DNA from: Bradyrhizobium sp. PSBB068
GTDB taxonomy: Bacteria > Pseudomonadota > Alphaproteobacteria > Rhizobiales > Xanthobacteraceae
Direction of reading: 5' to 3'
Length of the DNA: 64,000 nucleotides
Assembly (NCBI GenBank): GCA_016839165.1
Contig: CP069300.1
Coordinates: 6,076,001-6,140,000, forward strand
Program-made: the position numbers and the translations under genes
Shown here: positions 1-64,000 of the stretch, one piece after another
How positions within the stretch are numbered: the stretch's first letter is position 1
Layout of the letters: each line of letters starts with the position of its first letter
The notes under the pieces: generated by a model
Databases searched by the model: none
Seen by the model: the letters and a program-made list of their open reading frames with translations, nothing else
Told to the model about the DNA's origin: nothing

Positions 1-125
1 TTTGCCGCCGGTCCGCCTGCGGAGGGTTTGCGTTGGGCGCCGGTCTTGCGCATGGCGGCTTCCTTGCGGAGAGCGGCCTTGCTGGGAGCAGACTTGTTCG
101 GGGCAGTTTTGGAGCGCGAGGTCAT
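1..125 (-). CDS. Start of a lysine/alanine-rich protein (partial)
   Basis: Read on the minus strand, an ATG at 125 opens a frame that stays open to the window edge (41 codons). The N-terminus begins MTSRSKTAPNKSAPSK and is rich in Lys, Ala, Ser and Arg, so it is basic and probably disordered. It is divergent from the sigma-54 regulator at 268. The ribosome site is weak. Only the N-terminus is present, so no family can be assigned. Confidence 0.5.
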   Translation of the reverse strand, partial: MTSRSKTAPNKSAPSKAALRKEAAMRKTGAQRKPSAGGPAA

Positions 126-267
126 CTTGTTCGAAACCTTAGTTCAATCGGAAAGATGTCGGCGGCGGCGGAATAAGGGCGGGTTTGCAACGTTTAAGAG
201 TGCGTTAATCGGCATCGGCGACATTGCCCCGATTCGAGACAAATAATCGTAGCGTGCGGGGAAAACC

Positions 268-1758
<1,491 letters not shown>

Positions 1759-2062
1759 GCCCCGAGGCCGATGAGGCGATACCAGGGAACCTTTTGAACC
1801 GTGTCCCTCCGGTGACAGACAAAGGCTGTGCCGCGTGGCAAAAACGCACAGCCCGAGCGAAATCAGCCGCTTCGAGGTCAGTTTGTCGTGAGTTGCCCCG
1901 CATGGCGCTGGCTGCACAAGAGGGGCAAATGTATCGTCTGCGTTTGTTGCGTGCAGGCATACGAGTCGATCAAGAGGCCGGCGCTTTCGCGCAAGCTATG
2001 AAACCAATACTGATTTGAACTGTTCCAGAATCTGGGAGCAGTTCCACCCAGGGGGTGCGAAA
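1759..2062. other. Intergenic region with one short hairpin
   Basis: About 300 bases without a convincing gene. A 7-bp inverted repeat (GGCTGTG at 1824-1830 pairing with CACAGCC at 1847-1853) lies downstream of the sigma-54 regulator and may help end its transcript, but it has no T-run. Nothing else was recognised. Confidence 0.4.
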
Positions 2063-4288
2063 ATGCGTGACTGTTCGAACAACCGTCGAGGATTTGACCG
2101 CGTCTTGATGGCCGTCGCGGCAACCTTCCTCACGGTGTCCGCGACCACGGCTTTCGCACAAGACACGCCCCGCTCGAGCGCCTCGGAACTTGCGATCGAC
2201 GCCGCGATCCCGCGCCCCGAACCGGCCAACGTCCCGCCGCCCACCGCGAGCGATTTCAAGGCCGACACCACCGCCGCGCTGCCCGACGCGGCCAAGCCGG
2301 CCGACGCGAAGCCCACCGATGTGCAGGCCACCGAAGCCAAACCGGTTGACGCAAAGCCGGCGGAGCCGAGCGCGACCGCAAAGGCCGTGGAGCCCGCTGA
2401 CGCGCCGAAGGCCGATGCACCGAAGACCGACACCGCTGTTGCGCCGCCTGCAGCGGCACCCGCGCCTGCCACCGCAACGGCGCCCGCCGCAGCTCCGGCT
2501 CCCGCGACGGCCGCGGCCCCTGCGATTGAACCGGCGAAGGCCGCGAGCAATGTTGCCGTCGAGGATCAACCGGTCGCCGGCAAGGTGCGCGAACTGCTCG
2601 CCAGCAAGACTCTGCGCACCTTCGATCGCAAGAACGAGCGCGCGGCCGCAGAGAAATTCTATTCGGCCCGCGACTATGCGCCTGTCTTCACTAAGGCCGG
2701 CCAGCTGACCGACGCCGGCAAGGGCGTCATCGCCCGCCTGAAAGACGCGGCTGCCGACGGCCTCGATGCAGCAGATTATCCGGTGCCGGATTTCGCCGCA
2801 GCGTCGACCCCCGATGCGCTGGCCGACGCCGAGCTGAAGCTCGCGGCCAGCATGCTGGACTATGCGCGCCAGGCCCAGAGCGGCCGCATGCATTGGTCGC
2901 AGGTGTCGGCTGACATCCTCTATCCGGAGCACCCGATCGATCCGGCGGAAGTGTTCGCCAATGTGACCTCGGCCAAGGACGCCTCGGCCGCACTCGACAG
3001 CTACAACCCGCCGCAGAAGCTCTACAAGGAGCTGAAGAAGAAGCTCGCCGAGCTGCGCGGCCAGGGCGACGGCCCGGTCATCACGATCGCGGACGGTCCG
3101 GCGTTGAGATATGTGCCGGCGCGCAAGAAGCAGGCCGCGGTCGAGATGGACGATCCGCGCGTGCCGGACCTGCGGGGCAAGCTCGGCATCACCGAGAATG
3201 CCGACAGCACGAAGTATGACGCGCAGGTCGCGAAAGCGGTCGAGAAGTTCCAGAGCAGCGTTGATCTCAAGGCGACCGGCGTGCTCGACGAGCGCACGGT
3301 GAAGGCGCTGAACAATCCGAAGCGCGACCGTCAGATCGACACCGTGCTCGTCAACATGGAACGCTGGCGCTGGCTGCCGCGCCAGCTCGGCGCCGCCAAT
3401 GTCGGCAATGCCTATGTGATCCTCAACATCCCGGACTATACGCTGAAGGTGATGCAGAACGGCGCGCAGGTCTGGACCACGCGCGTGGTGACCGGCAAGC
3501 CCGGCCAGCATGCCACGCCGCTGCTGACCGAGACGATGAAGTACATCACGGTCAACCCGACCTGGAATGTGCCGCCGTCGATCATCTACAACGAATATCT
3601 GCCGGCCCTGCAGCAGGACCCGACGGTGCTGCAGCGCATGGGCCTGAAGCTCGAGCGCAACCGCGACGGCTCGATCCATGTCTCGCAGCCGCCCGGTGAA
3701 GCCAATGCGCTCGGCCGCATCCGCTTCAACTTCCCGAACAAGTTCCTGGTCTATCAGCACGACACGCCGGACAAGTACCTGTTCGCGAAGGACGAGCGCG
3801 CCTTCAGCCATGGCTGCATGCGCGTGCAGAACCCGGATCAGTACGCATCCGTGCTGCTCAACATCACCGAGCCGAACCAGCACTACACGCCGGAGCGGAT
3901 CCGCAGCATGTACGGCTCGAGCGAAGTCGATCTGAAATTCCCGACGCCGATCCCGGTCAACATCACCTACCAGACCGCCTTCGTGGACGATGCCGGCAAG
4001 CTGCAAATCCGCCGGGACATCTACGGCCGCGACGCCACCATGCTGTCGCTGCTCAAGAACAGCCGCGGCAAGGATCTTGAAACGGTGGTGGCGCACGCCC
4101 AGCCGAGCTACGCGCGGCCGCCGAGCAGCAGCCTGCCCGCAGGCGTCAACGTCGCCGGCGACAACAGCGGGTTCGGCTCCTCCGGACCGAACTTCTTCGA
4201 GCGCCTGTTCGGCGGCTTCGGACAGCCGGAGCCGCAGCCGGCCCGCCGCGGTCAGGCCCAGCAGCAGCGCCGGGTGATCACCCGCTGA
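2063..4288 (+). CDS. L,D-transpeptidase (YcbB/LdtD-like), exported
   Basis: 741 residues from the ATG at 2063, chosen because it follows a G-run at 2051-2055 and gives a clean signal peptide ending AFA before QDTP; a TTG at 2015 is possible but poorer. Residues about 40-175 are Ala/Pro/Lys/Asp-rich and low-complexity, probably a periplasmic linker. A peptidoglycan-binding domain follows (around VEKFQSSVDLKATGVLDERT), then a YkuD catalytic domain with the SHGCMR motif, whose nucleophile is Cys585. Enzymes of this family make 3-3 cross-links in peptidoglycan or attach proteins to it. The next gene is also a wall enzyme. Confidence 0.92.
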   Translation: MRDCSNNRRGFDRVLMAVAATFLTVSATTAFAQDTPRSSASELAIDAAIPRPEPANVPPPTASDFKADTTAALPDAAKPADAKPTDVQATEAKPVDAKPAEPSATAKAVEPADAPKADAPKTDTAVAPPAAAPAPATATAPAAAPAPATAAAPAIEPAKAASNVAVEDQPVAGKVRELLASKTLRTFDRKNERAAAEKFYSARDYAPVFTKAGQLTDAGKGVIARLKDAAADGLDAADYPVPDFAAASTPDALADAELKLAASMLDYARQAQSGRMHWSQVSADILYPEHPIDPAEVFANVTSAKDASAALDSYNPPQKLYKELKKKLAELRGQGDGPVITIADGPALRYVPARKKQAAVEMDDPRVPDLRGKLGITENADSTKYDAQVAKAVEKFQSSVDLKATGVLDERTVKALNNPKRDRQIDTVLVNMERWRWLPRQLGAANVGNAYVILNIPDYTLKVMQNGAQVWTTRVVTGKPGQHATPLLTETMKYITVNPTWNVPPSIIYNEYLPALQQDPTVLQRMGLKLERNRDGSIHVSQPPGEANALGRIRFNFPNKFLVYQHDTPDKYLFAKDERAFSHGCMRVQNPDQYASVLLNITEPNQHYTPERIRSMYGSSEVDLKFPTPIPVNITYQTAFVDDAGKLQIRRDIYGRDATMLSLLKNSRGKDLETVVAHAQPSYARPPSSSLPAGVNVAGDNSGFGSSGPNFFERLFGGFGQPEPQPARRGQAQQQRRVITR

Positions 4289-4330
4289 TCCGAGCACCGG
4301 CGCGATTCGGATAAATATTGCTGCAAAATC

Positions 4331-4359
4331 AACGATCTCGTTCAAAAAACGAGATCGTT
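4331..4359 (+). terminator. Hairpin after the L,D-transpeptidase gene
   Basis: An 11-bp perfect stem (AACGATCTCGT at 4331-4341 with ACGAGATCGTT at 4349-4359) lies 43 bases after the stop codon. Only a short T-run follows, so it may be a transcript end or a stabilising hairpin. Confidence 0.55.
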
Positions 4360-4552
4360 TACGTTAACCATTTCCGGTGTCGGCCGGGGAACTGGGCTAT
4401 CTTTTGCCACACTCGCCCAGTTAGTTAAGCCTAACTTGGGGGCGGGTCGGTAAACCTCGGTTAACCCTCCCGCTTTAAGAAAGCGTTCACCGTCTTCCGC
4501 AGGGGGTCTGCGAGGATGCCGAGCGAACGCTCGTCGACTGGGTGGGCTCATA

Positions 4553-6163
4553 GTGCTGGCTGTCTTCGCACGCCGCTTCAAACCGCTGTTGCTGCCTAAG
4601 GCCGGGTACCAAGCTGGCCTGACCGCGCTGTTGCTTTTGGCCGGCGCGGGATCGGTGCACGACGCGACGGCGCTGAACCAGACCCGCACGCTCTCGTTCC
4701 ACCACACCCATTCCGGCGAAGACCTCACCGTCACCTTCAAGCGCGACGGCCGCTACGACGAAGCCGCGCTGAAGCAGCTCAATCACTTCCTGCGCGACTG
4801 GCGCTCCCAGGATGAGACGGTGATGGACCGTCATCTGTTCGACATCCTCTGGGAAGTCTACGGCGACGTCGGCGGCAAGCAGCCGATCCAGATCATCTCG
4901 GCCTATCGCGCCCCTGCCACCAACGCCATGCTGCGCCGCCGCTCCTCGGGCGTCGCGCGGCACAGCCAGCACATGCTGGGGCACGCGATGGACTTCTTCA
5001 TTCCGGGCGTGCCGCTGGAGCAGATCCGCTACGCCGGCCTGCGCCTGCAGCGCGGCGGCGTCGGCTTCTACCCGACCTCCGGCTCGCCGTTCGTGCATCT
5101 CGACACCGGCGGCATCCGCCACTGGCCGCGAATGACCCGCGAGCAGCTGGTCAAGGTGTTCCCCGACGGCCGCACCGTCCATGTCCCGACCGACGGCACG
5201 CCGCTGAAGGGCTACGAGCTCGCCAAGGCTGACATCGAACGCCGTGGCAATGGCGACGATGCCGCCATCATCAGCAAGCCGACCCTGTTCGCAAAGCTGT
5301 TCGGGGGCGGCAAGTCGGGTGACGATGAGGACGAAGGCGGGGCCAGCGTGAACGACAAGCCCGCCGCCAACACGGTGGTTGCGGCCGCGGCTCCCGCCAA
5401 GCCTGCGGATACCAAATCCGCCGATCCGATTCCGCTGCCGCGCGCCAAGCCGCAATTCGCCGCCGCGATCCAGCTCGCCGCCGCCGACGCGCAGCTCGTT
5501 CCGACGCCAAAGGCCAAGCCGGCGATGCAGGTGGTGCAGACCGCCGAGAACACCGCGCCGCAATCGCCCGCCGACATCATCAATGCCCGCGGCTTCTGGG
5601 GCGACGAAACGGCCGCGCCGAAGCAGGCGTCGGCCGCACAGATCGCCGCGCTGAAGGCCCGTGAGGCGGTCGGCGGCGCCGATCCGCAGACCACGGCCAG
5701 CGCGACCGAGAACTTCAACAAGGCGCTCGCCTATGCGCCCGCCACGTCGTCGCCGGTCGATCGCGCCAACATCGTCGCAGCGACCGCACCGATCCCACGC
5801 AACGTGCGTCCGGCACGCAATGCTGCGGCGCCTAGCACCGAAATCAACACCGTCGTCGCGAAGGGCGCGCCCGGCCAGGGCGTCATCACAACGTCGGCGC
5901 GGATCTCGGCCGCCAAGGGTAACGATGTCTGGATGCGCGTGGTGATGCTGGCGCCGAGCGCGAGCAATGCCATGCTGACCACGGTGCTTGGCGACACCGA
6001 CATGAGCACGATGCGGGCTCACTTCGTGAAGCCGCAGGCCACCGTCGCCATGACTTTCTCGGAAGATCCGATGATGGGTATGACCTGCGATCACTTCTCG
6101 GGCTCCGCGACCACCCCCCTGACCACCCAGTCCTTCGTGCTGCGCACCGCCTCGCTGCGCTAA
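4553..6163 (+). CDS. DUF882 / YcbK-family murein peptidase (M15-like)
   Basis: 536 residues from a GTG start. A hydrophobic signal segment (AGLTALLLLAGAGSV) is followed by the DUF882 domain (residues about 45-215). Its zinc-peptidase signatures are the SQHMLGHAMDFFI stretch (HxxGxAxD) and FVHLDTG. This family resembles D-Ala-D-Ala carboxypeptidases and MepK-type murein endopeptidases. Residues about 260-430 are Ala/Pro/Lys-rich and low-complexity; the last 100 or so residues are better ordered but unassigned. It is separated from the L,D-transpeptidase by 264 bases, suggesting a wall-remodelling pair with separate promoters. Confidence 0.88.
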   Translation: MLAVFARRFKPLLLPKAGYQAGLTALLLLAGAGSVHDATALNQTRTLSFHHTHSGEDLTVTFKRDGRYDEAALKQLNHFLRDWRSQDETVMDRHLFDILWEVYGDVGGKQPIQIISAYRAPATNAMLRRRSSGVARHSQHMLGHAMDFFIPGVPLEQIRYAGLRLQRGGVGFYPTSGSPFVHLDTGGIRHWPRMTREQLVKVFPDGRTVHVPTDGTPLKGYELAKADIERRGNGDDAAIISKPTLFAKLFGGGKSGDDEDEGGASVNDKPAANTVVAAAAPAKPADTKSADPIPLPRAKPQFAAAIQLAAADAQLVPTPKAKPAMQVVQTAENTAPQSPADIINARGFWGDETAAPKQASAAQIAALKAREAVGGADPQTTASATENFNKALAYAPATSSPVDRANIVAATAPIPRNVRPARNAAAPSTEINTVVAKGAPGQGVITTSARISAAKGNDVWMRVVMLAPSASNAMLTTVLGDTDMSTMRAHFVKPQATVAMTFSEDPMMGMTCDHFSGSATTPLTTQSFVLRTASLR

Positions 6164-6200
6164 AGCGCGATAAGATTTGGTTGAATCATCATCGCGCTTT
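6162..6200. terminator. 10-bp hairpin overlapping the DUF882 stop codon
   Basis: AAAGCGCGAT (6162-6171) pairs perfectly with ATCGCGCTTT (6191-6200), ending in a short T-run. The position right at the stop codon suits a rho-independent terminator. Confidence 0.6.
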
Positions 6201-6213
6201 TGACCTTTGTTTG

Positions 6214-6260
6214 AGCATGATCTTTTCGGAAAACCGCTTCGCACTTTTCCGGATCATGCT
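6214..6260. repeat. Palindromic intergenic repeat (Bradyrhizobium type)
   Basis: Outer arms AGCATGATC (6214-6222) and GATCATGCT (6252-6260) plus inner arms CGGAAAA (6227-6233) and TTTTCCG (6245-6251) form an interrupted stem. From memory, this 'gcatgatc...cggaaaaccg...ttttccggatcatgc' unit is dispersed in many copies between Bradyrhizobium and other Rhizobiales genes. Confidence 0.75.
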
Positions 6261-6285
6261 TTAGCTCATCCCGAAAGCCGTTTGA

Positions 6286-6785
6286 TCAAGCCGGTAATCC
6301 TGCCTTACGCAGGCCGGCCTCGTAGCGCGCCCGGTCGGGCTCGCGCTTCATCACCTCGGCCGCATGGGCTGTCGCCGCCACCGAGTTGCCCATCTGCGCC
6401 AGGGTTGCGGCGAGGAACGCGTGATGGGTGTGGTCGGGCCGCGTGATGCGCCGTCGACGATCACATCGCCGAGATTGATGCCGATGCGAAACTGCATCCA
6501 CCGCGCCGGCGCGACGTCGGTATTGCGTTTGGCCATCCGGCGCTGCACCTCGACCGCGCACAGCACCGCATCGACGACGCTGTGAAATTCGACCAGCATG
6601 CCGTCGCCGGTGGTCTTGATGATGCGGCCGCGATTCTTGGCGATGGCCGGATCGATCAGCTCGATTCGATGGGTCTTCAGGCGCGCAAGGGTGCCCGTCT
6701 CGTCAGCCTCCATGAAGCGGCTAAAGCCGACCATGTCGGCGGCGAGGACCGCAGCGAGCCGGCGCTCTGGTCCTGGCACGTCCAT
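6286..6785 (-). pseudogene. Decayed class III adenylate/guanylate cyclase with TPR tail
   Basis: The first part (ATG at 6785) reads as the start of a cyclase catalytic domain: AAVLAADMVGFSRFMEADE, TTGDGMLVEF and RIGINLGDVIVDG. Near 6440 the frame changes and reads instead as the C-terminal end of a tetratricopeptide domain (HTHHAFLAATLAQMGN ... GLRKAGLPA). Everything between (the rest of the catalytic domain and most of the TPR region) is missing. This is an internal deletion with a frameshift, so the gene should be dead. A second remnant of the same family lies at 56.8-57.0 kb. Confidence 0.8.
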
Positions 6786-6926
6786 CTGAACGATCTGCCC
6801 GGTTGCCTTACCGCCAGTCTAGCAAATCAGGGGATGTCGCCCAAGCCGCCATAGCGGCTCCGCAGATGCCATCGGGAGTACCTTGGACGAGCGGCCTGAC
6901 GGCGTCAGGCCCGCCCGCCTGCCGCC
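6721..6926. repeat. Dispersed repeat, copy 1 (cyclase 5' end plus upstream hairpin)
   Basis: About 205 bases clearly similar to 56921-57126, ending in both cases with GCCGCC just before a neighbouring gene's stop codon (TCA on the plus strand). It covers the first codons of the cyclase remnant, its leader and a hairpin (GCCTGAC-GGC-GTCAGGC at 6894-6910). Similarity also continues into the cyclase remnant itself. Confidence 0.8.
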
Positions 6927-7874
6927 TCAGGCCCCGCGCGCCCGTGTGAGGGTTTCCGAGGGCATCTCGCCATATGCGCGGCTATAACATCTGGCGAAGT
7001 CGCTCAGATGCCAGAAGCCGTTGGCACGCGCGGCCGCGGTCACGGTCAGGAGCGGACTTCCTTTGACGAGGAGCTTGCGGACCGACCACATCCGCTTCGA
7101 CCGAAGGTGCTGATGCAGGCTGACGCCGCAAATGTGCTGCACGGCAGTCTGGAGCGTCCGAACGGAAACGCCGAGCGTCTGTGCGAGACCGGTGCTGTAG
7201 AGGTCGGCTTCCCCGACAGCCGCCACCAGTTCATCCAGGCGCTCGACGAGCTTCCGATGCCGGTCGAACGAACCGGGAAGCACCCGCTTGACGCTATCCT
7301 GGACCAAGGCGTTGTCGAGCCCGGCGATGAGCGTTTCCTGCAGTTGCCCGCTCAACAACTCGAATTCCCTGAGATCCCTGCAGCCGGAAGCCAGGCAAAA
7401 CATGTCCAGGATCGCCGATCGCAGCGCCAGCATCTTCGCCGGCGCCAGCCTGAACAGCTCGATTCCCCCATCGAACTCGGCCCATCCGCGATTGCTCATG
7501 TCGGAACCGAATCGCAGCATGAGATAGGTGTTCGCATGCCGTTCGACGACGTCGACGGGCACCCGACCACGGATGACCCCGATCGTGGAATCGCCAACCG
7601 CGTTGCCGTTCATCGTTGCATGGAAGGCGAGAGGAATGACGAGCCCAACCCCGCGATTTGCTCCGAGATCTCCCTCCATCCGCCGGGCGAACGATCGCTG
7701 CAGCACGAGAAGGCAGTCAGGAAGCGCAAGGATACTCCGCGAAGCCGAGATAGGCGACGAATCCAGCGGCGTGCTTCTCATTCCGCCGATGACATCATTG
7801 GGACGAAACTCATCGAAGCTGTTGAAGCGTTCGACACGCAGCACCGGCGAAGGATCGATCCAACGGACAGGCAT
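6927..7874 (-). CDS. AraC-family transcriptional regulator
   Basis: 315 residues. The C-terminal 100 residues form the paired helix-turn-helix of AraC regulators (AQTLGVSVRTLQTAVQ, then ARANGFWHLSDFARCYSRAYGEMPSE). The N-terminal 200 residues are a ligand/dimerisation region of the AraC-binding-like type. It starts 9 bases after the MarR gene's stop, so the two regulators are probably one transcript. Targets are not visible from sequence; genes of this layout often respond to small aromatic or stress compounds, but that is only a guess here. Confidence 0.88.
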   Translation of the reverse strand: MPVRWIDPSPVLRVERFNSFDEFRPNDVIGGMRSTPLDSSPISASRSILALPDCLLVLQRSFARRMEGDLGANRGVGLVIPLAFHATMNGNAVGDSTIGVIRGRVPVDVVERHANTYLMLRFGSDMSNRGWAEFDGGIELFRLAPAKMLALRSAILDMFCLASGCRDLREFELLSGQLQETLIAGLDNALVQDSVKRVLPGSFDRHRKLVERLDELVAAVGEADLYSTGLAQTLGVSVRTLQTAVQHICGVSLHQHLRSKRMWSVRKLLVKGSPLLTVTAAARANGFWHLSDFARCYSRAYGEMPSETLTRARGA

Positions 7875-7883
7875 CGTGGGCTC

Positions 7884-8363
7884 CTACGAAATCGGGTGGT
7901 CGAGCAACGCCTCGCTCGAGCGTACAATTCCCTTCATCAGTTCGACCGCCGACCGGAAGCTGTCCTCGCCGACCTGTCCGGCCAGTTTCGCCTGCACATC
8001 CCTCCAGCGCGGCAGCGCGCGGGACAAGGTTTTCCGGCCCTTGGCTGAGATCGAGATGTCGCGCACGCGGCGGTCTGCTCCCGGCACGATCCTGACCAGA
8101 CCGCGGCGCTCGAGGATCGTGACGTTGCGAGCGAGCGCGCTCGGATCCATCGACATCCTCCCCGCAAGAGCCCCCATGGTCACGGTCGCCTGCCGCGCAC
8201 AGGCTACGAGCAGCATGAATTGCGTCGGCTCCAGCCCGACCGGCGCGAAGGCCTCGGCATAGAGCCGGGTGATCACACGGCTCGCCTTCCGGACATTGAA
8301 TGCGGCGCAACAACTGCCGACAGCGGCGAGTTCCTCAGGCGTCGGCGAGATGTCGTGCGTCAT
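7884..8363 (-). CDS. MarR-family transcriptional regulator
   Basis: 159 residues from MTHDISPTPE. The upstream ATG at 8405 in the same frame would lie inside the palindrome at 8380-8410, so the start at 8363 is preferred. A winged helix is visible: QFMLLVACARQATVTMGALAGRMSMDPSALARNVTILERRGLVRI and the wing ADRRVRDISI. These repressors bind as dimers to palindromes and are released by ligands. It leads a two-gene unit with the AraC regulator. Confidence 0.9.
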   Translation of the reverse strand: MTHDISPTPEELAAVGSCCAAFNVRKASRVITRLYAEAFAPVGLEPTQFMLLVACARQATVTMGALAGRMSMDPSALARNVTILERRGLVRIVPGADRRVRDISISAKGRKTLSRALPRWRDVQAKLAGQVGEDSFRSAVELMKGIVRSSEALLDHPIS

Positions 8364-8379
8364 CAAGAATCCTTTTATA

Positions 8380-8410
8380 GGCATATACCTTGAATTTATA
8401 TGCATATGCC
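8380..8410. promoter_or_regulatory. Palindromic operator candidate before the MarR gene
   Basis: GGCATAT (8380-8386) is the inverse of ATATGCC (8404-8410), and ATATGCATAT (8398-8407) is itself a perfect palindrome. It lies just upstream of the chosen MarR start, the usual place for an autoregulatory MarR site. Confidence 0.55.
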
Positions 8411-8548
8411 GTTTTTAAATGGTTAAGCACAAGATTCCATGATCTTGCCGGATTCCGATAATCTGATTGATTGGCCGATTAAGACAGCTCGCTCAATATC
8501 CCCCTGCAACGAGGTCAGCACCGAATGCGTGCCAGGGGAGAAACCCAA

Positions 8549-8833
8549 ATGCCGGACATCGTGAGACTTGATCGACGCAAGCGGCAGCTGCCCGAACGAC
8601 CACTGACGCACTGCGCAAAGCCTGTCGACGCATCCGAGCTCTGGAGTGCCCGGCGACAGAAGGCGCGGGAAGCGCTTCAGGAAGCAATTTTTGCCCTTCA
8701 GATAAGCCACGCGCGAACGTCGATCATGATCGAGAAGATCGAGGACGAAGAGAGCCGGGAAAAGCTGCAATCCCAATCTGCGCGGGTAAGCACCTTGATC
8801 GACCTCGCCTGGTGTAGACTCGGCGATATCTGA
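8549..8833 (+). CDS. Small hypothetical protein, helical
   Basis: 94 residues from MPDIVRLDRRKR; the ATG at 8549 follows GGGGAG with good spacing, while an in-frame ATG at 8525 lacks a ribosome site. The sequence is charged and predicted helical (residues 30-90, with QSQSARVSTLIDLAWCRLGDI at the end). No known family was recognised. It is divergent from the MarR-AraC pair. Confidence 0.6.
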   Translation: MPDIVRLDRRKRQLPERPLTHCAKPVDASELWSARRQKAREALQEAIFALQISHARTSIMIEKIEDEESREKLQSQSARVSTLIDLAWCRLGDI

Positions 8834-8930
8834 TGCGGTGCCGCCACGAGCGGCAGCGGAGGCGACCGGCGATCACCGAGCGGCCCCACCGCCGGATAGA
8901 TCGACGATGCGATAGCGGCCATCGGTTCGA

Positions 8931-10298
8931 TCAACGGAGCACGAACATCAGGACGGCCGCCACCCCCATCACGACGGTTGCGATCCAGCCGAGCAGCACC
9001 GTTACCCAACCTGAGACATACGGTCCCATCACCGAACGCTTCGATGCCAACAGGATGATGACGGCCATCAGCGGCACGGCGACAACACCGTTAATCACGG
9101 CGCTCCAGAACAACGCTTTCATCGGGCTGACCGGCGAATACTGAATGAGCAATCCGGCGATGACGCTGAACGCGATCACGCCGTAGAAGGCCCGCGCGTC
9201 CCGCACCTCCTTCTCGAGGCCTTCATTCCACCCCATCGCTTCCGCGAGCGCGTATGCCGAAGATCCTGCAAGGACCGGCACGCCGATCAGGCCGACGCCG
9301 ACGATGCCCATTGCGAACAGGATGAAGGCGAAATCTCCGGCCAGCGGCCGCAACGCGCTCGCCGCCTGCGCCGCGGTCTCGATGTTCGTGATTCCCGCCA
9401 CATGCAGCGTCACGGCGGTCGCCAGAATGATGAAGTAAGCGGTGATGTCGGAATAGAACATGCCGCTCCAGGTGTCCCACTGGATGCGCCGTAACTCTTT
9501 CGATGCAGCAGAAGAATCGGACACGAGCCCCGCCTTGCCTTGCGCCAGCATATCTTCCACTTCCTCGGAAGCCTGCCAGAAGAACAGGTACGGACTGATG
9601 GTCGTCCCGAAGACGCCGACGACGACAGCCGCGCTGTCCGCCGTGAATGGCAACCTCGGCCATACGGTATCTCGGAGCACCTGTCCCCAGGGCACGTGAA
9701 CGGTGAGCAGAACGCCCGCATAGGCAAGGAGCGAAAGGGTTAGCCATTTCAGGAAGAAGACGTAGCGATGATACGGAACGAAGACCTGAAGCAGGAGTGT
9801 CGTGACGACAAAGGCCACGGCCATCGCATGCGCATTGAGCCCGCTCACGAGCTCGCCGACCTCGCCCATGGCCGCGACGTCGGCCCCGATATTGATGGTG
9901 TTTGCGATCAATAGAAGGAGAACGACGCCCTTGAGAACGACCGGCGGGAACTCGGCCTTGATGTTTGCGGCCAGGCCCCGGCCCGTGACCCTGCCGATCC
10001 GCCCGCACATGGATTGAATCGCCGCCATGAGCGGAAACGCCAGCGGCATCGTCCACAGCATGCCCGTGCCGAATTGCGCTCCCGCCTGGGAGTAGGTGGC
10101 GATACCGCTGGGATCGTCGTCAGCGACGCCGGTGATCAGCCCCGGACCCAGCCGCGCCAGCGGATGGGCCTTGAGGCGCGCGCGGCCAGACTGGAGGACG
10201 TCGGACAGGTTTGCGATAGTGCCACGCCGCGCGGGCAACTTCGGCCTGCTTGCGTCGATGATCCCTAGCCTGTCGGCACGTCGTCGTACACGCTGCAT
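8931..10298 (-). CDS. Nramp-related divalent metal transporter
   Basis: 455 residues with about 11 membrane segments. The first carries DDDPSGIATYSQ, which aligns with the DPGN metal-binding turn of Nramp proteins. The sixth region reads FGTTISPYLFFWQASEE, where canonical Nramps have MPHN; the metal-contacting Met is therefore absent and the metal may not be Mn2+ or Fe2+. GGGAGCAGG precedes the ATG. A FixK-type box (10350-10363) sits 52 bases upstream, suggesting induction at low oxygen. It belongs to the Nramp superfamily, but to a divergent branch. Confidence 0.88.
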   Translation of the reverse strand: MQRVRRRADRLGIIDASRPKLPARRGTIANLSDVLQSGRARLKAHPLARLGPGLITGVADDDPSGIATYSQAGAQFGTGMLWTMPLAFPLMAAIQSMCGRIGRVTGRGLAANIKAEFPPVVLKGVVLLLLIANTINIGADVAAMGEVGELVSGLNAHAMAVAFVVTTLLLQVFVPYHRYVFFLKWLTLSLLAYAGVLLTVHVPWGQVLRDTVWPRLPFTADSAAVVVGVFGTTISPYLFFWQASEEVEDMLAQGKAGLVSDSSAASKELRRIQWDTWSGMFYSDITAYFIILATAVTLHVAGITNIETAAQAASALRPLAGDFAFILFAMGIVGVGLIGVPVLAGSSAYALAEAMGWNEGLEKEVRDARAFYGVIAFSVIAGLLIQYSPVSPMKALFWSAVINGVVAVPLMAVIILLASKRSVMGPYVSGWVTVLLGWIATVVMGVAAVLMFVLR

Positions 10299-10349
10299 GC
10301 CTGCTCCCAGCTTTCGCTGCTTCTATAGCTTGCCGCACCGGGAGAGGAA

Positions 10350-10363
10350 TTGAGCCGCGTCAA
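10350..10363. promoter_or_regulatory. FixK/FNR-type box before the Nramp gene
   Basis: TTGAGCCGCGTCAA: both half-sites perfect. Its centre is 58 bases before the Nramp ATG (minus strand). Confidence 0.75.
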
Positions 10364-10378
10364 GCGCCGCCATCCGGA

Positions 10379-10392
10379 TTGCGCCAGATCAA
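10379..10392. promoter_or_regulatory. FixK/FNR-type box before the 81-residue gene
   Basis: TTGCGCCAGATCAA, of the TTGC-N6-TCAA class, centred 65 bases before the ATG at 10451. The identical 14-mer recurs at 56773-56786. Confidence 0.6.
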
Positions 10393-10450
10393 CGCCCCGG
10401 ATGATCAGTCATGCCAAAGTTCGGGTTGTTGTTCAGAGGAAGCCCGGGAC

Positions 10451-10696
10451 ATGCAGCACCTCTTCAGCTCGGTCCAACGCTGGTTCAGTGTTTTGGGATG
10501 GCAGGACATTGCGTCCGCCCCGTTCGACTGCGTGATCGAGCTCGCCGTGATCGACGACAAGCGACATCCGTTGGGCTTCCCCTGCATCCGGCGCGTGGAC
10601 GGATTGTTCAATCTAAGCACAATGCAGGCCGTGTCGACGTCGCCGACGCACTGGCGCTATTGGCAGGCCGACGTGCTGCCGATGTGCTGTTGCTGA
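10451..10696 (+). CDS. Small soluble protein, paralogue of the 75-residue protein at 21798
   Basis: 81 residues, ATG after an AGAGGA site. The core reads APFDCVIELAVIDDKRHPLGFPCIRR, then PTHWRYWQ at the end. The same pattern (APFDRDLELAVIEG, VFPCRR, PTHWRSW) occurs in the protein at 21798-22025, so the two are paralogues of one small family, which I cannot name. FixK-type boxes precede both transcription units, suggesting a micro-oxic role. The CCC tail (MCCC) is odd. Confidence 0.65.
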   Translation: MQHLFSSVQRWFSVLGWQDIASAPFDCVIELAVIDDKRHPLGFPCIRRVDGLFNLSTMQAVSTSPTHWRYWQADVLPMCCC

Positions 10697-10698
10697 CC

Positions 10699-10872
10699 GT
10701 GGCCCGGCTCGCCTCCATCGGCAGGTTGGCTTCCGTTCTGCTCTTGCGGCAACGAGCCGCACAATCCGGTCGACGGACCAACTGGACGCTGCTGCTGGCG
10801 CTCGCCTGCACGGCGCTGACCATCGCAGCTGCAGCCTCACTGGTGTATTTTCACTATCTGGATCGGCCGTGA
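10699..10872 (+). CDS. Possible small membrane protein, coupled to the upstream gene
   Basis: A GTG two bases after the stop at 10694-10696 opens a 57-codon frame ending in one strong membrane segment (LLLALACTALTIAAAASLVYF). Its 3' end overlaps the end of fixS on the other strand by 19 bases. There is no separate ribosome site, so translation would depend on the upstream gene. Open frame and hydrophobic helix are the only support. Confidence 0.35.
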   Translation: MARLASIGRLASVLLLRQRAAQSGRRTNWTLLLALACTALTIAAAASLVYFHYLDRP

Positions 10873-11021
10873 TCGCTCGCCGGCTCGTCGTCAGCGATGG
10901 CTCGCCAGGCCGCGCCGTCAAGGTCGTCATACTGTCCGCTCTTCAGCGACCAGAGGAAGCCGAGCAGGCCGACAAAGCCCAACGCAAGAGCAAGCGGCAC
11001 CAGGATAATCAGAACTTCCAT
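10854..11021 (-). CDS. fixS: cbb3 oxidase assembly protein FixS/CcoS
   Basis: 55 residues: MEVLIILVPLALALGF begins a single membrane helix, followed by the CcoS signature FLWSLKSGQYDDLDGAAWR. The ATG overlaps the fixI stop as TGATG, so it is translationally coupled and the last gene of fixGHIS. CcoS is needed for haem and copper insertion into cbb3 oxidase. Length and sequence fit the family well. Confidence 0.93.
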   Translation of the reverse strand: MEVLIILVPLALALGFVGLLGFLWSLKSGQYDDLDGAAWRAIADDEPASDHGRSR

Positions 11022-13207
11022 CAGACCACCTCCCTCGCACGCGCCCTCAGCGCATTGAGCATCACGATGACCGACGAGCCCGACATCGCCGCCGCGGCGA
11101 TCAGAGGTGTGACCAGCCCGGCGATCGCGATCGGTACCGCCAGAACGTTGTAGACGACGGCAAGCGAGAGGTTCTGTCGCATCAACCGGAGCGCCCTGCG
11201 AGACACCTTGACCGCCGCCAGCACCGGCGCGAGACGATCGCCGAGAAACACCGCATCAGCCACCGCCTGGCTCATATGCGTGGCCGTAACCGGCGACATC
11301 GAGGCGTGTGCCGCAGCCAATGCCGGCGCATCGTTCAGACCGTCGCCGACCATCAGCACCCTACAGCCCTGACCCACCAACTGCTCGATCCGACTGATCT
11401 TGTCGACCGGGGAGACCCCGGCACGCCATTCGTGCACGCCGAGCATCTTGGCCGCGAGCTGGACCGCAGGCTCGCGGTCCCCTGACACGATCTCAACGGC
11501 GATGCCCATGCGGACCAACCCAGCCACGACCTCGGCCGCGTCTGGCCGCAGCCGTTGTCGAACCGCGAAGGCGTATCTGCTCTCGCCATAGCTGAACGCG
11601 ACGACTGAGGCTTCCGGGTCGTTGCACAGAATCTCGTTGGCGAGTTCGCCGGCGCCACAGAATGACGGACGACCCAGCCGGATCGGACGTCCGTCATGAA
11701 GGCCGTGAACACCCTGGCCCGGCTCTTCCTGGATGTCCGGCAGCGGCGCCGCCGCTCCGGCGTGGCGCGCGACTGCGGCGGCAACGGGGTGGCGGCTCGA
11801 CAGCGCCAGACGTCCAGCGAGCCGCACGACGTCCTCGGGAATCTCAGCGAGATTGGCAACATCGAGCTCCGGCAGGGTCAGGGTTCCGGTCTTGTCGAAG
11901 ATCACCCGGTCGATCTCGGCGATGCGCTCGATCGCATCGCCGGCATTGAGCAGCACCCCGGAACCAAACAGCGCGCCTGACGCAACGGTCTGCACCGTCG
12001 GAATGGCAAGGCCCAGCGCGCAAGGACAGGTGATGATCAGGACTGCGATCGCCGTCACGATCGAGTCATGAAAGCTCGCGCCGTAGGCCAGCCAACCCAG
12101 CATCGTGAGCAATGCGGTCGCGTGCACGACGGGGGCATACAGCCTCGATGCCCGCTCCGCGAGCCGCAGATAGCGCGAACGCGCCTGCAGCGCGCGATCG
12201 AGCAGCCGGGATATTTCATCGAGCAGCGTGCCGCCGGAGGCCGCGGACGCCCGGACGCGCAACGTGCCGGAGCGGATCAGCGTACCAGCGAACACCGCGC
12301 TGCCGGGCGCGACCATTGACGGCAAGGTTTCGCCCGTAATCAGGCTCTGATCGACCTCCGATCGCCCTTCGATCACATTACCGTCGACCGCGCAGCGCTC
12401 GCCGGGCCGCAACAGCACGATGTCGCCCGGCCGGATCGCGGCCGCCGGAACCGTGCTGATTTCGGTTGGGCTGATGAACTTCGTCGCCGTCTCCGCCTTC
12501 AAGGCCGCGAGGTTACCGGCAAACGCGCGAGTGCGCCGCCGCATGTTCTGATCGAGATAGCGACCGGCGAGCAGGAACGCGACCAGCATGATCGCCGCAT
12601 CGAAGTAGGCATGCTCGGCATGATTGATGGTCTCGATCACCGAGGTCGCCAACGCCAATACGATGCCGATGCTGATCGGCACGTCCATGTTGACGCCGCG
12701 CGCCCGCAGCGCTGACAGTGCCGAGGTGAAAAAGGGCTGAGCCGAATAGGCCACCGCCGGCAGCACGATCAGCGCCGACAGCCAGTGGAAGAAGTCGCGC
12801 TGCTCCGGCAACATGTCCGAAACGTTGCCGGACCACACCGGGATCGACAGCATCATCACGTTCATTGCCGCGAAGGCGGCGACACCCAACCGGCGCAACA
12901 AGCCCTGCGCGCGCTGCGCTTCCAATGTTTCGGCATCATCGCGTTGGAACGGATAGGCCTTGTAGCCGAGTTCGGCGAGCCTGTTCACGAACAGTGCCGG
13001 ATCGAGCGCGCCCGCTTTCCATTCCAGCGCCAGACGACTGTCGGTCAGGTTGACGCGGGCGGAAGTGACGTCCGGAATGGTCGACAGGTTGCGCTCGATC
13101 TTGGCCATGCAGCCCGCGCAGTTGATGCCTTCGACCGCGAGATCGAGATGAATGAGCCCGCCGCCCGCGCTCTTCAGGTAATGTGAAAAATCGATCTCCG
13201 CCTGCAT
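11021..13207 (-). CDS. fixI: Copper-transporting P1B-type ATPase FixI/CcoI
   Basis: 728 residues. The N-terminal metal-binding domain has GINCAGCMAKIER (CxxC). Later come the membrane CPC motif (TCPCALGLAIP), the phosphorylation site DKTGTLT, the HP motif (SSRHPVAAA) and the hinge GDGLNDAPAL. CcoI moves copper across the membrane for the CuB site of cbb3 oxidase. GAGGGTGG precedes the ATG. Third gene of fixGHIS, 10 bases after fixH and overlapping fixS. Confidence 0.96.
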   Translation of the reverse strand: MQAEIDFSHYLKSAGGGLIHLDLAVEGINCAGCMAKIERNLSTIPDVTSARVNLTDSRLALEWKAGALDPALFVNRLAELGYKAYPFQRDDAETLEAQRAQGLLRRLGVAAFAAMNVMMLSIPVWSGNVSDMLPEQRDFFHWLSALIVLPAVAYSAQPFFTSALSALRARGVNMDVPISIGIVLALATSVIETINHAEHAYFDAAIMLVAFLLAGRYLDQNMRRRTRAFAGNLAALKAETATKFISPTEISTVPAAAIRPGDIVLLRPGERCAVDGNVIEGRSEVDQSLITGETLPSMVAPGSAVFAGTLIRSGTLRVRASAASGGTLLDEISRLLDRALQARSRYLRLAERASRLYAPVVHATALLTMLGWLAYGASFHDSIVTAIAVLIITCPCALGLAIPTVQTVASGALFGSGVLLNAGDAIERIAEIDRVIFDKTGTLTLPELDVANLAEIPEDVVRLAGRLALSSRHPVAAAVARHAGAAAPLPDIQEEPGQGVHGLHDGRPIRLGRPSFCGAGELANEILCNDPEASVVAFSYGESRYAFAVRQRLRPDAAEVVAGLVRMGIAVEIVSGDREPAVQLAAKMLGVHEWRAGVSPVDKISRIEQLVGQGCRVLMVGDGLNDAPALAAAHASMSPVTATHMSQAVADAVFLGDRLAPVLAAVKVSRRALRLMRQNLSLAVVYNVLAVPIAIAGLVTPLIAAAAMSGSSVIVMLNALRARAREVV

Positions 13208-13217
13208 GGGGCCACCC

Positions 13218-13718
13218 TCAATTCAGGACGACGCGGTTCTTCGACAGGAACATGCGCCGGCCTTCGGCATCGCCCTCGATCACGAGGTCCCACTGCCCCG
13301 CGCTGATGCCTTCTGCGCGGCCATGAAAACTTCCCGAGCCCGCTTCGGTGACCTCGATCGCCCGGTCAGCACGCCGATCGGTAGGGCGTTGGAGACGGGC
13401 GAGAAAGTTCAGTCCAGCCAGTGGCGCGCCGGCATGGTCGCGCGCTTCGATTGCGACTGCGGCAGCGCCGTCGGGCCGCCGCTCGATATGCGCCTGGACT
13501 TGCCAGCCGCGCTCGTTCTGCTGCCGCGCTGCCAAGATCTCGCGCTGATAGGCGAGGCTGGCGCTGTAGGCGCTGTCGACCTCGGTGCCCGGCAGCGTCG
13601 TGATGGCGAACCGCATCATGACCATGTTGACGCTGATGACGACTGCGAAGAACGCGACCGTCGTGATCAGGACGAAGCGTCCGGTGATGGGTCGCGCGGT
13701 TGAGCTTGTGGCTGCCAT
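13218..13718 (-). CDS. fixH: cbb3 oxidase assembly protein FixH/CcoH
   Basis: 166 residues with one N-terminal membrane helix (FVLITTVAFFAVVISVNMVMM) and a periplasmic FixH domain (LAYQREILAARQQNERGWQV ... GQWDLVIEGDA). CcoH helps assemble or stabilise the cbb3 complex and works with CcoI and CcoG. It lies 15 bases after fixG and 10 before fixI. Confidence 0.94.
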   Translation of the reverse strand: MAATSSTARPITGRFVLITTVAFFAVVISVNMVMMRFAITTLPGTEVDSAYSASLAYQREILAARQQNERGWQVQAHIERRPDGAAAVAIEARDHAGAPLAGLNFLARLQRPTDRRADRAIEVTEAGSGSFHGRAEGISAGQWDLVIEGDAEGRRMFLSKNRVVLN

Positions 13719-13733
13719 GATTGAATTCCGCCG

Positions 13734-15191
13734 TTATGGGAGAACGAAATGGTCGGTTGCGGACGCCACTTCTCCAAGACCGATATCTGTGACGCGGAAG
13801 GTGACCGGCACGGACTTTTCGGCCTTTTCATCGAACGGCGCCGTCACCAGCACACGGAGTTCGGTGGTGGCGTCGCGGCCGAGGATGATCATCGGCCGGT
13901 CTGGCGTGACGGAATCTGCGCCGATGACGTGAAGCTTGGCCTCGGCCGGGCCGTCGACATCGATCGCGATCACGCGATCGAAACCGCGCTTGTTGAGGAA
14001 CCGCAAGGTGTAACCGTTGCGGGTCGCCCCATCGCTGAGCCGCACGGCGATCGGATTGCGGTCGTGCAGCACGTTGACGTCGAGCAGCGTCCGCGACATC
14101 AAGGCGTAGAGCATGACGGCGCAGACCACGGTGATCAGGCCGGCGTAAACGACGGTTCGCGCCCGCACCGGCTTGAACACCTCCTGCATGCCGCCGATAC
14201 GGCGCTGCACATTGATGTCGTTGTCGTATCCGATCAGGCCGGTCTTGCGGCTCACCTTGGTCATGACGGCGTCGCAGGCATCGATGCACAGGCCGCACTG
14301 GATGCAGCCCAGCTGTGCGCCATCACGGATATCGATGCCGGTCGGACATACGGCAACGCACTGGTTGCAATCGATGCAATCGCCTGCCTTGTCGCCGAGC
14401 GCACGGATGTCGAACGCCTTCTTCACCGAGCAGCGCGGCTCGCCGCGATCATACTTGTAGGTGACGTTGAGCGCCCATTCGTCGGTCAGGGCGGCCTGAA
14501 TGCGCGGCCACGGGCACATATAGACGCAGACCTGCTCGCGCATGTAGCCCGCCAGCAAATAGGTCGATGCAGTCAGGATCGCGATCCAGACATAGGCAAT
14601 CGCCGGAGCCTGAAACGTCGCCAGATTGCGCACCAGCGTCGGCGCATCGTCGAAATAGAGCACCCAGGCGCCGCCGGTCCACCAGGCGATCATCAGCCAG
14701 ATCGCGTGCTTCAGCACCCGGCGACCGGCGCGACGCGCGGTCATCGGTCCGGAATCGGCCTTCATCTGCGCGCGACGGTCGCCTTCGACCAGGCGCTCGA
14801 CCGCATAGAACAGATCGGTCCAGACCGTCTGCGGACACAGATAACCGCACCAGATTCGACCGCCCAGGGCATTCATCAAGAACAGGGTCAGCGCAGCCAG
14901 CACCAACAGGCCGGTGAAGTAGTAAACCTCCTGCGGCCACAGCTCGATGAAGAAGAAATAGAAACGGCGGTTTGGAAAATCGATCAACACCGCCTGGTCA
15001 GGCGCGCCGAGGCCTCGATTCCAGCGTACGAAAGGCAGCAGGTAGTAAATGCCGAGACAGACGGCCATCAGCCGCCATTTGATCGAGCGGAACCGGCCCG
15101 ACACGCTCTGCGGGTACACTTTCTTGCGGGGCGCGTAGAGCGGCCCGTCTTCGTCGGTTATGAGTTCATCAGGCGACACGGGCTTGTTCAT
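13734..15191 (-). CDS. fixG: Ferredoxin-like membrane protein FixG/CcoG
   Basis: 485 residues from MNKPVSPDEL; an in-frame upstream start at 15260 would fall inside the FixK box, so 15191 is chosen. Several membrane segments flank two cysteine clusters of the 2[4Fe-4S] type (CIDCNQCVAVCP and CIQCGLCIDACD), followed by a periplasmic Ig-like C-terminus. CcoG is a cupric reductase used for copper delivery to cbb3 oxidase. First gene of fixGHIS; the FixK box is centred 62 bases upstream. Confidence 0.95.
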   Translation of the reverse strand: MNKPVSPDELITDEDGPLYAPRKKVYPQSVSGRFRSIKWRLMAVCLGIYYLLPFVRWNRGLGAPDQAVLIDFPNRRFYFFFIELWPQEVYYFTGLLVLAALTLFLMNALGGRIWCGYLCPQTVWTDLFYAVERLVEGDRRAQMKADSGPMTARRAGRRVLKHAIWLMIAWWTGGAWVLYFDDAPTLVRNLATFQAPAIAYVWIAILTASTYLLAGYMREQVCVYMCPWPRIQAALTDEWALNVTYKYDRGEPRCSVKKAFDIRALGDKAGDCIDCNQCVAVCPTGIDIRDGAQLGCIQCGLCIDACDAVMTKVSRKTGLIGYDNDINVQRRIGGMQEVFKPVRARTVVYAGLITVVCAVMLYALMSRTLLDVNVLHDRNPIAVRLSDGATRNGYTLRFLNKRGFDRVIAIDVDGPAEAKLHVIGADSVTPDRPMIILGRDATTELRVLVTAPFDEKAEKSVPVTFRVTDIGLGEVASATDHFVLP

Positions 15192-15246
15192 CGGTCTGCT
15201 CGAACGAGGCTTCGATTGCAGCCTACATTCCTGCGCCGGGTGCCAA

Positions 15247-15260
15247 TTGACCTCGATCAA
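15247..15260. promoter_or_regulatory. FixK/FNR-type box before fixGHIS
   Basis: TTGACCTCGATCAA, both half-sites perfect, centred 62 bases before the fixG ATG (minus strand). Confidence 0.85.
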
Positions 15261-15287
15261 CGGCCCCCGGATCGGCGCGGGAGGCGG

Positions 15288-16160
15288 CTACTTGCCGCCA
15301 CCCAGGGAGTGCACGTAGACCGCCATCGCTTTGACGGTGACCGGGTCCAGACGACCCACCCAGGCTGGCATGACGCCGGCACGGCCGTTGGTGATGGTTT
15401 CGACCAGCGTGTCCTCGTCGGAGCCGTAGAGCCAGATCTTGTCGGTCAAGTTCGGCGCGCCGACCTCCTGGTTGCCTTTGCCGTCTTCACCGTGGCAGCT
15501 CGTGCAGTTCTCGGCGAAGATCTTCTTGCCCGCCGCCGCGTCGAACTTGGGCGCCGTGGAAAGGCCGGACAGCGAACGCACGTAGTTGGCCACCGTGACG
15601 ATTTCGTCCTTCTTGAGAACCCCGTCGCGGCCAAACGCGAGCATCTGCCCCTCATGCGCCTTGGGGTTCCCCGAGCGTGCGCCGAACTGGATCGTCTGCA
15701 TGATCTGATCGAGCGTGCCGCCCCACAGCCAGTCGTCGTCGTTCAGGTTGGGATATCCCTTTGCACCGGCACCCCCGCTGCCATGGCAAGGCGCGCAGTT
15801 GTCGGCAAACACGGTCTTGCCGCGTGCACGAGCCAGCGCCAGCAGGGCCGGATCCTTCTCGATGTCGGCGAGCGACGCGCTGCCGAGAACCGCCATCTTC
15901 TCGCCGCGCAGTTTCTCCAGATCGGCAAGGTCGGTCGCGACACTCGCGCGCGTCGAATACTGGAACAGCCCCGTGGTGTAGCCCGAGACCAGCGGCCAGG
16001 CCGGGTAGACGATCCAGTAGCCGATCGCCCAGATGATCGTCGCATAGAATGTCAGGACCCACCACCGCGGCAGCGGCGTATTGAGCTCCTTGATGCCATC
16101 CCATTCATGACCGGTGGTGCTGCGGCCGGAAACGCGGTCAATCTCGTCGTGCTCGCTCAT
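15288..16160 (-). CDS. fixP: cbb3 oxidase subunit III, di-haem cytochrome c FixP/CcoP
   Basis: 290 residues. An N-terminal membrane helix (WWVLTFYATIIWAIGYWIVYPAWP) anchors two cytochrome c domains with CAPCH and CTSCH haem motifs. CcoP passes electrons from the bc1 complex or soluble cytochrome c to CcoO. Last gene of fixNOQP, starting 6 bases after fixQ. Confidence 0.96.
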   Translation of the reverse strand: MSEHDEIDRVSGRSTTGHEWDGIKELNTPLPRWWVLTFYATIIWAIGYWIVYPAWPLVSGYTTGLFQYSTRASVATDLADLEKLRGEKMAVLGSASLADIEKDPALLALARARGKTVFADNCAPCHGSGGAGAKGYPNLNDDDWLWGGTLDQIMQTIQFGARSGNPKAHEGQMLAFGRDGVLKKDEIVTVANYVRSLSGLSTAPKFDAAAGKKIFAENCTSCHGEDGKGNQEVGAPNLTDKIWLYGSDEDTLVETITNGRAGVMPAWVGRLDPVTVKAMAVYVHSLGGGK

Positions 16161-16166
16161 GATCGG

Positions 16167-16331
16167 TCAGTCCTCACGCAGCGGCATGCGGGCTGCGGCG
16201 TCGAATTGGGCCTTGTTGCGGGGCCAAAGCGCGTAGGCGACGATGGCGATGAAGATTCCAACGAAGACGGGCGTCCAAAGCGTGCTGATCAGGTTCGACG
16301 CCAGGCTCTCGATTTGAATGATCGCTTTCAT
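16167..16331 (-). CDS. fixQ: cbb3 oxidase subunit IV FixQ/CcoQ
   Basis: 54 residues: one membrane helix (WTPVFVGIFIAIVAYALWP) followed by a short charged tail (RNKAQFDAAARMPLRED). Size, place between fixO and fixP, and sequence all fit CcoQ, which stabilises the complex and its association with CcoP. Confidence 0.94.
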   Translation of the reverse strand: MKAIIQIESLASNLISTLWTPVFVGIFIAIVAYALWPRNKAQFDAAARMPLRED

Positions 16332-16340
16332 GCTCGCCCC

Positions 16341-17075
16341 TCAGCGCAGGTTGGCTTTTTCGTTGTAGAGCTTGAAGTCGACGAGCGTGCCGAGCATCTG
16401 CAGATAGGCGATCAGCGCGTCGAGTTCGGTCGGATTGCCGGCCTTGCCGTCGAAGTTGCGGACCAGGGCCTTCGGATAACGCTTCTGGAACGCGTCGGAG
16501 CCCGGGCCGTCGGGATCGGTCTGCGCCTTCAGATCGGCGGCCGCATTGGCGATCTGCTCTTCGGTATAGGGTACGCCGATCGCGCGGCTCGTCCGCAGAT
16601 GGGCCGCGATGTCGGACAGATCGAGTTCCGTCCTTGCGAGCGAAGGATATCCGGGCATCACCGATTGCGGGACGATCGACCGCGGATTGATCAGATGCGT
16701 GACGTGCCAATCGTCAGAATACTTGCCGCCGACGCGTGCGAGGTCCGGCCCGGTTCGCTTGGAGCCCCACTGGAACGGATGGTCGTACATGCTTTCCGCA
16801 GCGAGCGAATAGTGGCCGTAACGCTCGACCTCGTCGCGCAGCGGCCGGATCATCTGCGAGTGACAGAGATAGCAGCCCTCGCGGACATAGATGTTGCGAC
16901 CGGCGAGCTCGAGCGGCGTATAGGGGCGCACGCCGTCAACTACCTCGATCGTGCTCTTCAGGTAGAACAGCGGCGCGATCTCGACGAGCCCGCCGATGGC
17001 AATGACGGCGAGAATGCCGGCGATCAGGATGATCGAGTTCTTCTCAAAGATCTTGTGTCGGTTCCAGAGAGACAT
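16341..17075 (-). CDS. fixO: cbb3 oxidase subunit II, mono-haem cytochrome c FixO/CcoO
   Basis: 244 residues from [13 protein letters not shown] at 17075. The frame stays open further upstream, but that part is a shadow of fixN. An N-terminal membrane helix ([21 protein letters not shown]) precedes the haem c site CYLCHSQMI; a downstream Met for axial ligation is seen in SVMPGYPSL. It starts 8 bases after fixN. Confidence 0.96.
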
Positions 17076-17083
17076 TGCGCGAC

Positions 17084-18736
17084 CTATTCGGCGGGCTGGA
17101 GGGCACCGGCCCCCTCGGTTTCGCTGGCTTGGCCGGCATTGACCGTCATCCAGAGATTGAAAGCCATGATCAGGGCGCCCACCAGGAACAGCGCGCCGCC
17201 GGCGGCACGGATGATGTAGAAGGGGTGCATGGCCTCGACGGATTCGATGAAGGAATATTCGAGGAAGCCAAGCGACGTATAGGCGCGCCACATCAGGCCC
17301 TGCAGGATCCCCGACACCCACATCGCGGAGATGTAAAGCACGATGCCGATGGTCGAGATCCAGAAATGCCAGTTGACGAGCTTCAGGCTGTAGAGCTGGC
17401 GGTTCCACAGCCAGGGCACCAGGCAGTAGAGCGCGCCGAACGAGACGAAGCCGACCCAACCAAGCGCACCCGAATGCACGTGCCCGATCGTCCAGTCGGT
17501 GTAGTGGCTCAGCGAGTTGACCACCTTGATCGACATCATCGGACCTTCGAAGGTCGACATGCCGTAGAACGCGACCGACACCACCATCATACGCAGCACG
17601 GGATCGGTACGCAGCTTGTCCCAGGCTCCCGACAGCGTCATCAGGCCGTTGATCATGCCGCCCCAGGACGGCATCCAGAGCATGATCGAGAAGGTCATGC
17701 CGAGCGTCTGCGCCCAGTCCGGTAGCGCCGTGTAGTGCAGGTGATGCGGACCGGCCCAGATGTAGAGGAAGATCAGCGCCCAGAAATGGATGATCGACAG
17801 CCGGTAGGAATAGACCGGACGCTCCGCCCGCTTCGGGATGAAGTAGTACATGATCGCGAGGAAGCCGGCGGTCAGAAAGAAGCCGACCGCGTTGTGGCCG
17901 TACCACCACTGGAACATCGCATCCTGCACGCCGCCCCAGGCGATGTAGGATTTCGAGCCGAGGAAGGAGACCGGCAATGCGGGATTGTTTCCGAGATGGA
18001 GCACCGCAATCGTGATGATGAACGCAAGGTAGAACCAGTTCGCGACGAAGATGTGCGGCTCCTTGCGCTTCACCAGCGTCATCAGGAACACGAGCAGATA
18101 GGTCACCCAGACGATCGTCAGCCAAAGATCGGCATACCATTCCGGCTCGGCATATTCCTTCGACTGAGTCACGCCGAGCAGGTAGCCCGTGCCGGCGATC
18201 AAGATGAAGAAGTTGTAGCCGACCACGACGAACCAGGGCGACAGGTCGCCGGCAAGGCGCGTGCGGCAGGTCTTCTGCACGACATAGAAAGACGTTGCGA
18301 TCAGGACATTGCCGCCGAATGCGAAGATCACGGCAGACGTATGCAGCGGCCGCAATCGGCCGAATGTCGTCCAGGGCAGATCGAGATTAAGCGCCGGCCA
18401 CGCCAGCTGCATCGCGATGATCAGACCCACAGTGAAGCCCGCGATCCCCCAGAACATCGCCATCGCGGAAGCAAACTTGATCGGCCCGAGATTGTAATTG
18501 GGGCGCCCACCGATCTCAGCCGGCGGCGGTTCGGCCGGACGATCAAGGTAGCGGTTGCCGATCACGATCACGGATATCAGGCTGGCAGCGCAGCCAAGCG
18601 CCGCGTGAAAGCTGAACGCTGCATCGTGCCCCATCGCCGCACCGAGGAGACAAGCAAACGCAAAAACTGCCAGCCCCGATACCAAGCCGGCTTCGCCCAT
18701 CGTCATCGACTTTGCAACAGAAGACGGACTGGTCAT
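17084..18736 (-). CDS. fixN: cbb3 cytochrome oxidase catalytic subunit FixN/CcoN
   Basis: 550 residues with about 14 membrane segments. Haem and CuB ligands are visible: the RPLHTSAV His, [20 protein letters not shown] and [10 protein letters not shown]. This high-affinity oxidase allows respiration at nanomolar oxygen. The ATG overlaps the stop of the DUF6455 gene (ATGA, 18733-18736), so fixN is the second gene of its operon rather than the first. Confidence 0.97.
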
Positions 18737-19230
18737 GTGGAGGCTTTCCTTGGCTGCGATGACGTCATGGGAACCACAATCTCGCCGGCATCCGCTTGAT
18801 CGGCATCAATTCCGACGCTACGCCGCTCTGCACTGGCAACGCGGCTCAGCGCGGTCAGGGTGAATTCGTTCGGACAATACTTTGCCGGACTGGCGCGCCT
18901 CTCCCGCGCTAGGTCGCCGGCACAGCGCGCCGTCTCACGGCACAGCCCACAAACACGCTGCAGATCGCGCAGCACATCACTATGAGACGAAGCGAGCGCT
19001 TGTTCTGACAGGCCTGCATGCTTGAGGCGCTTGTACAGCAATTCCGGCGAGCCACGGCCGCGCGCCAAGGCTCGAAGATCCGATGCCGGAAGATTGAGCT
19101 CGTGGGCAATCTCATCGACCTCCCGAGCGGTCATCAGATCGAATTCGTGGCGGCGGGCGAGAAATGCTCGCAAGCGCGCGACGAGACTCTCGAATTGCGG
19201 CGAGCTATTGCTAACTGGTCGATCGGCCAT
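18733..19230 (-). CDS. DUF6455-like cysteine-containing protein, first gene of the fixNOQP operon
   Basis: 165 residues from [10 protein letters not shown] (ATG at 19230 after GGGGTG). The first half is helical ([37 protein letters not shown]). The second half has the pattern [17 protein letters not shown] then YCPN, which I recall from DUF6455 proteins and which could bind a metal or cluster. It overlaps fixN by four bases, so it is translationally coupled to the oxidase, and the FixK box lies 49 bases before its start. A role in oxidase production or redox sensing is inference from position. Confidence 0.75.
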
Positions 19231-19278
19231 TTTTTGCACCCCTTCGTTCCAGCCTTAGCGGATGGCTCGGATTCCGAT

Positions 19279-19292
19279 TTGATGTGAGTCAA
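19279..19292. promoter_or_regulatory. FixK/FNR-type box before DUF6455-fixNOQP
   Basis: TTGATGTGAGTCAA, both half-sites perfect, centred 55 bases before the first ATG of the oxidase operon (minus strand). Confidence 0.88.
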
Positions 19293-19338
19293 CCACGCGC
19301 CATCACGCTCGCTGAGCTTTGAATGCTACCCGAGGTCA

Positions 19339-19566
19339 CTACCCACCCCATGCGGACGGCAACGCCGACGGCATTCGAAGCTCCATCGAATCCGCAAAGA
19401 TCGTCCAGTCGCGAACGCCCTTCTGTCTGCAGAAGTCGGCCTCGGCGAGCTGCGCGGCGGCGGAGAGCGTGGTGGCATCGACCTTGAACGCCGCCTGACA
19501 GGCACGGTGTTCGTGGCCGGTGTCGTCGCAAACGGTCTTGATGAAACGAATATCAAAGGACGGCAT
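19339..19566 (-). CDS. Small hypothetical protein
   Basis: 75 residues after a GAGGGTG site. The protein reads as a small globular domain (DIRFIKTVCDDTGHEHRAC ... ADFCRQKGVRDWTIFADS) with two cysteines and a histidine pair. Similar short proteins are, from memory, common in Bradyrhizobium, but no function is known to me. A TTGA-N6-GCAA box is centred 71 bases upstream. Confidence 0.65.
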   Translation of the reverse strand: MPSFDIRFIKTVCDDTGHEHRACQAAFKVDATTLSAAAQLAEADFCRQKGVRDWTIFADSMELRMPSALPSAWGG

Positions 19567-19630
19567 GGCACCCTCGCATGTGGGCTGATTCTTTGGTTGC
19601 CGATGCTGCTATCGAAGTGAGTATCCCGCT

Positions 19631-19644
19631 TTGATCTGCCGCAA
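19631..19644. promoter_or_regulatory. FixK/FNR-type box before the 75-residue gene
   Basis: TTGATCTGCCGCAA (TTGA-N6-GCAA), centred 71 bases before the ATG at 19566 (minus strand). Confidence 0.6.
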
Positions 19645-19791
19645 CGGAATGCGATCCAAATGCAGATTTCGTATCGTGAGAGACGCATCGAAATCATGCG
19701 CCTTCCGCCGCGAGCTTCCGTCCATATGCGCCACGACAGCTGCAATGCGATGGAGGCGGGCAAGATCGACGGGCACGAAGGCCAGATCGCT

Positions 19792-20001
19792 CTACTTGCG
19801 GAGAGACTCCTCGTCCGGGGACGGCGCTCGGGTCGACGGTGGCGACGCCGCGCCACCGCTCACGGTCCATGCCGACGCTGCGACTGCAAAGCCCACGATC
19901 GCGCAGATTATCAGCAGTGTTGCAGCCACCCCCAAGGTATCCGCACCGATCGTCGCGATCACAGCCAATGGAATCAGCATGTTTGCGAGTCGGACGGTCA
20001 A
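19792..20001 (-). CDS. Small membrane protein following the CBS-BON gene
   Basis: 69 residues if it starts at a TTG overlapping the stop of the CBS-BON gene, or 62 from the ATG at 19980. Two hydrophobic stretches (MLIPLAVIATIGADTLGV, ATLLIICAIVGFAVAASAW) are followed by a polar tail. The stop-start overlap suggests co-translation with the CBS-BON protein. No family recognised. Confidence 0.5.
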   Translation of the reverse strand: MTVRLANMLIPLAVIATIGADTLGVAATLLIICAIVGFAVAASAWTVSGGAASPPSTRAPSPDEESLRK

Positions 20002-20747
20002 CCTGCCATCCCGTGCGTTGCTCGGGCGGCAGCCACCCGCTCGTCTTCCGCGGACTGGATATAGAACCCGGAATAGGTGTCGACGTAGCACAGATGATCG
20101 TGCACTTCCTTGACGCCGGCAGTATTCTCCGCGGCGACGATAGCGGCCTGCCTGGCCCGTTCGTCCATGATGACGCCCCGGAGGTGCACCACGCCGTTGT
20201 GGACCGAGACCTGCAGACCGAGCGGACACCAATTCGCAGAATCGAGCGCGCGCACGATGCGGTCGTAGATGTGCTTGTCGTCCGCCGTGGGGTCGGGAAT
20301 CTCGTGAGCGATGGACGCTACTGCCCGCAACAGATCGGATCGTGTAACAATGCCTACGAGCCGCCCGTCGCGCATCACCGGCAGCCGCTTGATGCTCTTC
20401 TTCTCCATCAGCCCAACCAGCTCTGACAAAGGCGCTTCTTCGGTCACGGTGACGGGATCATACGACATGATCTCTCCGACCCTCCGTCCGCGCTCGTGGA
20501 CGAAGTCCGTCGCCGCGCTGCCCGAGCCGAGAAGGAATCGAAGCCAGCGAGGGCGGCGGCGCTGCGTGCCGATCTCGCTTCGGCGCAAGAAATCGCTTTC
20601 CGACAGGATGCCGACCAACCTTCCGGCCGCATCGACCACCGGCAAGCCGCTGATGTGATGATCCAACATCAACTTGGCGGCATCGAGAATGGAGGCCTCG
20701 GTTCCGACCGTGATGACATGTCCCGCCATGATCTGATGTGCGCGCAC
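19998..20747 (-). CDS. Tandem CBS domains plus BON domain protein
   Basis: 249 residues from a GTG (AGGGAGA upstream), giving MRAHQIMAGH, which matches the start of its paralogue at 48623. Two CBS motifs (SGLPVVDAAGRLVGILSESD; KRLPVMRDGRLVGIVTRSD) form an adenosyl-nucleotide-binding pair, and a C-terminal BON domain follows (VSVHNGVVHLRGVIMDERARQAA). Such proteins may sense energy charge, with BON binding membrane or phospholipid; the exact role is unknown. The FixK box is centred 65 bases upstream. Confidence 0.88.
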   Translation of the reverse strand: MRAHQIMAGHVITVGTEASILDAAKLMLDHHISGLPVVDAAGRLVGILSESDFLRRSEIGTQRRRPRWLRFLLGSGSAATDFVHERGRRVGEIMSYDPVTVTEEAPLSELVGLMEKKSIKRLPVMRDGRLVGIVTRSDLLRAVASIAHEIPDPTADDKHIYDRIVRALDSANWCPLGLQVSVHNGVVHLRGVIMDERARQAAIVAAENTAGVKEVHDHLCYVDTYSGFYIQSAEDERVAAARATHGMAG

Positions 20748-20805
20748 TGCCGTTCTCCCTTCAAGGCTTGGCAGCAAACCCTCACATCAAATCGGTCTAT
20801 TCGCT

Positions 20806-20819
20806 TTGATCTTTCTCAA
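20806..20819. promoter_or_regulatory. FixK/FNR-type box before the CBS-BON gene
   Basis: TTGATCTTTCTCAA, centred 65 bases before the GTG start at 20747 (minus strand); it could also serve the weak reading frame at 20896 on the plus strand. Confidence 0.8.
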
Positions 20820-20895
20820 CGTCCGCTGTTGACGGGGATCGAGGCGCGGCAGCCCCTGATCGGAGATACGGGCGTCCCGTCGAGAGAAGAGAACC

Positions 20896-21075
20896 ACGCT
20901 GCAGAACCTGCTCGCCTCGATCGGAGTTCTCGCGATCGCTGTCGTGATCCTGGCCCGGATCCTCCTGTCGGCAGGGCGTCCCTTACTCAGGCAGCCTGCA
21001 GGAACTGGCAACCTGCCAACCGCGGACCGCTTTAGCCCGCGCGCGCCGATTGGTTCGCTCATGCGAAATCTTTGA
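20896..21075 (+). CDS. Possible small membrane protein with no standard start codon
   Basis: An open frame reads TLQNLLASIGVLAIAVVIL, a clear membrane helix, followed by a polar tail to the stop at 21073-21075. A purine-rich stretch (GAGAGAAGAGA, 20882-20892) lies three bases upstream of ACG then CTG, but no in-frame ATG, GTG or TTG exists after the preceding stop. Either the start is ACG or CTG, or an ATG has mutated. Its 3' end overlaps the next FixK box. Confidence 0.3.
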   Translation, partial: TLQNLLASIGVLAIAVVILARILLSAGRPLLRQPAGTGNLPTADRFSPRAPIGSLMRNL

Positions 21076-21085
21076 CCTGCGTCAA
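21072..21085. promoter_or_regulatory. FixK/FNR-type box before the 64-residue gene
   Basis: TTGACCTGCGTCAA, both half-sites perfect, centred 60 bases before the ATG at 21138 (plus strand). Confidence 0.8.
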
Positions 21086-21137
21086 TGCGGAGCTGTGCGC
21101 CGCCGCTAGAAAGTTGTCATCCGTCGGGATCGTGCAA

Positions 21138-21332
21138 ATGGCAGACGTAAGGGCTTGGCGCCCCATTCTATTCTTGTGTCCAAATACCGGTGATCGAGTT
21201 CAGGGCTTGCTTCCCGGCGACACATCCGAACCTGTGGCAGACGATTTGCATACGATTTCCTGCGCAGCGTGCGACGGCGTCCATTTCATCAACCTGAGAA
21301 CCGGTGCGGTTATCGGGTCTGAACGCGCTTAG
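21138..21332 (+). CDS. Small protein with paired cysteines
   Basis: 64 residues from MADVRAWRPI. It contains LFLCPNTGDRVQG and SCAACDGVHFINLRTGAVIG: a lone Cys then CxxC and a His, similar to a small zinc-ribbon or rubredoxin-like knuckle. No family name is known to me. The FixK box directly upstream supports low-oxygen induction. Confidence 0.65.
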   Translation: MADVRAWRPILFLCPNTGDRVQGLLPGDTSEPVADDLHTISCAACDGVHFINLRTGAVIGSERA

Positions 21333-21369
21333 GTTGTCGGCCAGCCGCTACGGGCCGGATGCCATCGAG

Positions 21370-21383
21370 TTGACACATATCAA
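21370..21383. promoter_or_regulatory. FixK/FNR-type box before the phasin operon
   Basis: TTGACACATATCAA, both half-sites perfect, centred about 63 bases before the phasin ATG at 21440. Confidence 0.82.
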
Positions 21384-21439
21384 CATACAAGCGCCGTCAG
21401 CATGGGAAGCAGAACCTCCCTCAACGAAGGATGTCGAAC

Positions 21440-21796
21440 ATGACAGACCGCAGCGAAACCCCTCCCATCGCCGACGCCATCCAGAGCACCGCGAAACGGG
21501 CGATGGCCGTACAATCGGAATTTTCGGAGAAGCTGATCGAGGCGAATCAGCATTGGTTCGAGCAGATCCAGATCGAATCAAACGAAGCCTGGGAGCTGTT
21601 CCGCAAGTTCAACTCCACTGCCTCCGTGGCAGAGAAGATCACCGCTCTGCAGGACTGGACCAAGGGCGTCACGGCGCGCACCGCGCAGGATGCAACGTAC
21701 GCGATCGAGATCGCGCGCTCGCTCGGTTTCATCGAGCTCAACCTGTTTGGGCGACGGACCGGTGGCGCCGACCGGGCGGCTCAGGAGGCTGCCTGA
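21440..21796 (+). CDS. Phasin-family protein
   Basis: 118 residues from MTDRSETPPIAD (an in-frame ATG at 21431 abuts the AAGG site too closely). It is amphipathic and helical throughout (TAKRAMAVQSEFSEKLIEAN, FRKFNSTASVAEKITALQDW), which is the Phasin_2 pattern. Phasins coat polyhydroxybutyrate granules; the synthase phaC and reductase phaB are 22-26 kb away in the same window. It forms an operon with the next gene. Confidence 0.82.
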   Translation: MTDRSETPPIADAIQSTAKRAMAVQSEFSEKLIEANQHWFEQIQIESNEAWELFRKFNSTASVAEKITALQDWTKGVTARTAQDATYAIEIARSLGFIELNLFGRRTGGADRAAQEAA

Positions 21797-21797
21797 C

Positions 21798-22025
21798 GTG
21801 CCAGCACACGATGCTCCAGAGCGCCCGGAGGCCCGCGCCAGCGAGACATGGGAGGGGGTCGCCACCGCCCCCTTCGATCGAGACCTCGAGCTCGCCGTCA
21901 TCGAAGGTAACGCCATTCACAAGCTCGTCTTTCCCTGCCGTCGGACTCTAGGTGGCTGGGTGAAGTCAGGGACCGTCGAGCGTATCGTGGTGCAGCCGAC
22001 GCACTGGCGCTCTTGGGCCAAGTAG
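21798..22025 (+). CDS. Small soluble protein, paralogue of the 81-residue protein at 10451
   Basis: 75 residues from a GTG one base after the phasin stop, with AGGAGG at 21783-21788. It shares APFDRDLELAVIEG, LVFPCRR, GW and PTHWRSW with the protein at 10451. Alternating hydrophobics suggest a small beta fold. Function unknown; position implies co-expression with the phasin under FixK control. Confidence 0.65.
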   Translation: MPAHDAPERPEARASETWEGVATAPFDRDLELAVIEGNAIHKLVFPCRRTLGGWVKSGTVERIVVQPTHWRSWAK

Positions 22026-22115
22026 GTTACGTCACCTGCCGCATTAGGCGGCCAGTGGCTTCCAGCGCTCGAACGTTGTAATGTTGGATGGTTCGAGGGC
22101 TTTGCCCGGGGGAAT

Positions 22116-23546
22116 ATGTCCGACAGCATCTGGTACCGCTATGGCACTGCCGCGGCAGCGGTCGCCCTCGTATTTGCAGTGCGCGCGGGCATGGACAACT
22201 ATTTCGAGGATCGCTCCTTCACGATCATCTATGTTCCCGCCGTGCTGTTTGCCGCTTTCGCCGGTGGCCGCGGTCCGGCGATCCTTACCACGCTTCTTTG
22301 TCTTCTCATCAGCGCCAAGTTCCTGGGCAGAAGTCTGGTCACTGAGCCCGGAAATCTGATCGATATCGGGTGCTTTACGATCCTTGGTCCGATCCTTGGC
22401 TTCATGGGTGACCGCCTGCTGAGGGAGAGCGATCAAGCCCGAAATCGCCAGGCCCATCTGCAGTCGATCCTGGATACCGTCCCGGACGCGATGATCGTGA
22501 TCGACGACCATGGCAGCATTCGTTCGTTCAGCGCGGCGGCCGAGCGCCTGTTTGGCTGGAAAACGGACCAGGTCATCGGAAAGAACATTTCGAGCCTGAT
22601 GCCGCAACCTTATCGCGGCGAGCACGACCGGTATCTCGAACGCTATCTCACAACTGGCGAGCGACGCATCATCGGCATCGGCCGCATCGTGGTCGGAGAG
22701 CGGAGTGACGGCTCGACCTTTCCGATGGAGCTTGCCGTCGGCGAAGCCAAGGTACGCGGTGAGCGCTTCTTCACCGGCTTTATCCGGGATCTCACCGAAC
22801 GTCGTGCGCAGGAGCGGCGGCTTCAGGAACTGCAATCGGAGCTGGTCCATGTGTCCCGATTGACCGCAATGGGCGAAATGGCATCGTCCATCGCCCATGA
22901 GATCAACCAGCCGCTATCGGCCATCACCAACTACATGCGCGGCGCGAAGGCACTGTTGGTCCCGGAGATGCCGGACGCGATGCGCATTCGAGACGCGCTC
23001 GAGCGTGCCGCGCAGCAAGCATTGCGGGCCGGCAACATCATCAAGCGCCTGCGCGAGTTCGTTGCCAAGGGCGAAACCCAGCACTCCGTGGAGAGCCCGG
23101 TCACGCTGCTCGAGGAGGCCGTCGCGCTGGCGCTGCTCGGTGCCAAGGAGCAAGGGGTTCGGGTGGCGATCCGCAGCGACCGCGACATACCCTCGATCAT
23201 CGTCGACAAGATCCAGATCCAGCAGGTGGTGCTGAACCTGGTTCGTAATGCGATCGAGGCGATGGCTTCCAGTCCGCGCCGCGAACTGACGGTGGGAGTC
23301 ACCAAGACGGATGGCGTGGCGACATTCATTGTGGCCGACACCGGGCCCGGGATCAGCCCCGATGTTGCTGACCGCTTGTTCCAACCCTTCATCACGACGA
23401 AAGAAAACGGGATGGGCGTGGGCCTCTCGATCTGCAGGACGATCGTCGAATCCCATGGTGGGCGCATCGTTGCGTTGCCAAACGCCGGCGGAGGTACGGT
23501 TTTTCAATTTACCCTCCCGTTTGCGGAGGACGGAGAAGAAGCATGA
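22116..23546 (+). CDS. fixL: Oxygen-sensing histidine kinase FixL
   Basis: 476 residues after GGGGGA. The N-terminus has several membrane segments (residues 10-95), followed by a haem-binding PAS domain. Aligned from memory with Bradyrhizobium FixL, His170 matches the haem ligand His200, and Arg176 and Arg190 match Arg206 and Arg220; the position of His214 is Arg184 here. The kinase part has the phosphate-accepting His261 ([10 protein letters not shown]) and the N, G1 and G2 boxes ([25 protein letters not shown]). It phosphorylates FixJ when oxygen leaves the haem. It overlaps fixJ by four bases. Confidence 0.95.
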
Positions 23547-24151
23547 CGACGCGCCGCACGATCCTTGTTATCGACGATGACCCCGCGATGCGGGATTCGC
23601 TCGCCTTTCTGCTCGATGTCAACGGCTTTTCCGTAACGACTCATGAGACAGCCGCCGATTTCCTCGATCATTTCGGGAGAAGCAACGTCGATTGCGTCGT
23701 ATCCGATATCCGCATGCCCGGCATGACCGGCCTCGACCTGGTCCGCAAGCTTAAGGCCGATGCAGTGGCATGTCCGGTCATCCTGATGACAGGACATGGC
23801 GATGTCGCACTCGCCGTCGAGGCCATGAAGGCAGGTGCGATCGACTTTATCGAAAAGCCGTTCGAGGACGAGGTGCTTCTGCACGCAATCCGCGATGCCC
23901 TGGACTCGCAGCCAGCCAAACCGGCAGACGACACCGCCAAGCGCCAGGCGGAGACACGTCTCGCGGACCTGACACCCCGCGAGCGCGACGTTCTGAGAGG
24001 CCTGTTGGCGGGAAAGATCAACAAGGTGATCGCCCACGACCTCGGCATTAGTCCGCGGACGGTCGAAGTCTACCGCGCAAACCTGATGGCCAAGACCAGT
24101 GTCCGCAGCATGTCGGAACTCATGCGGATCGCGATCGCAGCTGGGCTGTAG
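23543..24151 (+). CDS. fixJ: Response regulator FixJ (NarL/LuxR type)
   Basis: 202 residues. A receiver domain with phospho-acceptor Asp55 ([10 protein letters not shown]) and the conserved Lys (DFIEKPF) is followed by a LuxR-type helix-turn-helix ([31 protein letters not shown]). FixJ-P activates fixK and, in some species, nifA. It overlaps fixL (ATGA), and no FixK box precedes the pair. FixJ-like half-sites are seen before fixK in this window. Confidence 0.95.
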
Positions 24152-24210
24152 AGATCGGTCGCAAGGCAAGCACGGCTTTGCGAGCAGCCTCGCACATCGA
24201 GGTGCCGCCG

Positions 24211-26205
24211 CTAGGCGGCGGCGGGCCGAGCTCGCTCAGCCGCGAGTATCGCAGTCAGTTCCTGCTCGATCTCGGCTGTCAGATTCAAACTGATCAACAC
24301 CGAGCCACGATCCATACGCGCCACGACACCGCCAAGCCGGAATGAAAGTCCGTCGATCGCCAGTTCGACAGGCTCGCCGATCATTGCGTCCGGCAGTTCG
24401 CACTCAATCGACACCGCCCCCAACGACACATCACGAACTTCAATGCGCCTCGTCTCGCCGCGACGCGCCAGCGTGCCGGCCCGCTGGAAGACAACACGCG
24501 ACCCGGCCCGGCGGTCGACATCTGTCGTCGAGGTACGGATGACACGAATAAGCGTCGTGCGCAGCTCGGTTACATTCTCCGCGATTGCCGCCGATCCGTC
24601 GTGTATTTCCGATGCCCGCCGTCCGGTTTCCACCGCTTCTGCCGAGACCGATGCAATCTGGGATGCGACCTCGCGGGCAGCGTGCGAGGTCTCTTCGACC
24701 GTCCGCGAGATATCGGCCGTGACCATGTTTTGCTCTTCGACCGCGACGGAGATCGCAGCCGACACGGATTCGACGCTGCGGATCATCTCGCCAATGGTGG
24801 TCATGGATGCAACCGAGGCATGCGTCGCCTCCTGGATCTCCGCGATCTGCTGAGCAATCTCACTCGTTGCCTTCGCCGTCTGTTCGGCGAGCGACTTCAC
24901 TTCAGCCGCAACGACCGCGAAACCGCGGCCGGCAGTTCCGGCACGCGCGGCCTCGATCGTGGCGTTCAATGCCAGGAGGTTTGTCTGGCCGGCAATTTCG
25001 CTGATCAGGCTCGTTACCGTTCCCACTTTCGAGGCAGCTTCCGACAGCTTGGCGATCGTGGCCTGGGCTTGCGTCGATGCCGTCACGGCCTCCAGCGTCA
25101 ACGAACGCGATGTCCCCACCTGATCGGCGATCCGCGAGATCGATGCGGCGAGCTGTGAGGATGCCTTTGCGACGGTCTGCGCGTTGGTGAGCGCCTCTTC
25201 GGCTGCGGCCGCGACACTGCTGCTGTTCCTCTCCAGCGTGAGCGCCGTATCCTTCATCATCGACGCGTTTCTGGCCATCCGATCCGTACCGGACGCAACC
25301 TCGCCGACAGCGGCTTTGGTGGCATTCTCGACGTTCTCGGCCATCTTCCGCAGCGCCGATGCCCTGGCTTCCTCGGCCGCGCGCCGCCTCTCTTCGTCCT
25401 GCTTCGCCTCGTCGCGCACCTTTTCGGCAGCCTTGATCCTGAACCGTTCGATCGAGCGGGCCATGTCGCCCAGCTCGTCGCGCCGCTCGAGTCCCGGGAG
25501 CACCATGTCGAAATCCCCCCTACTCAAACGGTTGAGGGCGCCCGTCATGGTGGCAAGGGACGCGGATACCCGCCGGGCAAGCAGCAGGGTTGTCAGTCCA
25601 ACGGACAGCACGATCGCCGCAGCGACCATGATGACGCTTCTGGCCTGCTCCCAGAGCTGGGCCTGAAGATCGTCGATGTACACGCCCGTTCCGATCACCC
25701 AATTCCACGGTCGAAAGCCTGCGACAAACGACAGCTTCGGCTGCGGCGCATCCAGCCCCGGCTTTGGCCATTGATAGTCGACAAACCCCTCGCCTTGCCG
25801 TTTCACGATCTCGGCAAATTCGACAAACAGCCGCTTGCCTGTCGGATCCTTGATGTCACGCAAATCCGTGCCGTCGAGCTCCGGCTTGATCGGATGCTTG
25901 ATCATCGTGGGTCCTAGATCGTTTATCCAGAAATAGTCTCCGTTCCCGAACCGTAGCGCGCCGATCCTGGCCGCTGCATTGCGGCGAGCAGTTTCGTCGG
26001 CAACTCCCCTGCCCGCGACAGCAGCGTGCTCCTCCTGCGCGATGTTCAGAGCCAATTGAATAAGGTGCCTCAGCTCGCTCTGCCGCTGGCCGCGCAAGGC
26101 GTCTGCGAGAGAGCTCGTCTGCACAACGGCAAGGCCGGTAAGTCCGCAAAGGCTGAGCCCGATGATTGCGTAGATGCGCTGCGCCAGAGAGATTCTGAGT
26201 TTCAT
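24211..26205 (-). CDS. Methyl-accepting chemotaxis protein with C-terminal PilZ domain
   Basis: 664 residues from [12 protein letters not shown] first membrane helix is followed by a single-Cache sensor domain ([20 protein letters not shown]), a second membrane helix, HAMP, and a long signalling coiled coil whose tip reads [23 protein letters not shown]. About 100 extra C-terminal residues ([12 protein letters not shown] ... [18 protein letters not shown]) look like PilZ, which binds cyclic-di-GMP through an RxxxR and (D/N)xSxxG pattern. This would couple taxis to cyclic-di-GMP. It converges on fixJ. TACTTAG, not a FixK box, lies upstream. Confidence 0.9.
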
Positions 26206-26260
26206 TTTCTTGTCACCAGCCAAAGGCCCGTCCGAACTGATGAGGACTATTGAGCCGCAC

Positions 26261-26267
26261 TACTTAG
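26261..26267 (-). promoter_or_regulatory. FixJ-like half-site before the chemoreceptor gene
   Basis: TACTTAG on the plus strand; reading toward the chemoreceptor the sequence is CTAAGTAG. It lies 56 bases upstream of the ATG. The same 7-mer occurs before fixK and before the gene at 33275. Confidence 0.4.
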
Positions 26268-26355
26268 TTCACGTAAAGCGCACTATCGGAATTCAGCAAC
26301 GGACCGATAATTTATTGATTGGACACGGCAAGAAGCCGCATCCAAATCCGGGCTA

Positions 26356-26604
26356 TCACCAACCGGACGACGGATGACCGGTCGGCGGCCGGTGACAAGC
26401 GTTGGTCGGGAGCGGTATCGAACCGACCTCGATCATCAAGCAGTGTTCCTGCGCGACGGCAAACTGCTTGAGCAGTTGATCATGCTGCTGCTTCAGCGTC
26501 GCACGGGCACATCCCGCCGGGCACGCAGCGACGAGTTCGCCGACCTGAACGATCTGCAGCTCGAGCATCCGCATGATCTTTTGGATGGAGTGGTAAGCGT
26601 CCAT
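26356..26604 (-). CDS. Small hypothetical helical protein
   Basis: 82 residues from MDAYHSIQKIMRM, with GGGAGAGG upstream. The first 60 residues form a helical region with cysteines (VAACPAGCARATLKQQHDQLLKQF). The last 20 are Pro/His-rich. No family recognised. It could be served by the FixK box at 26758 about 150 bases upstream. Confidence 0.5.
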   Translation of the reverse strand: MDAYHSIQKIMRMLELQIVQVGELVAACPAGCARATLKQQHDQLLKQFAVAQEHCLMIEVGSIPLPTNACHRPPTGHPSSGW

Positions 26605-26757
26605 GGCTGGCCGCCTCTCCCAATGCTGCTGCTGGCTTGATCCCGGAAAGCGTACAACTTTTCCCACTACCATCTCCAATCCAACGATGGGGGAAGAATG
26701 CATTCTGGCATCCCCTCCCTTGAACCAGACATTTTGTCTGGAAGCAGAAAGTCCGCA

Positions 26758-26771
26758 TTGATCCAGGTCAA
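26758..26771. promoter_or_regulatory. FixK/FNR-type box in the 26.6-26.9 kb spacer
   Basis: TTGATCCAGGTCAA, both half-sites perfect. It lies about 160 bases from the genes on both sides (ATGs at 26604 minus and 26929 plus). The 323-base spacer holds nothing else I could recognise. Confidence 0.75.
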
Positions 26772-26928
26772 AACGAACGTCCCGTTGCAGATGAGCTAGA
26801 TCAAAGGAGCAGCTGCGGTGTCATGCACTGATGCACAGCGTCCCGGTCTCACCGGGCCGCGACATCAAGAACGCCAATACGAGGAAACGCACGCTATTAC
26901 CGGAGCAGTGGATCCGAGGGAGGGATCG

Positions 26929-27183
26929 ATGGAAGAGATCACGCATTTCATTGCAGTGCCATATGACCGGGCCGACCGTGAGCTCGTTTCAGGTCAGCAG
27001 ATCAAATGCGCTAACCCCAGTTCGGCGATAGAGCACGCCAAGCACTTGTGGAAGACATTCGGTCATGCCGGGGCTGCCGCGATTGTCCGTACCGGCCATC
27101 CAGAAACCAGAACCATGGTGCTGAGGACCTACGGCATGGTGCCACACGACCTGGAGCAGGAGCCTCGGCGGGTCGCGAGCTGA
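26929..27183 (+). CDS. Small hypothetical protein
   Basis: 84 residues after GAGGGAGGGA. It reads as a compact alpha/beta domain (ITHFIAVPYDRADRELV, SSAIEHAKHLWKTFGHAGAAAIVRTG) and resembles the short proteins of unknown function often found near hemN and stress genes in Bradyrhizobium. No catalytic motif seen. The FixK box at 26758 lies upstream in its direction. Confidence 0.65.
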   Translation: MEEITHFIAVPYDRADRELVSGQQIKCANPSSAIEHAKHLWKTFGHAGAAAIVRTGHPETRTMVLRTYGMVPHDLEQEPRRVAS

Positions 27184-27257
27184 CACGGACGACTTGTTCG
27201 CGCGAAACACGTCCGCATGACGAGGTTTCGCCGCCGGCGGTATCCCGTCAAGTCGAA

Positions 27258-27271
27258 TTGACCTGACGCAA
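27258..27271. promoter_or_regulatory. FixK/FNR-type box before hemN
   Basis: TTGACCTGACGCAA (TTGA-N6-GCAA), centred 56 bases before the hemN ATG. hemN genes are known FixK2 targets in Bradyrhizobium diazoefficiens. Confidence 0.8.
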
Positions 27272-27320
27272 GGTTCGCACACGCTGGATCCTGCATTTTC
27301 CATGGAAAGAAAGGGCAGAC

Positions 27321-28673
27321 ATGCGCTCGGATCTCGCACGACAATACGGACAGGATCGGCTTCCCCGCTATACGAGCTATCCGACTGCGCCGCACTTCGG
27401 CCCCGCGATCGGTGTTGCAGATTATCGGAGATGGCTCAGATCCATTCCCACACGGCGCCCCGCCTCGATCTACCTGCATGTACCTTTCTGCCGATCCATG
27501 TGCTGGTACTGCGGCTGCCACACCTCGGTGATGAGGCGAGACGAACCAATTGCCCTTTACACCTCTGGCTTGCGCACCGAGGCGCATCTTGTCGCCGAAA
27601 CCATCGGCCAGCGCCTCCCGGTCTCACACATCCACTTCGGCGGCGGTACGCCGACGATCATGGCGCCGGAGGCGTTCGCCGACCTCGTCGGCGCGCTGCG
27701 CTATTCCTACTTCGTGCTGCCTGATGCTGAGATCGCGGTCGAGATCGATCCGCGCACCCTCACGGAGCCGATGGCCGAGGCTCTCGGCTTCAGCGGCGTC
27801 AACCGCACAAGCCTCGGCGTACAGAGCTTCGATCCCGATGTCCAACGCGCCATCAACCGCATGCAGAGTTTCGAGCAGACGGCAACATGCGTCGAACGTT
27901 TGCGGCGGGCCGGCATCGACAAGCTCAACTTCGATCTCCTCTATGGGCTGCCGCTCCAGACCGTGGATTCGTGCCTGGATACGGTCGCCAAATGCATCGA
28001 GCTCCGTCCCGACCGCTTCTCGGTGTTCGGCTACGCGCACATTCCGTCGTTCAAGAAGCACCAGCGTGCGATCGATGAAAGCATGCTTCCCGGCAGCGCA
28101 GACCGCCATCTGCAATCGGAAGCGATTGCAGATGCCCTCGTCGGCGCCGGCTACGTGCGCATCGGCTTCGATCACTTCGCTCTGCCGGAGGATGGTCTCG
28201 CGGTGGCGAAACAGGACGGCCGGCTGCGCCGGAACTTCCAGGGTTACACGGACGATTGCGCGGAAACGCTGATTGGCCTCGGCGCCAGCGCCATCGGACG
28301 CACGCCGCATGGGTTCGTGCAGAACGCCGTCGCGATCCGCGATTATCTGGCCTGCGTCGCCGAAGACCGACTCGCAATCGTGAAGGGCTATGCATTCACC
28401 GATGACGACCGCTTCAGAGCCGACATCATCGAGCGGGTCATGTGCGACATGGCTGTCGACCTCTCGCAAATCGCCCTGTCTCACGGCCGGGATCCGCAGA
28501 CCGCGATCGTCGATCGACGACGGCTCGAGAGCTTGATCGCAGACGGCGCGATAACCGTGGACGACGGCCGGGTCTTCGTAAGCCACGGAGCGGAATTCCT
28601 GGTTCGCAGCGTCGCCGCCGCATTCGACGCCCACCTCGCGCGTTCGGTAGCAACTCACAGCCGGGCTGTCTGA
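27321..28673 (+). CDS. hemN: Oxygen-independent coproporphyrinogen III dehydrogenase
   Basis: 450 residues. It is a radical-SAM enzyme: the [4Fe-4S] cysteines are Cys57, Cys61 and Cys64 (FCRSMCWYCGCH, CxxxCxxC), followed by HFGGGTPTI and the HemN C-terminal domain. It converts coproporphyrinogen III to protoporphyrinogen IX without oxygen, supplying haem for the cbb3 oxidase and FixL. The full length and the Tyr-rich N-terminus (RYTSYPTAPHF) fit true HemN rather than HemW. Confidence 0.95.
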   Translation: MRSDLARQYGQDRLPRYTSYPTAPHFGPAIGVADYRRWLRSIPTRRPASIYLHVPFCRSMCWYCGCHTSVMRRDEPIALYTSGLRTEAHLVAETIGQRLPVSHIHFGGGTPTIMAPEAFADLVGALRYSYFVLPDAEIAVEIDPRTLTEPMAEALGFSGVNRTSLGVQSFDPDVQRAINRMQSFEQTATCVERLRRAGIDKLNFDLLYGLPLQTVDSCLDTVAKCIELRPDRFSVFGYAHIPSFKKHQRAIDESMLPGSADRHLQSEAIADALVGAGYVRIGFDHFALPEDGLAVAKQDGRLRRNFQGYTDDCAETLIGLGASAIGRTPHGFVQNAVAIRDYLACVAEDRLAIVKGYAFTDDDRFRADIIERVMCDMAVDLSQIALSHGRDPQTAIVDRRRLESLIADGAITVDDGRVFVSHGAEFLVRSVAAAFDAHLARSVATHSRAV

Positions 28674-28809
28674 CCACGCTCCAGGACGATCGACAGATTT
28701 CCGGCGAAGAAGTTGCGCTGGCTCAGATCGCGGCGAAGCGTGACATGCTTGAAGACCTCACTGGCACGAGCAGCTCATTCTCCCTGGAGGTTGTCTCGAT
28801 ACTCAATGC

Positions 28810-28835
28810 CCGGCCGCTTCGGCCGGCTCTTTTTT
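28810..28835 (+). terminator. Rho-independent terminator downstream of hemN
   Basis: CCGGCCG (28810-28816), loop CTT, CGGCCGG (28820-28826), then CTCTTTTTT. A textbook stem and T-run, 137 bases after the hemN stop. Confidence 0.85.
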
Positions 28836-29243
28836 GCCTCCGCGCGAGTTGGCGCAAGAGCGGCGCCGGAGCCATCGGGAAGCAATGTTTCCCGCAACCA
28901 TGTAGCTGCTACGGCCGAACGTGGGTACACCCTCTGCGGGTCTGGCGGCCGATGGGTGACGGCTTCGCGGTACCCTTATGTCCTGCTCTTCGCCCGAGCT
29001 CCGCTCCGTGTTGTGGCGTGAGAAGCGCGTGCAGCTCGTATCCCCAGGGCTTCGCGAACATCATCGTCTTCAACAACATCCAGGAACCATCGGCGATCGG
29101 CGGAATCTTCGCAACGGACATTCGCGGTGTCCTCGTGGCGTGACGCTGGCTGCACGATAGGGAGTTTCACCGGGTGGGTCATGGCAACGCTCGTCAGAAT
29201 GAGAGAACACCTGCCAACATCTGCAATGACCCGCACCGGTGCA

Positions 29244-29257
29244 TTGAGCATCGTCAA
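29244..29257. promoter_or_regulatory. FixK/FNR-type box, distal, before phosphoketolase
   Basis: TTGAGCATCGTCAA, both half-sites perfect, but 212 bases before the phosphoketolase ATG. It may serve a long leader or an unrecognised small transcript. Confidence 0.65.
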
Positions 29258-29370
29258 TTCGCAGGCATGACACGACGTGCCCTTCCGGGAAGTGGCCGCG
29301 ACCGGGGTCTCGCAGTATCAGGTTCCACTTCGAGGCAATCTAGCCCGGTGGCGCGGATTGACACGCATGT

Positions 29371-29384
29371 TTGCGCTGGCTCAA
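29371..29384. promoter_or_regulatory. FixK/FNR-type box, proximal, before phosphoketolase
   Basis: TTGCGCTGGCTCAA (TTGC-N6-TCAA), centred 91 bases before the phosphoketolase ATG. Confidence 0.6.
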
Positions 29385-29468
29385 GCCATTCCGGTCATAT
29401 TGGCCCTCTAACATGGAACCGATGGACGCGTTCGAGATCATCCCTGAATCCTGCTTCGGGAGAACGAC

Positions 29469-31877
29469 ATGCAATTGACGACGACTTCAAACGAACAAGC
29501 ACGTACGGATCATCTCGAGTTGCTCGATCGCTACTGGCGAGCCGCCAACTACCTTTCCGTTGGTCAGATCTACCTGCTCGCGAACCCGCTCCTGAGAGAA
29601 CCGCTGAAGCCCGAGCACATCAAGCCTCGGCTGCTTGGGCATTGGGGCACCACGCCGGGCCTCAACTTCATCTATGCGCACCTCAATCGTGTGATCCGCA
29701 CCTCCGATCTCGACGTCATCTACATCTGCGGCCCCGGCCATGGCGGCCCCGGCATGGTCGCCAACACCTATCTCGAGGGCACCTACACGGAAATCTATCC
29801 CGAGGTGACGCGCGACGCTGAAGGCTTGCGAAAGCTGTTCCGCCAGTTTTCCTTCCCCGGCGGCATTCCGAGCCATGCGGCGCCGGAAACGCCCGGGTCG
29901 ATCCACGAAGGCGGCGAGCTCGGCTATGCACTCGTCCACGCTTACGGCGCGGCGCTCGACAATCCCGACCTGGTTGTCGCTTGCGTGGTCGGCGACGGCG
30001 AGGCTGAGACCGGCCCGCTGGCCGCGTCCTGGCATTCCAACAAGTTCCTCAATCCGGCGCATGACGGCGCGGTGCTGCCGATCCTCCACCTCAACGGCTA
30101 CAAGATCGCCAATCCAACGGTGCTGGGCCGGATGACGGACGAGGAAGTCCGCCATCTCTTCGCAGGCTATGGCTACGAGGCCTTGTTTGTCGAAGGCGAC
30201 GATCCGCGCACGATGCACCGGCTGATGGCCGACACGCTCGACACCGCGCTCGCGAGTATCCGCTCCATCCAGCAAGGCGCGCGCCAGCAGGCGTCGGGTT
30301 TCAAGCGACCGGTATGGCCGGTGATCGTGCTGCGAAGCCCGAAGGGATGGACCGGACCGAAAGAAGTGGACGGATTGAAGGTCGAGGGATTCTGGCGGGC
30401 CCACCAGGTGCCGATCGCCAATCCGCGTGGAATTCCCGAACACTTGAAACTGCTCGAACACTGGATGAAGAGCTACGAGCCCGACAAATTATTCGACGCC
30501 GACGGGCGGCTTGTAGCGGAGTTGCAGCAACTCGCGCCGCGGGGCGATCGCCGGATGGGAGCCAATCCGCACGCCAATGGCGGGCTGCTCAAGCGCGAGC
30601 TCAAACTGCCGGATTTCCGCGCCTATGCCGTCGACATCCCTCGTCCCGGCGGTGTCGTCGCCGAAGCCACCCGCGAGCTCGGCAAGTTCTTGCGCGAGGT
30701 CGTCAAGCTCAACGCAGTCGCGCGCAATTTCCGCATCATGGGGCCAGACGAGACCGCATCCAACCGGCTCGACGCGGTGTTCGAGGTCACCGACCGGGTC
30801 TGGATGGAAGGCATCGAGCCCTACGACGTCCACCTCGCCCGTGACGGCCGCGTAATGGAGGTATTGAGCGAGCACCTTTGCCAGGGCTGGCTCGAAGGCT
30901 ATCTGCTCACCGGCCGCCACGGCTTCTTCTCCTGCTACGAAGCCTTCATCCACATCGTGGATTCGATGTTCAACCAGCACGCCAAATGGCTGAAGGTCTC
31001 GCGCGCGCTGCCATGGCGGCGCCCGATCGCCTCGCTGAACTATCTCCTCACCTCGCATGTCTGGCGCCAGGATCACAACGGTTTCAGCCATCAGGATCCC
31101 GGCTTCGTCGATCTCGTCATCAACAAGAAAGCCGACATCGTGCGCGTCTACTTCCCGCCAGATGCCAATACTCTGCTTTGGGTGGCCGATCACTGCCTAC
31201 GCACCTATGACCGCATCAATGTAATCGTCGCCGGCAAGCAGCCTGCTCCGCAATGGCTGCCGATGCGCGAGGCGATCACCCATTGCGAGGCGGGCATCGG
31301 GATCTGGAAGTGGGCCGGCACCGAGGCGCCGAATGGCGAGCCCGACGTGGTGATGGCCTGCGCCGGCGACGTTCCGACACTGGAAACGCTCGCCGCTGTC
31401 GATCTCTTGCGTGAGGCGTTGCCGGATCTCAAAATCCGCGTGGTCAATGTCGTTGACCTGATGACGCTGCAGCCAAGGGAGCAGCACCCTCACGGCCTGT
31501 CCGACCGCGACTTCGACAGCCTGTTCACGCGGGACAAACCGGTGATTTTCGCCTATCACGGCTATCCCTATCTGATCCATCGCCTGACCTACAACCGCAC
31601 CAACCATGCCGGCCTGCATGTGCGTGGTTTCGCCGAGGAGGGCACCACCACGACGCCGTTCGACATGGTCGTCCTAAATCAGCTTGATCGTTTCCATCTC
31701 GCGGTCGAAGCGATCGAGCGCGTGCCGGGCCTCGACATCGCTGCCGCTCACATCAAGCAACAATTCCGAGACAAGCTCATCGAGCACTCTCGCTACGTGC
31801 GCGAGCACGGCGAGGACATGCCGGAAATCCGCGACTGGGCTTGGCGCGACCGCGCAGATGGCGTCAAATCGCTCTGA
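29469..31877 (+). CDS. xfp: Phosphoketolase (xylulose-5-P / fructose-6-P)
   Basis: 802 residues, full length for the family. The thiamine-diphosphate site is visible ([22 protein letters not shown], with YKIANPT after it), as are the N-terminal [17 protein letters not shown] and GPGHGGPGM motifs. The enzyme splits xylulose 5-phosphate or fructose 6-phosphate with phosphate to give acetyl phosphate. Acetate kinase follows 15 bases later, so the pair makes ATP from sugar phosphates without respiration. Confidence 0.96.
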
Positions 31878-31892
31878 GCGGGGAAGCCGCCA

Positions 31893-33071
31893 ATGTCGGA
31901 CAATGTCCTGGTGCTCAACGCCGGTTCTTCCAGCATCAAGTTCGGCCTGTTCGACATCGGACCGGCCGAGCCGGAGCTGAGATGCAAGGGCGTGCTCGAC
32001 GAACAGGAGAAGGCGCCGCGCATCGTGGTGACCGACCCATCGGGCAAGCAGCTGTTCGAGAAACGCCGCTCCTGCGACGAAACGACCGATCACGGTCTGC
32101 TCGCCGATATCTTCAGCTGGGTCGACGATTATCTCGAGGCCGACCCGCTCGTCGCGGTTGGCCATCGTGTCGTCCACGGCGGACGGGACTTTTCCAGCCC
32201 CATCGCGCTTGATGAACGAACCATCACGGCGCTCGACGCGCTGACGCCGCTGGCGCCGCTGCATCAGCCACGCTGTCTCGCCCCGGTCCGGGCAGTGCAA
32301 TCGCTGCGGCCCGGACTAGCGCAAATCGCCTGCTTTGACACCGCCTTTCATCACGGCCTGACGCCGCCTGCCAGCCGGTTCGCCATTCCCCGGAGCCTTG
32401 AAGAGCGCGGTATCCGCCGCTACGGATTCCACGGACTTTCCTTCGAATATGTCGCAGACCGCCTCACAACGCTCGCCCCGACGCAGACACGTATGGTGAT
32501 CGCGCATCTCGGCAACGGCGCCAGCCTCTGCGCCCTGCAGAACGGCAAGAGCGCCGACACCACAATGGGTCTGACTCCACTCGACGGCCTTGTGATGGGG
32601 ACGCGCTGTGGGACGATTGATCCTGGGATTCTGCTTTATCTGATGCAGGAAGAGAAGATGACGGTCGACGAGGTGCAGCACCTGTTGTACGACGGTTCGG
32701 GCCTGCTCGGTGTCTCCGGCGTGTCAGCCGACATGCGCACCCTGCTGACAAGCCGCGAGCCTGCCGCGCGCGAAGCCATCGAGCTCTTCACTTTCCGCGT
32801 TGCCGCTGAAGTCGCCGTGATGGCGAACACGATGGCCGGCCTCGACGGCTTGATATTCACCGGCGGCATCGGCGAGCATGCCGCCGAAATCAGGCAGCAA
32901 ATCTGCGACCGGCTTGCCTGGCTCGGTGTCCGGCTCGATCCGGCGGCAAATGCGAAGGGGGCGGCGCGCATTGCAGCTCCAGGCAGCCTGGTGGACGTGT
33001 TGGTCGTTCCGACCAACGAGGAGATGAGTATTGCTCGACACTGCCGCCGATTGCTCGTTGCTGGCCCCTAG
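31893..33071 (+). CDS. ackA: Acetate kinase
   Basis: 392 residues. Family signatures: NAGSSSIKFGLFD at the N-terminus, GHRVVHGG, FDTAFH, HLGNGASL and TGGIGEH. It converts acetyl phosphate and ADP to acetate and ATP. It sits 15 bases after phosphoketolase in one operon; no phosphate acetyltransferase gene is in the window, so acetyl phosphate here should come from phosphoketolase. Confidence 0.96.
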   Translation: MSDNVLVLNAGSSSIKFGLFDIGPAEPELRCKGVLDEQEKAPRIVVTDPSGKQLFEKRRSCDETTDHGLLADIFSWVDDYLEADPLVAVGHRVVHGGRDFSSPIALDERTITALDALTPLAPLHQPRCLAPVRAVQSLRPGLAQIACFDTAFHHGLTPPASRFAIPRSLEERGIRRYGFHGLSFEYVADRLTTLAPTQTRMVIAHLGNGASLCALQNGKSADTTMGLTPLDGLVMGTRCGTIDPGILLYLMQEEKMTVDEVQHLLYDGSGLLGVSGVSADMRTLLTSREPAAREAIELFTFRVAAEVAVMANTMAGLDGLIFTGGIGEHAAEIRQQICDRLAWLGVRLDPAANAKGAARIAAPGSLVDVLVVPTNEEMSIARHCRRLLVAGP

Positions 33072-33122
33072 CCTCGCTCCCGGCTTGCCGCCGCGCCGCC
33101 ACGTCCGCCGGCTTCCGCTCAC

Positions 33123-33275
33123 TCAGATTCCGGATTCCTGCATGATGCGTTCAATCTCGGCGAGGAGCTGGCGAAGCTCGTCGACCGAGAAAGTTTCAAG
33201 GATGTCCGCGATCTGCTCCCGCAGTTGGATTTGCTCGTTAACTTGTCTCAGATTGTCCCGGTCATTCTGTGCCAT
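33123..33275 (-). CDS. 50-residue helical protein
   Basis: Starts MAQNDRDNLRQVNEQ at 33275 after GGGGAG and ends at a stop at 33123. It is a continuous amphipathic helix with leucine heptads (DELRQLLAEIERIMQESGI), so it could form a coiled coil. Convergent with ackA. The spacer upstream (33276-33427) has TACTTAG at 33399 and no FixK box. Confidence 0.6.
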   Translation of the reverse strand: MAQNDRDNLRQVNEQIQLREQIADILETFSVDELRQLLAEIERIMQESGI

Positions 33276-33398
33276 TGCTCCCCTCGGCAAAATCGGGCCG
33301 GAGCGTCCCGGCTATCGGCCGCCGGCAAGTGCCATCGCGATGCACCGGCGCTGGCGCCTGCGTAGCGCAGCCGAATGCGTCAATCACTTAAGGGGAAG

Positions 33399-33405
33399 TA
33401 CTTAG
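33399..33405 (-). promoter_or_regulatory. FixJ-like half-site before the 50-residue gene
   Basis: TACTTAG on the plus strand, 124 bases before the ATG at 33275 in the minus direction (read there as CTAAGTAC). One of three occurrences noticed in promoters of this island. Confidence 0.3.
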
Positions 33406-33427
33406 TTCCCGCTCAGGACCTCGGCAC

Positions 33428-34540
33428 TCATGCCCCCGATGATGTCCACGTGACGAGCTTGCGCGCCAATGCACCGAAGGCATTGTCGAAGGCGGTTGCG
33501 GCATTGTCGGGCGAGAGAGCCGCGAGGGGGGCAGTTTCCTCGAACAATTGTGCAGCCTTGATCTGCCCATCGGAGCCCACGATCTTCGCCGACAGCGCCA
33601 TGACCGCCTTCGGCTGCGGCCCAAGCGCGATCTCGAAGCGCCGCAAATCGATCAGCAGGCGCGGGACGCCCTCAACGGAGCTGTCGGCACGCAACGGCGC
33701 GTGAGAAATGTCATAGTTTTCAAAGCTCTGCTGAAGGCGCGCTTGCAGCAGCACCGGCAAGCTGTCGCCCCATTGTGCGTCCGCGAAGCCGGCGACGTCC
33801 TCGTCAGGCGTAAACAGGAAACGCTGCGTTTGCAGACGCGCGATCGCGGTCGGCTCCGCCATCACCATGGGGGAAGGCAACGATCCGCCGTGCTGCGGGC
33901 CGAATTCCGCAACGGCGTGAAGATCGTAGACAACCTTGCGGGGCGCAGGAGCTCCACCCGTCATGCGCTCCAGCCCCGCCACGATGCCGTCGAGCTTCGG
34001 CGTGTTGCGTGCCAGCCCCTCGGCAAAGGTGCCGAGGTTCTCAATCGTGCTGTGCAGCGGCGCGGAATTCTCCGACAGGACGGCATCGACCCTGCGCAGC
34101 GCATCGCGGGCAGCTTGCGTCAGGCTCCGCCCGGCGCCCTTTTCGGCGACCAGCGGCGCGCGCGCCGGCGGCGCTGCGGGATCATCGCCCCCCTCTAGCG
34201 CGATCACCGGGACGCCGGTCAGGCCCTGGAAATCAACGCCGACACGCGTGTCGCTATGCACCGGCGTGCGCTCGGCGACGGCGATCGTGGCGTGAACCTC
34301 GCGAGGGCGCTCCGGCACCAGTTCGAGCGCGGTCACCTCGCCGACGCGAATGCCGTTGAAGAGCACGCCCGCACCAACGAGGAGCCCCGGCACGGGATCC
34401 GTGAACACGAGTTGGTAGCTCTCTCGCTTGCCGATGCCGCCGACATTGTCCAGCCAGTAGACAAAGCCGAACACGGCGACGATCGCCGACAATACGAATG
34501 CACCGACGACAACATAGGGCGCGCGAATTTCCATATCCAT
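33428..34540 (-). CDS. MlaD-type MCE protein fused to an ABC auxiliary (PqiC-like) domain
   Basis: 370 residues. An N-terminal membrane helix (YVVVGAFVLSAIVAVFGFVYW) is followed by an MCE domain (QLVFTDPVPGLLVGAGVLFNGIRVGEV). The C-terminal 180 residues (KVVYDLHAVAEFG ... PRLLIDLRRFEIAL) look like the PqiC/ABC-trans-aux lipoprotein domain, here fused rather than separate. MCE proteins form periplasmic rings that carry phospholipids. Third gene of a permease-ATPase-MCE operon behind a FixK box. Confidence 0.85.
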   Translation of the reverse strand: MDMEIRAPYVVVGAFVLSAIVAVFGFVYWLDNVGGIGKRESYQLVFTDPVPGLLVGAGVLFNGIRVGEVTALELVPERPREVHATIAVAERTPVHSDTRVGVDFQGLTGVPVIALEGGDDPAAPPARAPLVAEKGAGRSLTQAARDALRRVDAVLSENSAPLHSTIENLGTFAEGLARNTPKLDGIVAGLERMTGGAPAPRKVVYDLHAVAEFGPQHGGSLPSPMVMAEPTAIARLQTQRFLFTPDEDVAGFADAQWGDSLPVLLQARLQQSFENYDISHAPLRADSSVEGVPRLLIDLRRFEIALGPQPKAVMALSAKIVGSDGQIKAAQLFEETAPLAALSPDNAATAFDNAFGALARKLVTWTSSGA

Positions 34541-34549
34541 CTCCCCTGC

Positions 34550-35284
34550 CTAGGTGCCAAAACCAAGCGTCTGGGCCCGCGCACCGTGAAAGTAAGCCTT
34601 GACCCAGGGATGGTCGGATTCGAGCACGGATGACAGCGGCCCCACCGTTACGATTCGCCCCTCGGCGAGTGCGGCGACCCGGTCGCAAATCGCCTGCAAG
34701 CTGTTGAGGTCGTGCGTCACCATGAACACTGTGAAGCGAAGCGTCCGGTGCAGCGTTCTGATCAGGGCATCAAACTCGCCCGCCGCGATCGGATCGAGGC
34801 CGGAGGTCGGCTCGTCCAGAAACAGCAGGGCGGGATCCAATGCGAGTGCGCGGGCCAGCGCGACCCGCTTGGTCATGCCGCCCGAGAGCTCGGAAGGAAA
34901 CTTGTCGCCGTCCGCGCGGGAGAGACCCACCATCTCCAGCTTGGCATCCGCGATCTCATCGAGGAGCCGCGGCGAGAGATGCGCATTCTCGCGGAGCGGA
35001 AATTGAACATTCTGCCGCGCCGTCAAAGCCGAGAACAGCGCGCCTTGTTGGAACAGGATACCCCAGTTCCGCTCACCTTTCCCGTGGTCGACATAGTCGA
35101 TTTGCCCGCCACGTTTCGGCAGCAGGCCGACCAAGGCTCGCATCAGCACTGATTTTCCGCCGCCTGACGCACCGACGAGACCTAGGATCTCGCCCTGCCT
35201 CACGTCAAGATTGAGATGGTTGAGGATCGTCTTGCTGCCGAAGCCAACCACCAGATTGCGGATATGGATAGCCGTCGAGCCCAT
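34550..35284 (-). CDS. Mla-type ABC transporter ATPase (MlaF-like)
   Basis: 244 residues from MGSTAIHIRN, one base after the permease stop. Walker A (GASGGGKSVL), Q-loop (FQQGALFS), signature LSGGMTKRVALARA, Walker B (ALLFLDEPTSGLDP) and the H-loop (VTHDL) are all present. It would power lipid movement with the permease and MCE protein. Confidence 0.93.
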   Translation of the reverse strand: MGSTAIHIRNLVVGFGSKTILNHLNLDVRQGEILGLVGASGGGKSVLMRALVGLLPKRGGQIDYVDHGKGERNWGILFQQGALFSALTARQNVQFPLRENAHLSPRLLDEIADAKLEMVGLSRADGDKFPSELSGGMTKRVALARALALDPALLFLDEPTSGLDPIAAGEFDALIRTLHRTLRFTVFMVTHDLNSLQAICDRVAALAEGRIVTVGPLSSVLESDHPWVKAYFHGARAQTLGFGT

Positions 35285-35285
35285 G

Positions 35286-36398
35286 CTACATCCCAATCGA
35301 GGCGAAGAAGACGGCGAACAGTCCGTCGAGCACGATGACCAGGAAGATCGATTTCACGACCGACGCAGTCGTCTGCTGTCCCAACGACTCTGCGCTGCCT
35401 TTGACACTCAGTCCCTCCACCGCGGCGACAAGTCCGATCACGAGCGCCATGAATGGCGCCTTGATGATACCGACTTCAAAATGCGTGATGGAGACCGCGT
35501 CATGCAGGCGCGCGATGAAGATTGCCGGACTCATGCCACCATAGAGCCAGGCGATTAGCCCGCCGCCATAGAGCGCGGCGAGCGATCCGAGAAAGGCAAG
35601 GATCGGCAGCGCCACCACGAGCGCCAGCACCCGCGGCAAGATCAGCACCGCGACCGGATCGAGCCCCATGGTACTGAGCGCGTCGATCTCCTCGCGCATC
35701 TTCATGGCACCGATCTCGGCCGTATAGGCACTGCCCGATCGTCCAGCCACCATGATGGCGACGATCAGCACGCCGATCTCGCGCAGCACAAGGATGCCGA
35801 CCATGTCGACGACATAGGACTCGGCGCCGAAGCGACGGAAATGGAAGATCCCCTGCTGAGCGATGATGGCCCCGATCAAGAAGGTAATCAGCGCCATGAT
35901 CGGCACCGCTTGCCAGCCCACCCGGCCGAGCTGATAGAAGGTCGACGTCAGCCGAAACGACCGCGGATGCCTGAGCACCGCGAACAGCGCTGCGCTGAAA
36001 GCGCCGAGCATATGCAGGAAGGCCCCGGAATCGGATACCAGCCGCCTGCTGCCACGACCGACCTGGTCGAGTTTCTCCAGCAGGGGGTTTATGGATTTGC
36101 GTTCACCGCGCTCGGCACGGTTCAGCCCCCGCACTTCTTCCAACAAATCGCCATACGGGCCGTCCACGCCGGTCAGCGCCGCTCTGGTTGGACCGCCACG
36201 GGCCAATCTTTCAAGCAGCCAGGCCCCGACGGTGTCGAGCGTAGTGACGCAGCGTAGATCGATCGCTCCGATATCCGCGTCCGCCGCGCGCTCGCATAGC
36301 CGTTCCAACACCTCGACGTTCGCAACGTTCCACGCCCCGCCTGCCGCAAGCACGCGCGGATCGTCCTCATTCGCTTTCAGGACCGGAGAGTTGAGCAA
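35286..36398 (-). CDS. Mla-type ABC permease with N-terminal STAS domain (MlaE-like)
   Basis: 370 residues from a TTG at 36398 with GGAG eight bases upstream; a TTG at 36425 is an alternative with no ribosome site. The first 100 residues look like a STAS domain (AIDLRCVTTLDTVGAWLLERL). The rest is an MlaE permease (VGILVLREIGVLIVAIMVAGRSGSAYTAEIGAMKMREEIDAL is the family core, in parts). First gene of the lipid transport operon, with a FixK-type box about 60 bases upstream. Confidence 0.88.
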   Translation of the reverse strand: MLNSPVLKANEDDPRVLAAGGAWNVANVEVLERLCERAADADIGAIDLRCVTTLDTVGAWLLERLARGGPTRAALTGVDGPYGDLLEEVRGLNRAERGERKSINPLLEKLDQVGRGSRRLVSDSGAFLHMLGAFSAALFAVLRHPRSFRLTSTFYQLGRVGWQAVPIMALITFLIGAIIAQQGIFHFRRFGAESYVVDMVGILVLREIGVLIVAIMVAGRSGSAYTAEIGAMKMREEIDALSTMGLDPVAVLILPRVLALVVALPILAFLGSLAALYGGGLIAWLYGGMSPAIFIARLHDAVSITHFEVGIIKAPFMALVIGLVAAVEGLSVKGSAESLGQQTTASVVKSIFLVIVLDGLFAVFFASIGM

Positions 36399-36451
36399 TA
36401 GGCCGACTCCAACTTGGAAAGCCAAGTATAGGAAGCCGAGGTCGGCAGTGT

Positions 36452-36465
36452 TTGACCCAACGCAA
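36452..36465. promoter_or_regulatory. FixK/FNR-type box before the Mla-type operon
   Basis: TTGACCCAACGCAA (TTGA-N6-GCAA), centred 60 bases before the permease start at 36398 (minus strand). Confidence 0.65.
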
Positions 36466-36489
36466 CTGGTTCACGGCTTGGAGCTGTTC

Positions 36490-36503
36490 TTGACGAAAAT
36501 CAA
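36490..36503. promoter_or_regulatory. FixK/FNR-type box before the 136-residue gene
   Basis: TTGACGAAAATCAA, both half-sites perfect, centred 78 bases before the ATG at 36575 (plus strand). The divergent spacer thus has one box for each direction. Confidence 0.72.
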
Positions 36504-36574
36504 CCGCTTGGCGAGCCAGAAGATTACGTTCTGGCGGATTGGCCCGGCAGCAAGGGCCCGTTAGGGAGATTTCA

Positions 36575-36985
36575 ATGAACCGTCCAGCCTTCAGGCCTCT
36601 GCAGAATACAGCGTTGCCGCACTCGTTCAGGGTGATCCGCCTCGGACGCGCTCGCGAACATGACCACCCCGAGGGCGCACCTGCGATCGGCTATATCATT
36701 GTTGCTCCGCTAGACGCAGCGTCGCGGATCGATGTCGAAACCTGGAAGACCCATCGCGAGGCCTGCCGCGTCGTTCGCCAGCGGCCCGCCGAGGACGATC
36801 AGCTCGGCCACCTCGTACATGGTCCGGGCGGCAGCTGGCGTTTCCATTATGACGTGGCCGGCACGGCCGCCGACGAGGCCGGGCATCATTTCGGGGACGA
36901 GCGCTTCACGCTCGGCGAATATGTCTCTGTCCGCGAAGCGGACGGCATGCATCCCTATCGCGTCGTCGCCGTCACACCGCTTTGA
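36575..36985 (+). CDS. Hypothetical protein, 136 residues
   Basis: Starts MNRPAFRPLQ after AGGGAGA. It contains APAIGYIIVAPLDAASRID, HLVHGPGGSWRFHYD and GEYVSVREADGMHPYRVVAV, suggesting a beta-rich domain with several histidines. I do not recognise the family. Its last 14 bases overlap the end of the acyltransferase gene on the other strand. Confidence 0.7.
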   Translation: MNRPAFRPLQNTALPHSFRVIRLGRAREHDHPEGAPAIGYIIVAPLDAASRIDVETWKTHREACRVVRQRPAEDDQLGHLVHGPGGSWRFHYDVAGTAADEAGHHFGDERFTLGEYVSVREADGMHPYRVVAVTPL

Positions 36986-39725
36986 TCGGTTCCGGTCTGA
37001 TCAGGATGTCGGTCCCTACGGCATCCGCCACCGGAAGGGAAAGGTCGAGGACGACATTGACGACCCGGTGGTCGGTCGGTTCTTTCGTGGCGGTGAATCC
37101 GAGCTCATGACACATGCTCAGCATGGTTGTGTTCTCGATCAACACCTCGCCGGACAGGCGTTTCAGTCCCTCCGACCTCGCGTAGCGGATCAGGAGCTGC
37201 ATCAACGCCCATCCAAGGCCTTTTCCCTTGAGGTCGGACTGTAGCAGGATGGCGTACTCCGCGGTCTGGTAGAGTGAATCCGAGTGAAGCTGGACTGCAC
37301 CCAGGATCTCGCCGGTCTGCGGATCCAGCGCGACGAAGGCCATCGCGCGGGCATAGTCGAGCTGGGTCAGGCGCGCGATGAACGAGTGAGAGAACTGCTT
37401 CACCGCGTGGAAGAAGCGCAGCCTGAGGTCCTCGATGGTCACGCGTTTGAAGAAGGCCTCGACCATGGGCTCGTCTTCCGGCCGCATCGGCCGGACCGCG
37501 ACCCGGAAACCATCTCGCAAGCTGAGCTGACCTTCCCATTGCGATGGGTAGGGCCGCACGGCGAGCCGGGTCTGACCGGCAAACAGCCGCGCCGGCTTGC
37601 GGACCGCCACGCGCGCGTCGAGCGCCAGCACGCCGGTTTCGTCCGCCAACAGCGGATTGATGTCGAGCTCGGCGATTTCGGGAATATCGGCCGCCATCTG
37701 CGCCAGCTTGACGAGCGTAAGCGGCACGACGTCGGCAGGAACTGCCGGCACATCGCGGTAGGCTGCAAGCAATCGCGAGACCCGCGTGCGCCCGACCAGG
37801 TCACGGGCCAGATTCATGTCGAGCGGCGGCAGCGCCAGCGCCTTGTCGTTGATCACCTCGACCGCCGTCCCGCCGCGACCGAACACGATCACCGGGCCGA
37901 AGGTCGGATCATCGGCAATTCCGACGATCAGTTCCCGAGCAGCACGCCGCACGATCATCGGCTGGATCGTCACCCCCTGCAGGCAGGCATCCGGGCGAGC
38001 GCTCCGGGCGCGCGCCAACACCGTCCTCGCTGCCTCGGCGACGCTTTCGCGGGTCCGCAGACCGAGGATGACCCCGCCGACATCCGACTTGTGCGTGATG
38101 TCGCGCGAGAACAGCTTGACGGCGACCGCGAGCCCCTTGGTCAGGAACGGCCCAGCCTTGTCTGCGGCATCGTCGGCGTCGCGGGCGGCGACCGTCGGAA
38201 CAACCGGGATGCCATAGGCCTCGAACAGCGCGACGATCTCGACCGGATCGAGCCACTGGCGCTCCTCCGATAGCACCTGCGCGATCACGCGCCGCGCCGC
38301 CGTAATCTCGGGCGTAAACGTCGAGGCGATGCTTGGCGGAGTGGCGGAAAGCGCGAGCGACGCCTCGCGATACCGTACCAGGTACATAAAGGCGCGCACC
38401 GCGTCGTCCTCAGTCGGAAAATGCGGGATGCCGGCGGCCTCGAAGGTCGCACTCGTGCGTTCGTCAGTGCCCGCCCACGCTGCAAGCACCAGCGGAGCTA
38501 CCACACTCCTTTTGGCGCGGAAGTCGCCGACACGCCGTGCCACGGCTTCGGCGATGCCCTCAGCCGGCGCCACGGCCGTTTCCACATTCATAACCAGAAC
38601 AGCGTCGCTATTGGCGTCCTCGAGCAGGGCGTCAAGTGCGGATATGTAACGTGCAGCATCCGCATCGCCGGAAATGTCGACGGGATTGCCATGCGACCAA
38701 TTGGGCGGCAGAACCTTGTCGAGCGACGCGACCGTATCGGCGGACAAGTTGGCGGCCGCACCGCCCAATTCCGCGAGCCGGTCGATCGCAAGGACGCCGA
38801 TCCCGCCGCCATTGGTCAGAAGCGCGAGGCGGTTGCCGCGCGGGACAAAGCCGCGGCCGAGGAGCTCGGCACAATCGAACAACTGACGCAAGTCGTACAC
38901 GCGAAGCATGCCGGCGCGACGAAAGGCGGCGTCATAGACAGCATCCGATCCGGCCAGCGCGCCGGTGTGGGTGGCCGCCGCCTTGGCACCCACCGCCATT
39001 CGCCCCGATTTGACGACGATCACCGGCTTCAGTCGCGCAGCGGCGCGCGCCGCCGACATGAACTTGCGGGCATCCGTGACGCTCTCGATGTAGAGCAGGA
39101 TTGCGTTGGTATGGTCGTCCTGCGCGAAATAGTCGAGCAAGTCGGCAACGTCGACATCGAGCTGGTCGCCGACCGATACGATGCCCGAAAAGCCAAGCCG
39201 CCGTTCGGCCGCCCACTCGATCATCGCCGCCGCAATAGCGCCGGATTGCGAGATCAGCGCCACGCGTCCATCGGATGGGCGGTGCGCAGCAAAGCTCGCA
39301 TTGAGATTGGCGCGGGGTATCATCACGCCGATGCAATTGGGTCCGATCAGACGTATCCCGTGCATGCGCGCGGTCCGCGCGGCCGTCTCGGCAAGCGAGC
39401 CCGCGCCGTGGCCGAGACCGGCCGACAGGATCACCGCGCCGGCAACGCCAACCGCGGCGGCATCCGCGATGATCCCGGGGATCGCAACAGCAGGCGCCGT
39501 GATGACGACAAGATCCGGAACGAACGGGAGCGACTTCAGGTTTGGAACGGTCTCCGCGCCGTCGACCACGGCGTAATTTGGATTGACCACCGCGATTCGG
39601 CCGGCGAAGCCACTCGCCTTGAGGTTCATCAGAACAGCCAAGCCAAGTGACGATGGACGCGAACTGCCACCAACCACCGCGACAGTCCGAGGCGAGAAAA
39701 CCCGCTCTAGACCAAACGTAGACAT
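36972..39725 (-). CDS. ADP-forming acyl-CoA synthetase-like / GNAT protein acetyltransferase (Pat-like)
   Basis: 917 residues: a CoA-binding domain (SPRTVAVVGGSSRPSSLG), a succinyl-CoA ligase-like part, an ATP-grasp part (EAYGIPVVPTVAARD ... VGGVILGL) and a C-terminal GNAT domain (residues about 755-895: FRVAVRPMRPEDEP, DLKGKGLGWALMQLL). This is the layout of bacterial Pat lysine acetyltransferases. Unlike what I recall for Pat enzymes with a dead synthetase half, THTGALAG keeps the histidine phosphorylated in ADP-forming acetyl-CoA synthetases, so catalysis is possible. It overlaps the CBS gene by 19 bases (co-transcribed). Confidence 0.88.
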   Translation of the reverse strand: MSTFGLERVFSPRTVAVVGGSSRPSSLGLAVLMNLKASGFAGRIAVVNPNYAVVDGAETVPNLKSLPFVPDLVVITAPAVAIPGIIADAAAVGVAGAVILSAGLGHGAGSLAETAARTARMHGIRLIGPNCIGVMIPRANLNASFAAHRPSDGRVALISQSGAIAAAMIEWAAERRLGFSGIVSVGDQLDVDVADLLDYFAQDDHTNAILLYIESVTDARKFMSAARAAARLKPVIVVKSGRMAVGAKAAATHTGALAGSDAVYDAAFRRAGMLRVYDLRQLFDCAELLGRGFVPRGNRLALLTNGGGIGVLAIDRLAELGGAAANLSADTVASLDKVLPPNWSHGNPVDISGDADAARYISALDALLEDANSDAVLVMNVETAVAPAEGIAEAVARRVGDFRAKRSVVAPLVLAAWAGTDERTSATFEAAGIPHFPTEDDAVRAFMYLVRYREASLALSATPPSIASTFTPEITAARRVIAQVLSEERQWLDPVEIVALFEAYGIPVVPTVAARDADDAADKAGPFLTKGLAVAVKLFSRDITHKSDVGGVILGLRTRESVAEAARTVLARARSARPDACLQGVTIQPMIVRRAARELIVGIADDPTFGPVIVFGRGGTAVEVINDKALALPPLDMNLARDLVGRTRVSRLLAAYRDVPAVPADVVPLTLVKLAQMAADIPEIAELDINPLLADETGVLALDARVAVRKPARLFAGQTRLAVRPYPSQWEGQLSLRDGFRVAVRPMRPEDEPMVEAFFKRVTIEDLRLRFFHAVKQFSHSFIARLTQLDYARAMAFVALDPQTGEILGAVQLHSDSLYQTAEYAILLQSDLKGKGLGWALMQLLIRYARSEGLKRLSGEVLIENTTMLSMCHELGFTATKEPTDHRVVNVVLDLSLPVADAVGTDILIRPEPIKAV

Positions 39726-40183
39726 CGGACAGTCTCGCAGGGAACGAGCGGAGGCGTCTGCCGCTTCGTGCAGCGCGCCAGGGCTCGCATGACATCCTCG
39801 CGAGCAATAATGCCGAGCAGGTGGTGATACTTGTCAATCACGGGAAGACTTTTGAGCCGATGGGTCACCATCAGCTGCAGAACGCGCTGGAGGTTGGTGT
39901 CCGGTTGGACTGAAATCACGTCGCACGACATGATCTCGTCGACCGTGGTTCCCATACGATCGTCGTAATGCGGCAGTATGTGATCAGTCGTGCAGGTGAA
40001 CACCTTTAGCGCATCGAGCTTGGTGACGAACCCGACCACGGTATCGTCACGCAAGACGGGGTAGGCATCATGATCTTCCTTTGCGAACAGCCGATACAGG
40101 TCACCCACGGTCATTTCGGGAGCGACGCTTCGCACTGACCTCGTCATGTTGTTCGCAACGGTCTCCTGCAGGAATTCGTACAT
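39707..40183 (-). CDS. Tandem CBS-domain protein
   Basis: 158 residues from MYEFLQETVANNM. Two CBS motifs (DAYPVLRDDTVVGFVTKLDA; KSLPVIDKYHHLLGIIARED) form one nucleotide-binding module with no other domain. Its 3' end overlaps the start of the Pat-like gene, which suggests it may sense AMP or ATP and act on that enzyme; the link is inference. The FixK box is centred 111 bases upstream. Confidence 0.85.
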   Translation of the reverse strand: MYEFLQETVANNMTRSVRSVAPEMTVGDLYRLFAKEDHDAYPVLRDDTVVGFVTKLDALKVFTCTTDHILPHYDDRMGTTVDEIMSCDVISVQPDTNLQRVLQLMVTHRLKSLPVIDKYHHLLGIIAREDVMRALARCTKRQTPPLVPCETVRCLRLV

Positions 40184-40286
40184 GGTTGATCCCTTCGGGT
40201 GGGCGGCTGTCCGTGGGCGCTTGGCGGCCAGACGAACAGCGCGTCCGCGATACCGGGCGAACCTAATCAGGAACGGCCGATCGGCG

Positions 40287-40300
40287 TTGACCAGGATCAA
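40287..40300. promoter_or_regulatory. FixK/FNR-type box between the CBS-Pat and alcohol dehydrogenase operons
   Basis: TTGACCAGGATCAA, both half-sites perfect. It is centred 63 bases before the dehydrogenase ATG (plus) and 111 before the CBS ATG (minus), so it may serve one or both. Confidence 0.8.
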
Positions 40301-40356
40301 AACAGGGCTGATGTCACGTGATCAAAGAGAGGTTACGAACCTCAGAGAATCCCGTC

Positions 40357-41340
40357 ATGCACGCGATGACCCTGCCCGCACGCGGCGCAAGGCTGCAGTA
40401 TGTGGAACGGCCGGATCCTGTTCCCGGCCCCGGCGAAGTGCGCGTCAGGATCAGCGCTTGTGGCGTTTGCCGCACCGACCTTCATGTGGTCGATGGGGAA
40501 CTGCCAAACATCATCTATCCGATCGTTCCCGGCCACGAGGTGGTCGGTCGCATCGATGCCTTGGGTCGCGGCGTAAGCGCCGGGCTTCTCGGTGCGCGCG
40601 TCGGCGTTCCCTGGCTCGGCTCAACCTGCGGGCACTGTCCATACTGCCGGGAGGGCAAGGAAAATCTCTGCGACAATCCCGTTTTCACCGGATACACGCG
40701 GGACGGCGGCTTTGCCACCCACCTGGTAGCGGACGCGCGCTACTGCTTTCCACTCGGCGAGCACGGCGAGGATGTCGAACTGGCGCCCCTGCTGTGCGCA
40801 GGCCTGATCGGCTGGCGCTCGCTTGTGATGGCCGGTCACGGCCGCAAGCTCGGCATTTACGGCTTCGGCGCGGCGGGACACATCGCAGCGCAGATGGCTC
40901 GCTGGCAAGGACGGGATGTCTACGCCTTCACTCGCCCAGGTGACGTCGAGGCTCAACGTTTGGCATTGTCGCTCGGCGCATGCTGGGCTGGAGCCTCCGA
41001 GGACAGGCCGCCCGCCGAGCTTGACGCCGCAATCATCTACGCGCCGGCCGGGCCTCTTGTCCCGCTTGCCCTGCGCGCATTGCGTAAGGGCGGACGCGTG
41101 GTCTGTGCCGGCATCCACATGTCGGACATTCCAAGCTTTCCCTACAACATTCTCTGGGGCGAGCGACAGCTCGTGTCGGTCGCCAATCTCACGCGACAGG
41201 ACGGCAATGATTTTCTCAAGAGTGCAGCGAAGGCCGGCGTTCGAACACGTGTCACGGTTTTCCCGCTCGATCAGGCGAACGAAGCGCTCTCTCGCCTGCG
41301 TGACGGCAGGCTTGTCGGCGCAGCCGTTCTGAAGCCATGA
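40357..41340 (+). CDS. Zinc-dependent alcohol dehydrogenase
   Basis: 327 residues from MHAMTLPARG. The catalytic zinc site is seen in CGVCRTDLH and GHEVVGRI, and the structural zinc site in CGHCPYCREGKENLC; the nucleotide fold is GIYGFGAAGHIAAQ. Medium-chain dehydrogenase, probably using NAD(H) to reduce aldehydes or oxidise alcohols. Behind a FixK box it may regenerate NAD+ under low oxygen. It overlaps the next gene by four bases. Confidence 0.92.
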   Translation: MHAMTLPARGARLQYVERPDPVPGPGEVRVRISACGVCRTDLHVVDGELPNIIYPIVPGHEVVGRIDALGRGVSAGLLGARVGVPWLGSTCGHCPYCREGKENLCDNPVFTGYTRDGGFATHLVADARYCFPLGEHGEDVELAPLLCAGLIGWRSLVMAGHGRKLGIYGFGAAGHIAAQMARWQGRDVYAFTRPGDVEAQRLALSLGACWAGASEDRPPAELDAAIIYAPAGPLVPLALRALRKGGRVVCAGIHMSDIPSFPYNILWGERQLVSVANLTRQDGNDFLKSAAKAGVRTRVTVFPLDQANEALSRLRDGRLVGAAVLKP

Positions 41341-42917
41341 CGACGCCGGCGTCATCAACCGACGCGAGCGCGGGTGACGTCAGCCAGACCGCCGTGTTGT
41401 CGTTCCTGGCTGGAGGTCGGCCGAACTTGGCCGTACAACGGATCGACACCCATTGTTCGATCATTTTCCTCGAGCCATCGCGCGCCTTGAAAGTCAAGCG
41501 CGCGGTCAAGCTCCCATATCTGGACTTCTCGACATTGGAGAAGCGCCGTCGTGCTTGTGAAGATGAGATCACCGTCAACAAGCGCCATGCGCCTTCAATC
41601 TATCGTGGGGTGGTCCCGATCACGCGTGAACGCGACGGCTTGGCGATCGGAGGCGTCGGCCCCGTCGTTGAGTGGGCCGTTGAAATGGTTCGCTTCGACG
41701 AAAGCGAGACTCTCGACCGCCTTGCATCGGGCGTCCTTGAACCAGAACTTGGCGACGATTTGGCCGCCGTCCTGCTCGATTCTCATCGGGTTGCTGTCAT
41801 CAGCGAGGGATCGAACTGGCTTGCCTCGCTACCCGTGATCGTAGGTCGCAACACGGAACAGTTTCGCAGCATACCAGACCTTGCCCGCGACCGGATCGAC
41901 AAACTGCACCAGTTGAGCCATCGCGAAATAGCACGAAATCGCGAGCTCCTGCGTGCCCGCGCTGCGTCGGGGCAGGTGCGGCACTGCCACGGCGACGCAC
42001 ACCTCGGCAACATCGTCATGATTGACGGCAAGCCGGTCCTGTTCGACGCGATCGAATTTGATCCTGATATCGCGACAACGGATGTGCTGTACGATTTCGC
42101 GTTCCCTCTGATGGATCTGTTGGCGTTTGGAAGCGATGCCGTCGCCAACAGACTATTCAACAGCTACATGCAGGCCGCCTGGGCCGAACAGTCGGCTGCG
42201 CTCTGCCTGCTGCCGCTGTTTCTCTCTGTTCGCGCGGCAATTCGCGCCAACGTGCTGTTCACTAAACAGCGGCAACATCCGCACGATCGAACGATCGCCA
42301 CGATTGCGAACAGATACTTCGACCTCGCACTGCGGCTGATCACCCCCGAGCACCCCATCCTTCTTGCGATCGGCGGAAAATCAGGTACTGGCAAAAGTGT
42401 GCTGGCCCGTGACATCGCTCCCTTGATCGGACCGCCACCCGGCGCGCTGATCCTGCGATCAGACGTCATTCGCAAGCGACTTCATAACATGAGCGAGCAC
42501 ACGGCCCTGCCCGCAGCGGCGTATACCCTGAAGGCTTCCGATCGCGTCTATCAGGCAATGCTGGAGCAAGCCGCGCGAACCCTGGCCCAGGGGGTCTCGG
42601 TGACACTCGATGCGGCATTCCTGAGATTGACCGAGCGCGATGCCGCAGAGGTCATCGCCCGGAGCGCCCGAGTTGAATTTCGCGGCATCTTCCTGACCGC
42701 AGATCGCGCAATGCGGCTGCATCGCGTGGCATCGCGGCGACACGACGCGTCGGATGCGACCGCCGACGTGGTCCGGCTTCAGGAGAACATCGAGACCGGA
42801 ACGATTGGTTGGAGCGTCGTAGACGCGTCCGGCACACCGGCGATCACGCTTGAACGCAGCACATCTTGTCTGCGAACGGCTTCGCAGGCGGTAGATCACC
42901 TTAAGGGAAACTCCTGA
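41337..42917 (+). CDS. Phosphotransferase-like / P-loop ATPase two-domain protein
   Basis: 526 residues. The N-terminal half resembles aminoglycoside phosphotransferases (KVKRAVKLPYLDFSTLEKR; catalytic-loop-like RHCHGDAHLGNIVM and VLFDAIEFDPDIATTDV). The C-terminal half has a P-loop (GGKSGTGKSVLARDI) like gluconate-kinase-type proteins. The pair of domains is a known family of unknown substrate in proteobacteria. ATGA overlap with the dehydrogenase implies co-translation. Drug resistance should not be assumed. Confidence 0.85.
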   Translation: MTTPASSTDASAGDVSQTAVLSFLAGGRPNLAVQRIDTHCSIIFLEPSRALKVKRAVKLPYLDFSTLEKRRRACEDEITVNKRHAPSIYRGVVPITRERDGLAIGGVGPVVEWAVEMVRFDESETLDRLASGVLEPELGDDLAAVLLDSHRVAVISEGSNWLASLPVIVGRNTEQFRSIPDLARDRIDKLHQLSHREIARNRELLRARAASGQVRHCHGDAHLGNIVMIDGKPVLFDAIEFDPDIATTDVLYDFAFPLMDLLAFGSDAVANRLFNSYMQAAWAEQSAALCLLPLFLSVRAAIRANVLFTKQRQHPHDRTIATIANRYFDLALRLITPEHPILLAIGGKSGTGKSVLARDIAPLIGPPPGALILRSDVIRKRLHNMSEHTALPAAAYTLKASDRVYQAMLEQAARTLAQGVSVTLDAAFLRLTERDAAEVIARSARVEFRGIFLTADRAMRLHRVASRRHDASDATADVVRLQENIETGTIGWSVVDASGTPAITLERSTSCLRTASQAVDHLKGNS

Positions 42918-42971
42918 ATTGGTTGATGCTGTCGGGTCTGGCACCATCCCTCCGCCAACAGGAGGACCTCC

Positions 42972-43226
42972 ATGAAACGCCGATTGAGCTTTATCTTCGT
43001 CGGTAGCGCGATCCTCGCGGTCGCACTCGCTTTGTTCTGCAACTGGTACTTCCCGGACGTGGTGCCGCTTGCCACGACCGAGCCGGCGCCCCATGGCTGG
43101 CGGCTTGACGCGGCTTTTGCCGTATCCACGGTCAGGTGGACCGCGGCATTTGTCGCTGCGTCATGTGCAGTAGCACTGATGTTAATGAACGTCACCAAGC
43201 GCCCAAACAAGCTCGAGGGACGCTAG
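42972..43226 (+). CDS. Small membrane protein, two helices
   Basis: 84 residues after CAGGAGGACC. Helix one (LSFIFVGSAILAVALALFCNWYF) and helix two (TAAFVAASCAVALMLMNV) flank a short outer loop (PDVVPLATTEPAPHGWRLD). Unknown function. It is 54 bases after the kinase-like gene and may be the last gene of the FixK-box dehydrogenase operon. Confidence 0.65.
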   Translation: MKRRLSFIFVGSAILAVALALFCNWYFPDVVPLATTEPAPHGWRLDAAFAVSTVRWTAAFVAASCAVALMLMNVTKRPNKLEGR

Positions 43227-43268
43227 ACGATTCCTTTCGAAGCGTTCTCGGCATTCGCAATCGACTCT

Positions 43269-43297
43269 CCGAAGGCCGGCTTAGAGCCGGCCTTCGG
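43269..43297. terminator. 12-bp perfect hairpin
   Basis: CCGAAGGCCGGC (43269-43280), loop TTAGA, GCCGGCCTTCGG (43286-43297). There is no T-run, but it sits between converging genes (43226 and 43400) and could end both transcripts. Confidence 0.7.
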
Positions 43298-43399
43298 CCG
43301 TTGGATCGTCGCGAAAGCTACTCGTGCAATGCGAGGCCTCCATCCGCCGTCCGCCATGGTGAACGGCGCATCAGCCAGGCCTCCCGAAGCCGTGGGTTG

Positions 43400-43570
43400 T
43401 CAGGCTTGTCGCCGCCACAGGCTCCAGAGACTGCCGACGAGCAAGACCCCGGTCACGAGCAAGATAACCACGAACATTTGCATGATGTCGAACTTCAGGG
43501 AGTCACGAGCGACAAACAACGCGGTGATGAATCCCGCTATGGCAAGGAAGATACGAAGGATCAGGCTCAT
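43400..43570 (-). CDS. Small membrane protein, two helices
   Basis: 56 residues from MSLILRIFLAIAG after AGGAGGAAG. Helix one (LILRIFLAIAGFITALFVA) and helix two (MFVVILLVTGVLLVGSLWSL) with a short charged link. Unknown function. A TTGC-N6-TCAA box is centred 100 bases upstream. Confidence 0.65.
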   Translation of the reverse strand: MSLILRIFLAIAGFITALFVARDSLKFDIMQMFVVILLVTGVLLVGSLWSLWRRQA

Positions 43571-43663
43571 GACTTCCTCCTGGAGCCGCAAGGGCCTGGC
43601 GCCGACAACCATGACGCTGCAAGCCCATCTCGTAATACCGTAGTGGTTCTCGCCAGCGAGCAA

Positions 43664-43677
43664 TTGCGACGGATCAA
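43664..43677. promoter_or_regulatory. FixK/FNR-type box before the 56-residue membrane protein
   Basis: TTGCGACGGATCAA (TTGC-N6-TCAA), centred 100 bases before the ATG at 43570 (minus strand). Confidence 0.5.
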
Positions 43678-43703
43678 CTCCGCCCGCGGCGCACCTTGCC
43701 GGA

Positions 43704-45518
43704 TCAATGCTCCAGAACATACTGCCCAGGTGCATCCTCGAGCGGCGGTCCACCCTCGGGCGTATGAAGCGACGGCTGCGCCGCTACCCAGGCATCTGAA
43801 TGCGCCGTGAGGAAGCGAACCCACTCCAGCCACCAGGATCCCTCGCGATGCGGCGCCTTCTGCAGCCACTCGTCGGGTCCGACATAGGGTTGATCCTTCT
43901 TCTTCTCCAGCACCTGATAGGTGTGACCGTCCTCCGAAGGCGGGGCCACTATGCCGGCATTGTGACCGCCGCTCGCCAGCGCGAACGTAATATCGGCCTC
44001 AGCGAGCAGATGGATCTTGTGTACCGACCGCCACGGCGCCACATGGTCACGCATTGTGCCGACGACGAACATCGGAACACGGAGGTCGGACAGCGCGACC
44101 GGCTGCCCGTCCACCACGTACCGGCCCTCGGCGAGGTCATTGTCGAGAAACAGCTTGCGCAGATAATCCGCATGCATCCGGTAAGGCATCCGCGTGGCGT
44201 CGGCATTCCACGACATCAGATCGCTTGGAGCGTCCCGTTGGCCGATCAGATAGTCGCGCACCAGACGCGACCAGATCAAGTCGTTCGATCGTAGCAGCTG
44301 GAACGCACCGGCCATCTGCGGCGCATCGAGCACGCCGCGCCGCCACATCATATCTTCGAGAAACGCAACCTGGCTCTCGTTGATGAACAGGGTCAGCTCA
44401 CCCGCCTCGGTGAAATCGACCTGGGCCGCCAGCAGCGTCACCGATCGCAGGCAACCGGGCCGCTCCTTCTGCAGACGGGCCGCGGCGATCGCGAGCAATG
44501 TACCGCCGAGGCAGTAGCCCGTGGCGTGGATCGCGCGTCCGGGAGCGATCTGATTGATCGCGTCGATTGCGGCTTCGACCCCGAGCCTGCGATAATGATC
44601 GAGGCCAAGATCACGGTCGGCCGGCCCCGGGTTGCGCCATGAGATCGCAAACACAGTGAAGCCGCGTTCAACCAGGAAGCGGATCAGGGAATTCTGCGGG
44701 GAGAGATCGAGAATGTAATATTTCATGATCCAGGCCGGTATGATCAGCAACGGCTCCGGGCAGACATCCGCGGTCACGGGCGCGTATTGGATCAGCTCGA
44801 TCAGCTCGTTGCGGTAGACGACCTTACCCTCGGTCGCCGCAACGTCCTTGCCGACCACGAACCGGGCAGGCTCGGATGACTGGCTTCCGAACCGCTTTCT
44901 GCAATCATCCAGCCAATTGTGCCAGCCCGAAACGAAGTTGCCGCCGCCCGAATCCATCATCTGGCGCAGAACTTCGGGGTTGCTGAGCGCGAAGTTGGAC
45001 GGAGCTGCGGCGTCGAGGCATTGTCGGATCACGAAATCCACGATCGCGGCATTTCCCTTCGAAACGCCATGCAATCCGCTTGCCGCCGAATGCCACCACT
45101 GCTCGCCGAGCAGAAACGCCTGGGCCACGATATTGAAGGCCGGCAACGTCCAATCCGCGCCTGAGAATCGGTGGTCGCTAGGTTGCGGCTTGACCATGAA
45201 CCAGGGCTGCCAGGCAGCATGCGGCGTCAATACCATGCGCGCGAAACGTGAACCGTCGCCCAATGCCTTCAGGGCAAGCTCAAGCCGCTTGCCGGGCGAC
45301 GCGGCGAGATGCAGCTGCCAATCGGCGAAGGCAAGCGCAAGGCCCGCGGGTGAGAGCCCGCCGGTCCACTGCGCAATCGCCGCGTGGACCAGATGGTCCA
45401 TCGATTCGGCGCCGCTCAATGCCTCCCGTTCAGACGGCACAGGAGCAGGCGCTCCGGCCGCAACCGAATCGTCATTGGCAGGGGACGCTGCTTGGTCGAG
45501 AATTGCATTGACTGTCAC
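43704..45518 (-). CDS. phaC: Polyhydroxyalkanoate synthase
   Basis: 604 residues from a GTG at 45518 with GGAGG six bases upstream; the frame is open further but lacks a better start. The lipase-like box is GYCLGGTLLAI with the catalytic Cys; the acid and base of the triad fit DHVAPWRSV and SGGHNAGIV. It polymerises 3-hydroxybutyryl-CoA into storage granules. It ends an operon phaB, CBS, unknown, phaC; the phasin gene is at 21.4 kb. No ketothiolase gene is in the window. Confidence 0.93.
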   Translation of the reverse strand: MTVNAILDQAASPANDDSVAAGAPAPVPSEREALSGAESMDHLVHAAIAQWTGGLSPAGLALAFADWQLHLAASPGKRLELALKALGDGSRFARMVLTPHAAWQPWFMVKPQPSDHRFSGADWTLPAFNIVAQAFLLGEQWWHSAASGLHGVSKGNAAIVDFVIRQCLDAAAPSNFALSNPEVLRQMMDSGGGNFVSGWHNWLDDCRKRFGSQSSEPARFVVGKDVAATEGKVVYRNELIELIQYAPVTADVCPEPLLIIPAWIMKYYILDLSPQNSLIRFLVERGFTVFAISWRNPGPADRDLGLDHYRRLGVEAAIDAINQIAPGRAIHATGYCLGGTLLAIAAARLQKERPGCLRSVTLLAAQVDFTEAGELTLFINESQVAFLEDMMWRRGVLDAPQMAGAFQLLRSNDLIWSRLVRDYLIGQRDAPSDLMSWNADATRMPYRMHADYLRKLFLDNDLAEGRYVVDGQPVALSDLRVPMFVVGTMRDHVAPWRSVHKIHLLAEADITFALASGGHNAGIVAPPSEDGHTYQVLEKKKDQPYVGPDEWLQKAPHREGSWWLEWVRFLTAHSDAWVAAQPSLHTPEGGPPLEDAPGQYVLEH

Positions 45519-45585
45519 CGCTCGCCTCCTTGCCCGCGCCCGACGAGCACGAGCCTCATGCTGCTCGGCACCAAATGCCGCCCGC

Positions 45586-45966
45586 TCAGTCGAGCTGGAA
45601 CCGCTGCCGACCCAAGGCCACGATCTCACGATCGGTCGGATGATCGCTCGCCTCGACATGCAGATTGAGATCGGGCCGTTCCGCTTTCAGATAGTGCACC
45701 AACTCCGTCTTCTCGATGCCCGGGCCGATGACCAGCAGATCGGTGCAACTGCTTAAGGCTTCTCCGACCCTGGCGAGAAAGGTCGGGTCGCCCTGGACGC
45801 GACCGTCGCCGATCGTATTCGCCTTGTGGTGAAGATGCTGGGACGGCAAGTGAGCATGGACGGCGGCCGCGCTGACACCCGTCAGCCCAACACCGAATAT
45901 CTTCGCCACGAAATGATCGATCCAGACGACCGCGCGTGCATGCGGTTGAACCGTGATCTCGCTCAT
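45586..45966 (-). CDS. eRF1-domain-3-like small protein ('translational machinery protein' type)
   Basis: 126 residues. It has an alpha/beta pattern (ARAVVWIDHFVAKIFGV ... LLVIGPGIEKTELVHYLK ... LNLHVEASDHPTDREIVALG) that I associate with short proteins related to the C-terminal domain of release factor eRF1 and often labelled translational machinery protein in Bradyrhizobium. Real function unknown. It overlaps the CBS gene by four bases and precedes phaC, so it is part of the phaB-phaC operon. Confidence 0.7.
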   Translation of the reverse strand: MSEITVQPHARAVVWIDHFVAKIFGVGLTGVSAAAVHAHLPSQHLHHKANTIGDGRVQGDPTFLARVGEALSSCTDLLVIGPGIEKTELVHYLKAERPDLNLHVEASDHPTDREIVALGRQRFQLD

Positions 45967-46445
45967 GAATGATCTCCAGTGCCTGCTTTTTCTGCATTCT
46001 CTCTCAATCGCAATGCCAGAGCCGCAAGCAGCTCCCTGCGGCTGACGATACCGACGACAGCTCCGGCGCAGATCACCGGAACCTGTGACACGTCGTAAAC
46101 ATCCATCTGCGCGACAACGTCACCGATCGAGGCCTCTACATCGACGGTGATCGGTGCAGAACTCATGAGCGTCGCGACACGCAACGAGCGCATACGTTCG
46201 CGTTCCGGCGTGTTCTCCGCGATTCCCAGCAGCGATTCCAACCAGTTTCCGAACGGTGGGTTGACGCCGAGCTCGTCGCGGTGAAGGAAATCGCCCTCCG
46301 AAATCATGCCGACGAGATCGCCGTCATCGTTGATGACCGGCAGCCCGCGCTGATCGGTTTCGAGCAACAGCTGGACGGCATCGAGCACGTTGGCAGTCGG
46401 CTTGATCGTCGCGAACGAACTGCGCATCACATCGGTTGCAAGCAT
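45963..46445 (-). CDS. Tandem CBS-domain protein in the pha operon
   Basis: 160 residues from MLATDVMRSS (AGGAG before the ATG; a second ATG at 46460 lies over that site). Two CBS motifs (RGLPVINDDGDLVGMISEGD; SQVPVICAGAVVGIVSRREL) form one module. It lies between phaB and the eRF1-like gene with overlapping or near-overlapping ends, so its product may adjust polymer metabolism to energy state; this is inference. Confidence 0.85.
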   Translation of the reverse strand: MLATDVMRSSFATIKPTANVLDAVQLLLETDQRGLPVINDDGDLVGMISEGDFLHRDELGVNPPFGNWLESLLGIAENTPERERMRSLRVATLMSSAPITVDVEASIGDVVAQMDVYDVSQVPVICAGAVVGIVSRRELLAALALRLRENAEKAGTGDHS

Positions 46446-46460
46446 TGTCGCTCCTCCCAT

Positions 46461-47186
46461 TCAGCTCATATGCTGGCCGCCATTGATCGACAGCGTCGAT
46501 CCGGTGATGAAACCCGCCTCATCTGCGGCAAGAAAGATCACGGCTCGGGCGATCTCCTCCGGCTCGCCCAGCCGCCCGACCGGGATCTGCGGAAGGATCG
46601 CGCTCTGCATGACGTCCGTCGGCACGGCAGCCAGCATCTCGGTGTTGATGTAGCCCGGGCAGATCGCGTTGACGGTAATCCCCGACCGCGCACTTTCGAG
46701 GGCGAGAGCACGGGTGAAGCCGAGCTCGGCGGCTTTCGCCGCGGCATAATTCGTCTGCCCGATCTGGCCCTTCTGTCCGTTGATGGACGAAATGTTGATG
46801 ATCCGCCCGAACTTGCGAGCCCGCATGCCCTCGATGAGCGGCCTGCACATATTGAACAACGAATCGAGATCGGTGCGGATCACCGCGTCCCATTGCGGCT
46901 TGGTCATTCGATGCAGCGTGGCGTCGCGCACGATACCGGCGTTGTTGACCAGGATGTCGATCGGCCCAACCGCCGCTTCCACCTTGCGGACACCGGCCGC
47001 GCAGGCTTCGAAGTTCGCGACATCCCACTGGAAGACGCCGATTCCGGTCTGGTCGTGAAACCGGCGCGCGGCCTCGGTATTCCCTGCATAGCTGGCCGCC
47101 ACCTGATACCCCGCCCCGGCGAGAGCCCGCGAAATCGCGGCGCCGATTCCCCGACTTCCGCCCGTTACCAATGCGACGCGTGCCAT
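46461..47186 (-). CDS. phaB: Acetoacetyl-CoA reductase (short-chain dehydrogenase)
   Basis: 241 residues from MARVALVTGG after GGAGAAGCAGG. Features: nucleotide motif TGGSRGIG, NNAG motif (VNNAGIVRD), catalytic Ser, Tyr, Lys (ISSINGQKGQIGQTNYAAAKA) and PhaB-like FNMCRP and NGGQHMS ends. It reduces acetoacetyl-CoA to (R)-3-hydroxybutyryl-CoA with NADPH. First gene of the pha operon, with a FixK box 63 bases upstream. FabG is the main alternative, but the context and end motif favour PhaB. Confidence 0.9.
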   Translation of the reverse strand: MARVALVTGGSRGIGAAISRALAGAGYQVAASYAGNTEAARRFHDQTGIGVFQWDVANFEACAAGVRKVEAAVGPIDILVNNAGIVRDATLHRMTKPQWDAVIRTDLDSLFNMCRPLIEGMRARKFGRIINISSINGQKGQIGQTNYAAAKAAELGFTRALALESARSGITVNAICPGYINTEMLAAVPTDVMQSAILPQIPVGRLGEPEEIARAVIFLAADEAGFITGSTLSINGGQHMS

Positions 47187-47241
47187 GCCTGCTTCTCCAA
47201 TCTCTCGGCAGGACAAATGGGCGAAATTCGCATCCCGCGGA

Positions 47242-47255
47242 TTGATCTCGCTCAA
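47242..47255. promoter_or_regulatory. FixK/FNR-type box between pha and universal stress operons
   Basis: TTGATCTCGCTCAA, both half-sites perfect. Centred 62 bases before phaB (minus) and 104 before the universal stress gene (plus). Confidence 0.82.
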
Positions 47256-47351
47256 ACGACGACAACTCGCATGTATGAGGCAGATCAAATTGTGCTACGC
47301 GGGCCTGTGCTTTGATGGGTTTGTCTCTTCCACGCTTCAGGAGAACGACCC

Positions 47352-48188
47352 ATGTTCAGGAACATCCTGGTCCACATTCCCACGGAACTGTCGCCGCGTC
47401 CCGCGGTCGACGGATCGGTTTCGCTTGCGCTCAGTACGGGCGCGCATCTCGATGCAGTTGCGATCGGATACGAGACCGCCAACGTCCCGTTCGTCATCGA
47501 AGGCGGTGTGGCCGTCGCCTCCCTCTTCGAGGTGGAGCATGCCCAGGCGCTCGAACGCGCCGAGGCAGCGCTGCGCGTCTTCGACATAGAGGCCCGGAAT
47601 GCCGGAATTTCATACACGACACGCGCCGCGGCTGCCGTTCCGATCGATGCTCGCGAGATCGTCTGTGCGAGCGCGCGACTACATGACCTGACTGTGGTAG
47701 CCCAGCCGCAGCATCAGCACGACAGCTACGACAACGTCATCCCGCGGGAGCTCCTGTTTGAAGCCGGAGGGCCCGTCCTGTTCATGCCCTACACATTCCA
47801 CGGCGCATTCTCCGCCAAGCGCATCGGAATCTGCTGGGATGGCAGCCGGCTTGCCGCCCGGGCGTTGCATGACGCGATGCCGCTGCTGCACAAGGCTGAC
47901 GCCCTCACCATCGTCACCATCGACGGTCCAGACCCGATGCCCGCGGAGAGTTCCACGAACCATCTGGTGCGATACCTCGCCAAGGCAAGTCTCCCGGCCA
48001 AGGTCACGTCGCTGCCCGCATCCCGAACCGAAATCCAGTCGGTCCTGCTGTCGATCGCGGCAGATGAGAGCCTCGACCTTCTGGTGATGGGTGGATACGG
48101 CCACTCCCGGCTGCAGGAGAGCCTGCTCGGCGGTGTGACGCGCGACATGCTTCGCGCGATGACCATTCCGGTCCTGATGTCCCATTGA
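47352..48188 (+). CDS. Universal stress protein, two-domain type
   Basis: 278 residues after AGGAGAACG. The second half carries the UspA ATP-binding pattern (DLLVMGGYGHSRLQESLLGGVTRDML), and the first half is a degenerate Usp fold (MFRNILVHIP). Tandem Usp proteins are typical of low-oxygen regulons. It is followed 15 bases later by a cytochrome c. Confidence 0.9.
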   Translation: MFRNILVHIPTELSPRPAVDGSVSLALSTGAHLDAVAIGYETANVPFVIEGGVAVASLFEVEHAQALERAEAALRVFDIEARNAGISYTTRAAAAVPIDAREIVCASARLHDLTVVAQPQHQHDSYDNVIPRELLFEAGGPVLFMPYTFHGAFSAKRIGICWDGSRLAARALHDAMPLLHKADALTIVTIDGPDPMPAESSTNHLVRYLAKASLPAKVTSLPASRTEIQSVLLSIAADESLDLLVMGGYGHSRLQESLLGGVTRDMLRAMTIPVLMSH

Positions 48189-48203
48189 ACGCGAGTCGGC
48201 CCC

Positions 48204-48560
48204 GTGAGACATCGTGCCAGGACACTGCTCCATTTCGTCGGTAGCGGCGTCGTCGCCATCAGCACGATCTGCGCCCTGCCGGCTCCGGCCGTAGCCGATC
48301 AGGCGCAGGGTCGGCGCCTTGCTCAGCTCTACTGCGCCCGGTGCCACGCAATCGACCGGGTCAGCCCAAGCCCGCTGAAGATTGCGCCGCCGTTCCGAAC
48401 CCTGCACGAGCGATATCCGGTCGAGATGCTGCAGGAAGCGCTGGCGGAGGGAATCGTGACCGGGCATCCGACCATGCCCGAGTTCAGCTTCGAACCGGAC
48501 CAAGTCAACGACTTCATCCTGTTCCTGAAATCGCTGGAGTCCGGTGCGGCCAACCGTTGA
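48204..48560 (+). CDS. Small exported cytochrome c
   Basis: 118 residues from a GTG. A signal peptide (VVAISTICALPAPAVA) precedes a haem site CARCH and a later Met (HPTMPEFSF) for axial ligation. Single-domain class I cytochrome c. It could feed electrons to the cbb3 oxidase encoded 30 kb away. Co-transcribed with the stress protein; its stop codon lies inside the next FixK box. Confidence 0.88.
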   Translation: MRHRARTLLHFVGSGVVAISTICALPAPAVADQAQGRRLAQLYCARCHAIDRVSPSPLKIAPPFRTLHERYPVEMLQEALAEGIVTGHPTMPEFSFEPDQVNDFILFLKSLESGAANR

Positions 48561-48570
48561 GGCAGGTCAA
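48557..48570. promoter_or_regulatory. FixK/FNR-type box overlapping the cytochrome c stop codon
   Basis: TTGAGGCAGGTCAA; its TGA is the stop codon of the cytochrome gene. Centred 59 bases before the CBS-BON ATG at 48623. Confidence 0.78.
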
Positions 48571-48622
48571 CATGACCTGCGAGCAAAGGTCTTAGAATTC
48601 AACTTTCAACCTGGAGGTCCAC

Positions 48623-49345
48623 ATGCGCGCGCATCAGGTCATGACCAAGCATATCATCGCGGTCAGCCCGCATACGAAGATCATAGATGCTGCCAACATC
48701 ATGCTGCGATGCCACCTCAGCGGCCTGCCGGTCATGGACGAAGATGGCACGCTCAAGGGGATGGTGTCGGAGGGAGATTTCCTGCGGCGTGTCGAGATCG
48801 GAACAGGTCACAAGCGATCGACCTGGCTGGAACTGTTCACGGGCGTCGGTGGCGCCGCGACCGATTTCGTGCACGAGCGCGGCCGCAAGGTCGAGGACGT
48901 CATGACCACGAACCCGATCACCGTCGAAGAGCAGACGCCGCTCGATGAGATCGTCCACCTGATGCACAAGCATGGCGTGAAGCGGGTGCCGGTTGTGAAC
49001 GGAAAGACCATGGTCGGAATCGTCACCCGGGCAGACATCTTGCAGGCGGTCGCGTCGCTGGCCCGCGAGGTTCCGGACCCAACGGCCGATGATGCTCACA
49101 TCCGTGAACGGATCCTGCGCGAGATCAACGCGACCGGCTGGCGACCGGCCGGCTTCCAGGTCTGGGTCCGCAACGGCGCCGTACACCTGCATGGCCTGAT
49201 CTTCGACGAGCGTGCCCGCCAGGCCGCGATCGTGCTCGCGGAAAACACCTCGGGCGTCAAGGAAGTTCACGATCATCTCTGCTTCGTCGACGGCTACTCC
49301 GGCTACTACGTCGAATCGCCGGAGGACATCAAGGCGGCCAGCTGA
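48623..49345 (+). CDS. Tandem CBS domains plus BON domain protein (paralogue)
   Basis: 240 residues after CTGGAGG. It matches the protein at 19998-20747 along its length: MRAHQVMTKH, two CBS motifs (SGLPVMDEDGTLKGMVSEGD; KRVPVVNGKTMVGIVTRAD), ATDFVHERGR between them and a BON domain (NGAVHLHGLIFDERARQAA). Likely an adenine-nucleotide sensor. It has its own FixK box. Confidence 0.88.
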   Translation: MRAHQVMTKHIIAVSPHTKIIDAANIMLRCHLSGLPVMDEDGTLKGMVSEGDFLRRVEIGTGHKRSTWLELFTGVGGAATDFVHERGRKVEDVMTTNPITVEEQTPLDEIVHLMHKHGVKRVPVVNGKTMVGIVTRADILQAVASLAREVPDPTADDAHIRERILREINATGWRPAGFQVWVRNGAVHLHGLIFDERARQAAIVLAENTSGVKEVHDHLCFVDGYSGYYVESPEDIKAAS

Positions 49346-49365
49346 TCGGATCTGAGGAGACTAAC

Positions 49366-49533
49366 ATGGCCATGGATACGCTGTTGGTCGTCTCGGTCGT
49401 CGGCCTCGTCTTCTCGTCTTTTGCGCTAGTGCTCGCCTTGGCCGATCACAGCACGACGCGCTGGCAGCGTCTGGAGAAGGACGAGGATCGATCCAGCATA
49501 CGCGCCTCTTTTCCTGGCAAGCACATCGCCTGA
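49366..49533 (+). CDS. Small membrane protein after the CBS-BON gene
   Basis: 55 residues: MAMDTLLVVSVVGLVFSS starts a single membrane helix, followed by a charged tail (TRWQRLEKDEDRSS). GAGGAGA precedes the ATG. The other CBS-BON gene (19998) also has a small membrane protein directly after it, so the pairing is repeated although the two small proteins are not clearly alike. Confidence 0.65.
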   Translation: MAMDTLLVVSVVGLVFSSFALVLALADHSTTRWQRLEKDEDRSSIRASFPGKHIA

Positions 49534-49546
49534 TCCGTCCCAACAA

Positions 49547-49578
49547 GCGCGCCGCAGGACTGACGTCGAGCGGCGCGC
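49547..49578 (+). terminator. Hairpin after the 55-residue gene
   Basis: GCGCGCCGC (49547-49555) pairs with GCGGCGCGC (49570-49578) around a 14-base loop, 14 bases after the stop. No T-run. Confidence 0.5.
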
Positions 49579-49622
49579 GGGATCTTGCTTGCTTCCAATG
49601 GTCAGGCCCTACGTACAAATAC

Positions 49623-49641
49623 GTAAGTGGTTTCTACTTAG
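49623..49641 (+). promoter_or_regulatory. FixJ-like paired half-sites before fixK
   Basis: GTAAGTGG (49623-49630) and, inverted, CTAAGTAG (TACTTAG at 49635-49641). From memory, in vitro selection with Sinorhizobium FixJ gave GTAMGTAG; each half-site here differs at one base. They lie 76-94 bases before the fixK start, the expected place for FixJ control. Confidence 0.55.
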
Positions 49642-49716
49642 GTGAAACATCCAAATTTCCCCGCCTGTTGGATGCGGTCAATGTGGCTCCATCGATCTTC
49701 CCAATGGAGCGTCGCC

Positions 49717-50394
49717 GTGCAGACCCAGACCGCCGTTTCTTCCGATATCAGCCGCCACCCGAGCAACATCCTTGACCGGCGGTCACGTGCCGAAGGGCCG
49801 TTCGGGATGATCGGGACACCGATGCGGTTTACCCGCAATAGCGAGATCTACGGCGAGGACGAGGCCGCGGAATATCTTTATCAGGTCGTTTCCGGCGCCG
49901 TCCGGACCTACAAGATTCTTGACGACGGACGTCGCCAGATCGGCGCGTTCTATCTGCCCGGTGATATCTTCGGCTTCGAGGCCGGCGAAACCCATATCTC
50001 CTCGGCCGAGGCGATCTGCGAGACGCGGGTCATCGTGGTCAAGCGCTCCGCGCTCATGGTCCGTGCCGACCACGAAAAGGATCTGGCACGCCAGCTTTGG
50101 GACGCGACGGCCCAGGAATTGCGCCGGTTTCAGGAGCACCTGATGCTCCTGATCTGCAGTGCCGAGGAGCGGGTCGTGGGGTTCCTGCACGAGATGGCGC
50201 GCCGCACTGTCAAGAATGCCGCCATCGAGCTTCCGATGTCGCGGCAGGACATTGCCGACTATCTAGGTCTGACGATCGAAACGGTATCGCGCACCTTTAC
50301 GCAACTCGAGCAGAACGGCGCAATTTCCCTTCCGACCTCGCGCCGGGTCGAACTGCGCAGGCGCGCGACCTGCAATCGGATATTGGTGGGCTAA
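49717..50394 (+). CDS. fixK: Crp/Fnr-family regulator FixK
   Basis: 225 residues from a GTG at 49717 (GGAG seven bases upstream). A cyclic-nucleotide-binding-like fold lacks the N-terminal FNR cysteines, and the Crp-type helix-turn-helix (MSRQDIADYLGLTIETVSRTFTQLE) has the E..SR residues that read TTGA half-sites. Where B. diazoefficiens FixK2 has the redox-sensitive Cys183 (PMCRRD from memory), this protein has Ser (PMSRQD). It probably binds the FixK boxes of this window. A degenerate box (TTGG-N6-TCAA, 49668-49681) overlaps its leader. Confidence 0.9.
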   Translation: MQTQTAVSSDISRHPSNILDRRSRAEGPFGMIGTPMRFTRNSEIYGEDEAAEYLYQVVSGAVRTYKILDDGRRQIGAFYLPGDIFGFEAGETHISSAEAICETRVIVVKRSALMVRADHEKDLARQLWDATAQELRRFQEHLMLLICSAEERVVGFLHEMARRTVKNAAIELPMSRQDIADYLGLTIETVSRTFTQLEQNGAISLPTSRRVELRRRATCNRILVG

Positions 50395-50488
50395 GGGTGT
50401 CGCAGGCCGTCCCGGCGGGACTCGGAGCGACACGCCCGGCTCAAGCGCTGACGCCTCGTGGCTTGGAACGCCGCGCGGCGGTTCAGAT

Positions 50489-50502
50489 TTGATCTCGCGC
50501 AA
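50489..50502. promoter_or_regulatory. FixK/FNR-type box before the hemerythrin gene
   Basis: TTGATCTCGCGCAA (TTGA-N6-GCAA), centred about 65 bases before the GTG at 50560. Confidence 0.65.
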
Positions 50503-50559
50503 GCAGCAAGACGGCCTTCGGCTCTATCCTGGATACTTCCTCCGAGGAGAGGCGCCGCC

Positions 50560-51135
50560 GTGATCATCGATCTTCTGCGCCGTGAACACCGCAACATTGA
50601 TCTGCTCCTCACCGTCCTCGAGCGTGAACTGGCGCTTTTTGAGCGCGGGCATCGCCCCAATTATGAGGTTATTCGGGCGATCATCAGCTATTTCGAAGTC
50701 TACCCCGAGGTATACCATCATCCCCAGGAAGACCTGATCTTCTCCAAGCTAAGGCTTCGCGATCCGGATGCGGCCGCAAAGGTCGGTGATCTCGCACGTG
50801 AGCACACGGATGGGGCCGACCGCTTGCATCGCTTCGCCCGGGCAATCGACAGCGTGCTTGCAGGTCGTGAGATTCCTCGACAGGAGGTCGGCAACATCGT
50901 GCGAGATTTTATCGTGCGCGAGCGGCAGCACATGATGATGGAGGAGCGCGATTTCTTCCCCGCAGCCGTAAAGGCTCTATTGCCGCAGGATTGGGAGGAG
51001 GTTAGCTCGGCCCTGACCGATCATAGCGATCCGCTCTTCAGTGACGCCGCCGAAGAGACCTTCGCTACCTTGCGGGCGCATATTCTGCGATTGGAGCTGG
51101 AAGCAGAAGCTGAACGAGACCGAGTTAAGGGATAA
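50560..51135 (+). CDS. Hemerythrin HHE-domain protein
   Basis: 191 residues from a GTG (GGAGAGG upstream), reading MIIDLLRREHRNIDLLL. Di-iron ligands of a hemerythrin fold are visible: REHRN, VYHHPQEDLIF, AREHTDGADR and RERQHMMMEERDFFP. Such proteins bind oxygen or nitric oxide, or guard iron-sulfur clusters. Downstream of a FixK-type box it may scavenge or sense oxygen/NO at low oxygen. Confidence 0.9.
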   Translation: MIIDLLRREHRNIDLLLTVLERELALFERGHRPNYEVIRAIISYFEVYPEVYHHPQEDLIFSKLRLRDPDAAAKVGDLAREHTDGADRLHRFARAIDSVLAGREIPRQEVGNIVRDFIVRERQHMMMEERDFFPAAVKALLPQDWEEVSSALTDHSDPLFSDAAEETFATLRAHILRLELEAEAERDRVKG

Positions 51136-51189
51136 TCCGCGATAGCGGCGGGCGGTAAGGTGGACTACGCGCGGCGCCCCGATCGCGGG

Positions 51190-51203
51190 TTGATCCGAAT
51201 CAA
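51190..51203. promoter_or_regulatory. FixK/FNR-type box before the 56-residue membrane protein
   Basis: TTGATCCGAATCAA, both half-sites perfect, 123 bases before the ATG at 51326 (99 before the alternative at 51302). Confidence 0.68.
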
Positions 51204-51325
51204 GCTCGACCATCCACCCGAATGCGATCCTAGCGTGGCTTGGTGCATGGTGACGACAGATGGACCGATCGCGGCAACGAAACGGACCGACGTTCGACAA
51301 GATGGGCGGCACCGGTGCTCCCGCC

Positions 51326-51496
51326 ATGACGATCGCATCATCGATGCAGACCCTCGAACATCCCGCGCCGCGCCCACGCCACCGAGACGGCCCAACCGTC
51401 TCCTGGTACGGCCGCCTGCTGATTGTCAGCACGTTGCTGCTGGCAGCCGGCTGGGAGATACTCCGACTGCTTCTGACCATCGTCACGCTGGACTGA
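51326..51496 (+). CDS. Small single-helix membrane protein
   Basis: 56 residues from MTIASSMQTLEHP, or 64 from an in-frame ATG at 51302. A polar, Pro/Arg-rich N-terminus is followed by one membrane helix (GRLLIVSTLLLAAGWEILRLLL). Neither start has a strong ribosome site. Unknown function. Confidence 0.5.
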   Translation: MTIASSMQTLEHPAPRPRHRDGPTVSWYGRLLIVSTLLLAAGWEILRLLLTIVTLD

Positions 51497-51518
51497 AGTC
51501 CGTCGATCGGATTTTGCC

Positions 51519-51779
51519 TCAGCAGGACATTGTGCTGTCGTCTTGAGACAGCTCTGTCGAATGGTGCCTGTTCGCGTCCCATTTCCGGAAATACAGCGCG
51601 TCCGCTCCTGGGATGCTCACGCAATGATATCTCTTTGCAAACTCCGCGACGGCGGCAGCAGCCACCTCGTTGATTCCAAACAACCGTTCATAATCGGACT
51701 CGGAGATCCTCAGAATGGCGCCCGCGCCGAGGCGGTTGAGCCGTGATCGCAACTCGGCAAGAGTAAGGTCTACGCCCAT
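51519..51779 (-). CDS. Hypothetical protein, 86 residues
   Basis: Reads MGVDLTLAELRSRLNRLG, then ILRISESDYERLFGINEVAAAAVAEFAKRYHC, then a polar tail. A mixed alpha/beta small domain; not recognised. It is 16 bases after the DUF2892 gene and probably its operon partner. Confidence 0.6.
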   Translation of the reverse strand: MGVDLTLAELRSRLNRLGAGAILRISESDYERLFGINEVAAAAVAEFAKRYHCVSIPGADALYFRKWDANRHHSTELSQDDSTMSC

Positions 51780-51795
51780 CAGCGCCGCCGCATCT

Positions 51796-52008
51796 TCAGA
51801 CTGCGCTGGACTTCTGAAGGGTGCCTATGCCCAACAATGTATAGAGCGGGCGGTACGAGAAGAATGACGTAGCAGTCAGGACGAGCGCGAGGGACCCGGC
51901 GACCAGCCAACCTGCCCCAAGCGCGCCGTCCTTCACGATATAGGCGATCAAAGCCAAACCGATGATGATCCGGAAATACTGATCAATGCGTCCGACATTA
52001 GGTGTCAT
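51796..52008 (-). CDS. DUF2892 membrane protein
   Basis: 70 residues from MTPNVGRIDQYFR after GAGGAGG. The DUF2892 pattern is clear: N-terminal NVGRIDQYFRIIIGLALIAY, a second helix (GWLVAGSLALVLTATSFFSYRPLYTLLGI). It often accompanies rhodanese or sulfur/oxygen stress genes. FixK box about 62 bases upstream. Confidence 0.85.
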   Translation of the reverse strand: MTPNVGRIDQYFRIIIGLALIAYIVKDGALGAGWLVAGSLALVLTATSFFSYRPLYTLLGIGTLQKSSAV

Positions 52009-52062
52009 GGCAATGTGCCTCCTCGTTCCGGCCGCATACTGAACACGCTCCAACGCGCTGCC

Positions 52063-52076
52063 TTGATCATGGTCAA
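52063..52076. promoter_or_regulatory. FixK/FNR-type box between DUF2892 and the phosphotransfer pair
   Basis: TTGATCATGGTCAA, both half-sites perfect. Centred 62 bases before DUF2892 (minus) and 103-154 before the two possible starts of the plus-strand gene. Confidence 0.8.
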
Positions 52077-52223
52077 TTGCACAGTGCGGCCGTCACAACC
52101 ATCGAGATCGATCTGGCGTCGTCGATGTGTCGGCACCTGCGTGGACCGCACCGTTCATATGACGATCTCATGAATGATCTAGCGCAAGGATATCCGGCTC
52201 GTGCCTGCCTAGAATGCGCCACC

Positions 52224-53936
52224 ATGAAAGCAACAATCGTCAGAGAACTCGGACAGCCCGACATTCTGTTGCCGTCGCTGGTTGCGGAAGGGCTGGCCGC
52301 GAACGATCGCATCAAGCTCCGCTTGAGTGCCCTTCAGGCTGCCGTTCAGCATGCCAGGGCTCCACATCGCGCCGTCGCCGATCTCACGATCGAAAGCCGG
52401 GCAGCGGGACTTGCGCCAGCCATGCTGGCAACGCTGATCGGCGGCGCTCATCTGGCAGGGGGCAGCAAGATTGTCGCTCCCGGCCTCGCGCCGTTGCTCA
52501 AGAGCATCGAAGGCGACGCAGAAACCATGATCCGCGCGGTCACCGCCGGTGATCCGACCGAGGGCGAGAAGTTCAGGATACGGCTCGGCACCATTCGAGC
52601 GGCCGGTCATCTCGAAGCGTCGACCGAAATCGAAATTGCCCGCATCGGGCGCCTTACCGGCGTCACGCAGGACGACGCGGACGGCCTTCATCGGCTCGTC
52701 ATGGACCTGCATAAGGCCCTGAACCAGCTCGCCGCAAGTCGCTCCGAGGAGATCGTAGCGGGCGCCCGTGTCTTCGGGCTCCAGAAGGAGGATCGTGCAC
52801 CGGTCGAAAGCTTCATGCGCGGCGTCAATGAGACCCGTGCCCTGAAGTTCAACCACCCCGGCCTCGAGGCCACAGCGGTCCGCTCGGGCGATCGCCTTGT
52901 GATCCAGAATGACATCGGCACCACTGACGCACATGTTGTCGTCATCGCGATCAGGGGCAATGCGGTGACGGTCACCTACACCGACGTGCACCGGTCGCGC
53001 GCCAAGTTCTTCGTGTCGCTGTTCGACGGGTTTTCGCTCAAATGGAGCGGTCTGGACCGGCACTCCGCCGCAGGTCTGGAGGAGGAGAGCGCGTTCTTCC
53101 TGGTCACCGGGCTGCTTGAAGCACCCTCTGCAGCGGATCGCGACGCCTTCCTGACAGCGATTGGCGGGTCGCTGGTCTTCTTGATCGACTGGAACAAGGC
53201 GCGAAAGCTGCTGCGCAACTGGGTCTCGAGGGATGATGCTGCCCGCATACTCGAATGGGCCGCCCGGCACAGGATCGGCCACCGCGCGTTCCTGGAGCTC
53301 GGCGGCGGTGAGCTGCTCGGCGCCGCCGTACGCAACGCGGCCCCAGCCCGGATAGGCTTCGGCGAGCGACTGGACCAGGTGCTCGGTCGAGATGCGGCGA
53401 TCGACCTGCTGAAGGCGACGTTGCGGGTTTCGGCCGACGTGCTGCTCGCCGGGCAATCCTTCAGACTGGCGCGCGACCGTGTCGGCGCGGAAGTCGTCCA
53501 GCATCTCGAGCGTGTCGACCGCACGCTGCTCGCGGTGGTGCTGCGCCAGATCGGATTGGCCCAGGACCTTGCCGTCGCCGTGTCGCGCCACATCGGCGAT
53601 ACGAAGGCCGATACGCACGCCGGAAAGCAGCTTGCTCTCCGGGCCGGTCGAATTGAACAGAAGGCCGACCGGATTGCGATTGAGGCGCGCGGAGAGATCG
53701 CGCGCCTCAATGCCCGGCCACTCATTGGCGAGCTGGTCGATTGCGTCGAGCAAGCCATCGACGAGCTCGAGCAGGCTGCCTTTCATCGCCTCGCTGACAC
53801 GGGAAGCCGCCGACACCGCGCTGCAATCGGCGCTGGTCGCGCTGTCGTCGATCTCGGTGACTGCGACCGAGGTGGCGGCGTCCGGACTTGCCGCAGCAGC
53901 GGAGGTGCAGGAAGGCCGGCGCGCCGATTCCGATGA
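52224..53936 (+). CDS. Large unknown protein paired with the PPDK-like gene, frameshifted near its end
   Basis: 571 residues from MKATIVRELGQPD (an in-frame ATG at 52173 is possible). The N-terminal half is helical; the middle reads DAHVVVIAIRGNAVTVTYTDVHRSRAKFFVSLFD. The C-terminal part (RIEQKADRIAIEARGEIARLNARP ... LVDCVEQAIDELEQAAF) resembles PhoU/DUF47-type helices, tentatively. After EQAAF (53781) the frame becomes Arg-rich and unlike a protein, while the +1 frame continues with good coding sequence to 54150. The intact gene was probably about 642 residues. Twelve bases later comes the PPDK-like gene. I do not recognise the family. Confidence 0.7.
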   Translation: MKATIVRELGQPDILLPSLVAEGLAANDRIKLRLSALQAAVQHARAPHRAVADLTIESRAAGLAPAMLATLIGGAHLAGGSKIVAPGLAPLLKSIEGDAETMIRAVTAGDPTEGEKFRIRLGTIRAAGHLEASTEIEIARIGRLTGVTQDDADGLHRLVMDLHKALNQLAASRSEEIVAGARVFGLQKEDRAPVESFMRGVNETRALKFNHPGLEATAVRSGDRLVIQNDIGTTDAHVVVIAIRGNAVTVTYTDVHRSRAKFFVSLFDGFSLKWSGLDRHSAAGLEEESAFFLVTGLLEAPSAADRDAFLTAIGGSLVFLIDWNKARKLLRNWVSRDDAARILEWAARHRIGHRAFLELGGGELLGAAVRNAAPARIGFGERLDQVLGRDAAIDLLKATLRVSADVLLAGQSFRLARDRVGAEVVQHLERVDRTLLAVVLRQIGLAQDLAVAVSRHIGDTKADTHAGKQLALRAGRIEQKADRIAIEARGEIARLNARPLIGELVDCVEQAIDELEQAAFHRLADTGSRRHRAAIGAGRAVVDLGDCDRGGGVRTCRSSGGAGRPARRFR

Positions 53937-54150
53937 TGCGCTTGCTGCAGTGGCCCGCCTGATCGACGCCGAGCATGCGGCCGATGCCCAGGAGCGTGAC
54001 ATTACCGCGCGCGTCCTTGCCGGCGGTCTCGACGTGGCCGCGTCGCTTGCCGCACTGGAGTTGGCCCGCGCCATCGAACGATCCACCGATCGGCTCGCGA
54101 GCTTCGCACACATCCTGCGGCGCTACACGATGAATGATCTCTCGATCTGA
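53784..54150 (+). pseudogene. Displaced C-terminal part of the gene at 52224
   Basis: In the frame one base ahead of the main gene this reads IASLTREAADTALQSALVAL and on to HILRRYTMNDLSI, about 120 well-behaved helical residues. It has no start of its own. One extra T in the TTT at 53781-53783 would explain the break. It may be a true mutation, a sequencing error or programmed frameshifting. Confidence 0.65.
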
Positions 54151-54162
54151 GGACGAACTGCC

Positions 54163-55764
54163 ATGAAGATCGTAAGAATTGGCGGTCAATCGCGTGAGCT
54201 GCCGTCTGCGGAAGAAGTCGGCGCGAAGGCGACAAACCTCGCACGTATGGCGGCGCTCGGCCTGCCGGTCCCACCCGCCTTCGTGCTACCCGTCAGGCTT
54301 TGCGCGGACGTCGTTGCCGGCAAGGCCCATGCGACCCGCAATCTGCGCGACGGATTGGCGGAAGGCATCGCTTTCCTCGAGCAGGCGACCGGAAAGTCGT
54401 TCGGAGATTCCCGCAAGCCATTGCTGGTCTCGGTGCGATCCGGGGCCGCACGGTCGATGCCGGGCATGCTGGACACCGTGCTGAACGTCGGCTGCACATC
54501 GACAGCCGTGCGCGGCTTGATCCGTGGGACCGGTCGGCCTCACCTTGCGTGGGATTGCCGCCGACGCTTCTTGGAGTGCTATGCCGAAACGGTGGCAGGG
54601 CTCGACCCTGCTCCGTTCGAGGCCCGGCTGAACGAATTGATCGCCGCGGAGGGCGTCGAGAGCGACCGCGATCTCGACAGCGAAGCGCTGGAGCGACTGG
54701 CGTCTGATGAACGAAAGGTGCTGGAAGACGACGATGATGGCTGGCTCGAGGATGCCGGCACTCAGCTCGAGCGTTCGGCCCGCGCCGTCTATCGCTCATG
54801 GATGAGCGAGCGGGCGCAGACCTACCGCCAGCTCGAACGACTGGGGCACCTCCATGGAACCGCCGTTACCGTGCAGGCGATGGTATTCGGCAATGGCAGT
54901 CCGTCGTCGGGTGCCGGCGTGGCATTCTCGCGCGATCCTTCGACCGGCGCGCCAGCAGCCGTGATCGATGTGCTGTTTGACGCCCAGGGCGAGGACGTCG
55001 TGTCGGGCCGTCGTACCCCCGATACGGAGGCTGCACTGGCTCGCGTGCTTCCCGCCATCGCGGACGAACTTCGTTCCATCCTGAAACGGCTGGAACAGGA
55101 GTTCCGTGAGGTGCAGGACGTCGAATTCACCATCGAGAACGGTAAACTGTGGATCCTTCAGACCCGCTCGGCCAAGCGGACGCCCCGCGCGGCGTTGCGA
55201 ATCGCGATTGATCTCGTGCACGAGGGACTGATCACCCGCGAACAGGCGCGGGAGACGATCGCAGGCATCGATCTCGCTACGCTCGTCGAAACATCGCTGC
55301 TTCCAGCACAACCCGCCATCACGGCGGGGATCGGTGCTTCCGGCGGAATTGCCGTTGGACGAGCGACCTTCGACTCCGGTACGGCACAACGCCTCGCTGC
55401 CACCGGCGATCCCGTCATCTTGATGCGGCCCGACACCAGCACCGCCGATATTGCCGGCTTCGCTGCCGCGGCCGGCATCGTGACGGCGGCTGGCGGCCGC
55501 ACCGCGCATGCCTCGCTGGTTGCACGCCAGATGGGCAAGCCGTGCCTGGTCGGGTGCCGTGAGCTTCGCATCGACACCGGCGCCCAGCGCGCGCAGATCG
55601 GACAAGCCGTCATTGCAGCAGGCGACTGGGTCACGGTTGATGCCAACGAGGGCTGCGTTTATCTGGGCCGCGGCGACATCGTCACGCGCCGGCCCGAAGC
55701 TGAACTGGCCGAGGTTTCAGGCTGGCAACAGCCGCACGCGCTGAAGCAAGATGCGACCTCGTGA
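54163..55764 (+). CDS. Short pyruvate-phosphate-dikinase-like protein without the PEP/pyruvate domain
   Basis: 533 residues after GAGGA. The N-terminal ATP-grasp part matches PPDK (GAKATNLARMAALGLPVPPAF; VSVRSGAARSMPGMLDTVLNVG; LWILQTRSAKRT), and the swivel domain carries the phospho-histidine at His449 (GGRTAHASLVARQMGKP). It then ends, so the C-terminal barrel that binds PEP and pyruvate (about 350 residues in PPDK) is absent. It should still make a phospho-histidine from ATP and phosphate; the acceptor is unknown, perhaps the upstream partner protein. Confidence 0.85.
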   Translation: MKIVRIGGQSRELPSAEEVGAKATNLARMAALGLPVPPAFVLPVRLCADVVAGKAHATRNLRDGLAEGIAFLEQATGKSFGDSRKPLLVSVRSGAARSMPGMLDTVLNVGCTSTAVRGLIRGTGRPHLAWDCRRRFLECYAETVAGLDPAPFEARLNELIAAEGVESDRDLDSEALERLASDERKVLEDDDDGWLEDAGTQLERSARAVYRSWMSERAQTYRQLERLGHLHGTAVTVQAMVFGNGSPSSGAGVAFSRDPSTGAPAAVIDVLFDAQGEDVVSGRRTPDTEAALARVLPAIADELRSILKRLEQEFREVQDVEFTIENGKLWILQTRSAKRTPRAALRIAIDLVHEGLITREQARETIAGIDLATLVETSLLPAQPAITAGIGASGGIAVGRATFDSGTAQRLAATGDPVILMRPDTSTADIAGFAAAAGIVTAAGGRTAHASLVARQMGKPCLVGCRELRIDTGAQRAQIGQAVIAAGDWVTVDANEGCVYLGRGDIVTRRPEAELAEVSGWQQPHALKQDATS

Positions 55765-55869
55765 GAACGCGAGCGCACAACGTTTTGAGTCGGCACACGC
55801 GGGCGCGGCGCATCATGCCGCCGCCAGATCAGGCCTGCGGCGGTGCCCCGATTCGTCCGTTATCAGCGC

Positions 55870-56166
55870 CTACTCCGCTCCTCGCCCCACGCTGCGAGCG
55901 GACGCCGCCAACGCCTCATATCCGGCCGCGATCTTCATGAAGTGCTCGCGAGTGGCCTGATCCTGATATCGTCCCGCCTGACGCCTCGTCCGCTCGGCGC
56001 GGGACTCCCAGTAGGCCGCGTCGTCCTGCGGCCCTCTGACGGGCGGTTTCCTTTGCACTGCCCCGGCGGCCTCCTCCGCCGGTTTGCCCGACGGCTGTGG
56101 GTCCGCAGCAGCCTCGCGCCCGCATCGCTTCGACCGACGCCGCTTCGTATGTTCCGAGCGCTTCAC
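55870..56166 (-). CDS. Small basic protein, hypothetical
   Basis: 98 residues from a GTG with GGAGG five bases upstream. A Lys/Arg-rich N-terminus (KRSEHTKRRRSKRCGRE) is followed by a helical tail (AYWESRAERTRRQAGRYQD ... FMKIAAGYEALAASA) typical of short Bradyrhizobium proteins of unknown function. Confidence 0.6.
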   Translation of the reverse strand: MKRSEHTKRRRSKRCGREAAADPQPSGKPAEEAAGAVQRKPPVRGPQDDAAYWESRAERTRRQAGRYQDQATREHFMKIAAGYEALAASARSVGRGAE

Positions 56167-56223
56167 GACAACCTCCGAATTGATAGCTATCCCGCAGCAG
56201 CACGGGCCCACAAGCCATGCAGA

Positions 56224-56595
56224 TCAGTCCATCGCCGGCTCGGAGACCACAGCGCGTTGCTGGAATTGGTCGTATGCCTCCAGCGCGTCGGCGGCATACA
56301 TCAAGGAAGGTCCACCGCCCATGTAGATGGCCATGCCAAGGGCCTCCGCGACCGCCCGGCGATCAACGCCGAGCTTGACCAGCGCCTCAACATGGAAACC
56401 GATACAGCCGTCGCAGCGGGCGGCGACGCCGAGAGCAAGCGCGATCAATTCCTTGGTCCTGGTGTCCAGGGCACCGCTTTTCGTTGCCGCCTGCGCTAGG
56501 GCCGAGAAAGCTCGCATGGCCTCAGGAATATCGCGGCGCAGATCGCCGAGATTGCCGGAAATATGCTTGCAGATGTTGGAATAGTCTTTTCTCAT
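56224..56595 (-). CDS. Carboxymuconolactone decarboxylase/AhpD-family protein
   Basis: 123 residues from MRKDYSNICKHISG. The AhpD-like active site is ALGVAARCDGCIGFHVEALVKLG, with CxxC plus His; the C-terminus reads MYMGGGPSLMYAADALEAYDQF in family style. Members act as alkylhydroperoxidases with CxxC redox chemistry. An in-frame ATG at 56616 is a less likely start. A TTGC-N6-TCAA box lies about 180 bases upstream. Confidence 0.88.
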   Translation of the reverse strand: MRKDYSNICKHISGNLGDLRRDIPEAMRAFSALAQAATKSGALDTRTKELIALALGVAARCDGCIGFHVEALVKLGVDRRAVAEALGMAIYMGGGPSLMYAADALEAYDQFQQRAVVSEPAMD

Positions 56596-56772
56596 ATCAA
56601 TCCCAGTCTTCGGCATTAGGGTTAGCCAAGAAAGGGCGGACCTGCTGACGGGCGATTCGTCAAGGACCGCGCTTCGTCCAACGCAGCCCAGGGACACGAT
56701 CCAGCCTGAAGGACATGCGTGTTCGGCCTGCAAGGATGCGCATCATCTGACGCGCACTTTCGCTGCCGTTCA

Positions 56773-56786
56773 TTGCGCCAGATCAA
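56773..56786. promoter_or_regulatory. FixK/FNR-type box before the AhpD-like gene
   Basis: TTGCGCCAGATCAA, identical to the site at 10379-10392. It lies 178 bases before the ATG at 56595, which is far for an activator site. Confidence 0.45.
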
Positions 56787-56795
56787 GCCAGGCGG

Positions 56796-56986
56796 ACTTT
56801 CTCGGCTTGCATCGGACCACGGCTGCGCACAGCGCCGCATCGACGACGCCATGAAACTCGACCAGCATGTCGTCGCCAGTGGTCTTCCAGCATGTCGTCG
56901 CCAGTGGTCTTGATGAGGCGGCTGAAGCCGACCATGTCGGCGGCGAGGATCGCAGCGAGCCGGCGTACTGGTCCTGGCACGTCCAT
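56796..56986 (-). pseudogene. Second decayed class III cyclase fragment
   Basis: Starts MDVPGPVRRLAAILAADMVGFSR, as the remnant at 6785 does, then jumps within the catalytic domain to TTGDDMLE. Compared with that copy it has lost about 75 bases between ADMVGFSR and the TTGD motif and carries a 25-base tandem duplication. Nothing of the rest of the gene is left. Confidence 0.8.
56862..56911. repeat. 25-base perfect tandem duplication
   Basis: The 25 bases at 56862-56886 (starting CCAGCATGTCGTCG) are repeated exactly at 56887-56911, inside the cyclase remnant. The copy at 6.6 kb has only one unit. The duplication shifts the reading frame. Confidence 0.92.
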
Positions 56987-57126
56987 CCGAACGATCTGCC
57001 CGGTTGCCTCACTGGCACCCAGCAAATCCCACGACGTCGCCCGAGCCGCCGCAGCGGCTCCGCTGGAGCCATCGGGAGTACCTTGGCGGGGCGGCCTGAC
57101 GGCGTCAGGCCGCCCCGCCGGCCGCC
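56921..57126. repeat. Dispersed repeat, copy 2 (cyclase 5' end plus terminator)
   Basis: About 205 bases similar to 6721-6926, covering the cyclase start, its leader and the hairpin. It abuts the stop of the DUF2312 gene. The hairpin is perfect here and damaged in copy 1, suggesting this is the original location. Confidence 0.8.
57085..57119. terminator. 16-bp perfect hairpin after the DUF2312 gene
   Basis: GGCGGGGCGGCCTGAC (57085-57100), loop GGC, GTCAGGCCGCCCCGCC (57104-57119), eight bases past the DUF2312 stop on the minus strand. Very stable; no T-run. Confidence 0.8.
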
Positions 57127-57399
57127 TCAGAGCATCCCGAGCGCCTGCATATAGGTCTCCAGGATGGTCTCCTGCTCCTGGCGCTCGTTGGCATCCTGCT
57201 TGCGCAGACGCACGATGGTCCGCAGCGCCTTGACGTCGAAGCCGTTGCCCTTGGCCTCGGCGTAGACGTCGCGGATGTCGTCCGAAATGGTCTTCTTTTC
57301 CTCTTCCAGCCGCTCGATGCGCTCGATGATGGACCTGAGCTGGTCCTTGGCAAATCGCGTTGCGGGCTCTTCCTGAACGGCGGCAGACGTGGTGGCCAT
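57127..57399 (-). CDS. DUF2312 / GapR-like nucleoid protein
   Basis: 90 residues from [10 protein letters not shown] with CAGGAG upstream. Family pattern: [42 protein letters not shown]. GapR binds overtwisted AT-rich DNA in front of the replication fork in Caulobacter. A conserved alphaproteobacterial gene of full length. Confidence 0.92.
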
Positions 57400-57573
57400 C
57401 GCGTACTCCTGAAATGGCAATGAAATGTCGCGCGAATACGCGCCACGCGCACCGCTTGCTGCGGGCGACCCTCGATTTTGGAGCCGGCTCCGTCAAGGAA
57501 ACATCGCGCTCATCCACAGCGCGCCCACAAGAGATGCGAGCGCCGATGGAACTGACGTCACACAGATCGGGAA

Positions 57574-57876
57574 TTAGTGCCCGCTTTGGGCCTTCTTCAT
57601 CGCCGCGAGCTGGTCCGGCGTCGCGCTGCCCTGATACTTCGCCTTCCACTCCTCATAGGGCATGCCGTAGACCGCCTCACGGCTCTCGTCCTTGCTCACC
57701 GCAAGGCCCTTGGCGTCGGCCTCTTCCTTCATCCAGTTGGACAGGCAATTGCGGCAGAAGCCGGCAAGGTTCATCAGGTCGATGTTCTGCACGTCGGTCC
57801 GGTTGCGCAGATGACTGACGAGACGCCGAAACACCGCAGCCTCAAGTTCCGTTCTCGTTTTGTCGTCAATGCTCAT
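57574..57876 (-). CDS. DUF1244 protein
   Basis: 100 residues. It matches the DUF1244 pattern: AAVFRRLVSHLRNRTDVQNIDLMNLAGFCRNCLSNWM then YGMPYEEWKAKYQ. Conserved in proteobacteria with known structures but no established function. Not linked to the low-oxygen island. Confidence 0.9.
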   Translation of the reverse strand: MSIDDKTRTELEAAVFRRLVSHLRNRTDVQNIDLMNLAGFCRNCLSNWMKEEADAKGLAVSKDESREAVYGMPYEEWKAKYQGSATPDQLAAMKKAQSGH

Positions 57877-58073
57877 GATCGTGATCCCGGTGTGTGACGC
57901 TCACCATATTGATATCAGGTGGGAATTGTCACAGATTTTGCCACATCGACGCGCAATACGGACCTGTCCGGCCACACTTGCCGCGATCCCACAGCGCGGG
58001 AGACGGGCACCCGCCCGTTGACAGTGCCTGCCGGGCACGCGAAATCCTCAATGATTTGATATAGCTTCGCCGC

Positions 58074-58685
58074 ATGAGCCCAACAGATTCTCTCGCCTCA
58101 GCTCCCCGCATCATCCGCCTGATCATGGCCGGTCTCCCGCCGGTGCTGGGGCTTGTCGCGGCCTGCCTGTGGACGAGCCCGGCGGCCGCCGATTTCCGGC
58201 TCTGCAACAACACCTCAAGCCGCGTCGGGATCGCGCTCGGCTACAAGGATGCCGAGGGCTGGACCACCGAAGGCTGGTGGAACGTATCGTCGCGGACCTG
58301 CGAGACCTTGCTCCGCGGCAATCTTGTAGCGCGCTACTACTACATCTACGCTCTCGACTACGATCGCGGCGGCGAATGGTCCGGCCAGGCCTTCATGTGC
58401 TCGCGCGACAAGGAATTCACCATCAAGGGGACCGAGAATTGCCTGGCGCGGGGCTTTGACCGCACCGGCTTCTTCGAGGTCGACACCGGCGAGCAGCGTG
58501 CATGGACCGTCCAGCTGACCGAAGCCAACGAACAACAGCCGCAGAAAGTACCGGGAATGCCGGGCGGCGTGGCCCCGGGAAGCCCCGGGGCGATGCCGGG
58601 CCTGCCAAACCCGCCGCCGGGCGCAACGCCGCCGGGCGCGCCGGGTCTGCCGCCAGCCGCAACGCCGCCCGGAAACAAACAATGA
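58074..58685 (+). CDS. DUF1036 exported protein
   Basis: 203 residues. A signal peptide (GLVAACLWTSPAAA) precedes a DUF1036 domain (DFRLCNNTSSRVGIALGYKD, TEGWWNVSSRTCETLLRG). The last 50 residues are Pro/Gly repeats (PGMPGG, PPGATPPGAPG). Function unknown. Its last four bases are the ATGA shared with pyruvate kinase, so the two are co-translated. Confidence 0.88.
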   Translation: MSPTDSLASAPRIIRLIMAGLPPVLGLVAACLWTSPAAADFRLCNNTSSRVGIALGYKDAEGWTTEGWWNVSSRTCETLLRGNLVARYYYIYALDYDRGGEWSGQAFMCSRDKEFTIKGTENCLARGFDRTGFFEVDTGEQRAWTVQLTEANEQQPQKVPGMPGGVAPGSPGAMPGLPNPPPGATPPGAPGLPPAATPPGNKQ

Positions 58686-60118
58686 GACGACTGCGTCGAA
58701 TCAAGATCCTCGCAACGCTCGGCCCGGCCTCCTCAGACAGCGCGATGATCCGCAAGCTGTTCGAGGCGGGCGCCGACGTGTTCCGCATCAACATGAGCCA
58801 TACCCCGCATGACAAGATGCGGGAGCTGGTGAAGACCATCCGCAACGTCGAATCGAGCTACGGCCGGCCGATCGGCATCCTGGTCGACCTGCAGGGGCCG
58901 AAGCTGCGGCTCGGCTCGTTCGCGGAAGGATCGACCCAGCTCAAGAACGGCCAGAGCTTCATCCTGGATTCCGACAAGACGCCGGGCGACAACAGCCGCG
59001 TCCAGCTTCCGCATCCGGAAATCCTCGCCGCGCTCCGCCCCGGCCACGCGCTGCTGCTCGACGACGGCAAGGTGCGGCTGATCGCCGAGGAGACCTCGCC
59101 CGAGCGCGCCGTGACGCGCGTCGTGATCGGCGGCAAGATGTCGGACCGCAAAGGCGTCAGCCTGCCCGACACCGATCTTCCCGTGTCCGCGATGACGCCG
59201 AAGGACCGTGCCGACCTCGAAGCTGCGCTGCCGGAGGGAATCGACTGGGTGGCGCTGTCCTTCGTACAGCGGGCCGAGGACGTGATCGAGGCCAAGAAGA
59301 TGATCCGCGGCCGCGCTGCCGTGATGGCCAAGATCGAGAAGCCTCAGGCGATCGACCGGCTCGCCGACATCATCGATGCGGCGGACGCGCTGATGGTGGC
59401 GCGCGGCGATCTCGGCGTCGAGCTGCCGCTGGAACGGGTGCCGAGCCTGCAGAAGCAGATGATCCGGATGGCACGCCGCGCCGGCAGGCCGGTGGTGGTC
59501 GCAACCCAGATGCTGGAGTCGATGATCCAGGCGCCGGTGCCGACCCGCGCCGAAGTCTCCGACGTCGCCACCGCGGTCTACGAAGGCGCCGACGCCATCA
59601 TGCTGTCGGCGGAGTCCGCCGCCGGCAAATTCCCGGTCGAAGCGGTCTCGACCATGAACCGCATCGGCGAAGAGGTGGAGCGCGATCCGACCTATCGCAG
59701 CGTGATCAATGCGCAGCGCGTCGATCCCGAGGCGACGGTGGGCGACGCCATTGCCGATGCCGCGCGGCAGATCGCCGAGACGCTCGACCTGTCGGCGATC
59801 ATCTGCTGGACCTCCTCAGGTTCGACCGGCATCCGCGTGGCGCGCGAGCGGCCCAAGGTGCCGGTGGTCGCGATCACGCCGAACCTCGTCACCGGCCGCA
59901 AGCTGTCGGTGGTGTGGGGCGTGCATTGCGTGGTCGCCGAGGATGCGCACGATCTCGACGACATGGTCGACCGCGCCGGCTCGATCGCATTCCGCGACGG
60001 TTTTGCCAAGGCCGGCCAGCGCGTCATCATCGTCGCTGGCGTGCCGCTCCGCGCCCCCGGCACCACCAACATGCTGCGCATCGCCTCGGTCGGGCCGAAC
60101 GGCGACGCGCAGCTGTAA
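58682..60118 (+). CDS. pyk: Pyruvate kinase
   Basis: 478 residues from MRRLRRIKILATLGPAS. Signatures: RINMSHT, the catalytic Lys in MAKIEKPQAI, MVARGDLGVE, and the C-terminal domain (CWTSSGSTGIRVARERP). Converts PEP and ADP to pyruvate and ATP. Overlaps the DUF1036 gene. Confidence 0.96.
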   Translation: MRRLRRIKILATLGPASSDSAMIRKLFEAGADVFRINMSHTPHDKMRELVKTIRNVESSYGRPIGILVDLQGPKLRLGSFAEGSTQLKNGQSFILDSDKTPGDNSRVQLPHPEILAALRPGHALLLDDGKVRLIAEETSPERAVTRVVIGGKMSDRKGVSLPDTDLPVSAMTPKDRADLEAALPEGIDWVALSFVQRAEDVIEAKKMIRGRAAVMAKIEKPQAIDRLADIIDAADALMVARGDLGVELPLERVPSLQKQMIRMARRAGRPVVVATQMLESMIQAPVPTRAEVSDVATAVYEGADAIMLSAESAAGKFPVEAVSTMNRIGEEVERDPTYRSVINAQRVDPEATVGDAIADAARQIAETLDLSAIICWTSSGSTGIRVARERPKVPVVAITPNLVTGRKLSVVWGVHCVVAEDAHDLDDMVDRAGSIAFRDGFAKAGQRVIIVAGVPLRAPGTTNMLRIASVGPNGDAQL

Positions 60119-60133
60119 CAGGCGTCTTCGCGA

Positions 60134-60562
60134 TCAGCCCTGCAACGATGCCTCGAGCGTGATCTTGGTGTTGAGCAGCTTCGACACCGGGCATCCGGCC
60201 TTGGCCTTGCCCGCCAGTTCCTGGAACGTCGCGTTGTCGGCGCCCGGGATCTTGGCTGACAGCGTCAGGTGCACCGCGGTGATGGCAAAGCCGTCGGCGA
60301 CCTTCTCAAGCGTCACGTCGGCCCTGGTTTCCATATGCTCGGCGGTAAGCTTGGCTTCGCCGAGGATCAGCGACAGCGCCATCGTGAAGCAGGCGGCATG
60401 CGCCGCGCCGATCAGTTCTTCGGGGTTCGAGCCAGGTTTGCCCTCGAAGCGGCTGGCGAAGCCGTAGGGGTAATCGGCGAGCGCGCCGCTCTTGGTCGAA
60501 ATCGCGCCCTTGCCGTCCTTGATGCCGCCCTGCCATTTGGCCGAACCATGGGTCGTCGTCAT
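60134..60562 (-). CDS. OsmC-family peroxiredoxin
   Basis: 142 residues. Active-site cysteines are seen in AAHAACFTMALS and AGCPVSKLL; the Arg is in ASRFEGKPGSNPEELIGA. OsmC-type proteins reduce organic hydroperoxides with bound thiols. Convergent with pyk. Confidence 0.92.
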   Translation of the reverse strand: MTTTHGSAKWQGGIKDGKGAISTKSGALADYPYGFASRFEGKPGSNPEELIGAAHAACFTMALSLILGEAKLTAEHMETRADVTLEKVADGFAITAVHLTLSAKIPGADNATFQELAGKAKAGCPVSKLLNTKITLEASLQG

Positions 60563-60642
60563 GCGTTGCTCCCTGAGCTTGGTTGAACCGGGCCACGAGC
60601 CTACAACGCCAATGCGACGGAAGTGTTCGCCGCGCTCGGACG

Positions 60643-61317
60643 TTAAGCGCCGACCAGCGCCTTCGCCGGCGTCGTCGCCTGCACCACAAGACCACGGGCG
60701 CGCGCATCCATCACGCCGACCGCGCGCAGCGCGAGCAGCGTCACGGTCTGCACCGCATCACGCAGCTTGATCGGATCGTCGAGATTGCTTGGCGCCAGCG
60801 GGCCGACCAGCGCCTCGTGCAGCGCGCCGAGCAAGGCAGTGGCGGCCAGCGCCGTGTCCTGCGCCGGCAGATGGCCGGCGCGCACGGCCGCATCGATGCG
60901 CATGGCGAGCTCGCCGGAAATATCGCGGCGGCTGGCGAGGCGAGACGCCGTGACGTCGACATCGACCGGCTCGGCGAGGATGCCCCAGGCGAGCTTGCGC
61001 TGCGACAATACATGGACCGCAATCGTCGTCACCGCGGCAGCGAGCGCCGAGGATGGTCCAGGCGCTGCGTCGGCGGCACGCCGGATTGCGGACAGCTCGT
61101 CACGCGAGACTTCCGTGATCAATTCCGAGATCAGCTCGGCCTTGGACGGGAAATAGCGATAGACAGTGCCGGCCGCGACATTGGCCCGCACCGCGACGGG
61201 TGCGATCTGGACCGCCGCCATGCCGCCCGCCGCCGCAGCATCGCGCGCTGCCGACAGGATGGCGCTGCGCCGGGCAGCCAGCCGTTTCACGACCTGATGT
61301 GTTCGCCGGTAGACCAT
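60643..61317 (-). CDS. TetR-family transcriptional regulator
   Basis: 224 residues from MVYRRTHQVVKR (GGGGGACGGA upstream). N-terminal helix-turn-helix: AAQGGMAAV-like region reads AAAAGGMAAVQIAPVAVRAN and VAAGTVYRYFPSKAELISE. The C-terminal ligand domain is not diagnostic. Neighbours do not reveal its target. Confidence 0.9.
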   Translation of the reverse strand: MVYRRTHQVVKRLAARRSAILSAARDAAAAGGMAAVQIAPVAVRANVAAGTVYRYFPSKAELISELITEVSRDELSAIRRAADAAPGPSSALAAAVTTIAVHVLSQRKLAWGILAEPVDVDVTASRLASRRDISGELAMRIDAAVRAGHLPAQDTALAATALLGALHEALVGPLAPSNLDDPIKLRDAVQTVTLLALRAVGVMDARARGLVVQATTPAKALVGA

Positions 61318-61757
61318 GGCGTTCCGTCCCCCACCGTGTGCCCGGGCCCGGCGCCCACCGGCAGAACACACGCGTCTTCAATGTTTTGAACGATTGATCC
61401 CGCAATCGCCTGAAGAAGTGAACAACTATTCAGACCGAATGACAAGCTGGAATTGTAAGGATTTTGCGACAGCCGGATGCCACCTCGGTTGCGCGGCGGC
61501 TGCTCCGGCCCATGGACGCGTGGGGCGGAGCGGAATTCGGTGACATCTCGCCAGCTGCCGGCATCTCACGCGTTCCGATCGGGCCTTCCGATGGTCAATG
61601 GCGAGCTAACGTGGTCGCTCGCAATCGAGACATCTGGTCTCGCCCGGAGCCGCGAGATGGGGCGGCATTTACCGGAATTTATCGGAAGCCGTGGTCGAGT
61701 GCGCCGAACGTCGCCTGTGGCGTTGCCTTGATGTCCCCGGCCGAGCCAAGAAAGCGC
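61318..61757. other. Leader region between the TetR gene and the membrane protein gene
   Basis: 440 bases. The frame of the membrane protein is open back to 61464 but the upstream part is not hydrophobic or domain-like, so I treat it as leader and promoter. No operator or hairpin was identified. Confidence 0.45.
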
Positions 61758-63257
61758 ATGTCACTGTCCGTCACCAGCAACGCGAGCAGCCGTAGCGCCG
61801 CGCGAGGATTAGTGCCGCTGTGTGCCGCCGTGGGGGCCTATCTGTTCTATCTGTCCGCAGGCGAAATCCTGCTGCGCGATTCCGACACGGAGTGGCAGAT
61901 CAAGGTCGGACAGTGGATCCTCGAACACGGCGCGCTGCCGACATCGGACGTGTTCTCCTTCACTCGTTTCGGCGAGCCATGGATCTCGAGCTCGTGGCTG
62001 TCGCAGGTGGCGTACGCCCTCGTCTATGGCGGCGATTGGGCCGGGGCGGTGATCCTGACCTCGATCGCGATCGGCGCGACGGTTGCGATCTTCCTGCATC
62101 TGCTCAGCCCGTATTTCGATCCCGCGCGCGCATTCCTGATCGCGGCGCTGGCGCTGGTTCTATCGACGATCCACTTCTTCGCGCGGCCGCATGTGTTGGC
62201 GCTGCCGGTGTTGCTGGCGTTCATCGGTGGCTTGATGGCGTCAGCGGATCGCCGCACTTATCCATCATGGTGGCTGCTGCCGCTGATGACGCTGTGGGCC
62301 AATCTGCATGGCGGCTTCGTTCTCGGCCTGACGCTGATCGGTCCGATCGGACTTGAGGCGGTGTGGAGCGCGGAGCCCGGCCGCCGCCGTCAGCTCGTCG
62401 TGCGATGGGGATTGTTCGGCATCGCCGCGCTGGCCGCGAGCTGCGTGACGCCCTACGGCTGGAACAGCCTGCTCGGCGCGACCAAGATCCTCAGCCTCGG
62501 CAAGCTGCTGACGCTGATCGGCGAATGGATGCCCGCGGATTTCAGCAAGCCGAGCTTCTTCGAAGCCACCCTGCTCGGCCTGATCGGCCTCATCTGCTAT
62601 CGCGGGCTGACCCTGTCGGTGCCGCGGATCCTGCTGCTGCTCGGGCTGGTCTGGATGGCGCTGAGCCATATCCGCAACATCGAGGTGTTCGCGTTCATCG
62701 CGCCGCTGGTGCTCGCGAAGCCGATGTCAGAACAATGGGGGATGGCGGTCGTCACCGCCGCCCGCTTCGAGGAACGCCGCTCCCTCCCCGTCGTCACGAT
62801 GCTGGCTGCCGTCGCGATGGTGATCGGGGCGTGGGTGACGACGACGACTTTCGTCGCGCAGCATGAGTTCAAATTCCTTCCGGCATTCTGGCCCGCTGCG
62901 GCGGTCGACGTGCTCCAGCAGCACAAGGCGCAGCGCGTGTTCAATACCGCGCCGTTCGGCGGCTATCTGGTGAGCCGCGACATCAAGGTGTTCATCGACG
63001 GTCGCGCCGAGTTGTATGGCGAGCAATTCGTGCTCGACTATTACGCCGCGCTCGACGCCCGCGACACCGGCCAGCTGCTGGACCTGCTCGACAGATACCG
63101 GATCGACGCCACGCTGCTGAGCTCGGGCTCTCCGGCCGGAAACGTGCTCGACCACCTCAAGGGCTGGAAGCGGCTCTACAAGGACGACGTCGCCGTCATC
63201 CATGTGCGGTCGGACGACAAGGCCGCCGCGGCGCCGGCGGCCGGGAGCTCGAACTAG
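61758..63257 (+). CDS. Large polytopic membrane protein, hypothetical
   Basis: 499 residues from MSLSVTSNASS (ATG at 61731 is an in-frame alternative). About 10 membrane segments follow an N-terminal loop with DSDTEWQIKVGQWILEHG and FTRFGEPWISSSWLSQV; acidic loop motifs of this kind occur in GT-C-type glycosyltransferases, but no family can be fixed. The last 130 residues are outside the membrane (VFNTAPFGGYLVSRDIKVFIDGRAELYG). Confidence 0.8.
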   Translation: MSLSVTSNASSRSAARGLVPLCAAVGAYLFYLSAGEILLRDSDTEWQIKVGQWILEHGALPTSDVFSFTRFGEPWISSSWLSQVAYALVYGGDWAGAVILTSIAIGATVAIFLHLLSPYFDPARAFLIAALALVLSTIHFFARPHVLALPVLLAFIGGLMASADRRTYPSWWLLPLMTLWANLHGGFVLGLTLIGPIGLEAVWSAEPGRRRQLVVRWGLFGIAALAASCVTPYGWNSLLGATKILSLGKLLTLIGEWMPADFSKPSFFEATLLGLIGLICYRGLTLSVPRILLLLGLVWMALSHIRNIEVFAFIAPLVLAKPMSEQWGMAVVTAARFEERRSLPVVTMLAAVAMVIGAWVTTTTFVAQHEFKFLPAFWPAAAVDVLQQHKAQRVFNTAPFGGYLVSRDIKVFIDGRAELYGEQFVLDYYAALDARDTGQLLDLLDRYRIDATLLSSGSPAGNVLDHLKGWKRLYKDDVAVIHVRSDDKAAAAPAAGSSN

Positions 63258-63294
63258 ACTGATGATAGAAGGCGCGCGCGCCATGTCATTCTTC

Positions 63295-63380
63295 CGTCAT
63301 TGCGAGCTAAGCGAAGCAATCCATCGGACCGCATACGCGGAACGATGGATTGCTTCGTCGCTTCGCTCCCCGCAATGACG
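63295..63380. repeat. Long palindromic intergenic repeat
   Basis: CGTCATTGCG (63295-63304) pairs with CGCAATGACG (63371-63380), and GAAGCAATCCATCG (63313-63326) with CGATGGATTGCTTC (63343-63356). From memory this 'GAAGCAATCCAT' unit is a high-copy repeat of Bradyrhizobium and relatives. Confidence 0.85.
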
Positions 63381-63403
63381 CCGAGAGACGAGCGGCGGGC
63401 CTC

Positions 63404-64000
63404 TCAGTTCCCCGTCTGAAGCTCCCCGAAGCGATCCCAGGTCTTGCCGTTGAAGCGCATCAGCTGCATCTGGTCGACCGGCACATGGTCGACCGAGGAC
63501 GTGTTGACCTTGATGCCCGGCAGCAGCATCGGCAATTCCAGATCCCTGATCGCGAACGCCTGCCGCAGAATGTTCTCGGTCGAGAGATCGTCGCCGCAGG
63601 CCTTCAGCACCGCCTCCAACGCCATCGCGCTGTTATAAGCGTTGACGTAGTTGGTGTCGTGCTGATCGCCTTCAGGCAGGTATCTGGTCATGAAGTCGCG
63701 CCAGCCCTTCATGCCGGGATCATCCTTCCAGACCGGATCGTCCGGATCCTTCACATAAGCCGTTGAGATGATGCCGGTGCCGGCTTCGACGCCAGCCGGC
63801 TGCATCACGGTCGAGATCCATACCGCAGTGTTGGACAGGAAAGTCATCGGCCGCCAGCCGATCTCGAAGGCTTTGCGGATCGACTGCGCGGCGAATTTCG
63901 GCGTCGCCGCGATCACAAAGACGTCGGCATTGGTGGCCTTCAGCTTGACGATCTGCGAGTCGATCGTCGGGTCCGATATCTCATAGGTCGCAACGGTGAC
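63404..64000 (-). CDS. Branched-chain amino acid-type ABC substrate-binding protein (partial)
   Basis: C-terminal 198 residues; the start lies beyond the window edge. It reads VATYEISDPTIDSQIVKLKA, TNADVFVIAATPKFAAQSI and NYVNAYNSAMALEAVLKACG, as in LivK/LivJ-like periplasmic binding proteins (Peripla_BP_6). Ligand cannot be told from this part. Confidence 0.88.
   Translation of the reverse strand, partial: VTVATYEISDPTIDSQIVKLKATNADVFVIAATPKFAAQSIRKAFEIGWRPMTFLSNTAVWISTVMQPAGVEAGTGIISTAYVKDPDDPVWKDDPGMKGWRDFMTRYLPEGDQHDTNYVNAYNSAMALEAVLKACGDDLSTENILRQAFAIRDLELPMLLPGIKVNTSSVDHVPVDQMQLMRFNGKTWDRFGELQTGN

Follow-up and report, generated by a model that had tools for sequence, protein, structure and literature searches.

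A FixLJ-FixK low-oxygen block and its FixK boxes as a probable single island inserted at gapR in a Bradyrhizobium chromosome

In Sinorhizobium meliloti, the FixK-dependent low-oxygen genes and their regulators are clustered on one replicon, pSymA, a megaplasmid with nod and nif. For Bradyrhizobium diazoefficiens, two reports give the FixK2 box as TTGA/C-N6-T/GCAA; hemN2, phbC2, ppsA and phosphoketolase-acetate kinase (bll2518-bll2517) are described there as FixK2-dependent, and Mla-type ABC, universal stress, CBS and fixGI genes as FixK2-dependent or microoxia-induced (PMC9104804, PMC6515984). A third paper places the FixJ elements TAAG and CSNAATWT at -64 and -33, 31 apart, and proposes that Caulobacterales acquired fixLJ-fixK horizontally from Rhizobiales (PMC4999443). 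The window analysed here (the whole 64-kb stretch of DNA) carries gene kinds already known as FixK2 targets; what is new is the relocating package. We put at about 0.83 the probability that they form one genetic unit of ~50 kb inserted at gapR, with an oxygen switch in two tiers and the genes under its control. Its limits are as follows:

6943..56815, inserted island, FixLJ-FixK low-oxygen block, about 49.9 kb
6547..6942, plus strand, left copy of a segment made up of the 5' part of the cyclase gene and the cyc-gapR spacer; its end is where the gapR stop codon would lie
56816..57145, plus strand, right, rearranged copy of the cyclase/spacer segment, joined to gapR
6927..7874, minus strand, AraC-type regulator, left end gene (PF12833); homology to other islands begins at 6929-6932
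56224..56595, minus strand, carboxymuconolactone decarboxylase-family protein, right end gene (PF02627)

The insertion point is the 3' end of gapR, with the left junction at 6929-6942 and the right at 56742-56816. The flanking direct repeats, whose left and right copies were defined partly by comparison with empty sites of relatives, are 86% identical over 234 nt by blastn. The preliminary description had proposed a 46-kb island at 10350-56786; the island stood, but its extent did not, the actual unit being larger. An insertion with mappable ends and its relocation in relatives had been missed there. The island is not at the gapR site in 19 of 22 relatives, where M15 and gapR are at most 2.5 kb apart. 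In G164, cyc-gapR is contiguous to the contig limit; G165 carries additional DNA separating M15 from cyc, yet cyc adjoins gapR; and in G283 an island end fills the site. When 7-22 kb to the left of eight islands was compared, the flanks proved to be of seven unrelated kinds, the single shared one being that of G164 and G283, with gyrB. G009 carries the island twice, at a distance of 172 kb. Gene content differs among copies for Nramp, the chemoreceptor, hemerythrin and the PEP-synthase-like gene. In its empty orthologous site, sharp ends, direct repeats and a divergence and composition (GC 0.626 vs 0.65) unlike the core, the block resembles a genomic island. An integrative conjugative element was considered and rejected: no integrase, transposase or transfer genes were found among the ORFs scanned (some small ORFs left out), and the 64-kb window has no tRNA.

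We infer that the island spread by horizontal transfer. An old, vertically inherited unit, a paralogue that parted early from the fixLJ-fixK locus of the clade, was relocated by chromosome rearrangement and was lost in many relatives, without recent horizontal transfer, is possible, if doubtful. Island and core relatedness rank alike, since the islands of the core-nearest G283 and G164 (PykA 99%) are likewise the closest ones (FixL 97% and 94%), so vertical descent plus relocation stays viable; several genomes also hold an island-type copy plus a smaller 79-83% copy. However, island synonymous divergence was ~2-3.4 fold that of the core flank in the eight relatives measured this way (dS 0.57-0.79 vs 0.23 in G004, 0.43 vs 0.16 in G283, 0.48 vs 0.15 in G164), and island positions differ even between nearest relatives.

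The preliminary description had placed fixLJ and fixK inside the block, and profile and structure matches to FixL, FixJ and FixK2 agree with it:

22116..23546, plus strand, fixL, oxygen-sensing heme-PAS kinase, DUF4118 domain at the N-terminus (PF00989, PF13493, HisKA, HATPase)
23543..24151, plus strand, fixJ, response regulator (NF006900, 282.6 bits, cut-off 255)
49624..49658, plus strand, candidate FixJ-P site upstream of fixK, TAAG at 49624 and CSNAATWT at 49651
49717..50394, plus strand, fixK, CRP/FNR-type activator (PF00325, PF00027; FixK2 structure 4i2o, E 1.4e-59); start inferred, family searches run on 49642-50394

FixL aligns without gaps to the FixL heme-PAS structures 8js5 and 1dp6 and keeps the His of its YRxxHD stretch, which we take to be the heme ligand. 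It is the sole full FixL detected in the genome (the only one at E<=1e-120), shares only ~58% identity with the FixL usual in Bradyrhizobium, and scores 533 bits against its closest NCBIfam model, NF041777, under the curated cut-off of 850. FixJ matches structure 5xso over 202 residues. FixK scores 239.6 bits against its closest model, NF050806 (Caulobacter-type FixK), under the cut-off of 300, and its translation from the inferred start has no N-terminal FNR cysteine cluster. At the position of FixK2 Cys183, Ser stands in the window and all five G004/G009 copies and Cys in G007, G032, G019, G014 and the island-type locus L012. The window's FixK thus lacks the Cys183, near the DNA-binding helix, of the redox-controlled B. 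diazoefficiens-type FixK2, and with Ser in place of this redox-sensitive Cys, it probably escapes that oxidation control. The two elements of the candidate FixJ-P site are 27 nt apart and form the sole such pair in the window; the block around them is conserved in 15 loci.

The remaining genes and intergenic boxes, TTGA-N6-TCAA being called strict, are these:

7884..8405, minus strand, MarR-type regulator (PF12802)
8931..10298, minus strand, Nramp metal transporter (PF01566), missing from some island copies
10350..10363, FixK box, strict, paired with 10379
10379..10392, FixK box TTGC..TCAA, paired with 10350
10854..13718, minus strand, fixS, fixI, fixH, cbb3 assembly and copper P-type ATPase (PF00122, PF05751, TIGR01511); fixS labelled by position after fixI and conservation, not by family search
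13734..15191, minus strand, fixG (PF11614)
15247..15260, FixK box, strict, 62 nt before fixG
15288..18706, minus strand, fixP, fixQ, fixO, fixN, cbb3 terminal oxidase (TIGR00782, TIGR00781, TIGR00780 over cut-off; PF05545)
18796..18809, FixK box, strict, 96 nt upstream of fixN
19279..19292, FixK box, strict, intergenic
19631..19644, FixK box TTGA..GCAA, 71 nt upstream of an ORF of 75 aa
19998..20747, minus strand, CBS-BON protein 1 (PF00571, PF04972)
20806..20819, FixK box, strict, before CBS-BON 1
21072..21085, FixK box, strict, mid divergent spacer
21370..21383, FixK box, strict, 63 nt ahead of the pair of ORFs upstream of fixLJ
24211..26205, minus strand, chemoreceptor (Cache, HAMP, MCP; PilZ under its cut-off)
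26758..26771, FixK box, strict, from the pattern scan
27258..27271, FixK box TTGA..GCAA, 56 nt before hemN
27321..28673, plus strand, hemN, oxygen-independent coproporphyrinogen III oxidase (TIGR00538 over cut-off)
29244..29257, FixK box, strict, upstream of phosphoketolase
29371..29384, FixK box TTGC..TCAA, 91 nt before phosphoketolase
29469..33071, plus strand, phosphoketolase and acetate kinase (NF003621, TIGR00016 over cut-off)
33428..36398, minus strand, MlaD/MlaF/MlaE-type lipid ABC transporter (PF02470, PF00005, PF02405)
36452..36503, two FixK boxes in a divergent spacer, TTGA..GCAA at 36452 and strict at 36490
36972..39629, minus strand, ADP-forming acyl-CoA synthetase fused to a GNAT domain (PF13607, PF13549, PF00583)
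39707..40183, minus strand, CBS protein 2 (PF00571)
40287..40300, FixK box, strict, common to CBS 2 and alcohol dehydrogenase
40357..42917, plus strand, zinc alcohol dehydrogenase (ADH; PF08240) and APH/AAA_33 fusion protein (PF13671, PF01636)
43664..43677, FixK box TTGC..TCAA, from the box comparison among loci
43704..45401, minus strand, PhaC, poly(3-hydroxyalkanoate) synthase (PF07167; TIGR01838 499.9 bits, under cut-off 622.65)
45963..47186, minus strand, CBS protein 3 (PF00571) and short-chain dehydrogenase (PF13561), PhaB-like by context
47242..47255, FixK box, strict, common to two divergent genes
47352..49345, plus strand, universal stress protein, small c-type cytochrome, CBS-BON 2 (PF00582, PF00034, PF00571)
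48557..48570, FixK box, strict, 59 nt before CBS-BON 2
50489..50502, FixK box TTGA..GCAA, 64 nt upstream of the hemerythrin gene
50560..51135, plus strand, hemerythrin-domain protein (PF01814)
51190..51203, FixK box, strict, from the pattern scan
51796..52008, minus strand, YgaP-like membrane protein (PF11127)
52063..52076, FixK box, strict, 61 nt upstream of the YgaP-like gene
54163..55764, plus strand, PEP synthase/PPDK-like protein (PF01326, PF00391)
56773..56786, FixK box TTGC..TCAA, before the carboxymuconolactone decarboxylase-family gene

The window holds 27 boxes of the three classes first noticed (15 TTGA-N6-TCAA, 7 TTGA-N6-GCAA and 5 TTGC-N6-TCAA); the strong excess in the preliminary description was upheld, but not its exact counts of 14, 4 and 4. 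As claimed there, all 27 lie within 10350-56786, and the pattern scan of the 64-kb window found no three-class box in the flanks. The density is indeed far above background: for TTGM-N6-KCAA, 29 sites were observed in the window against 3.15 expected, and 0 of 100 shuffles attained 29; the two sites beyond the three classes (23022 and 58308) are TTGC-N6-GCAA, both within coding sequence. The boxes had all been placed in intergenic spacers, which by gene calls is right for 23 of 27 (15+4+4; box 48557, counted among them, overlaps the final bases of the upstream gene) but not for the four within genes at 13993, 25850, 31419 and 45133. Most intergenic boxes lie ~55-120 nt upstream of a start codon, close to the 50-100 bases first given, and the paired boxes reported in divergent spacers (10350/10379 and 36452/36490) are real.

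Genome-wide, there are 92 strict sites in 7.67 Mb, and the island has 15 of them (all those of the window) against 0.60 expected; that is 15/92 in 0.65% of the genome, with an uncorrected binomial p of 6e-17 for a region chosen after the sites were seen. Loose sites number 426, 29 of them in the window, and the reversed-pattern control gave 290 (vs 426 loose) and 20 (vs 92 strict). The genome scan proposed as a check found no match for the window, since no other stretch of similar length has more than 4 strict sites among the 88 of 92 located. However, the claim that most of one low-oxygen regulon is gathered here was not supported as worded: 10 of the 15 strict sites in the island (hand count) and 19 of 65 examined outside the window (77 exist) lie 45-125 nt before a gene, so that only about one third of the well-placed strict boxes located (10/29) are inside the island and about two thirds outside. 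Such outside boxes, together with further CRP/FNR proteins in the genome (the next-nearest 34% and 29% identical to the island FixK), would suit a reading in which another host CRP/FNR protein, e.g. that at 1,678,128, reads the boxes and the island fixK is secondary. This is improbable, as the island FixK is the sole close FixK2 homologue found, and boxes and fixK co-occur in other islands.

The fix gene names, and a cascade known from rhizobia (PMC4999443, PMC9104804), might suggest that a legume symbiont simply carries its usual symbiotic fix locus here, as a symbiosis-island fragment. This is very improbable: in the genome, rated 100% complete and with bacteriochlorophyll genes, no nifH was detected (the two strong NifH-family matches are BchX and BchL, the other four short and weak), and no nif or nod family was found among the window ORFs scanned.

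Box footprints were aligned between the window and the related islands G009a, G009b and G004a. The box was kept in all 48 alignable cases of 69 (21 had no alignment), which are not independent because the islands are mutually related. Changed positions were 2/384 (0.5%) in half-sites, 64/288 (22%) in spacers and 1007/3250 (31%) in flanks, and chance boxes inside genes were kept in only 2 of 12 cases. With every alignable box kept and half-sites nearly unchanged against spacers and flanks, the island boxes look functional. A by-product of base composition or a repeat, to which the slightly lower island GC might point, has next to no chance against the shuffles, the genome-wide rarity of the reversed pattern and half-sites kept while spacers change.

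Spacing is also stable. The box before ADH lies at -63/-63/-65/-64/-66 in five loci, window and G014 included, and in four loci, again counting the window, that at 47242 lies at -60 to -62 and -102 to -103. Among ten relative loci compared, a box stands at -58 to -64 of fixG in seven and at -55 to -71 of the 75-aa ORF in six. The hemN box recurs at -59 in G004a and -61/-62 in G004b/G009c, the phosphoketolase box at -86 (G009a), -92 (G004a) and -76 (G014), and four other loci have one at -62 to -64 of the YgaP-like gene. Three island copies keep both 36452 and 36490, and three keep the box at -63 of the ORF pair upstream of fixLJ. hemN has no upstream box in G009a or G009b, box 29244 is absent from G009a and G004a, and in the small loci G009c and G004b the 420 nt next to fixN and to fixG are free of boxes.

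From homology and sites we infer the signalling order and low-oxygen induction. At low oxygen, the heme-PAS kinase FixL would phosphorylate FixJ, and FixJ-P would act at the single FixJ-type promoter in the window, upstream of fixK. FixK dimers would then bind TTGA-N6-TCAA-type boxes 55-120 nt before ~18 genes. Predicted targets are the high-affinity cbb3 oxidase and its assembly factors, oxygen-independent heme synthesis, a phosphoketolase/acetate kinase plus acyl-CoA synthetase route, PHB synthesis, the lipid transporter, CBS proteins and stress proteins. The box at 21370 before the fixLJ gene group suggests possible positive feedback. Since the genome's single detected FixN (cbb3-type oxidase), the sensor, the switch and the boxes lie in one block, which in relatives is absent from this place or sited elsewhere, the whole low-oxygen response seems packaged as one unit able to change position.

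The usual Bradyrhizobium locus (G007, G032, G019) likewise has fixLJ, fixK, oxidase and CBS/USP relatives in ~20 kb. However, it has 3-4 strict boxes per 80 kb vs 15 in the island, its FixK2 has Cys, and the island's metabolic part is absent from the 80-kb stretches. The parallel, diverged cluster of G014 has the same gene kinds, similar box spacing and 14 strict boxes per 80 kb, but usual-type FixLJ (58%), Cys-FixK2, a different gene order and dS >1 to the window. Whereas pSymA of S. meliloti is a megaplasmid, the Bradyrhizobium island is a 50-kb chromosomal insert. It differs from the B. diazoefficiens cascade by Ser for Cys183 in FixK; homologues in that species lie in several separate groups (locus numbers ~2517-2518, 2758-2769, 4634-4658 and 6060-6074), while the island is one block with its regulators. 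In the Caulobacterales proposal the regulators moved together, as is supposed for the island; there, however, the regulators alone would have moved and taken over existing sites (PMC4999443), whereas in the island targets and boxes are included.

The loose FixK/FNR-type pattern TTGM-N6-KCAA occurred 29 times in the window against 3.15 expected from shuffles, and the excess of boxes that the preliminary description had claimed was thus borne out. The three classes distinguished there (TTGA..TCAA, TTGA..GCAA and TTGC..TCAA) numbered 15, 7 and 5 sites, all enclosed by positions 10350 to 56786; by gene calls, 23 were intergenic and 4 lay inside genes. Within the FixLJ-FixK block (the island, about 6943-56815, 49.9 kb) there were 28 loose sites where 2.8 were expected and 15 strict sites (TTGA-N6-TCAA) where 0.6 were expected, with p-values, 6e-17 for the strict sites and 3e-19, that are uncorrected for region choice. 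The whole genome of strain PSBB068 (7.67 Mb, two contigs, C1 and C2) carried 426 loose and 92 strict sites. Among the 88 of these 92 that were located, the densest strict groups outside the island held 3 sites within 1.6 kb (at 2.015 Mb) and 4 sites within 24 kb (around 4.51-4.53 Mb); no comparable density was seen elsewhere and the claim is therefore not overturned.

Chance or base composition as the source of the boxes was ruled out by the shuffles, a reversed-pattern control and a conservation footprint. For the last, the 23 intergenic boxes were followed in three islands of two relatives (G009a, G009b and G004a; 69 cases). The box was kept in all 48 alignable cases, where changes affected 2 of 384 half-site positions, 64 of 288 spacer positions and 1007 of 3250 flank positions. 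In the controls, six chance boxes within genes gave 12 alignments, only 2 of which still held a box (21 of 96 half-site positions changed), and the eight half-site positions moved by 22 nt were changed at 116/344 and 96/304. The cases are not independent because the three islands are related, yet despite this kinship the contrast between half-sites and spacers was large. The spacing from box to start codon was maintained too, including in a more diverged cluster of relative G014. Exceptions were hemN, which had no upstream box in G009a and G009b, and the box at 29244, which had no counterpart in G009a and G004a. In the small fix loci of the same two genomes (G009c and G004b) neither fixN nor fixG had a box within 420 nt.

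The island had also been described as holding most of one low-oxygen regulon. We examined 65 of the 77 strict sites outside the window: 33 were upstream of genes, 24 coding and 8 other. By hand count, 10 of the 15 island strict sites stood 45-125 nt before a gene, against 19 of the 65 examined outside; therefore the island is the densest portion of the predicted FixK regulon and not its majority. The earlier interpretation was thus partly supported and extended, while its wording on "most" of the regulon is rejected on these counts. The 20 genes 3' of outside sites include an aldehyde dehydrogenase, a CBS-BON/cytochrome c/OpgC group and a ClpA-like gene. A mini-cluster at C1:2013000-2019000 (locus L191) had three strict boxes with CBS-BON, small cytochrome c and OpgC-like genes. 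Adjacent strict sites TTGACACTTGTCAA and TTGACAAGTGTCAA, mutual reverse complements, lay between divergent genes at C1:7293749 and 7293771 (L224). The 14-mer TTGATGTGAGTCAA was common to window position 19279 and, on the other strand, C1:5402757 (L213), where it preceded, by 76 nt, a 199-aa ORF that gave no Pfam match. The perfect palindrome TTGACCGCGGTCAA was present three times on the small contig (C2:11721, 11834 and 13251; L226), two of them close together 5' of one gene; these are probably the operator of some other regulator.

Gene content of the island
Oxidase genes: fixNOQP-fixGHI, with fixS by position (Pfam, NCBIfam)
Regulators: FixL, FixJ, FixK, MarR, AraC (Pfam, NCBIfam)
Metabolic genes: hemN, phosphoketolase, acetate kinase, ADP-forming acyl-CoA synthetase with GNAT domain, alcohol dehydrogenase, PhaC, short-chain dehydrogenase, PEP-synthase-like (Pfam, NCBIfam)
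Other genes: Mla-type ABC transporter, universal stress protein, hemerythrin, chemoreceptor, Nramp (Pfam, NCBIfam)
CBS proteins: four, two of them CBS-BON (Pfam)

The genome had one FixN. Several short island ORFs gave no match in the Pfam search, and at 52209-54113 long ORFs ran on both strands (570 aa on plus, 634 aa on minus), neither with a clear Pfam family. An APH-like kinase domain fused to an AAA_33 domain (41337-42917) adjoined the alcohol dehydrogenase gene and stayed beside it in the clusters of G009, G004 and G014; in other Alphaproteobacteria, relatives lay close to fixL in six loci.

The PAS domain of FixL aligned with solved FixL structures, its N-terminus held a DUF4118 domain, and FixJ scored above the curated model cut-off; FixL and FixK scored under the cut-offs of their nearest models. 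The best solved relative of FixK was FixK2 (4i2o, E 1.4e-59). The position of the redox-sensitive Cys183 was Ser in the island FixK and in the five copies in G004 and G009, whereas it was Cys in the usual Bradyrhizobium FixK2 of G007, G032, G019 and G014; Cys was also seen in one island-type locus (L012), and Pro in G008. A block 5' of fixK, conserved in 15 loci, held TAAG and CCAAATTT. These fit the FixJ elements TAAG and CSNAATWT, as given in PMC4999443, and were the sole such pair in the window. No FixK box was found upstream of fixK; one was present before the short ORFs that lead into fixLJ. This arrangement fits an order that would run from FixL to FixJ, then to fixK and the boxes, with feedback onto fixLJ possible through the box before the short ORFs. 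Simple orthology to the fix locus usual in Bradyrhizobium was ruled out, FixL being only ~58% identical to the usual one over residues ~100-472.

In all ten relatives first compared, the left flank (sigma-54 regulator, YkuD, M15 peptidase) continued into gapR, DUF1244, DUF1036 and pyruvate kinase within 2.5 kb, and 9 of a further 12 had the same empty arrangement. In G164, cyc and gapR were contiguous up to the contig end, in G165 additional DNA separated M15 from cyc, and in G283 the far end of an island was joined at the gapR stop codon. On the left side of the window, native sequence reached the gapR stop position and the island began from 6929-6942; on the right, gapR was preceded by another copy of the 5' portion of the cyclase gene plus spacer. 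The two copies were 86% identical over 234 nt and carried spacer sequence absent from G004 and G009 and present in the empty site of G164, which suggests that the native site was duplicated. These comparisons identify the block as an insertion. The left copy (6351-6785) was a cyclase gene lacking ~1.2 kb internally relative to G004 and G164, and the right copy (56816-57145) a short piece, rearranged and containing a tandem repeat of 25 nt. With the gapR 3' end of G283 also joined to an island part, gapR may be a recurrent insertion point. That locus (L282, G283:C2, 1-14923) held the far island part with 9 strict boxes in 14 kb and resembled G009a, G134 and G123. A tRNA-targeted or integrase-carrying element was set aside, as no tRNA was found in the window and no integrase among the scanned ORFs.

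Left flanks of eight islands (the window, G283, G164, G004a, G134, G123, G088 and G265; 7-22 kb each) had no blastn match above 150 bp except between G164 and G283, whose common flank includes gyrB; the G164 flank did not match the first or last 20 kb of contig 1 of PSBB068. G009 carried the island twice, at a distance of 172 kb (27 and 28 strict boxes per 80 kb), and G004 once (18 per 80 kb); both genomes also had smaller fix loci, with 6 and 8. With up to 6 FixL candidates scored in each of 265 congeneric genomes, a FixL of 79% identity or more occurred in at least 25 genomes, PSBB068 included, and one of 88% or more in at least 17; at least 11 had two or more such copies. By the same scoring FixL was absent at E<=1e-120 in 32 of the 265, some of them incomplete. 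In 14 FixL-negative genomes, all rated at least 99% complete, FixN had no match in 9, only ~30% matches in 3 and ~60% in 2.

Synonymous divergence (dS) of the island exceeded that of the core flank against G004 (0.57 for the fix part and 0.79 for the metabolic part, core 0.23), G009 (0.55-0.57 and 0.73-0.78, core 0.28), G283 (0.43, core 0.16), G164 (0.48, core 0.15), and G088, G123, G265 and G134 (0.52-0.66, core 0.23-0.26), although codon bias of core genes could bring down core dS somewhat. For G283 and G164 the metabolic class was left out, since it consisted of one paralogous match each (dS 1.39 and 1.98); G014 (1.17 and 1.38 vs 0.75) and G007 (0.80 vs 0.64) did not enter the island-to-core ratio, being holders of the usual locus. 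The higher island values favour separate histories of island and core, through transfer or deep paralogy. Relatives ranked alike by island and by core, which counts against recent transfer from outside; by core dS the nearest were G283 and G164, nearer than G003.

BchX and BchL scored above NCBIfam cut-offs at C1:1605427-1635414 (L258, L259) and nifH was not found in the genome, so the host appears to be a photosynthetic Bradyrhizobium that does not fix nitrogen. A legume symbiosis locus was ruled out by the same lack of nifH. We give even odds (about 0.5) to the reading that the whole oxygen-response regulon, with sensor, response regulator, second-tier activator, linking FixJ promoter and about two dozen boxes on its own targets, is one autonomous cassette that inserts at varied chromosomal sites, may be present twice in a genome, and gives high-affinity respiration to lineages otherwise without FixLJ, FixK and cbb3 oxidase, its FixK lacking the cysteine redox brake. 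If so, this lack would reduce the cassette's dependence on host physiology. Two-tier regulons are usually viewed as scattered networks evolving gene by gene; in this case the regulators share a single block with their targets, a block that changes position and is duplicated, and acquisition of a whole regulon therefore becomes directly testable. The "fix" genes are also set apart from nitrogen fixation, because nifH was not detected in the host, and the island supplies a natural example of a FixK in which the Cys183 redox switch is missing.

The components of the island are already known; a FixLJ-FixK regulon that relocates as one block, in a host where nifH was not detected, did not appear in titles and abstract starts of the open-licence papers searched. 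The usual fix loci differ in density, with 3-4 strict boxes per 80 kb in G007, G032 and G019 (likewise in the fix locus of G008) vs 15 in the island. G014 carried a separate diverged cluster (L149-L152, G014:C1:2282000-2361999) in which genes of these kinds come with 14 strict boxes and with FixLJ/FixK2 of the usual type, unlike the island with its diverged FixL and Ser-bearing FixK; it may represent a second package of this sort that was assembled independently. In B. diazoefficiens the same gene kinds are reported to be FixK2 targets or microoxia-induced, and their locus numbers form at least four groups (PMC9104804, PMC6515984), whereas in the window they stand with their regulators in a single block.
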